This document shows positions 1-39,228 of a DNA stretch of 39,228 nt, one piece after another (positions within the stretch are counted from its first letter, which is position 1; each line of letters begins with the position of its first letter). Below the pieces are notes generated by a model, which did no database searches, was not told the origin of the DNA, and saw only the letters and a program-made list of their open reading frames with translations. The stretch covers positions 425,201-464,428 of the forward strand of contig NW_003113961.1 in assembly GCF_000003605.2 (NCBI RefSeq). The letters are read 5' to 3'. The stretch is from Saccoglossus kowalevskii. Taxonomy: Eukaryota; Hemichordata; Enteropneusta; Harrimaniidae. The position numbers and the translations under genes are program-made.

Positions 1-380
1 GTGAAAATGATTTTCTTTTTACTAAAAAAAGGACATATTATAATTAGATATCCAGCTCTGACTGATCCAAATATTTCATTTTGCAAATACATAAAATTAT
101 TATTCCTTAGACAAACTTACCTACAAAGTAATCTTCAAAAACAAACAAAGCCTTCTAACTCAGTGAGTGTCTATTTTGTACAAATCTAACTCAAGTTTAG
201 AAGGGCCACTTACATTCATATTCTGAAATAACTTTTACCGGTATATTACCCTTCAACGATTTCAACCTAGTAAAATTTTAAGTGCCAACGAAATTTTGCA
301 ATTTTTATTTGTTTTACGAAATTTAAGCAGTTTACAAGTAAATTAAATTATAAAAAGCAAACAGCAAACACTATACTTAC
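1..380. other. Intron after unit 64 (runs off the window)
   Basis: AT-rich sequence below the unit 64 donor. I see no acceptor or EGF-like coding in it, so it is intronic, and the rest of the gene lies outside. Confidence 0.75.
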
Positions 381-509
381 AGTTTTCACACAGTGTACCA
401 GTATAACAGCCAGTACAGGTGCAGCTGTAAGCGTTACAATTTCCTGGTACACTCAGAGATCCACAATACCCTCCATTCAAACAGGGATTCGGCTGACATG
501 GGTTGATTA
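381..509 (-). CDS. Exon: EGF-like unit 64, last exon in window
   Basis: 129 nt, the longest single-unit exon, with eight residues between C3 and the loop Cys (GSLSVPGN). The peptide begins [15 protein letters not shown]. Eight cysteines. It ends at a GTAAGTAT donor, phase 1, so the gene continues beyond the left edge. Confidence 0.92.
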
Positions 510-3500
510 CTTAAAAAGAAAAAAAAACGAAAATGGTTTCATATAAGCATTCACTAAAAAGTAATAACATCATTCACTACAAACATGAATAAAAAAATTA
601 TATACTAGTTTTGTAATTATTCATCTGTCAGTGTAAGTCAGTTAAAGTGAGACATGTTACAATTAAACTGTAACAACTGGTGTGTCTGCATTCTGAATTG
701 AAAATCAGTGATACTTTCAAGATATCAGACGCAGTGCAATATGAAAAAGTTCTACAAAATTGAAATACATGTAAGGTTGAATGAGAATAGTACACAACCA
801 CACTAACCTCAGATACTACTGCTATATTTGCTCTATTAGAAGCACATGTGCTTACATGAATCACAGAGGTGTGTGTATGGTCAAAACAAATAATAATTTT
901 AAAGCGGGAGAGTTATCCCCTGTGAATGCGTCAGATGGCCATAGCATGTCATTGTTTACAAACAAGTGTCTACCTATGAGCCTTTGCATGTGTTGTTATC
1001 ATCCTTCTGGACTCCATTCCCCGCAAGTGCGCAGGTGACAACCCTCTCGCTTTAACTATCCAGTATACAATTCAAGTAACTGTAGGTTTACATGTGATTC
1101 TACTGGAGATGCATAAATAAAGCAAATGCGGTACCATAAACATCTCCACATAATCTGATGCTACACATCTGATACTCTGTAATCCATGATACTTTGCAAC
1201 ACTTTTGAAGCACTGCATTTCACATGATTGTATCTACACCATTCCTTATTTGGAGGTGAATGTCCAAATATAGAAAGCACACAGTTCAACAATGCTAATA
1301 TTACCTGCAACAATTTTACTAAATATTTGTTTGACAATTCTACCATTACATCTAACAGCATGGTAATACCACAAAGTATGCACTCAATCAGTTGGAACGG
1401 TAAAGAATCAAAGCAATCTGTCCCACCAAATACACCTCAGTCAATTATCTTTGAGGTTTTTATACAGTTTATAATATCCTTAATATAATATCCATATCCA
1501 ACTAAATCTGATAAGTAGGTTTATATTAATGATAGGAGGCAGGTAGAATAAATGATGAAGTTCACTTACGTGATTCACACCATACACTAGTGTAGCAGCC
1601 CGGGCATGAACAGGTGAAATCCGTACAGGAGTTTGGAACAGGACTACAGGTTCCACCATTTTGACACTGACTTGGCTGACATGGGTTCAACACTGAATAG
1701 GGAAAGAAAACAAGTAAGATTTTGCTTTGCCAATACACAGTGGATGTGCCACTTCAATAACACTTCCTCACAAAATAACTCTCTCTATATAATCAATAAA
1801 ATTGCAATTATTAATATTAATTATAAAATGCATTCACCTGAAAATATAATAATTGATTTGTGAATTAATAATACATACATGTTTCACAGTTAGGACCGGT
1901 ATAGCAGCCAGGACATTGACAACTATACGAATTACAGGAGCCTGCTTGAGCTACACAAATACCACCATTCAAACATGGGTTCGGAGAACATTGATCAATT
2001 CCTGTTATGATAGAAATAAATAACTTTAATACTTGCTACCTCCTACAAGTGTAATCACAGAAAGTGTGGGTATAGAAGACATGCATAACTGTGCGACAGA
2101 ACAAACTCTGGCTTTGTTATTTTAATAGTTGAACTACTGTAAATGTCCTATGCAAATGATAGGAACTCTACTAAAATATATTACAAGTAATGGTGCTTAC
2201 TAGTACTGCAGTCAAACCCAGTAAAGCATTGCTGACAATAACAGCTGAAGTCTGTACATGAACCTTGTTCTGGTATACAGAAACCACTATTCTGACATGG
2301 GTTCGGCTGACATGGATTCTGAGCTGAAAGTAGACAAACATTAAAAATAAAATTTGTTTATTCTCCTTTTACTCTTAACATCATATAGCATATTGAAATC
2401 AGATAAATGGAATCAAAGGCTTGTGGTCCACAGTGCGGGAAATCTACTGAAATCACTGATAATTGAACTCATACCTATTTCACAAGAGTCACCAATGAAA
2501 CAACCAGTACACTGACATGAAAAATCCTGGCACGTATTCTGGTCTCCTATGCAGATGCCACCATTCAGACATGGGTTACCATCACAGGGATTCACACCTG
2601 CAGAAAAAAAAATAATAAAATTACATAAAAACATGCAATGTATTCTTTTATATCTATGGTTTTATGAGAACACTTAAAAAACTGAAAATTGACTCAAATC
2701 TTTTCTGTTGGCTCCAAAATTAGGGTTCATTTCCAGAAATATTGAAGAGTAGGAGTGCAGAGAAATTTGGGCAAGAAAGTTTGAATGTGAAAGGGTTAAA
2801 ACTCACTAATGCACATTACAACATTACTTACGAATCGCACAAGTGGTTCCTGTCCAGCAGGTATCAGGGCATACACAGGAATAATCAGTGCAGGAACCAG
2901 CTCTCTGTGAGCACACACCAGAATTCAAACATGGATTTGGACTGCATGGGTTTTGTACTGCAACAAATTAAAACACATAATTACATGCACATGAGCGTAA
3001 CCTAGATTATATACATAAAATAAAAAACAAGGAAAAAAATTAACTGTTAAACAAGCACAGTAAATGTATGTGTTATGCCCATCATTGATCAATTTATCAG
3101 TTTTCAAGAACAAAAATGAAATTTGTTGAAAGCACTTGCGAGTGGTTCACTGATTAGCATATGGGGTAAACAATATAGAAAGTGGTAAGTAACTCTTACG
3201 TGTTTCACAGTTGTTTCCAGTATAGCAGCCAGAACAGATACACTGGTAGGAGTTACATGATGAACCACTCTTAACGCAGGTACCACCATTCTGACAAGGA
3301 GCTGCTTGGCATGGGTCAATCACTGTAAAGAAAAGGCATTATTCAAAATATGTAGCCTTATATGTTTTGTTTTTGTGTACAATTAAACATGGCTTTATTT
3401 TTGCCATGTTAGGCTTGGAAAAAAGTTGTCAGCTTCCTTATAAACTGATGGGGACACAGTTTTAGATCAAGATAGCTAATTCAGCTAATTTGTAGGCTAA

Positions 3501-6500
3501 TTTAGATCAAGATAATAGCTAATATGTAGGCTAATTTACCGGTAGATCTAGGGTAGTTAATTTCACTAATATATCAGCTAATTTAGATCAAGATAGCTAT
3601 CGGTAATTCAGCTAATGTAGGCTAATTTAGATCAAGATATAGCTAATTCAGCTATAATGTAGGCTAATTTAGAACAAGATATAGCTGATTCAGCTAATAT
3701 GTGGGCTAATTTAGATCAACTTATAGCTAATTTAGCTAATATGTAGGCTAATTTAGATCAATATATAGCTAATTTAGCTAATATTTAGGCTAGTTTAGAG
3801 CAAGATATACCATAGCTAATTAAGCTAATATGTCAGCCAATTTAGAACAAAGATAGCTAATTCAGCTAAAATGTGGGCTAATTTAGATCATGACATTTTT
3901 TTAAATATATTAATGTTCAGCATCATGCATTGTGCCAAATTTTCTAACATTAATATCATAACGGTTCTTTTGTATCTTCTAATCTTTTGTAATATTGCAC
4001 ATTAATTGAGGACTATTCTTACATGTTTCACAGTTATCACCAGTGTAGCAGTTGACACAAAAACACGTATAGGCCACACAACCCTGGAAATCAGGCTGGC
4101 AGTAACCACCATTTAGACATGGACTTGGCTGACATTGGTTGATGCCTGGAAAGAAATTGAAATACTTTATTTATACCAAATAGTTAGAATGGTAATTAAA
4201 AAAAAAAAAAATTTTTTGTTTATATACTCATACATACGCTGTTCACAGAAACTTCCAGTGAAGCACTCTGGACATGTGCACTGAAATTCAGTACAGGAAC
4301 CATCTAACGCAGAACATACACCCCCATTCAGACAACGATTCGGTTGGCAAGGATCAAGAACTGAAAAAACAAAACAATTGTAGACAATAAGTACAAATTT
4401 TATTATTATGTGGCTGTTTCAAATCAAGTCTTCAAAACATTATAATATAAATCAAAAAGCCCAAAGCTGAAAAAATAATAATTATGACATTGAAAAATTA
4501 TTTGTAATTGCCAGATAATAATAAATATAATTTCAGTATTTCAACATCCATACTAATGATCCATATTACAATTTCAGGGAACCACACCCACTCTAGCTTT
4601 CCTTTGACGTGTTGACATGTTGATAATGTTTACACCAAAGCAATAATGTCTGTTGCTTATGTGATAACTAAAGGTACTTACGTGTTTGACAAGAACCACC
4701 AGTATAACACGATTGACATTGACAATTGAAAGCAACGCAAGACCCAGCTACTTTAGAACAGATGCCGCTGTTTTGACAAGGATTGGGCTCACACTGATTT
4801 TTCACTGGTTAAAAAAAAAAATAGGTAAAAGCAAATGTCACTTTTACTTCATTAAATAATGTGAAATCTTGTAATGTCAAGTAATACACATTCATGTAAA
4901 TAATGCAATAATGTAATCGAAAGTAATGCAAAATTTTGTAATATCAAGTAATACATAATCTTGTAATTTCAAGTAATGCACAATATTGTAATGTCATGTA
5001 ATGCACAATCTTGTAATGTTAAGTAGCACACAATCTTGTAATGTCAAATAACACACAATCTTGTAATGCCATGTAAAGCACAATCTTGTAATGTTAAGTA
5101 ACACACAATCTTGTAATGTTAAGTACCGTAATGAACAATCTTGTAATGTTAAGTACCGCAACGCACAATCTTGTCAAGTAATGTAAAATTTAATTTAAGA
5201 GGCAGAGCAACATTTGTATTTCTGTGAAATCTTCATTTTTTTTTTAAATTTGCTGTAAGTGTAGTTACAATACTCAGTAGTTACCAATACTCTTACTTTT
5301 TGATTTCACAAGACATTAATTAAATGCTGCGGGTATGCTGACCAACACTTGTTGCCTGAGCTTGTCACTCAAATCACCTTATCAGTTACTCACTGATTTT
5401 ACATTAGCTAGACAAAAGCAGCAGATTACATTTAATTGCTGCTTTACTGACAATATAATACTCACATATTTGACACTCGTCACCTTCATAGCAGCTTGTA
5501 CACTGGCATGAATACACAAGACATGACACTTGCTGACAAAAACCATTATTCTGACAAGGATTTGGTTGACATGGGTTCAGATCTAAAACAAAAATTAATG
5601 TATTCATATTATAGTCGACATCACAATTAATAAAGTTGTTAATGATTACCGGTTTTCATTTTTTTTTTTACTTATAACTTGATTTGCTTTATTTACTGTA
5701 AAATACTGGAATTAATTTTCGCTGAAAAGATTTTGTGGGTGTTATGTATAGAATTTATTTTCACTGATTTTTTATAAGTTGAATGTAAAATATAGGAATA
5801 AAAGTATATTCACTGGATTTTATTTTCACTGAATCATTCCTTCAGCGAAAATTAATTCCAAGCGAAAACAGAGTATTTTACAGTAGTTCTTTGCTGTTAA
5901 CAACTATGAAAGATGGTAAATACTTCATTCCATATTCAGTTTAATTACCAGTTTCTTAAAGTTGCTAATTACATGTACCATTTCGTAAAAAAACTATGCT
6001 GTTTTTTTCAACAGATCATATTCGACATTGATAATTCACTTCCACATTGTGATACCAGAATGGCTTTGTGAAATAATGGGGAACTGCATCTATACAACAC
6101 AGCATTTTGATTGGTTAATAACAGGACATATTAGGTCAAAGGACGTTGTTTGCAGGTCAAATCATGCAAGAAAACATCATTGTGGAAATTGCTTTGCATT
6201 CAACAAAGAAGATAAGAGTGAAGAGTGATTTCAACTTAATGTGTTCCAACAGACTAATAATTTTACCTATGCGTGCAATAAACTCTTTAACAATGCTCAC
6301 ACTGCAAGTTATTGATTTTTGATGGACAATCTGCTTTCTGAAAACAAATACCGATATATATATGCACCATATATGCTATCTAATATTTTTGTAATCACTA
6401 ATTTTTACTTGACCACTTCAAAACTTCATCGTAATTTCTAAAACCTCGACTGTAATTTTTCAAAGTAGTTGAAATTTTACGATAGCATCACTAAGGCCAA

Positions 6501-9500
6501 GCAACTTTCACAGTATGCCTCACGAGTAAATAAAACTGGCTCTTCAAATAAATGAAAATAACCCTTACATGTTTCACAAATATTTCCAGTATAGCAGCTA
6601 GTACACTGGCAAGTAAAATCTGTGCAGGAACCGGGAGTTGGTATACAGACACCACCGCTTTGACAAGGATTTGGTTGACACTGATTCACGGCTACAAAGA
6701 TTAATGCAAACAATATTATTACAAGACACTGCGAAAAATATAGCAATGATAGAAATGTAAAAGTACAATTATAATATTAACCAGCCTTTGGAGTGAGCGT
6801 GAGTAACTACAGGCACAGGTGCATATCATTTGTACTTACGAGTTGTGCAGGTGAGTCCTTGGAAGCATTCTGTACACTGACAAGTGTAAAGTAAACAAGA
6901 TCCTGTCTGGGCAAAGCATACACCCTGGTTCTGACAAGGATTCGGAGAACACTGATCAATCGCTGTAGTATACAATATTGTAAAATGTTATTGTACAGCA
7001 GAAAATGATGAATTACTTCGAGAGTAAAAATTTTGATGATAAGCTATTAGGTCTATGCATGTCAACTAATAGAGAAAAACACATGTCATCTTACAGTAAA
7101 TTTACTGTCTAGACTTTGAACTGAATGTAAAGGGTTAAACAAGCTGAAAGAATTACCTGTAGCACACTCAGAACCCGTCCAACATTGCTGGCAGTAGCAG
7201 CTAAATTGATCACATGTGCCAGCTACCGGAATGCAGAATCCCTCATTTAGACAAGGATTTGGACTGCACTGGTTGATGACTGGAATGAAATATGGAAAAT
7301 GCAGTGGAATTTATGATAATGTTTGGTGTGGGAGGAGGGGGAATGGAGTACTGAAGATAAGATGGAAAGCTACAGGCATACAATAATGGTCTAAATCACA
7401 GCTGGTAGTAACAATAATTCAATTTTTTATAAAAACGATGAGAAATGTAGAAGAAACAAACTGCCACTGTGGATCAATCACTTGAGATAGAGTAGTTTTC
7501 TGCAAGTTTATAAGAAAGCACACTTACATGTTTCACAAACGTCGCCTTCGTAACAACCTGAGCACTGGCACATGAAATCTGTACACGAGTTCGCTATGGC
7601 AATACAGGCACCACCATTCAGACATCGGTTAGGTTGGCAAGGATTTTGAACTGTGGATGAAAAAAATAGAAGATAATTTATCAGTTTTGGAAAATTAATT
7701 TGAATAGCTTAAAAATAAAACAAATGCTCAAATTTACGAAACTTTCCAGATAATTCCATACATACAGCACTTGTCTGACTTACCGGTAATGACCATGCCT
7801 GACTAAGTACCAAACCTTCACCTTTGGGACATTTCTATTTTTGCGGTTATGTTTGGCAAAGCGCTCATCCCCTCAAAAATGCTCCGATTTTGACTGTCAA
7901 GTCACAAAATGTGATTTTTGATCATTGTTCGACTTTTCTGAATGCTGGTAATGAAATCTATATAATACAGCATAGACATCAGCCACCGTGTGTATGTGTA
8001 GACCACAGTAACTGTGCGCAAACTATGCTTCTATGCATCAATACTTCATTCCATATTCAGTTTACCCTTCAAAAACTACTAATTACCAGTTTTTTCAACA
8101 TATTTGGTTTTCCGTAAAGGCTTTCAGCAGGTGGTGTGTGGAAATAAAATAACTGAATATACTTACGTTGTTGGCAGTTGCTTCCAGTGTAGCATCCCAC
8201 ACAGGAACACTGATATGTTGTACATGTCAGTTGATTACAAGTACCACCATTTAAGCATGGATTCTGTGCGCATGGGTTTTGTACTGAAATAAAGAGAAAC
8301 ATCACTGATTCTTGGTAGACCTCGTAGTGTGCATATAAAGAAATCCACCTGAATTCAGGAATACCAGGCTTGCAGCATGTCAGGGAATGTGGCAACATAT
8401 TTTGTATAATGAGTTTCAGTTACAAATATTTTATCAGATTGCATTCAATTTGGCTTATGAGAGAGAAAGATGTATATCCAAGCATTACAACATTTCACAA
8501 TTTAATTGACAATCACATTAACTAAAACTAACGAGATACTATGAAATGCAATTACCCTGGTAGAATCATTTTTGTTTTCCACATTTTTGAACCCACCTGA
8601 CACAAAAGTTTCAGTGAAGGAATTGCTCATAAGCCAAGTGATTCTAAAAATGACAGCCTTTATAATAGACAAACTCATCTGAAGAAAATAATTCAGATTT
8701 ATTACTTTAAAGAATCATAACCAACTAAAATACTCACAAACATCACATGTAAGTCCAGTATAGCATCCATCACAGCTGCACGTATAGATAAAACAGGAAC
8801 CCTGAATAGGCTGGCATGTTCCGCCATTCTGACAAGGATTTGGACTACACTGGTCAAGCCCTTCAATAAAACACCATTTCAGTTAGATTACATGGTAAAT
8901 GATTTCTGAATAAATGATAAATCATATACTTTAAGTTAAAGCCAATGTTGAAAATAAAAACTTACTGGTTTCACAGTTGGTACCAGTGTAACATTGTTGA
9001 CACTGGCACTGATAGGTGGAACATGATTGTTGCAGGCAGACAGCACCGTTCTGGCAAGGGTTTGGCTCGCAGGGATTTAGGACTATCAACCGGAATATAA
9101 CGTAGAAAAAAAAAACATTGATCAGAAAAGAATGAATGTAATGAATGATTATTTTCCACTGGATCTTTGACAGAGATTTTAATGTATATCGTGAAAGTTG
9201 TGATGTTGTACAGTGAATTAAAAAAATATAAAAATCCAGGTGATAATCTTAATTTTTTGTAAGAAACTACAAATATGTTATGATGTAAATGTAATTAAAT
9301 TGTGTTACACTAAAAACCAAATACTGACACATTGTAATATTTATAAAGAAAATATATGTGACTTACGAGTCTCACACAGGTCGCCGGAGTAGCACCCACT
9401 GCAAATACACGTAGTCGCAACACAACCATTGTCAGATTGTTGGCAAAAGCCACCATTGAAACAAGGATTTGGTTGACATGGATTGATTCCTGGACAACAC

Positions 9501-12500
9501 AAAGAACAGGCATGAGTAATAAACTGAAAACTGCAGACCATTATGAATCAACCACAAAAACACATTATTTGAAGTATACACCTGATGAATAAGATAGTTA
9601 AAATGAAGTTTATTGTTCCACATATTATTTTGCATTTGTATATCCGATAATTACCATAAAACATAATATAATTGTTTTTTTATTCTAAAAGCAATAATGC
9701 TTGCAATGTAGCCAATTAGCCATTGATATTGCTGGTTAGGTGTACGAAACAAATTCATGGACATAGTTATCTCCTTAGACATCAATGTTAACAAATCCAG
9801 CCACCGGTAGCGTAGTCATTGTTGCATTGAACATATAATTTGTAGACCCGAGTTCAAATTCTATCTTAGGCTGAACACCAAAAGCAAGTCAACCGATACT
9901 CCATTGAGTGCACCACAGACTGAATGGGAAGGCCAATTTCATTCATTCACTATCGAATGTGACTTTGGGGGAATCTTGGTTAATGTCTACAGATACTTGT
10001 GATTGACCAGGCGTTCTTGATGCCAGAATAGCGCAATAAATTGCCATTATGATAAGAAGATGATCAAACAGCCATGTCACGTAGACCACAAAATAGCCTA
10101 GATATTTGACTTCTGAAGTTTGTATAGACCATGGAACTATAAACCCCGGGGTTTATAGTTCCATGTATAGACTTACTTGATTCACAGCTCTGTCCCGTAT
10201 AGCAATCAGCACATATACATGTATACTGGTTACAATTGGTGGCTTGGCAAGTAGCACCATTGAGACACCTGTTAGGTTCACAGGGATCCAGTACTGAAAC
10301 AAAAAACATGAATAACAAACCACAAATATTAACTAAAACATGTTAGTATAATCAATGTTATATTATACATATTATTTTTGTTGTTGTGCTAAAATAACAA
10401 TATCATGGCGTATGTGAATATTATAGAATCAGTATAGCAATTATTGAAGTTTGTAAAATGAATTAAAAAGATTTTCCTAAATGTCAGCTTTGAAATAAGT
10501 GTTCAAAAATATGTCAATGCCACATTGTTCATATCTTCCGTATTAGCTCCATACAGAATGTCTGTGTTCCTAACTGGAATGCTAAATACATTGATGCTTC
10601 TGAAGATTAGTGTAAATAAACTTTGAGGGATTCTGTAAACATACTTTAGGATATAAAACTGATTAACAGCACTCATTAGCATAGCCACACCTTCAATAAA
10701 CAATTGCCAGCAAGGGCAACTGAATTTGAATTTTTTTGAGTTTTGAATGCATTAAAAAGTTACTTGTTTTCTAAATGTAAGTTTTCCCTGGAAACAAAGT
10801 CATGTTACTCACATGTTTCACACATATTGCCTGTATAACAGCCAGGACAAAAACAGTTAAAGCCTGTGCAGGTACCAGCAATAGGATTACAGGTACCACT
10901 GTTCAGACATGGGTTGGGATCACACTGATTCATCACTGTAAAAATTAAAAAATAATCATTGATAATTTATTCTAAAAATTAGTAGTTGCAGTCATGTCAG
11001 AAACATTCATGAAAATTATAAATGTTAAACTTCATTTTGGGAATTAAAGATAATTTTGAAAAAATGTAACACTGATCAAAGTAAAATGTAGCATAGACAA
11101 TTGCATAACAAATCCTAACCCGTCTTTATCAGTCTGACCATGGAGCTCCATGGTCTGACCAGAGAATTATTAGTAAAAAGCTAGTTCAACATTGTTGGAA
11201 ACATTTTTTTCTCACGTAATATATCAATGTGACTGATTATTTTCATCAGAGCAAGGATGAATATGCATTTGATGATTTTTGTTTTAATTAGTGTGACAGC
11301 TAGTATGTGGTACTTACATATTTCGCAATTGGTACTGGTGTAGCAGCCTGTGCAATAACAGGTATACAACACACAGGATCCTTGTACTTGCTGACAGATA
11401 CCACCATTACGACAAGGACTGGAGTCACATGGATTGATAACTACAATAACAAAGAACATCAAGAATTATAAATTATGGCTTCAAAAGTAAAATACTGTTC
11501 GTACATGAAGAATAATTACACTTAGTGTCTTTGACGTATAAAGTGAAATGTCTCATATTACAAAATGCAGCAGTTAAAATATTCATAAGATATCTGGGTC
11601 AGAAGTTTCCTGCCAATTATAACCAAAAATTGTCATGAAGTCTGTGAAGTACATACAAATACTAACCCTTTTCCCCATAAACTATTTGTATATCTGCATT
11701 GATATATTGTTATATATTCATACTAAATTATACAACTATTTTTTTCATTGTTATTAATTTTGTTTTGTAGTTATTATAGTGACCTTACTGATACTGTAAA
11801 ACCATATAATTTGTTTTGAGCAATTCCACTGTGTTTTAAGTTCACAACTTGGCAGGAAACAATGATTTTTATTCTTTTTTTACATGTTTATGTAAATTTC
11901 ATTTAGCAAGTTTTACTAACCTGCAAAAATAGCAAAATCAAAAACTAGTGAATAATTTAATATTTACAGTAAATCAGTGTTGTGTCAATAAATTTAAAAT
12001 ATATATATTAATATATATTCCCAAGTCAAGGATAAATACACATGTGATAACAAAAAAATATTCTTGTTTTCTCTTTGTGTATCTTAAAGGGCGGTGGTCG
12101 TCACGCCGCGTTCTGTTCGATATGGGACTCATAGCAACGTATACAACGCGTGTAAAATACATTGTTTATTTACATGAAATTCAAACACACGCTGCTTGGC
12201 GACCTACGCGCTTTAATTGGATTGTGGGAAAATCGATGTTTATCAACACAAATGTCACGCATGTGTGGGGAGGCGACCACCACCCTTTAATGTGATTGTA
12301 ATTGAAGAGAATTAAAATTGTCCATTGTGTGAGTGCGAATATATAAATGTACCGACTTACATATCTCGCAGCTTCTACCGGTGTAGCATGTGGGACACAT
12401 ACAAGTGTAGTCGACGCAGGAACCGGGTAGTTTGGACACAAGTACCGCCATTTGCACATCGTGAACCCTGGCAAGGATCTTGAACTGTTATAGGTAAAAT

Positions 12501-15500
12501 ACAATAAATATTGTTAAATACTGTTCAACAATATACTGTAAAACACATTGAAATAGCTACATGCCATTTTAGCGAATTTGGTTTAATACATGAATTAACA
12601 TATTCTTAATTTATCTAAAGTGTCAACAATCTCATTGTGATAATATACTTTATTCTAAATTAGCAACATCTTGAATTAGCAAAATTACAGGTTATCTAAA
12701 TTAGCTAAAATGAGATGCTAGCTAAAAAGACGTGTTTTACAGTAGTTTAAATGCATCTGAAACCTGACAAACCGATGAGGCTACCCGGGAATAATTTGGC
12801 CATTAAATCAGTTCCGTTGTGGCAGTCCAGTGTGACATATAGGGAATAAGGTCAGTCACACCTCCAATCCCATGATTAACATATATCTTGGCCGACTTCA
12901 ACCATTGGCCGAGTTCAAAACTGGCCGAGTTCGGCGGACACCGATCAGTCAATTCCAAGTAGTCGTGGTTTTCAAAAAGTTTGGGTCTACCTCAGTGATG
13001 TGCACGACTCGGTCGGTCTATGTACTATACCAACAGCAACAGATCAAACATGGGATACGGTATGTCTGAACGTCACAACACCACAGAAATTGAAGTCCCT
13101 CGTTGTCTCTTATTTTTACCTCTACCCCCGGGGCGGTTAAGGAAGACCAAAAACACTTTGACACAAGCAACCTCTAATGATTTTCGTCTATCAGGTAATA
13201 TAAGACCTAATTTCTATGTACATCTGGCAAACGCACGAGCATACCTTGAATGGAAAACCTACGAGAATGTTTTTACCATCTTCGTCAAAATATAAGTGCG
13301 CATGCGTTGTTATATTCTATCGTCAACGAAAAGTAGCAACGCACGAGGAGTGTTTTGATTGGTCCACATCAAGGTTGTGAAAATTGCGGGTTTTTCGTTT
13401 CCTGTTTGAGCTGTCGTGTCTACACTATTGTTACCGAACGCTTACTCACGAGTACTTAAAAGTGACCTACTGAACTTTTGAGCAACATAATAAATTCAAT
13501 TCGTCAATGAAATAAAATAATCAGGTCAATTTTTCTGTGGAGCTGACAGCTTATCTTTATTATTTTCATGATTTTGCATAACATTATTCTAACCCTCTTG
13601 CCACAGTCCCTCTTATATATAGAGGGACTGTGCCCTGGGCTAAAAGTCCTTATATGTCTGGCGAGTAACCCCTACCGTGGGGCACGGTTGGTAACCGATC
13701 ATGGGCGGAAGTGTTTTGATTTCAGCGGAAAAATCAATAATCCACCAATTTAGCAAGCTTGTAAACTAACTTTGAAGTGAAGTGAAGTAATAGGTTTACA
13801 ACCAACAATATAGCAACTTACGTGTCTGACAAAACTGGCCAACATAGCACCCAGAACACTGACAGTTAACGGCCGTGCATGACCCGGGAATCTTCGAGCA
13901 CGTGCCTCCATTTAGACACGGAGCTGAACTACACTGATCGATTTCTGTAAACAACAATTAGACACAACAGCAATGACCAACAAGCAAACTCAGTAAGTGC
14001 GAAGTTTTCCGTGAAAAAAAATCGATAATTTGGCCAATAAACGGAAATCAGTATCTTATCATAGTCCATCAATAAAGGGTGGGCGTAAGTATTATATTTG
14101 AATACAGTTTACCAAACTACGAATGTGTGTTTGTTACTTACCTTGTTCGCAATTGTTACCAGTATAACAACCCTGACAGAAACAAGAATAAAGGGTACAT
14201 GACCCAGGCGAAGGCTGACATATGCCGTTATTCTGACATGGGTTTGGAGTACACTGGTCAAGTCCTGTAACACAGTAAAGGTGGAATTACGTCAGATTAT
14301 TATTAGTATTTAATAGTTGTCAGTGAACTGATCGTTACTAATTGCTGCTTTTTTCAATTATTATGAGGGTTTTAAATATTAATTAAGTATTCTTACTTGT
14401 TTGGCATAGCTCTCCTGTGTAGCAATTTTGACACTGACACTGAAAATCAGTACAAGACGTCTGTATACATACACCACCATTCTGACACTGATTTGGTTGG
14501 CATGGCAACATCGCTGTGAAAAAGAGATATTTATCGAACATTATACAACACTCACAGGTTTATACACGGACACAATTTAAATATGTATGTACATACATAT
14601 GTATACCTTGTTCGCATCTGTCTCCGGTGTAACAGCCCTGACACTGACATTGGTAGTTCGTACATGAGTTTTGTACAGCAGAACACTGGCCACCATTAAG
14701 ACACTGATTTGGTTGACATGGATCCAATACTGGAAATGACAAAGAATAACACAAATAAGCATCATGCCGAGATATAAACGGGTATAAACGGGTTTGTATA
14801 ATAGCAATTATAAAATGAAAGCGTTACTCACATGTTGCGCATGTCACACCAGTGTAACAACCAGGGCACGTGCAAGAATAACTTGTACACGAATCTTGGT
14901 TGCACACACCATTATTGAGGCATGGATCAGGACTACACGGGTTGAGCACTGAAATCGAATAACAATAAATATCATTGTATAATTGGTTTGTTCGTGTTTG
15001 GGAGAATATCGTAACGGTATTACTATTGAAATGTGAACTCACGTGTATCACAGGTAAATCCGGAGTAACATCCGGGACACGTGCAGCTGAAAATGGTACA
15101 GGATCCCTGGAATGGCACACACGTTCCCCCATTGCTGCATGGAAAGCTTGCACACTGATCAATTCCTAAAATTATCAAATGCTATATTAGAACTAATGTT
15201 CTGGAATATATGTATATTGATAACAAGTTAAAAAATACAGCGTTTGTGTATGTCGTATGCCTGACAAATACCATATAACACAAACAATTCGTAAATCAAT
15301 TAATCAACTTAGGACAAACGTTGTGATAGGAAAAAACACTATAAGAAGGAATGGAAGTTGTGAATGATACTTACGTGTCTCGCATTGTGTTCCGGTGTAG
15401 CACTGTTGACAACCGCACTGATATTGCGTACACGTTAACTGGGTACAATATCCACTATTTTGGCAGGGGTTTGGTGAACATGGGTCGAGTCCTGTAACAC

Positions 15501-18500
15501 GTAAGACGTTAATTATAAACTAGTCACATTGCAATTGATTTTAAAGGTTAGCTATAACCAGTGGCATTCAAATAAACAAAAAACACGAAACTTTACGAAA
15601 TGCAAACAAGGTCGATGATCGTCCCAGAACATGCGTTCGAATTTCAGGTAAAAATAACAATACATTTTACCAGCTGTGCATACGTGGCATGGGACCCATA
15701 TCAAAAACATTTTAAAAGCATTTTATTTCAAGTAATACTTTAGGGAAGCGGAGGCATATTGGGAGTCTGTCAATATACGACGTTATAATCTGTTGCATTT
15801 TGATAAACTTGTTGAAAACAAACGTAACTTATCTCGTATGATGACATTATTAGGTAATTATATATTGTAAGACGATGAAAAATGCGAAAAAAACACGATA
15901 ACATTAGACGACAACACTGCTCAAACAATGAATCTTGCGCACTTACGTATAGCAACGGAGATTGTAGTCTTACTTACGTTGTTCACATAGATCACCGGTG
16001 AAACATGTAGAACACGTGCAGGAGAAATCTGTGCATGAACCTGGAGTTGCAGTACATATACCTCCATTAGCACATCTGTTAGGCTGACACGGGTCCATCA
16101 AGGTCTCGCAGGAGTTTCCCGTGTAGCAACCGACGCAGTCACAGGTACGCGACGTGCAGCTCACCTGCGAACATTGGCCGTTGTTGAGACATGGATTGGC
16201 CTGACATGGGGCTTGAACTGGAAGAAAATATTTCACATCGATGAATTTAGTCTATACTGAATTGTGTTGTGTATCCGATTACAACAAATTAGAAACTTAA
16301 AAATGCTTCTGGAATTAATCGTACGCATCAATAACTCAAAACCGACGCATGCGCGTTGGTATTATATACTTACGCGTTTCACAGTTTTGGCCAGTATAAC
16401 ACCCAGTACAGGTACAGCTGTATGCGAAGCACGACCCACCGACATTTTGACAAACTCCGTTGTTCTGACACGGATTGCTACCGCACGGATCAATTCCTGT
16501 TGAATCAAGCAATAACAAAGGTATCTAGTACACGTAATAATACAGCTGGCTGTAACTAGCATCTATTATTTGGTCTATGCATGTGTATACTATTATTGCG
16601 ATAATTGGAAAATAATTATATTAATAATAATTATAATTCGGGTAACAACTACTCACTTGTTTGACATTGATCGCCAGTATAGCAGGATTGACAACTGCAG
16701 GTATATGCCGAACAATCACCTGATGACTGGATACAGAATCCGCTATTCTGGCACGGATTCGGTAAACATGGATTCACGTCTGTCAATGACAATGATTAAA
16801 AATTAACATGTTTATTTTCCAACTATTCCACTAACAGTGTCATTTGTAACACTGTACCGTGTGTCACATACCAAAAAGTATGCACGAAGACAGTAAAGCG
16901 ACCGATACGCAGCGGAGGTCAATGCGACGGCGTACTGTCTGAGTGCACACTTTGCGGTATCCTCGTAATAACCTTATTATTAGAGAACGCTCATTTCCTA
17001 ATATGGTAGGATGAAGATACCCAGTGAAATACCGCAAAATGATGGCACGCTGTATCTTATGGCGTTACGATGACAGATGTATAATAATATGTTTTATTAA
17101 GAATGGCAAACTTACATGTTTCGCAGTTTGGTCCTGTAAAACAGCCTGTACAACTGCATGTGTAGTCAATACAGGAGCCAGCAGTGGGATTGCAAACACC
17201 ACCATTCAGACAACGACTGGGTTGACACTGGTTTACGGCTGCACATAGTAAAATAATGCAAATATTACTTTCAAAACGTTTTTAATTGTTTTAGATAGCT
17301 TCAGAACAATAATGTGTTATACCGTACATACAACATGTGTTTAAAAATACACGTTCTATTACGTACTGTAGTATTATATTTAAAACGGTACCAGCAAACC
17401 CTGAAAATAGTGACCATATTTATACCTATGTAGCTACGAAATCTACACCCCGTATTTATATCAAGCGACAATAAATGCATATCAAATGCAAAATTTGATG
17501 TTTTACATGAACAGCTGCCAGACATAAAATAGTTATAACTATTAGTTCAACATAATTATAAAATAATACACATTACATGATACTAATCGTTATACAACAT
17601 TTAAAATGGAATTTTTTCAATCAATCTCTAAGATCAAAAGTAGGTTGGTTTGTGCCGATGACAACATGACACATGTGAGTCGGACCCATAATTTACAATG
17701 CCTAAAATTCTTATAGCAAGTCCATCTCCGTCACTCTCTACGGAGACTAGGGGAAGTGGCCCAGGAATGTACATCTAAGGCATACTTACGGACATTGCAA
17801 TTCGACCCCGACCAGCACTGAGCGCACGCACATGTGAGTGACACACAGGAATTGGCCGTCGCCAAACACGTTCCCCCGTTCTCGCAAGGATTCGGACTAC
17901 ACTGATTCAGCACTATATAGAGAAGAAATCACGATGGGTAAAGGATGTAATACAAATAGATTTACATCACGTATAGTAATATTTTTATGACACATTTGGA
18001 TATTTACATACTATGACGTAACAAACATGCCAAATATAGTAAACAAAGTGTTAGCATTGTGTGAATGATACGAATGAAGAGCACTACTATTACAAACATA
18101 TATGCAATCATCTGACGCCCAGATTCTATTCTATATGATATCATAGCGTATGTATGGACGCGTGAAATGTACGAGAGTGCTTGCTAGGGGAGGCATTTGA
18201 AAGAACACAGAAAAGACGAAAGCGTAACAGTTGGAAATGATTAGAAGAAAATGTTGTAGATATCCTCGTCACTTATCTTACCTGTAGAATTAAAGAAGTC
18301 CTATATATACATTGAACAGCAGAAAAAGAACAAGCACTAAACGTGCTCATGATTGTAAATTATCATTGAAGATTGGAGAAGTTTCTGTGTGTTTTTTTAG
18401 TTAACAATTATGCATAATTAAGCACACAGTGGGTGATTAAAAAGGCTCAATTAAAGGGTGGAACAAAGGCAAGGAAATCACCAGATGCTACAGCCCGGCA

Positions 18501-21500
18501 CATTTCTGTGACAGTATTTAAAAGCCTGTTCTTATTGTGGTCTTGTCGCCATCGTGTGGATGGACGGCGTGACACGTGATTAGCTTTCTAATAAGCATAA
18601 CGCGAGGCACATGCTATGTGTGTCATATGTGTAATGTAGTGTATAATTCCCATACAGCATTATCCACCAAAATATATACACATTTATACTCCAATACGTT
18701 CACATACACCACATAACCGTGACTGTTTATACACCACCATGTTAAATATTGTGTTCTTCAATACGTAAAATTGTTATATATATTTCAACGCGTAAGCATT
18801 TATAGCACGGGAAAATGTTATCAAGTGAATTCGGTTAACTCACGGGTTTCACAGTTTGTCCCAGTGTAACATCCTTGACACGAACAGATGAATTCTGTAC
18901 ATGATCTTTGCTGACATGCACCGCTATTCAAACAAGGATTCGGCGAACAGGGGTTTTGTACTGGAAATAAACAAACAAACAAACAAACATATGTTTCATG
19001 TCAATAATGCATTGCTTCGAGTGGTTCGTCATCTTCAGGACAACTGCTCTCGGATATATAGTTCTTCGTTCGTCTTTCATTAAGCATGGTCCATTGATTG
19101 TGCAAATGGGATGAAAACGATTGAAGCAATACAAAAGGAAATATATTACAATGATTTTTTAACTTACATATTTCGCATAATTGGCCAGTATAACAACCAG
19201 CACAAGAACAGGTATAGTCTGTACAACTATTCTGTGCCTGGATACAGAAACCATTATTCCTACATGGGTTTGGCTGACATTGATTGATTCCTATGATACA
19301 CAATTAAAATAAAATTTAAAAATGGGAATTAGAAAGTCACGATCAGCCACGACGTCGTGCATGGTAACAACACGGAACATTTTACTGACTTAACCTTTTC
19401 ACCATCAGCTCCCTCTGTTCGCCACAAATTTACAAAATATTCCTGTTTATAGTCTGCTCTTTCCTTCAGGTGATTGAGACAAAAATAGCCAAATATTTTC
19501 AGCAAAAATTGAAAAATTACTTAAATTTTGTCTATTGGCTCCAAAATGAGGGTTCATTTCCAGAAATATTGAAGAATATAAAAATAAAAGTGCCGAAATA
19601 TTTGGATGAGAATGTCTGGTGGTGAAAAGATTACTAGGTAAATTAGTACCCCGTAATCATGTTTATGCATAATAATGAGACATAAGTATCATTGGACATC
19701 ATGTATTCATCCGACGATCCTCGATACCCACACATACATAAATTTAAAACGGATCGGGCAAACATTTGTTTTTCAATTTCGAAAAATATGAAGTTGAATA
19801 CACAATTAATTTAAGGTGTACTTACTCGTCTGACAGTACTGGCCTTCATAACATTCAGCGCAGAGACAATTAAACGTTTCACAAGATGTCTGCTCGCACA
19901 CACCTCCGTTAAAACACGAACTAGTTGCACACGGGTCACGAACTAAAACATATAGACGATAGTTGTGTTTGTATTATCGTGTTAAACTGAATAAAACTGA
20001 ATATTGCTTTTTAATGTTCCGATTAACCTTTAACGGTGACCAAAGAGAACATTTCGCCATCCACACGATATATAATACGTAATAGAAAGTTTCACATAAT
20101 AAAATATATACTTACGCAAATCACAGTTGGTTCCGTAGTAGCATCCGGCACACTGGCACGAATATTGTGTACAGGATCCAGTCTGGGCAATACAGGTTCC
20201 ACCGTTGTTACACGGACTAGGATCGCACTGGTCAAGTTCTATAAATGAAGATGATAACCATAATCACATGCGCAAAACTGCCTAAAAAATGGCCAACTGC
20301 AGGGGCGGATCTAGGATTCTGGAATAGGGAGGCCGATAAGTTGGCCGAAGGCCATGTTCCCGAGCGCCGATGGCGCGAAACCCTGTTGGTTGTTAAAAAT
20401 AGGGGGCCGCGCCCCCCTCGGCCCCCTCTAAATCCGCCAATGCACTGATGAACGTTCATCGCCATTTTTATCAACCTCGAATTAGAATCAAATACAAAAC
20501 AGGAAAAATAGAAATCCAATACGTACGTATTTCGCAGTTAGATCCAGTATAGCAGAATTGACAATAACATGTGTACTCAGTACACGAACCAGGTACCTGT
20601 CCACAAAACCCACCATTCAAACACGGGTTGATCTCACATTGGTCAATCCCTGAAGATAATAACAATACACATGAAGAAACATTTGGTATCGGGATTACAA
20701 TGTGGCCAATTGCTTTATTAAAACACATCGCTTATAACATACTAATAACTAATAATCTGTCTGATACATAGTATGTTTCATTTGTGACGTAACGCTTGAC
20801 CAATAAACACAATCGTAATACAATACTTATGCAATAGTAAAAATCCAATTTCCTGAACTTACTTGTCTGGCAATTTGTTCCTTTGTAACAGCTATCACAA
20901 ATGCACGAGAATTCTGTGCACGAGCCAGGTTGTTCTTGGCACTGTCCCCCATTTGCACATGGATTTGGCTGACATGCGTTGAGAACTGTAAAAAAAAAAC
21001 ATATTTCATCAAGTTCGACCGCACAGTTTTCCCCGCCAATTGTTTTAGTGCAGTATTTTGTACATTTATGTAATTCTATAAATTATTTCTAATTTTCTAT
21101 TAACTACATGCCTTTTTTTCTTGATCAACATTTTTGAAAAAAAATAATGGGAACAAATATGCGAGGTTATGTTGTAAACGACATAGTTAAATTTGGTGCC
21201 CAAAGCGTTAACAGTAGTTGTCATAATTCGAAACTATCATGTAAAATCGAAGACAGCATAATGATAATATTAATTTGCGTACATATGTTTATGTTACTCG
21301 GAGCCGACTGAAGTAATGTTAAAGTGGGAGTGTCGTCACCTGCGCAGGCGCGGGAATTGAGTCCTAAGCGACGATAACAAGACACGCTAAAAACGCAAAG
21401 GCTCGTGGGTAGACGCCTGTTTGTAAACAATGACACGCTATGGCCATCTGACGCATGTGCAGGTGACGACTGCCCCGCTTTAATTTTAAAATAACATTAT

Positions 21501-24500
21501 GCCTGCATGCTGACGTAATTAGCGTGTAATATACTTACGTGTTTCACAAGATTGTCCAGTGTAACAGCTCGCGCAAGTACACTGATACTGGAAACAAGAA
21601 TTTTGAAACGCCGCACACTGGCCATTATTCAAACATGGACTAGAAGCGCACGGGTCTTGCACTGAAACATAACGAAAAATTAGGTTTAAATAAAACGGAT
21701 TATAAGTATAATTATATTTTATGTCTTCTCGGAAATTCCTGTTATAAACATTTTATTCCAATCCTAACGAGAATATGTCACGGTCATCATGGTACATGTA
21801 TAAGAACTGAACGCCAATTGGTACGGTCCCATTCCGCGAAGCGCGTGTAAACCAATAGGCATCACCGACACGTCAAAACACGATCTCCCTGATTGGTAAA
21901 TTTTTTTTTCACTAGTAGTTCGTACTTACATATTTCGCAGTCGGTTCCAGTATAGCAACCCGTACATGAACAGAAATAATCCTCACACCCTCGCGGAGAA
22001 CAGGCTCCTCCATTCTGACACGGACTCGGTGAACATGGCGTCAACGCTAAAAAAGTACGTGAAAGAAATATCAATTATTGAAGCCATCTAATTTAATTTA
22101 ACTCATCTGTAAACATATTTTTTCATTGGAAATCTTGATAAACACAATAAGGTCTCAGAATTTGTTTTTAAATTGAATATTATCTGTTCCAACATTTTCA
22201 ACATCACGATGAAATGTACATATGATAACACCAGAGGTACATTACTTGGGGTTTGCAACTACGGTGACATGATACGAAGATCCTGTTACAATCTCGCTCT
22301 CGTATAAGCCTTCCAACAGTACTATGTGCGTTGCAAACTCCAAGTAATGTACCTCTAATAACACCCATATTGTAAAACTATACATTTATATAAAAAACAA
22401 TGTTTAGTTTTTTCGAGCGTAATTGTGCTACATACCAGTTTCGCAGTTGGCTCCAGTGAAGCATCCGACACATGAACATCTATAGTCTGTACATGTCTGC
22501 TGCAGACAGAATGCTGAATTCAAACAGGGGTTCGGCTGGCAAGGATTCAGAACTGTGTGATAAGATGGAATCACAAATTGTATTATATCATATTTCCTAA
22601 TAAGGAATTTATTGTCCATGCTAATAGGATTTCGAGTCATATGTACACCATGACGACATCTCATTAGTTGCATCTGTTTCCCACTGAGCGTGTAGGGGCC
22701 GAGCGTGTAAGGTGTGGTGAAATATTCGTTAAAAGATACCGAAAGTAAGACACCGAGAGTGAACAAACATTGCATGCGAGGTGTTGCAGGAAAAACATGT
22801 TGGCACATTCATAAAAAATATTAATGTAAATAGTCCGCCCACCTGCACGATTTCAATAACCAATACATGTAATGCGGGAAACTCACTATAAGACGCATCA
22901 TCATTACTTTTAAAAAAACACTTTAAATAAAACTTCAGTAACTCAATGACTCTAGCAAGACCATACAGCAGAGTATAAGTTTGGCTTCTTAGCCATTGAT
23001 GGCACCCGCGTTCCTGAGTTAAATGGCGGTAGTCGTCGCGCCATGCATGCGCGAGATATATGGGTCTCATATTAACAAAGAAGGCGACTTTTACTATTGC
23101 GCAAATCAACGAGTACAAAATTAGACGTTACCAAGCTTTACTTAGGTAATTTTAAGAGATTGGAAGGTATCGAATGAGTCACCGGCGGTAATTAGTACAA
23201 GTCGCGCTCAGGTCAAACCTCATACTTGTGAAGAGCGCATTGGATTATGGGAAATCAATGTTTATCAACACAAGTGTCGCACATGCCCAGTGCGACGACT
23301 GCCGCTCTTTAACTTGATCTACTGCTTTTGGTTTCTTGTCACGTATTAATGTGAGAGCCGCGCGTTTGAACGAGATAACCGGAATAAATGAAAATGACAT
23401 AACGACTACAAATTGTATATTCAGTATCCCGTGGGACTGTGATTACTCAGATTGCGTCGTACACTGCATGTTACAAATTCATCATTGATATACCGCGGTA
23501 TAAATAATATTAATTACTCACGTGTTTCGCACTGAAGACCTGTCCAGCACCCCGAACAGGCGCACGTGTACGCTGTACACGCCCCGCCGATTTGCTGGTT
23601 ACACTGGCCGCCATTTCGACACGGATTAACGGCACACGGATTTATAGCTGTAACACAAAACACAAATTCCGTTAGACTTAATTGCCGTAGTTAAGATGCA
23701 TTTATACAGCGGGAAGGAATTGAAGGAATATACTGGTTCCATTAGTTAGAATTTTGCGGATTGTATTATCGTAACAAACGAAATTTAATTGTGTGCGCAA
23801 TAAAACCAATTTCGTGATAAATCATAACTCAGTGCGTGTATCAGCAAAGTCACAAAACATCTTCAAAAGCTAACCATTTTAAATTTAAGATAATCGAACT
23901 CAATTTTGACTTACCCGTCTGGCAGTTCGCTCCTTCCCAGCAACCACTGCACACACACGTATAAGATGTACACGTTGTCGCTATACACTGACCTCCATTT
24001 ATGCAAGGATTGTCAGAACACGGGTCTTGGACTGTAATACAATATTAAATTATTCAATTGTGGTGTACAGATAAGACAATGACACATTAGGCAAAAAGTA
24101 GGCTTTGCTCTTCGTCAACACTCGCCTCAGTTTGAAAACTGTGCGCCATGCATTGTTTAGTAAGTAAATGCTAAACGTTGAACTAATATCTTGTTGTTTT
24201 ATTAAATAAACTTATTAAAAAAAATAAAGCCTGCTTTTTGAGCTAATTAATTTTTTGCAAACGACTTTATAAACGTAGCCGCATTCTAACGAATGTCCGT
24301 TTTCTATATGACCATTAAATGTCAAACATATCGACACTAGTTGTCACATAATGGCAAAACTGTTCTATATTATACCCAAAGGTTTGCTATGTTAAACTAT
24401 TGTTGTACTCCAATGAACTCATGTCGCAGTTTTGGTGGGGAATATTTGATAAATTCTTATTGTTTGTGAGTGAGTACACTCAAAAAGTACTGAGATGCGT

Positions 24501-27500
24501 GACTTTTTGGAGGTCATACACTCAGAAAGTACCAGGATGTGTGACATTTTGAAGGTCATACAGCCAGAAAGTACCAGGATGTGTGACCTTCGGGAGGACA
24601 TACACCCAGAAAGTACCAGGATGTGTGACCTTTGAGAAGACATACAACCAGAAAGTACCAGGATGTGTGAACTTTTCGGAGGTCATACACCCAGAAAGTA
24701 CCAGGATGTGTGAACTTTTCGCAGGTCATACATAATACCCATGGCGTGAAATTAATCTTCAACCAAATAACAGTAAATCGTATGCTTACGTGTTTGGCAG
24801 TTTTCTCCGATGTAACATCCGGAACACGAACAAGAGTAACTGGTACACCCAATGGCATTACAGGTTCCCCCATTCAGACAAGGAGTATTTCCACATGGAT
24901 TCAAAACTAGGAAGATAATAAATAATAGCTTAAGTTAAAGCCGTATGTACTAATAGATAGTTAACGTATTACCAGTCACATTTTGCTGTGAATCCGAAAA
25001 CTAACCATCCCGATACAGCCATTCCACGTTACGCTATACTAGCAAAAACTGGTTATTAAATGTCTATACATACAACACAGGAACAAAAAATACTTGCAAT
25101 ACAGTACATATATAAACGTGTATTACTTACGTGTTTCACAGTTTTTTCCAGTATAACACCCCACACAGAAACAGCTGTACGTTAGACAGGTTTCCTGATT
25201 GCATGTACCTCCATTGAGGCACAGTGAAGGATTACATGGATTCTGTACTGCATAGTGCATGGAAGAAATAAAAATGTTGGCATGTTAGTGACAAGATGAT
25301 AATCGTGATAAACGTATATTACTCATATCACGTGACAATGTGAGTTGTACGATATATTGTTACCTCAACTACATTTTGCCTAGACCTATACGAATGAATT
25401 TCAACTCACGTATTTCACATCGATCCCCTACGTAACATCCGGTACAGGTACACTGATAAGTTGTACATGTCAGTTGAGTACACATGCCAGAATTTAGACA
25501 TACATTTCCCGAACATGGATTCAGTACTGAAAAAAAACATTGCCAATATTTCAACTGCTTCGAACAATGTCAAATAATATTAATGGGGGACGATAAAGAC
25601 GATTATGATATTCTGAAAACATATGGATATATGAGAAATTAGATAATTAACGTAATTGGTAAAGGTTATTTCACTTACGCGTGAGACAGTTGTTACCAGA
25701 ATAGCAGCCTACGCACATGCACTGGTAATTCGTACATGAGTTTGCTACCTGCACGCAAGTTCCGCCATTATAACACGGTGAATTCGAGCACGGGTCTTGT
25801 ACTGAAAATAAAATAGAAGATATTGGGAGATAATTACTTAGAAGGAGATTAAATTAACGAAAAATGAAAGCGAGGCTCTATGTCCACCTGAACTAGTTTA
25901 TTCAAGCCGGTTTGATAATATGCTCCAAAAGTTGTTACATAAATATTAATTAAAAGATACGTCACCAACGTTTGTGCTTTTACTCAATAGATTTTTTGTT
26001 GGAAAAAAACTGTCCGATAAAATGTTGGAACAAACAATTTGCACTGGAATCTATTTTTCATTTCATAAAACTAATAATATCCATTATTATTTCTAATTAT
26101 ATAAGTTATTGACCCCATGAATGGCATTATTTTTTTCACCAAATAAAGCCTTGAATTATAGACCAATATAGAGGACGTTATTTAGGTTATCGGCCACTAT
26201 GGATGGCATTTGTATATACAACAATAAATGGCATTATTATTTTTTCACCATATAAAACCACTATGCAAGGCATTATTTATGTTATTGGCCGCTATGGATG
26301 ACATTATTTTTTTTCACATTATACGTTATCGACCACGACGGGGGATTTCATCGGGGTTTAGTTAAATCATAACAGTACATTGTAAACATCGAGTGACATG
26401 TTTTAATGGTACCCATGCAGCTGCATATATTACAGGACAGGTATACTCACATGTTTCGCAGTTTACCCCGGTGTAGCAGCCGGTACATGCGCACTGGTAC
26501 TGTGAACACCCTATCGCATTGCATACACCCCCATTGCGACACGGATTTGTCGAACATGGGTCAAGAACTAAAAGTAAAAAAAAAAAAAAATTGAAAAGGA
26601 TGCTACAGCGGTAATTGAACAAGAATACATATTTAATGCAGATTGGACATAATAGTAAAATAAATGATATAAAATAATGTAAAGATAACGACATCATAAT
26701 GTTTAATTACACTTACGTATCTCACAACTGCTTCCAGAGTAACATCCAGCACACTCACAGTATCTGTTTGTGCATCCAAGATTTGTACACGTGCCGCCAT
26801 TTAGACATGGTTGGGTAAGACATGGGTTGAGTTCTGTGAATCGAAATTAATAAGTGTCACGTATACATTGACGTATTAGAAGAATAACATGCGTTTGAAG
26901 TAAGTTACCTCTTATAACATGTATGCGTGACGTATCGGGACAAATGAAAAATAATTAACAGTACACAAATTAAAATTTGTATATACATATTCAATAGTTG
27001 AGCTCTAGCAAAACACTGAGACATTGAGAATATATTAACTGTTATTTTACTAAATATTCTCCATGACATATATGAATTATATAATATAATAAAATAAAAT
27101 AATAAAATTTGTAATCAATTATCATAGCAACTTACCCGTAGCGCAGTTGTCTCCCGTGTAACATCCAGAACAACTACATCTATACTCGTGTACAACTTTC
27201 TGTGATACAGAAACCCCCATTTTGACACGGGTTGGTATCACATGGATTTAAAACTGCAACATAATGCCAACGACAAAAAACAAAAATTAAAAACAGGAAT
27301 AGATTCAATGTGTTCCCCTATTCCCCTATGTTAGTTATGTCCGGGTAATACTCACAGTTACTGCACCTCTCCCCTGTCCAGCATCCATAGCACTGACATT
27401 GGTAGTCTGTACAGCTCAGGGCAGTACATGTTCCACTGTTAAAACATGGGTTCGTTGGAGAGCACGGGTCGAGTACTGGAAGGCAACAGTTACAAGTAAG

Positions 27501-30500
27501 TATACCACACTGATTATGCGTCTTAAAAAGACGAGAAGTTCGAGAAGAATTTCTTTGTGACTGGATGCTAGTCCCATAATGTCGTTAACATCTAGTCACA
27601 AATGTTTTTTTTTTCTTTTTTGCATTTTATTCAATACAGCTGAACAAGAATAAGACGTTACAATAGGAGAAGAATGCCAATCACGTTGGTAACGAAGGTT
27701 ACGATTTCGCCCGGGAGGGTACTCACATACGATAAAAGTAAGTTTATTTAAGCCAAATTTGGACAACAAAATCTGGAAATTACACAATTTTTACCCAATT
27801 TAGTCCGGAAATGACGTCATTAAAAATACCATTACTCGCCAAAAAATAAAGTTTTTTCATACCATATTTCTCCCGTTTTTTTTATTCGAGTGCCGGGCGA
27901 TTCAGTGATAACAAAGGCTAAGCAAAAAAGTAGTAGATGTACTAAGAGAAGATAACAATGACATAGTTCGTGAGATTTGCGTGTTACTGGTGGAGGTGCA
28001 AGCAATGCCGGTGCAATATTATTTACTGTAGGTGCCAAGATAAAATATATATACATAAACGACCTATTACGTTAAAATAACTTCAGATCAGAAGTAACGC
28101 ATGTAGTAGAATGGTAGTCACTGGTACTTTGTAATATGCCGTAATGAAAAACGCCCGAGTCGTCGCGTTGCGTCATTTCCGTTACGAATCCCATGCAACG
28201 CACGCTCTTTGTTTAGAAGAATTGTAAACGCATGCTGCGTCACGTGACGAAGACAATTTAATGACAGTAACGGTTTTACTGTTTTATGTCAAGTTCTGAA
28301 AATGAGCTAAAAGAATTGAAACTCGTTTCCATGGAAATTATATCACTATATCATCCCTACTTGAAATGTCGGCCATTTTATATGACAATTTGTACGTCTG
28401 TGAAGTTTCTCAGAATAGTGAAAGATAGATTACTAGTCTGAGGAAGTTCAAAGTGCAAAAAGGTCGGTGACCCCTAAATATATCTGGGAATTTCAAAATA
28501 TATTTATGTGAATCTTTGTTATGCCAAATTTTAAGGGCAGTGGTCGTCGTGTCGCGTGTAAACTACAAGTTTACGACCATATCTGATCATTCTTCTCTAA
28601 CATATCCCGGGGTAATGTAACTACCATTCTCGCTGTAACATGCGCAACGACACGTGAAGTGATTTTGTCACAATAGATGGTCTGTTGACGGCTTTAAACT
28701 CACACTCCTGGCAGTTGGTGCCGGTGTAACAACCGAGACACGAACACTGATATGTATTACAAGAGGTGGCCATGCACGTGCCGCCATTTATACACGGATT
28801 AGTCGAACATGGATCAAGATCTGTAAACGAGGACATATTAAAAAGAATATCACATGCAAATTATGAAATATGATAACCAATGCAGAATAATGCATTAACA
28901 TAAAAAACGAAAGATCTACCTACATTCTTTCGTTTTTTATGTGCAAGCATTCTGATTGGTCGACATGCAAACATTTACATAATACGTTCTTCAAGCCAAT
29001 GGCAGTGAAGACACATAATCATGCATAATAAACACTCACGGTAATCGCAGTTCAAGCCAGTATAACAACCGGCACAATTACACTGATAGTCAGTACACGA
29101 CGTTTTTACGCATGTTCCCTGGTTTAAACACGGGTTAGTAGGAAAACATGGGTCCAGAACTGAAACAATCGTAGATATATCGTGTTATCAAAAGTATCAT
29201 TATATTAAAACGGCATGTATTAAACAAATAATAAGCAATCTTTTTACCTAAAATGTAAAAAAAAATATAACAGTTCCAAAACCGTTTACATAGGTATATG
29301 TTATGTGATCATGAGTAATTGTAGAAAATTAAACGTCTACTATGTTACAAGTAGTCAGTGTTGGGTGCTAATTTAATTAAATGTTTATTATCAGTAGTAA
29401 ATGCATTCCGACTTATTGTTTATTATTGTTGATCAGAGGTAGATATTATTGGATGCGTTGTCAGAACAGAGAACAATCTGAGAGAATAAATACTCGCTAA
29501 TGAATCAATGATAAATTATCGTGCTATAGCATAAGAAAAAGTTTATAAACAGATAAATCGGTGGACGTGTTTCTAGTACGATATGCATTCCATTAGGATA
29601 AGGTTTATATTCAATGTATTATTGCATATATAATGATAAGACAGTCACATTACTTTTTTTCGGAGGAAATTGTAGAATTTTATATGAAGCAAATGATCCA
29701 AAGGAATGTAACAATGACACGCATGCGCATGTCCAATTACAAGATGATGTAATAGACATGCATTTATATATACGACCCATATGAAGAGATTGCCCATACA
29801 CTGCATGCTCGGACCTTTCGAAAGTTTATTTTTTTCTAACTCAAAACAAAGGTACAATATAGTAAATTTCATTACATGGCAACAATGTACCATGAACACG
29901 TGTTTGGAAGAGGTGTCTGGAATGTTTTCTCATAATGTTGATAATTTACATAATTTAACATATTCATTGTCACATGATCATATACCGTACAGGTAGGCAA
30001 CCTTAAACCTTATCGTCTTTAGAGTAAAACTAAAACACGCAACACTAGCAATTAAAACCACAGAAACTAACATCGCCACTGACAACTAAACCGTTATTTG
30101 AAAGCATAACCACTATACGAGTGCGGGAAAAACACACACACACGCGCATGCGTAGTTGCTTGCACAGCCATGCTCGTTCCCAAGAACTGATATCGAATTT
30201 CGATGACACCCACTGCCTATAAGAATCATCGACATAATGAAATGTTAGTCTCCATTTTATATCTTACAGGCAGTTGACATCACCTAAATAGCAAATGAAC
30301 ATAAGCATTAAACTAAAATAATCAAAAAAGGGGTCGTTACATGATCATAGCATTTACAATTGATTCAGCTTTTATTTGGTAGAAAGAATAATTTATGAAA
30401 ATATTGAATAAATAGAGGCAGATGATGATATAACGACGTTTTACATTTACTGAATAACTATATGCAAGACTATTATAATGTTAATATTATTACATGTACT

Positions 30501-33500
30501 GCAGTAAGTGCCTGTGTAACATCCACTGCATTGACAGGTGTAATGAGCACAATTGAATTGATCTCGTTGACATACGCCACCATTTTGACATGGACTAAAC
30601 CGACATGGATCGATGTCTGTGTTTGATACCGATATGCAGCAATTGTGAATGAATTAAAAGTAAATGACGTCACCAAAGTTAAACAAACATATAGTTTAGT
30701 TAGTCACCATACATGCAAAATAACATTTTTTTTTCTAGACATTTACATCCGTATACTGGGATTACTACCATAATTCATTTTACTACGTAGATAACGTATA
30801 CTGGTCAGTTTTTATCTGTGATGTAATATTTAAGAATATATCTACATATTTTTAAACACCAGTTATATATTTCAACATCGAAAGAAAACACGATGCTAAA
30901 AATACTTACATGTTGCACATGTCTGCCCAATATAACAGTCGAGGCAATTGCAGGTATATTGCGTACAAGAACCAGGGGTTGGGATACACGTGCCGCCATT
31001 TTGACACGGGTTGTTTGCACATTGGTCCAGTCCTGCATTTTTGCAATAAAAAGGTCATTTTTATTTTCCATATATATTAATGTTACGTAGTTACACAGAT
31101 GCCGACAAGTCTCGCGAACTAAGACCGATGAGGGCGTGTGATGTATAATTTTATTTAATAACTTTATTTTTACTTGAGGTTAGTTTTTTCTTACGTATTT
31201 CACAGTTTGTCCCCGTATAACAGCTGGTACAAATACAGGAAAACATCTGGCAACCTCCCATAGCAATGCAGGTACCACCATTCTGACATGGAGCGCCATC
31301 ACACTGGTTGATACCTAACAAACAACAAACAAATGGGTACATATTACATACAATGAAAACACCTTAGTCACCACGTTACACGTTAGTCAGCACTGAGACA
31401 GGTTCACATACCATTCTGATAATATTACGTAGTACTAAACTAATACTTACGAACGTCACAATATTGTCCAACCCAACAGTCACTGCACTGACAGGATACA
31501 GATAAGCAATTGTCTTCCATGATGCAAACACCATTAAACCCACACGGGTCATTTACTTGACATAAATCCACGGCTGAAAATGACATGCATTACAAATGAA
31601 TGAAAGATGCAATTGATAATAAAGTTATGATATATGAAAGAGTGTCGCCCCCATCTGAGATCTCTTCAATAATAACAAAAGCAGGGTGTTAATCCCAGTG
31701 ACTTCGTATCAATCACGGCAAATGATGTATACTACGTTTCGACTACAACCTAACTATTCAATCATTGGTGTAAACCGGACGACAGGTTACTCATGCCTGT
31801 ATCGAGCATTTAACAACATCTGTGACTGGTATATGTCAGAGGTGAATTAGAAAACTGCTTTCTGGTGTGGGCACTTTAAAAAAAAATGTCACATACACAA
31901 GTTCAACCGGGACCAAAGAAACATTCTAAAAATTACTTACGCGTTTGACATTGCGCGCCTTGCCAGCAAGACGTACATTGACATGTGTATTCACTACAAG
32001 AATCTGCGACGCGGGTACACGTGCCAGCATTGAAGCAGGGATTTGGGTTCACGCATTGGTCCTCAACTGTAGAGACACAATATCCATTAACACATTAACA
32101 TGCTCATAATTCGAACTCCGATTGCCAAATCACTATTGATAACAGTCATAATCCGTTAGCGATTGTTTGATCAGTGAATTGATGATGTGGCGAAAACGAA
32201 GTTGTGAATGAATTTCACTTTTTTTCTGGTCTCCCTATAATATTACTTAATTTTATTGACATATTTCTGGACTTTTTTAGTTTTTAAAAATTACAGAACT
32301 TACATGTCTCACACAATACACCACTATAACATCCCACACAATTGCACTCAACGTTCAGGCACTCTGGCAGCATCTGACACACAGCGTTATTCAGGCAGGG
32401 ATTTTGATCAGAGCACATGTCATAGGCTGAAAAATAAAATTTAAACATCAGTTAATTGTTATCATTTAAAATGTTTGTTTCTGTCTGTTCTACTTAAAAC
32501 AATTCGTTTTTTTTTGAAAAAAAACACAGTTGTAAGCGGTGACAGCAACAACAAAGTTTATGTCGAACACTTGAAATTATGCTAATGACATCTGTGAATT
32601 ACCCGGATGTCCATTTTACTTACCTATTTGACAAGTAGGTCCTTCCCAACACGGCATGCATGCACACTCATAGTCAACTCCATTGGGCATCACCGTACAT
32701 GTGCCACCGTTCCTACACGGTAGCATGAGACACGGATCGAATCCTGTGAAAAGATAGTTATATGTGGGATATCATATATAGAATGAATTAAAATGCATTA
32801 AAGTAAGAATAACTATTCATATAAAAAAGACAATCTCAGTTGTATAACATTTGCCAATGGTCAATTTTCAATTCTATATTCAAAAGAACAAGTCACTGTT
32901 TCCATAGGAACAAGTCATTCTTTGTCATTTGACAGAGCCTGGAAAATTATCAAGAATTTGTAGTACCTTTACCATTTTTCGCATTTTCACAAGTAACATT
33001 TTTAAATCTCATTTTCGTCGTTGCAATAAGTGACGATAACATTGATTTTTGTTTACAAATAAGTAAATACCACATATTTTTTCATGTGACATGTACCCCT
33101 TATTTTCTCTATCTCTTTATTTTTGGTGTTTTCAGTGACTGCACGCACTTTGTAGTCGGCCTTACCTGTCATTTCCCAGTTCAGCCGCCAACCACGATGC
33201 TCAATCGTTTTGTCCGTCAGCCACAAGATATACACAGCGTCCCCGGGTATGGTGATTGGACTGGGCGCCTCAAATCCTTCGTAGACGTATTGCAGTGGGT
33301 CGGTCATATTCTCAAACATTAACGGTTGGTTGTGAGTAAGACCGGGACCGATATAGAGTTCATCTTTTTGAACTTCTATTTCAAATATATCGGTGCTAAA
33401 CCAGAATTTAATTGATGTGCACCCTGGGATGTAAAGCAGGTACAAAGTTCTATGTCGTTGAAAATAATTATTTGGGTAGTTGGGTGATGTAAAATATCCT

Positions 33501-34206
33501 GAACTACACTCAATCCCGAAACACGTCTCCTTGGCATTATTAGCTAAAAATAAAATAAGAATAAATTGTTAATTAATATTCACAACTTTTTCATGTCACG
33601 TGATATTTGTGTAAGTCATCGAACCGCCATTGTGCCCTTCTAGCAACGTTGTAGTTATTAAGATTGATCTCTAGTTATCCGTGTATCATATCGCGACTGG
33701 TAAGGCGAATGTTTGATGCGACGTGCCATCAGACACTGAAAAACAGTAGTCACTTGGTGAAAACTTGTGTTTATGTATGTGTACGAACCACCTTCGAGCT
33801 TACAAGATGCTGACGTCATCGAATATAAATCCGTAAATAAACAAATATAAGTATATTGAACGCAGGGCTACGCCAATCTTTCCAGTATGATTTCAATATG
33901 TGCTGCCGTAATAAACATAGCGGGCTTTTGCGTGTATAAACCTGCAAATGGTGTTACGATACGACGGATCATTGAGTAATACATTCTTGTGTGAATATAG
34001 AACTTTGTATTTCAAAATATCGTTGGCATCAGCTCGACCCTCTAAAAACTTACCATATGCTTGTCCTTGACATGTTTCACCCATGAGATACTCGTCTCCA
34101 GGGCACTCGCAAACGTAAGGTGGAATTGCACTGCCTTCTGTCTCTGGCACTGTGGGCCTCTCGTAACATGGCCCCAAATCACCGCACGGTTCGTCGTCAC
34201 ATGCAT
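381..34206 (-). CDS. Giant secreted CUB/EGF-repeat protein gene, 3'-partial, 65 exons seen
   Basis: The gene encodes a modular extracellular protein: one six-cysteine EGF domain, one CUB domain, then 64 eight-cysteine EGF-like units. All exons read on the minus strand, have AG/GT borders and are phase 1-1, so they join in frame. Sixty-two of the 63 array exons carry one unit and one carries two. Visible coding length is about 8.29 kb. The exon nearest position 1 ends in a good donor, so more exons follow outside the window. The start codon is uncertain. CUB plus many EGF modules resembles sea urchin fibropellins and other matrix or adhesion proteins, but the repeat unit differs from theirs in having two extra cysteines. 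A structural role in matrix, mucus or a secreted covering is inference. Two exons carry single-base frameshifts. Confidence 0.9.
510..1569. other. Intron between units 63 and 64
   Basis: It holds a TTAA-flanked MITE (899-1055). Otherwise it is AT-rich with no coding signal. Confidence 0.75.
899..1055. mobile_element. MITE family A, copy 1 (TTAA target site)
   Basis: TTAA at 899-902 and 1052-1055 flank imperfect terminal inverted repeats: AGCGGGAGAGTTATCCCCTG on the left against AGCGAGAGGGTTGTCACCTG from the right end. It is about 149 bp inside, non-coding. The middle (GCGTCAGATGGCCATAGC, then GTTTACAAAC) matches copy 2 at 21319-21483 in reverse. TTAA duplication suggests piggyBac-type mobilisation (inference). 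Confidence 0.8.
1570..1692 (-). CDS. Exon: EGF-like unit 63
   Basis: 123 nt. The peptide begins [15 protein letters not shown]. Eight cysteines; the last loop has Ser for Gly (CYTSVWC); O-fucose consensus present. Confidence 0.92.
1879..2001 (-). CDS. Exon: EGF-like unit 62
   Basis: 123 nt. The peptide begins [15 protein letters not shown]. Eight cysteines; last loop [10 protein letters not shown]. Donor GTATGT. Confidence 0.92.
2201..2323 (-). CDS. Exon: EGF-like unit 61
   Basis: 123 nt. The peptide begins [15 protein letters not shown]. Eight cysteines; last loop [10 protein letters not shown]. Confidence 0.92.
2475..2597 (-). CDS. Exon: EGF-like unit 60
   Basis: 123 nt. The peptide begins [15 protein letters not shown]. 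Eight cysteines; last loop [10 protein letters not shown]. Donor GTATGAGT. Confidence 0.92.
2686..2803. repeat. Dispersed intronic repeat, copy 1
   Basis: It contains TTGGCTCCAAAAT followed by AGGGTTCATTTCCAGAAAT and ATTGAAGA. The same words occur in the same order at 19508-19630. Confidence 0.7.
2832..2957 (-). CDS. Exon: EGF-like unit 59
   Basis: 126 nt. The peptide begins [15 protein letters not shown]. The extra length is in the last loop, [11 protein letters not shown], three residues between C5 and the inner Cys instead of two. Eight cysteines. Confidence 0.91.
3200..3322 (-). CDS. Exon: EGF-like unit 58
   Basis: 123 nt. The peptide begins [15 protein letters not shown]. Eight cysteines; O-fucose consensus present. 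Confidence 0.92.
3461..3890. repeat. Minisatellite, about 42-45 bp unit
   Basis: About nine diverged tandem units built from TTTAGATCAAGATA, TAGCTAATTCAGCTAA and TATGTAGGCTAA. Lies in the intron between units 57 and 58. Confidence 0.88.
4023..4145 (-). CDS. Exon: EGF-like unit 57
   Basis: 123 nt. The peptide begins [15 protein letters not shown]. Eight cysteines; last loop [10 protein letters not shown]. Confidence 0.92.
4238..4360 (-). CDS. Exon: EGF-like unit 56
   Basis: 123 nt. The peptide begins [15 protein letters not shown]. Eight cysteines; last loop [10 protein letters not shown]. The intron to the next exon is only 92 bp; donor GTATG. Confidence 0.92.
4361..4681. other. Intron between units 55 and 56
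   Basis: AT-rich, no repeat or coding recognised. Confidence 0.7.
4682..4804 (-). CDS. Exon: EGF-like unit 55
   Basis: 123 nt. The peptide begins [15 protein letters not shown]. Eight cysteines; last loop [10 protein letters not shown]. Confidence 0.91.
4862..5184. repeat. Minisatellite, about 25 bp unit
   Basis: About a dozen diverged units of CAATCTTGTAATGTTAAGTA plus ACACA. Lies in the intron between units 54 and 55. Confidence 0.87.
5466..5582 (-). CDS. Exon: EGF-like unit 54
   Basis: 117 nt. The peptide begins [15 protein letters not shown]. Eight cysteines; acidic last loop [10 protein letters not shown]. Confidence 0.92.
5583..6568. other. Intron between units 53 and 54
   Basis: Holds the TA-flanked MITE (5694-5885) and a 25-bp word at 5919-5943 repeated at 8040-8064. 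The 66-codon plus-strand frame at 6028-6228 looks like chance. Confidence 0.7.
5694..5885. mobile_element. MITE with TA target site (CTGTAAAATACT ends)
   Basis: TA flanks both sides. CTGTAAAATACT at 5696 is mirrored by AGTATTTTACAG ending at 5883. A second inverted block, AATTAATTTTCGCTGAA, follows inside both arms. It is 188 bp and non-coding, as expected for a Tc1/mariner-type MITE. Confidence 0.8.
6569..6691 (-). CDS. Exon: EGF-like unit 53
   Basis: 123 nt. The peptide begins [15 protein letters not shown]. Eight cysteines; loop [12 protein letters not shown]. Confidence 0.92.
6840..6962 (-). CDS. Exon: EGF-like unit 52
   Basis: 123 nt. The peptide begins [15 protein letters not shown]. 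Eight cysteines; last loop [10 protein letters not shown]. Confidence 0.92.
7157..7279 (-). CDS. Exon: EGF-like unit 51
   Basis: 123 nt. The peptide begins [15 protein letters not shown]. Eight cysteines; last loop [10 protein letters not shown]. Confidence 0.92.
7528..7650 (-). CDS. Exon: EGF-like unit 50
   Basis: 123 nt. The peptide begins [15 protein letters not shown]. Eight cysteines; last loop [10 protein letters not shown]. Confidence 0.92.
7651..8166. other. Intron between units 49 and 50
   Basis: Contains the second copy (8040-8064) of the 25-bp word AATACTTCATTCCATATTCA plus GTTTA seen at 5919-5943. Otherwise nothing recognised. Confidence 0.7.
8167..8283 (-). CDS. Exon: EGF-like unit 49
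   Basis: 117 nt. The peptide begins [15 protein letters not shown], then [10 protein letters not shown] as in unit 15. Eight cysteines; the end is NCQQ. Confidence 0.92.
8284..8737. other. Intron between units 48 and 49
   Basis: AT-rich; nothing recognised. Confidence 0.7.
8738..8860 (-). CDS. Exon: EGF-like unit 48
   Basis: 123 nt. The peptide begins [15 protein letters not shown]. Eight cysteines; last loop [11 protein letters not shown]-fucose consensus present. Donor GTGAG. Confidence 0.91.
8966..9082 (-). CDS. Exon: EGF-like unit 47
   Basis: 117 nt. The peptide begins [15 protein letters not shown]. Eight cysteines; last loop [10 protein letters not shown]. Confidence 0.92.
9367..9489 (-). 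CDS. Exon: EGF-like unit 46
   Basis: 123 nt. The peptide begins [15 protein letters not shown]. Eight cysteines; Thr replaces the aromatic before C4 (CVATTC). Confidence 0.92.
9490..10176. other. Intron between units 45 and 46
   Basis: Contains the 36-bp palindrome near its right end. A patch at about 9780-10040 has higher complexity and GC but no coding I can recognise. Confidence 0.7.
10122..10172. mobile_element. 36-bp perfect palindrome flanked by a short direct repeat
   Basis: CATGGAACTATAAACCCC followed at once by its exact reverse complement fills 10130-10165. GTATAGAC occurs at 10122-10129 and again at 10165-10172 (sharing one G). This looks like a tiny foldback insertion with a 7-8 bp target duplication. 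Confidence 0.75.
10177..10293 (-). CDS. Exon: EGF-like unit 45
   Basis: 117 nt. The peptide begins [15 protein letters not shown]. Eight cysteines; loop [11 protein letters not shown] 36-bp perfect palindrome lies 11 bp past its donor side. Confidence 0.92.
10294..10812. other. Intron between units 44 and 45
   Basis: AT-rich; nothing recognised. Confidence 0.7.
10813..10935 (-). CDS. Exon: EGF-like unit 44
   Basis: 123 nt. The peptide begins [15 protein letters not shown]. Eight cysteines; O-fucose consensus NSGTC. Confidence 0.92.
10936..11317. other. Intron between units 43 and 44
   Basis: Contains the 14-bp palindrome with direct repeats (11132-11160). Nothing else recognised. Confidence 0.7.
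11132..11160. mobile_element. 14-bp palindrome flanked by direct repeat GTCTGAC
   Basis: CATGGAGCTCCATG (11139-11152) lies between GTCTGAC copies at 11132-11138 and 11153-11159. It begins with the same CATGGARCT as the palindrome at 10130, suggesting a further shortened member of the same family. Confidence 0.6.
11318..11440 (-). CDS. Exon: EGF-like unit 43
   Basis: 123 nt. The peptide begins [21 protein letters not shown] fits the O-glucose consensus. Eight cysteines; the last loop has Ser for Gly (CYTSTNC). Confidence 0.92.
11441..12360. other. Intron between units 42 and 43
   Basis: The first 600 bp are plain AT-rich sequence. MITE family B copy 1 occupies 12084-12290. Confidence 0.7.
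12084..12290. mobile_element. MITE family B, copy 1 (TTAA target site)
   Basis: TTAA at both ends (12084-12087, 12287-12290). Terminal inverted repeats are AGGGCGGTGGTCGTC on the left and AGGGTGGTGGTCGCC from the right. The right part shares GTTTATCAACACAA and flanking sequence with copy 2. No transposase. Confidence 0.83.
12361..12484 (-). pseudogene. Exon: EGF-like unit 42 with +1 frameshift
   Basis: The exon is 124 nt where 123 is expected. The first half reads [15 protein letters not shown] then VQT. After a surplus base near the GGG run at 12425-12427 the frame runs to a TAG stop within the exon. In the next frame the domain resumes as [19 protein letters not shown]. Acceptor and GTAAG donor look intact. 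It is either a decayed exon or an indel error at a short homopolymer. Confidence 0.83.
12534..12744. mobile_element. MITE with TA target site (CTGTAAAACAC ends)
   Basis: TA, CTGTAAAACAC (from 12536) and its mirror GTGTTTTACAG (to 12742), TA. It is 207 bp, AT-rich, with several TTAGCTAA-like words inside. The first eight bases match the element at 5694-5885, so both may use the same transposase. Confidence 0.75.
12888..12932. repeat. Short 16-bp tandem repeat (TGGCCGASTTC)
   Basis: Three copies of TGGCCGACTTC or TGGCCGAGTTC spaced 16 bp apart. It starts a stretch richer in GC than the surrounding intron. Confidence 0.6.
13602..13632. repeat. Hairpin with 12-bp perfect stem
   Basis: CACAGTCCCTCT, a TATATAT loop, then AGAGGGACTGTG. 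Resembles a collapsed inverted-repeat element; function unknown. Confidence 0.7.
13822..13944 (-). CDS. Exon: EGF-like unit 41
   Basis: 123 nt. The peptide begins [15 protein letters not shown]. It fits both the O-glucose (CSSAPC) and O-fucose consensus patterns. Val replaces the aromatic before C4 (CTAVNC). Eight cysteines. Confidence 0.91.
14142..14264 (-). CDS. Exon: EGF-like unit 40
   Basis: 123 nt. The peptide begins [15 protein letters not shown]. Eight cysteines; last loop [10 protein letters not shown]. Confidence 0.91.
14397..14513 (-). CDS. Exon: EGF-like unit 39
   Basis: 117 nt. The peptide begins [15 protein letters not shown]; Leu replaces the Asp or Asn before C1. Eight cysteines. 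Confidence 0.91.
14607..14729 (-). CDS. Exon: EGF-like unit 38
   Basis: 123 nt. The peptide begins [15 protein letters not shown]. Eight cysteines; last loop [10 protein letters not shown]. Donor GTATAC. Confidence 0.91.
14832..14948 (-). CDS. Exon: EGF-like unit 37
   Basis: 117 nt. The peptide begins [15 protein letters not shown]. Eight cysteines; loop [10 protein letters not shown]. Only 94 bp of intron separate it from unit 36. Confidence 0.92.
15043..15165 (-). CDS. Exon: EGF-like unit 36
   Basis: 123 nt. The peptide begins [15 protein letters not shown]. It fits both the O-glucose (CASFPC) and O-fucose (NGGTC) consensus patterns. Eight cysteines. Confidence 0.91.
15375..15491 (-). CDS. 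Exon: EGF-like unit 35
   Basis: 117 nt. The peptide begins [15 protein letters not shown]. Eight cysteines; loop [10 protein letters not shown], close to units 15 and 49. Confidence 0.91.
15492..15977. other. Intron between units 34 and 35
   Basis: Nothing recognised. Confidence 0.7.
15978..16217 (-). CDS. Exon: EGF-like units 33 and 34 fused in one exon
   Basis: This 240-nt exon (80 codons, 117 + 123) is phase 1-1 and is the only two-domain exon in the array. The first unit begins [15 protein letters not shown]. The second begins [15 protein letters not shown], directly after NSCETL. Each half has all eight cysteines. The join lies exactly where other units have an intron, which is what precise intron loss would leave. 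Confidence 0.93.
16374..16496 (-). CDS. Exon: EGF-like unit 32
   Basis: 123 nt. The peptide begins [21 protein letters not shown] fits the O-glucose consensus. Eight cysteines. Confidence 0.92.
16657..16779 (-). CDS. Exon: EGF-like unit 31
   Basis: 123 nt. The peptide begins [15 protein letters not shown]. Eight cysteines; loop [12 protein letters not shown]. Confidence 0.92.
16780..17115. other. Intron between units 30 and 31
   Basis: Moderately CpG-rich; no coding or clear repeat ends. Confidence 0.65.
17116..17238 (-). CDS. Exon: EGF-like unit 30
   Basis: 123 nt. The peptide begins [15 protein letters not shown]. Eight cysteines; last loop [10 protein letters not shown]. Confidence 0.91.
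17239..17789. other. Intron between units 29 and 30
   Basis: AT-rich; nothing recognised. Confidence 0.7.
17790..17912 (-). CDS. Exon: EGF-like unit 29
   Basis: 123 nt. The peptide begins [15 protein letters not shown]. Eight cysteines. The usual Tyr or Phe before C4 is Leu (CVSLTC), and the last loop is [11 protein letters not shown]-fucose consensus present. Confidence 0.91.
17913..18843. other. Intron between units 28 and 29
   Basis: No EGF exon or repeat termini seen in 931 bp. Confidence 0.65.
18844..18960 (-). CDS. Exon: EGF-like unit 28
   Basis: 117 nt. The peptide begins [15 protein letters not shown]. Eight cysteines; loop [10 protein letters not shown]. Confidence 0.92.
19168..19290 (-). 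CDS. Exon: EGF-like unit 27
   Basis: 123 nt. The peptide begins [15 protein letters not shown]. Eight cysteines; loop [12 protein letters not shown]. Confidence 0.92.
19291..19825. other. Intron between units 26 and 27
   Basis: Contains the dispersed repeat at 19508-19630. Confidence 0.7.
19508..19630. repeat. Dispersed intronic repeat, copy 2
   Basis: Direct-orientation relative of 2686-2803, sharing TTGGCTCCAAAATGAGGG and TTCATTTCCAGAAATATTG. Ends are not clear; no inverted termini seen. Confidence 0.7.
19826..19942 (-). CDS. Exon: EGF-like unit 26
   Basis: 117 nt. The peptide begins [15 protein letters not shown], lacking the Pro before C2. Eight cysteines; last loop [10 protein letters not shown]. 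Confidence 0.91.
20116..20238 (-). CDS. Exon: EGF-like unit 25
   Basis: 123 nt. The peptide begins [15 protein letters not shown]. Eight cysteines; last loop [11 protein letters not shown]-fucose consensus present. Confidence 0.91.
20300..20442. mobile_element. GC-rich repeat with CAGGGGCGGATCTAG ends, hAT-like
   Basis: It starts CAGGGGCGGATCTAG and ends CTAAATCCGCCAATG, imperfect inverted repeats. The middle is a GC-rich run of G and C blocks (GGGGGCCGCGCCCCCC). It is non-coding, short, and much richer in GC than its surroundings. I see no clear target duplication. Confidence 0.65.
20527..20649 (-). CDS. Exon: EGF-like unit 24
   Basis: 123 nt. The peptide begins [15 protein letters not shown]. 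Eight cysteines; last loop [10 protein letters not shown]. Donor GTACGT. Confidence 0.91.
20863..20985 (-). CDS. Exon: EGF-like unit 23
   Basis: 123 nt. The peptide begins [15 protein letters not shown], with Ala directly before C1. Eight cysteines; last loop [10 protein letters not shown]. Confidence 0.91.
21319..21483. mobile_element. MITE family A, copy 2 (TTAA target site)
   Basis: TTAA at 21319-21322 and 21480-21483. The ends begin AGTGGGAGTGTCGTCACCTG and mirror each other. It contains GTTTGTAAAC and GCTATGGCCATCTGACGC, the reverse complement of the interior of copy 1, so it is the same family in opposite orientation. Confidence 0.82.
21539..21661 (-). CDS. Exon: EGF-like unit 22
   Basis: 123 nt. 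The peptide begins [21 protein letters not shown] fits the O-glucose consensus C1-x-S-x-P-C2. Eight cysteines. Confidence 0.91.
21930..22046 (-). CDS. Exon: EGF-like unit 21
   Basis: 117 nt. The peptide begins [15 protein letters not shown]; Thr replaces the acidic or Asn residue before C1. Eight cysteines; loop [10 protein letters not shown]. Confidence 0.91.
22225..22365. mobile_element. MITE with 8-bp target duplication
   Basis: The direct repeat ATAACACC is at 22225-22232 and 22358-22365. Between them is a 125-bp element with ends AGAGGTACATTACTTGG and its mirror, extended by TTTGCAAC in both arms. The 8-bp duplication suggests a hAT-type origin (inference). Confidence 0.82.
22436..22552 (-). 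CDS. Exon: EGF-like unit 20
   Basis: 117 nt. The peptide begins [15 protein letters not shown], where Ala replaces the usual second glycine before C3. Eight cysteines; donor GTATG. Confidence 0.9.
22553..23521. other. Intron between units 19 and 20
   Basis: Contains MITE family B copy 2 (23019-23312). Overlapping minus-strand open frames across 22428-23118 do not continue the EGF frame and look like chance. Confidence 0.7.
23019..23312. mobile_element. MITE family B, copy 2 (TTAA target site)
   Basis: TTAA at 23019-23022 and 23309-23312. Inverted ends are ATGGCGGTAGTCGTCGC and AGAGCGGCAGTCGTCGC. It is longer than copy 1 (294 against 207 bp) but carries the same GGATTRTGGGAAA and TGTTTATCAACACAA segments near the right end. 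Confidence 0.8.
23522..23647 (-). CDS. Exon: EGF-like unit 19
   Basis: 126 nt, with a seven-residue C3 to extra-Cys loop (NQQIGGA). The peptide begins [15 protein letters not shown]. Eight cysteines; [10 protein letters not shown]. By eye it has about 13 CpG dinucleotides, the most CpG-rich exon in the window. Confidence 0.91.
23915..24031 (-). CDS. Exon: EGF-like unit 18
   Basis: 117 nt. The peptide begins [15 protein letters not shown]. Eight cysteines; last loop [10 protein letters not shown]. Confidence 0.91.
24032..24789. other. Intron between units 17 and 18
   Basis: Holds the 42-bp minisatellite at its right side. The rest is AT-rich. Confidence 0.7.
24487..24732. repeat. Minisatellite, 42-43 bp unit, six copies
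   Basis: Each unit starts GTACCAGGATGTGTGA and ends CATACACCCAGAAA. Several units are exactly 42 bp, so open frames cross them on the minus strand, but those frames are not the EGF frame. Lies in the intron after unit 17. Confidence 0.9.
24790..24906 (-). CDS. Exon: EGF-like unit 17
   Basis: 117 nt. The peptide begins [15 protein letters not shown] and continues [10 protein letters not shown]. Eight cysteines; O-fucose consensus present. A 42-bp minisatellite lies in the intron just downstream. Confidence 0.91.
25131..25247 (-). CDS. Exon: EGF-like unit 16
   Basis: 117 nt. The peptide begins [15 protein letters not shown]. Eight cysteines; last loop [11 protein letters not shown]-fucose consensus present. 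Confidence 0.91.
25410..25526 (-). CDS. Exon: EGF-like unit 15
   Basis: 117 nt. The peptide begins [15 protein letters not shown]. Its loop QLTCTTYQC is the same as in unit 49, far away in the array. Eight cysteines. Confidence 0.91.
25679..25801 (-). CDS. Exon: EGF-like unit 14
   Basis: 123 nt. The peptide begins [15 protein letters not shown]. Eight cysteines; the end is NNCLT instead of the usual NCET. O-fucose consensus present. Confidence 0.9.
25802..26450. other. Intron between units 13 and 14
   Basis: Holds the 60-bp diverged tandem repeat (26094-26338). Confidence 0.7.
26094..26338. repeat. Diverged tandem repeat, about 60 bp unit
   Basis: Three to four degenerate units with GGCATTATTTTTTTCACC and GGCCACTATGGATGGCATT. 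Lies in the intron between units 13 and 14. Confidence 0.75.
26451..26567 (-). CDS. Exon: EGF-like unit 13
   Basis: 117 nt. The peptide begins [15 protein letters not shown] and continues [10 protein letters not shown]. It shares the NAIGC loop with unit 17. Eight cysteines. Confidence 0.92.
26717..26833 (-). CDS. Exon: EGF-like unit 12
   Basis: 117 nt. The peptide begins [15 protein letters not shown]. Eight cysteines; the C4 region is unusual, GCTNRYCEC, where Tyr sits next to Cys. O-fucose consensus present. Confidence 0.9.
26834..27135. other. Intron between units 11 and 12
   Basis: AT-rich; nothing recognised. Confidence 0.7.
27136..27253 (-). pseudogene. Exon: EGF-like unit 11 with +1 frameshift
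   Basis: The exon is 118 nt where 117 is expected. The first half reads [15 protein letters not shown] up to SCT. One surplus base lies in the codons after SCT (around 27186-27190), and the frame then meets a TAG stop almost at once. In the next frame the domain resumes as [14 protein letters not shown]. Splice sites look normal. This may be exon decay, a sequencing or assembly indel, or an exon that is skipped. Confidence 0.82.
27356..27475 (-). CDS. Exon: EGF-like unit 10
   Basis: 120 nt. The peptide begins [16 protein letters not shown]. Eight cysteines; last loop [10 protein letters not shown]. The C1-C2 loop has one extra residue, as in unit 8. Confidence 0.9.
27554..27602. repeat. Short inverted repeat (TTTGTGACT ends)
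   Basis: TTTGTGACTGGATG against the mirror of CATCTAGTCACAAA, 13 of 14 matching. About 49 bp long. Confidence 0.6.
28530..28570. mobile_element. MITE family B, truncated end
   Basis: TTAAGGGCAGTGGTCGTCG matches the left end of family B. No matching right end is visible before the next exon, so it looks like a one-sided remnant. Confidence 0.5.
28704..28820 (-). CDS. Exon: EGF-like unit 9
   Basis: 117 nt, short class with four residues between C3 and the loop Cys. The peptide begins [15 protein letters not shown]. Eight cysteines; O-fucose consensus present. Donor GTGAG. Confidence 0.91.
28899..28941. repeat. Hairpin with 16-bp perfect stem
   Basis: CATAAAAAACGAAAGA at 28899-28914 and its mirror at 28926-28941, with an 11-base loop. 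No flanking duplication seen. Confidence 0.75.
29040..29159 (-). CDS. Exon: EGF-like unit 8
   Basis: 120 nt. The peptide begins [16 protein letters not shown], with a five-residue C1-C2 loop shared with unit 10 (CxPTNPC). Eight cysteines; O-fucose consensus NQGTC. Confidence 0.9.
29160..30493. other. Intron between units 7 and 8
   Basis: 1,334 bp with no EGF exon. Open frames at 29.6-30.0 kb on both strands overlap each other and have no recognisable domain. Confidence 0.65.
30494..30616 (-). CDS. Exon: EGF-like unit 7
   Basis: 123 nt. The peptide begins [15 protein letters not shown]. Eight cysteines; the loop cysteine lies in QFNCAHYTC. The donor is GTAATA, weaker than most in this gene. 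Confidence 0.88.
30910..31032 (-). CDS. Exon: EGF-like unit 6
   Basis: 123 nt. The peptide begins [15 protein letters not shown] and continues IPTPGSC. Eight cysteines; last loop [11 protein letters not shown]-fucose consensus present. Confidence 0.92.
31195..31314 (-). CDS. Exon: EGF-like unit 5
   Basis: 120 nt. The peptide begins [15 protein letters not shown]. The C3 to extra-Cys spacing is five residues (IAMGG), between the two main length classes. Eight cysteines; O-fucose consensus present. Confidence 0.9.
31451..31573 (-). CDS. Exon: EGF-like unit 4
   Basis: 123 nt. The peptide begins [16 protein letters not shown], a divergent N-terminal half with a longer C1-C2 loop. Eight cysteines; the last loop reads [10 protein letters not shown]. 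Confidence 0.87.
31574..31940. other. Intron between units 3 and 4
   Basis: Nothing recognised. Confidence 0.7.
31941..32066 (-). CDS. Exon: EGF-like unit 3
   Basis: 126 nt. The peptide begins [16 protein letters not shown], with a C1-C2 loop one residue longer than usual. Eight cysteines, CTSCW in the last loop, O-fucose consensus NAGTC. Confidence 0.88.
32304..32426 (-). CDS. Exon: EGF-like unit 2
   Basis: 123 nt, phase 1-1. The peptide begins [16 protein letters not shown], with five residues between C1 and C2 instead of four. All eight cysteines are present ([12 protein letters not shown]). Confidence 0.87.
32624..32743 (-). CDS. Exon: EGF-like unit 1 (seven cysteines)
   Basis: 120 nt. 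The peptide begins [15 protein letters not shown]. In the C3-C4 loop the extra cysteine is replaced (PNGVDYEC), but its presumed partner is kept (CMPCW). This leaves seven cysteines and one that may be free. It matches the O-fucose consensus at GGTC and has Trp after the inner cysteine. Confidence 0.85.
32744..33165. other. Intron between CUB exon and unit 1
   Basis: AT-rich; nothing recognised. Confidence 0.7.
33166..33543 (-). CDS. Exon: CUB domain
   Basis: This 378-nt exon (126 codons) is phase 1-1. It contains [19 protein letters not shown], the typical CUB start (Cys, Gly-Phe/Tyr, Ser-Pro-Asn-Tyr-Pro). A central strand ends in DELYIGPG, and the domain closes with [11 protein letters not shown], the usual G-W-x-L-x-W end. 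Cysteines are few: two near the start and one at PGC. The second CUB disulfide is therefore partly missing or replaced. CUB domains bind proteins or glycans outside the cell. Placement between a canonical EGF and the long EGF array suggests an N-terminal ligand-binding head on a stalk (inference). Confidence 0.88.
33544..34053. other. Intron between N-terminal EGF and CUB exons
   Basis: No further domain seen. Confidence 0.7.
34054..34206 (-). CDS. Exon: canonical six-cysteine EGF domain (N-terminal)
   Basis: This 153-nt exon (51 codons) starts after a TTTTTCAATAG acceptor and ends at a GTAAG donor, phase 1-1. The peptide begins [13 protein letters not shown] and ends with [18 protein letters not shown]. 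It has six cysteines, a long C3-C4 loop rich in Pro, Glu and Thr, and a normal glycine before the C6 segment. It is the only standard EGF in the window and the most upstream exon I can support. It is probably preceded by a signal-peptide exon. Confidence 0.87.
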
Positions 34207-35580
34207 CTATTGAAAAATGAACCACACATAAATAAATATACAACATTCTATTTCAATGTTAATGTAAAGAATAGCAATTAGCAGGGAATCGCAACAAACA
34301 GCAAATTAAATTTAAAAGAATGCCCATTTAGTCAACTATGGGTACCAAAGTATTATTCAACTATTCTGTGAACACGCCAGCAAATGGTTACAGTAAATCA
34401 AAGAAGTCGGAAATTGTCTTCCGTTGAAGCGTGTCCTTTCCTGAGCACTTATACTTAATCGGATAACGATGAGAGAGGGTTGTATTGAGTCGAGTTGCCG
34501 TTTTGTGATAGTTTTGCAATAAATAATAATAAAATGCTTAACTTAAGCCATCAAAACCATAAGTTTTACCATACTACAGACTCGGGAAATATACATGTAC
34601 TGTTATTTGAGTATCGGTTCATATTTCATGTTCGGTATATTTACGCCATGTCTGTTACGTAGCGCATAGGTCATTAATGAATTGGGGTTCACTGCGTATT
34701 TATATCACAATTATAAACACATCCAAGAATAAAATAAAATTGGAATAGTAGAAAACTCGGAAGGCTCCGAACATGAAAAATTGGGGTAGAATGCGGGAGC
34801 TTGTAAGAAAAAAATATCTTGTGCGTGAACAACAAGAAAACTTACACGACGAGTGCACAATGTGAAAGAAGTGGTAGGAACATAAATAAAGATTGTTGTC
34901 AGGCATATGTTAATACAATATTTGCAAAAAAAAAAAAAAACAGAACAAAAAACAAACAAAAAAACAAACAAACAAACAAAAACACGAATTCTCCCCCTTC
35001 AGATTTCAAATGTGAAACCCCTAAGAACCTAGTAGAGTCACCGTGATAATGTACTTAAACTCTGTTGACACAATCTCGACAATCAGTCAACATCTCTGTC
35101 CATTTCGAACATTAAACGAACATTAATACACAAAAAAATAAATAACAAAAGTTTGCAATCACAGTGCGCAATGCGCGTTATATAATGGTTACCCATAATA
35201 TTTTGCGCTAACTCCCGCTAGATCAGTACGGACTTATTTTAACTAACTCGTACAGCAAACACCTATTTATATGTATTAACTAAAGAGTCACGTCCCACGG
35301 GTTGACCACAATTAACCTATGTTTTGTTGTATGGCGCTTAACCACTGAAATCTAACAGATGTATGGCTCATTCAATCAGGGGTATTGAAGCTGAGTAAAT
35401 ATCTACAGTCACGTGTTTTTATGAAAAAAAAACCAGAGTATGAATTGCATAGACATGGATCATAGTAATATGTATCGTGCATAATGCGAGGAAACCACTT
35501 GTTTGATTGCGTCGTTCGGATTTTTGCAAAATGTATTCAATTGTATAAACTCAAAATGACGTGGGTGCCATGGCAACATT
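34207..35580. other. Upstream region or first intron of the EGF gene
   Basis: Contains a candidate first exon (34846-34906) beside an A-run and a CAAA-rich simple repeat (34927-34980). No conserved domain. Confidence 0.6.
34846..34906 (-). other. Alternative candidate first exon for the EGF gene
   Basis: ATG at 34906 opens a 20-codon frame (MPDNNLYLCSYHFFHIVHSS) ending in a full-consensus GTAAGT donor in phase 1, which would join in frame to the EGF exon at 34206. The peptide is only weakly like a signal peptide. The pyrimidine-rich context could make the donor a chance match. Confidence 0.3.
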
Positions 35581-35663
35581 CAAGCCTGTGGTTGAATTGT
35601 AGCATTATAATTTTTAAAAAGCAACGTCGAGCGAAATGTACATTTCTTGATTAATGTTTCGAC

Positions 35664-35736
35664 ATGGTGAAAGAGGCAATTATTGTGCTTTTGTTATGCG
35701 TATACTGCCATGAATTGTTGCGATCAATTAGGTCAG
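35664..35736 (+). CDS. Candidate first exon with signal peptide (left arm)
   Basis: 73 nt: ATG, 24 codons and one base, then CAG|GTGAGC, an excellent donor in phase 1. The peptide MVKEAIIVLLLCVYCHELLR has a basic start and a hydrophobic core, like a signal peptide. It points away from the EGF gene. No following plus-strand exon is recognised in the window, so this is a tentative call. Confidence 0.35.
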
Positions 35737-35880
35737 GTGAGCCCCCCCCCGGGATGTCAGGGTAATGTGCATGGTAATTGTGTCCCTGCTGTCTCTTTTT
35801 TCTTTAAAATTCCAGACTTACTCAAATAGGAATTGCTCATGTTATACATGGTATTTAAGAAGTAAAACTCACAGGCGATA

Positions 35881-36096
35881 CTATTCCGAGCTTCGATAAG
35901 CAAACGAGTCGGACTCGGACAGGAGATAGTGAATTTCGACCGACCTCAGGCTTGATATATAGTAGATAATATTTAGTAATCGTAGTCCTAAATAACTATT
36001 AAAAATAGCTAGACGTTTCGGCAATGAAGATAGCATAGAAGAAAATGTACAATTCAATATTATAAACAAAAGCACAGTAATTGCCTTTTTCGCCAT
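35881..36096 (-). other. Candidate signal-peptide start for the EGF gene (right arm)
   Basis: The frame starting at 36096 begins MAKKAITVLLFIILNCTFSS, signal-peptide-like and in the direction of the EGF gene. It runs 71 codons to a TAG. No strong phase-1 donor is visible within it; candidates such as AATT|GTACAT are poor. It could be the start of the EGF gene, a dead copy, or chance. Confidence 0.3.
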
Positions 36097-36183
36097 GTCG
36101 AAACATTAATCAAAAAATGTACATATCGCTCGACGTTGCTTTTTAAAAATTATAATACTACAATTCAAATGACCTCAGGCTTG

Positions 36184-38021
36184 GATGCGCGCGAGGGGGT
36201 ACGTATTTGAAATGACTCAACCTAGATGTATAGCAGAAAGGAGTGGCATTCAATGTTACGTTTTTCCGTATATGAATATACTAGTACGAACATTCCCGCC
36301 ATTTAGTATGGGCGGTCTGTGCCGACCAAGGCGTGATATTTCGTATTTTATATTTGACCCAACTTTGCTTTTGCACTTTTTTTCAAGCATGCATTGGTTT
36401 CACATTTCTCTGCAACTTGTACATCTAAGACGCCGTCAGACAGAACAGCCCTTTGTGTTCCTGTTTTATCCATACACGTTTGTTTGGTGCTTGGTATGCG
36501 GCCACAGTCAGTAAGAAGGGTCAACAAGGGTCGTTCCATACAATGGAACGGCATGTCAGGGAGGGTCGTAATACACGGTGAATGTGTATGTGTGTGATTG
36601 GTAGTTCAATGGAATTCCACGCAGTCAGATTAAAGACTCACATTCTTGTAATCGATGCTAGAAATTACTTATCTTCTCTGATTGGCCCAACCAGAATCCT
36701 TTCCCTAGAATGGAACGTATACCCATTATCAAAGTGAATTATTTTAATACAATTTTCAATTACAGAATGTTTGAGTTGTATGCATAAGCAGACCAACTCC
36801 TATGCGCATTTGTGTGCCTTTGATTTGAGACTACCTGTCTGTCAAACGTCAAAGTTAGCACATAAACGTGTATTTAATTGAACACAATATTATGCAAATT
36901 ATCGCCCATCCGAACTCCACCCCAAAACTAAGATTTTTACCTTTAATGTAATATTTATAACGACCCACCTCAGTTCAATTACAAGATTCTTGTTTTTTTA
37001 TTGATATAAATGTGGAATTAGTGAATGATTTTTTACCAGAAACACGATATTGCCTGGTTGTTAGATCAAACGTGAGATAACGTGGCTTCTTTGTATTGAT
37101 TTTTTGACGCGTATTTGGTATTGGCATTTACCCGGATAACATTTTCATATTAACATTTTATTAATTAAATCATAATGAACACAACATATATGTACTTGGC
37201 TGTCACTAATTATTAGGAAAATTTGAAGATTTGATATTTCTATGGAAATAGTTCTAAAATTATTATTCGTTGAAATGTTATTCTGTTGTCGTCTGTATTA
37301 ATGTGCATTGAAACTATACTTTGTCGTTGAAGTGTAACATGTCTAATTAAATATCAATGAACTTATTAAGAGGATGTTTGACGTCACGTTTAGGTAATGA
37401 TCAAATTATATCAAAAGTTGGATTTCTTGAATGGTTGTTCGCATAGTGAGATTACATCGCGTGTGACGCGCCATCATGATAATTATTATTCATTGTGCGT
37501 GTACCGTGAATTTAACTATAATATATACACATTGCGACGACGCATGTCAGATATTAACCATCGTTAATTGTCTGGAACAGAAATTACGCCGTACAACATC
37601 AGTTATGCATACATTAATTCTCTCTTGGGTACACCTAACGCCGTCTCATGCTTCCAGAACATTTATTTACCACGTACCCAAGAGACAATGACCTTGAAAC
37701 GATGTTATCTGCATAATGTCATTCAATTTTTGAAATACACACATTATCAACGCGAAGAGTAATCATCTAAAAAGAAATAAATCCCCCCTGCTTTAAAGTA
37801 CATTGTCAATATCACCCTAACTATGATGTGTTTCATTAGCAAATCGCTTTCCCCTTCCCGTGAGAGCGACAGATGACACGTGTTCAACCCATATGATTAA
37901 CGACTGAGTACATCGTCGTCAGGAAGGAAGGAAGTCACGATAGATACAGACAGGCTGTATCCTTTATCTTCATCAACGGACACTCAAGGAGCCGTGTATA
38001 AAAACAGAACATAAGGATACC
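36184..38021. other. Intergenic or 5' flanking region
   Basis: No coding I can support. The 109-codon plus-strand frame at 36185-36514 has no recognisable domain and begins next to the inverted repeat. A small 65-bp inverted-end element is at 37621. Confidence 0.6.
37621..37685. repeat. 65-bp element with 12-bp perfect inverted ends
   Basis: TCTCTTGGGTAC at 37621 and GTACCCAAGAGA ending at 37685. Intergenic; no target duplication recognised. Confidence 0.65.
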
Positions 38022-38165
38022 TATTATATTATATTATATTATATTATATTATATTATATTATATTATATTATATTATATTATATTATATTATATTATATT
38101 ATATTATATTATATTATATTATATTATATTATATTATATTATATTATATTATATTATATTATATT
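38022..38165. repeat. (TATTA)n microsatellite
   Basis: About 29 uninterrupted copies of a 5-bp unit over 144 bp, upstream of the gene. Confidence 0.97.
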
Positions 38166-39228
38166 GTGAATCTATGAATCATAATTATGTTTATGAGTTT
38201 GACCCTCTGAAATAATTTCCATCTCTAATGACCCTGGTTTCGATTATTTTAATTATATTGCTAAGTGAATTAAATCACCGAATTCACTCAGAGATTATGC
38301 CACCCATCGATTGAAGATCAGCGACCTCATTTCCATCCAAGAGTTGTTTTAATCATTTGACTCAAATTTATTCAACAAATTTGCCCAGTAACAACTATAA
38401 TTACAGACTTCTCGTACTTCTAATTTATGAAGCTGTACATGGTTGCCTCGTTGGAATCACTGGCATAATTTCTATGCAAGCAGACAGACAAGGGAAAGAA
38501 CCCCCACTGCCAATGCGCTGCTTTTGTATTTTGTCACATGGTTTCCAAGGGAAACACTGGCTTTTGTTAGCTTCTTGTTCGACACAATGAAACGAGAGAG
38601 CAATTTCATTCGCCAGCGACCCTGTATAAGCGCCTTTTGAGACGCATTGGCCAGTAGCCACGACGCTTCGCTGCAATCAATATAAGTTTTATATTGTATT
38701 CATGACCTTTGACTTACAAGAACCGCACCCGAGGTTTTTCACCCCACTGGTACTACACAATACTGTAGTTTTTAGAGAACCGATTATACACTATGTCAGT
38801 TAGATAGTTCCCGTTTTTTCACATTGTAATTCATTGACTGCGTTCCCGTTTTGAGCATTTCCCCCAACGTACCCATGGTGAATAGTTCCAGTCCAGTAGC
38901 TCCCCTATATAAGTTGGATTCATGATATACTTGTCACGGTACATGATTCACATTTTGAATAGCGTCGAGTGTAATTCCAATATTATGGCAATGCATTATT
39001 AAAACGTGGGTTCCCCTCGCCGTTTATTAACTGTTAACCACGGCTAGCAGCTGCAGGTTTCAGTGCCATGTTGTGATTTTTGCCTGAGTACGTTATCACG
39101 GCCACCATTTTGTTCGTTATAATTCGCTAGTGGTTTATTAATATTTCTCTATCATGACATATTAGGTAAGGAATACCGCGAAATTTAGAATAAAAAATGT
39201 TATCTCGTGCAATTTTAGATATCCGTCA
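38166..39228. other. Intergenic region
   Basis: Overlapping open frames on both strands at 38357-38676 are mutual shadows with no domain. No RNA gene recognised. Confidence 0.6.

Follow-up and report, generated by a model that had tools for sequence, protein, structure and literature searches.

The window analysed here is a 39,228-nucleotide stretch of the Saccoglossus kowalevskii genome, positions 425201-464428 of contig C759. Its minus strand carries a long array of EGF-like units, preceded by a CUB domain and a further EGF-like stretch. The features are listed below in window coordinates, from the 5' end of the minus strand. EGF cysteines are numbered C1 to C6, and the two extra ones are called Cx and Cy.

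34070-34201, minus strand: six-cysteine EGF-like stretch 5' of the CUB domain, recognised by cysteine spacing only, with no Pfam match
33056-33568, minus strand: CUB-domain open frame directly 5' of the array (PF00431, 40.3 bits, cut-off 21.4)
388-32738, minus strand: window part of the eight-cysteine EGF array, 64 units in 63 exons
32631-32738, minus strand: first, most N-terminal array unit, with seven cysteines; the C5+3 cysteine codon is at 32649-32651 and the hairpin cysteine is absent
27143-27248, minus strand: broken unit with an apparent frame shift between its halves
15985-16206, minus strand: two units in a single open frame, with the six-residue linker ETLMDP visible directly in genomic DNA
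16126-16128, minus strand: codon of Cy (C5+3) in the first of the two units of 15985-16206, with 16033-16035 as its predicted partner
16033-16035, minus strand: codon of Cx (C4-5) in the second of the two units of 15985-16206, with 16126-16128 as its predicted partner
12368-12479, minus strand: broken unit with an apparent frame shift between its halves

The array and its host gene

A scan of the window with the unit pattern gives 62 matches on the minus strand and none on the plus strand; for the strict eight-cysteine pattern, the numbers are 61 and none. The 62 intact units and the two frame-broken ones add up to 64, and because 15985-16206 holds two units in one exon, there are 63 exons, as the first-pass annotation had counted. 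Its claim of near-universal eight-cysteine units is also confirmed: 61 of the 62 intact units have eight cysteines, and the remaining one, the most 5', has seven. The end points that it gave hold within the window, to the left of which the array runs on for a long way, as far as contig position 341598.

Over the whole contig, the array comprises 189 units, 170 of them with both extra cysteines, and contains an assembly gap of 18.6 kb. Its exons are of phase 1-1: in 182 of 185 cases an AG precedes C1 by 11 nt, and in 183 of 185 a GT follows C6 by 7 nt. On the 3' side follow six-cysteine EGF units and then a transmembrane (TM)-like exon, with a TM segment and the sequence RRKKKDRE at contig positions 340442-340639; further on, positions 265201-323017 are all N. 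Strand, phase and order are the grounds for joining these exons into a single gene across the N gaps. A division into two genes, suggested by the gap at 371957-391032, was set aside, since that gap is mostly N and one gene is simpler. The product would be a giant single-pass membrane protein consisting of an EGF-like stretch, a CUB domain, the eight-cysteine array, about a dozen ordinary EGFs, a TM helix and a basic tail, and the window would hold the N-terminal part of its gene.

Sea urchin fibropellins (uEGF) are secreted proteins that combine a CUB domain and a long EGF array with a C-terminal avidin-like domain. The Saccoglossus gene resembles them in having its CUB domain (40.3 bits) directly 5' of the EGF array, but differs in its eight-cysteine units and in the six-cysteine EGFs and TM-like exon at its 3' end. 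These 3' features speak against a secreted product with an avidin-like domain, and no avidin-like end was noticed.

The eight-cysteine unit

The units have regular EGF cysteine spacing, with CxC at C4-C5. Cy is found at C5+3, where it substitutes for a glycine, as the first-pass annotation had seen; the position that it gave for Cx is refined to C4-5, with four residues intervening before C4. Among the 169 C759 units scored with both cysteines, Cy is at C5+3 in 167 and is shifted by an insertion in the other two, while an aromatic residue occupies C5+4 in 165. There is a glycine at C5+6 in 164 of the 169. In the pairing tests described below, three units with a shifted Cx (C4-4 or C4-8) and three with an insertion-shifted Cy were counted as having both.

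PF00008, the EGF family whose usual glycine before the aromatic (C5+3) is absent from the array units, matches 59 of the 62 window units at E up to 1, with a best value of 1e-05; a representative unit scores 20.6 bits, below the cut-off of 21.5. A search of the PDB with a profile of the units picks up Notch EGFs at 3.9e-33. The single NCBIfam match was judged to be due to chance. Laminin-type EGF modules also have eight cysteines each, but the extra pair of the array units is at C4-5 and C5+3, and the list of 13 Pfam families for the 62 units at E up to 1 includes neither the laminin nor the integrin EGF model, in agreement with the earlier view that the units are not of the laminin type.

The mean identity outside the cysteines is only 0.38 among the 170 C759 units, and the extra cysteines are nonetheless kept. 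Taken together with the regular phase 1-1 exons, this argues against a chance array. Recent block duplication was considered and rejected: identity is flat at 0.38-0.41 over lags of 1-20 units, with no block period. Neither extra cysteine occurs in any of the 31 ordinary EGF units seen at eight further loci in this genome. The proposal that the two extra cysteines are a conserved pair, one in the C3-C4 loop and one in the C5-C6 loop, is thus borne out.

Related arrays in the genome

Five such arrays were analysed, on contigs C759, C808 and C3252, with two on C4507; a protein search scored 150 of 890 candidates, so that more may exist. They contain 248 units, of which 222 have both extra cysteines, 15 have neither, eight have one and three are broken and were left out of the tests. 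The C3252 units may belong in a gap of one of the other arrays and not form a separate one; the unit at 10043 is without a cysteine at its normal C1 spacing. The arrays on C4507 seem to be paralogues, the shorter having eight units. Each ends near a TM-like exon, in the vicinity of an N-terminus that is DEG/ENaC-like and lies on the same strand. A search with a W-motif pattern gave 24 matches compared to three for the control; 21 of them are on C759 and one each on C3252, C1559 and C593, the C1559 match having no EGF within 10 kb. The mitochondrial contig, judged by eye, reads AGA as Ser and AAA as Lys, a code that points to an animal and no further.

Units with a single extra cysteine

Eight units, distributed over four arrays, carry just one of the extra cysteines. 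The first unit of the C759 array has Cy only. Near the other end of that array, unit 350315 has Cx only and is followed by 349981 with Cy only and 349650 with Cx only, after which come six-cysteine units. On C808, unit 155322 has Cx only and is likewise followed by six-cysteine units. On C4507, unit 626626, which comes after an FN3-like exon, has Cy only, while 615107, before a TM-like exon, and 151732 both have Cx only.

These units distinguish between the possible pairing schemes. If Cy of each unit is paired with Cx in the following one, no unpaired cysteine remains at any of the 238 junctions scored in the five arrays, which are those between intact units uninterrupted by assembly gaps, with C808 covered outside 141001-150000. 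The reverse order, from Cx to the Cy of the following unit, leaves 12 unpaired and was discarded. Pairing within the unit leaves eight. The latter scheme corresponds to the fourth intradomain disulfide of the first-pass annotation, by which each unit would be stabler on its own. It predicts equally well that 222 of the 245 scorable units have both cysteines and 15 have neither; however, the eight unpaired cysteines are all of the kinds and in the places that a bond between neighbours predicts, and the intradomain bond now appears improbable.

It is also conceivable that the copies at the ends are old, eroded or transitional, with one cysteine lost or not yet gained, and that their kinds match by luck. 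All eight single units are indeed at or next to array ends, and if ends merely erode, their position is explained without any pairing, so that only the kind of cysteine counts. When the eight units are fixed in place and all 256 assignments of kind are tried, only the observed one leaves no unpaired cysteine, although eight is a small sample and the units are not eight independent events, since three of them are clustered and the two arrays on C4507 are apparently paralogous. Shuffling the states among positions gave no arrangement without unpaired cysteines in 20,000 trials, the minimum being 27. Loss of one extra cysteine in the interior of an array was not seen among the units examined. Erosion is a very unlikely explanation.

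Finally, the extra cysteines might bond separate chains, forming a lateral network of rods, or act as redox or metal sites. There is a precedent in teneurin, where free cysteines in EGF2 and EGF5 give covalent dimers, at least in the available part of the account (PMC9058538). However, bonding between chains does not predict a first unit without Cx or a last unit without Cy, and we regard this explanation as very unlikely.

The domain interface

In structures of tandem EGF domains, the aromatic residue between C5 and C6 of one domain packs on the major hairpin of its neighbour on the C-terminal side, its partners being I, L, V or P plus a glycine, according to the available text of PMC3415683. 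The same packing has been named the glycine-aromatic motif (PMC3906135, in excerpt). By sequence position, it is the glycine of this motif that Cy replaces, while Cx aligns with hairpin residues of NOTCH1 EGFs (the valine of IDDVAGYKC in one case, different residues in the remaining repeats displayed). Both positions map to the surface through which tandem EGFs are known to pack. Since the aromatic and the hairpin that it contacts belong to different domains in the published structures (PMC3415683, as far as excerpted), the two sites should sit at opposite ends of any one domain, which again speaks against an intradomain bond.

The linker between units has six residues in 181 of 184 C759 junctions, the same length as in a solved NOTCH1 pair, with which the two-unit exon can be aligned gap-free across the linker. 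Elsewhere, six residues are found in 36 of the 53 linkers of the other arrays and seven in 17, and a constant six-residue linker was consequently dropped as a hallmark of the family. The calcium-binding motif, defined as [DNE]x[DN][EQ] before C1 with D or N at C3+2, is present in none of the 169 both-cysteine C759 units, compared to five of the 12 six-cysteine units of the same gene. Notch1 EGF11-13 and the fibrillin cbEGF pairs thus share with the array the EGF fold, as judged by sequence, the aromatic at C5+4 and the contact with the hairpin of the next domain; what the array adds to the tandem cbEGF design is a cysteine pair, apparently on that interface, and what it lacks is the calcium motif.

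A proposed covalently linked rod

It is quite probable, judging from the sequences, that Cy of each unit is bonded to Cx of the next, giving a covalent rod in which the calcium ligands have been lost. Each unit would have a normal EGF fold with bonds 1-3, 2-4 and 5-6; the major hairpin would carry Cx at its tip, turned towards the preceding unit, while Cy would lie at the opposite end, turned towards the next. With one such staple per joint, a disulfide ladder would run along the array and fix the domain-domain packing that calcium secures in tandem cbEGF rods, the disulfide taking over as rigidifier. A stiffened rod, as had been proposed earlier, is likely to be the outcome, and the stapled eight-cysteine unit is likely to be an EGF module of a new type, varying the known one.

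Three Notch EGFs span 100 Angstrom (PMC3415683, in part). At about 3.3 nm per unit, the 170 units seen would make up a rod about half a micrometre in length that is anchored in the membrane and has the CUB domain at its tip. From the bond, topology and stiffness that we infer, its role might be that of a long, stiff, calcium-independent tether or spacer. A more ambitious idea is that this is a distinct calcium-free EGF rod design, whose ladder tolerates whole exons being gained or lost since every array unit can join any other, and which, at C4507, if array and DEG/ENaC-like part belong to one polypeptide, would provide a mechanically gated channel with a built-in lever; this seems rather unlikely.

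Several known systems share some of these features. Octovafibrin, from the tethers of octopus eggs, is also a long, unbroken and load-bearing run of EGFs without a calcium-binding signature; however, the available text describes 29 six-cysteine units with three intradomain bonds, C-type lectin ends and a place in egg threads, and no extra pair (PMC10336842). Teneurin EGF2 and EGF5 likewise use extra cysteines in an EGF array for a covalent link outside the module, but with one free cysteine that bonds two chains (PMC9058538, in excerpt). The mussel protein Pvfp-5beta (PDB 7qab) has tandem EGF units and is matched by the array profile at 1.8e-14; its two units contain twelve cysteines in six bonds, all within the modules in the part of the report available (PMC9314366), and a link to mussel adhesives was therefore rejected. 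The available portions of the open-licence literature yielded no EGF array with such an extra pair and no bond between adjacent units, which is weak evidence of absence.

The stiffness of tandem EGF rods is ascribed to calcium and a small hydrophobic contact. If the proposed pairing is right, a disulfide has been placed on exactly that contact and the calcium ligands dropped, a solution that one gene repeats about 170 times and that recurs at further loci in this genome. It would then offer a natural test of what rigidifies an EGF array, in which the staple is cut and the rod measured. It would also suggest a rule for designing covalent protein rods that can be extended, and it would serve as a warning that extra cysteines in EGF repeats need not pair within the domain. 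The eight-unit C4507 array is small enough for expression.

EGF Units of the Window

A pattern search of the window gave 62 matches to the unit on the minus strand and none on the plus strand. The units are EGF modules: PF00008 matched 59 of the 62 at E-values up to 1, with the representative slightly below the curated cut-off, and the 13 families listed in the Pfam search of these units include no laminin-type or integrin-type EGF model. Eight cysteines per unit, as the first-pass annotation had it, were seen in 61 of the 62 intact units; the most 5′ one has seven. The two extra cysteines lie at C4−5 in the C3–C4 hairpin (Cx) and at C5+3 in the C5–C6 loop (Cy), where Cy replaces the Gly of CxxGYxG. 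The earlier count of 64 units in 63 exons was also correct, comprising 62 intact and two broken units, with one exon fewer than units because one open frame encodes two.

On the minus strand, the frame at 4997–5173 contains recurring “TLQDC” words and is probably a minisatellite in an intron, while a Cys-rich open frame between units at 13021–13173, which by eye does not look like EGF, may be part of a mobile element.

The Predicted Array Gene

The array is much larger than its part in the window, which corresponds to C759:425201–464428. Two profiles, one of 61 units from the window and a small one of eight units, most of them with six cysteines, were searched against the flanks on this contig and brought the total to 189 units, of which 170 have both extra cysteines, four have one, 12 have none and three are broken. 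Further units are likely, since an N gap of 18.6 kb interrupts the array. At about 41 residues per unit including the linker, 185 units amount to approximately 7,500 residues. The array exons are phase 1-1, and a putative gene model was built from exon order, strand and phase.

Features of the array and its flanks
Window 12368–12479: broken EGF unit, apparent frame shift
Window 27143–27248: broken EGF unit, apparent frame shift
Contig C759:414508–414617: broken EGF unit, apparent frame shift
5′ side of the array: CUB domain (PF00431, 40.3 bits)
5′ side of the array: six-Cys EGF-like stretch
3′ side of the array: ordinary EGFs
3′ side of the array: exon that encodes a transmembrane-like helix and an RRKKKDRE tail

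The three broken units may reflect either assembly error or real damage. Mean non-Cys identity among the 170 units is 0.38, with no periodicity by lag visible in their identities. Cx is encoded by TGT in 134 units and TGC in 35, and Cy by TGT in 86 and TGC in 83; the cysteine itself has been kept through drift at the third codon position.

Other Arrays in the Genome

The 572 Mb genome was searched with a W-type motif pattern and a protein query (150 of 890 candidates scored), which revealed at least four further array loci: one each on contigs C3252 and C808 and two on C4507. The C3252 array (8059–12822 of a 13.1 kb contig) has 25 units, 24 of them found by the strict pattern, all with both extra cysteines, and meets contig ends on both sides.

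The short C4507 arrays, of the same putatively bonded type, are followed by a transmembrane-like exon on the same strand (stretches 613003–615107 and 149002–150493). At the first locus, the next 2 kb or so include a DEG/ENaC N-terminus (80.1 bits to PF00858) and, at 43.8 bits, an LDLa domain; the second has by eye a similar stretch, SWHGLPQIAR, without a Pfam match to the channel family. Array and DEG/ENaC-like part may be either one fused gene or two neighbours.

A Proposed Disulfide between Neighbouring Units

The units with a single extra cysteine lie at array ends or next to one. Read from the N-terminus, the C759 array opens with a unit that has Cy and lacks Cx, and its far end runs through a Cx-only, a Cy-only and a Cx-only unit into six-Cys units. 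The C808 array ends with a Cx-only unit followed by ordinary EGFs. At C4507:613001–632000, the first unit, downstream of an FN3-like exon (22.2 bits, below the cut-off of 25), is Cy only and the last, upstream of the transmembrane-like exon, is Cx only, as is the terminal unit of the second C4507 array.

These states speak against a bond inside each unit, the arrangement proposed in the first-pass annotation. The pooled test took 248 units: 222 with both extra cysteines, 15 with none, eight with one and three broken, the last left out. States in the smaller arrays were assigned by hand, and three shifted-Cx and three shifted-Cy units were scored as having both. The test covered junctions between intact units uninterrupted by gaps or contig ends, with C808 represented except for nine kilobases at its centre. 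Bonding within units leaves eight cysteines unpaired and the reverse neighbour order leaves 12, whereas joining Cy of one unit to Cx of the next leaves none at any of 238 junctions. On C759 alone, four are left over by the first scheme and none by the last. Complete pairing arose in only one of 256 assignments of kind to the eight single-Cys units; when all states were shuffled 20,000 times it never arose, and the minimum was 27. We infer that Cy of each unit would form a disulfide with Cx of its neighbour.

An isolated Cy-only/Cx-only pair among units near the main array end (C759:349650–350797) is possibly a minimal or intermediate state of this bonding.

Between C6 of one unit and C1 of the following one, the linker length computed from exon ends is six residues in 181 of the 184 listed C759 junctions, and also in the two-unit exon, scored as unknown in that listing. 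Linker length is less strict in the other arrays, with six residues at 36 of 53 junctions and seven at 17; the bond, if real, must therefore tolerate one extra residue. On C3252, linkers are six residues in the first 14 units and seven in 10 of the last 11, the remaining one being irregular at C1, as if two unit sub-families were joined.

No bond between adjacent EGF units was described in the part of the literature searched. Teneurin has single extra EGF cysteines that link separate chains, whereas the bond proposed here links adjacent units (PMC9058538). Among the systems compared, octovafibrin, a load-bearing component of the tethers of octopus eggs, is the closest in use; its 29 six-Cys EGFs lack the calcium-binding signature (PMC10336842).

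The Interdomain Joint

Cy takes the place of the Gly immediately before an aromatic residue, a site known as the “glycine-aromatic motif” (PMC3906135); Y, F or W is found at C5+4 in 165 of 169 C759 units. Cx aligns with NOTCH1 EGF hairpin residues (Val within “IDDVAGYKC” for one repeat, different residues for others), and the natural two-unit exon aligns with a solved NOTCH1 pair without a gap at the linker. Both extra cysteines therefore fall on a known interdomain joint, and within one domain they should sit at opposite ends.

The combined calcium motif, computed for C759 only, is present in none of 169 units with both extra cysteines and in five of the 12 six-Cys units of the gene. The proposed disulfide seems to have replaced calcium in fixing the joint.

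The consensus for O-fucose is C2xxxx[ST]C3 and that for O-glucose is C1xSx[PA]C2; among the 169 C759 units with both extra cysteines, they occur in 56 and 25, respectively.
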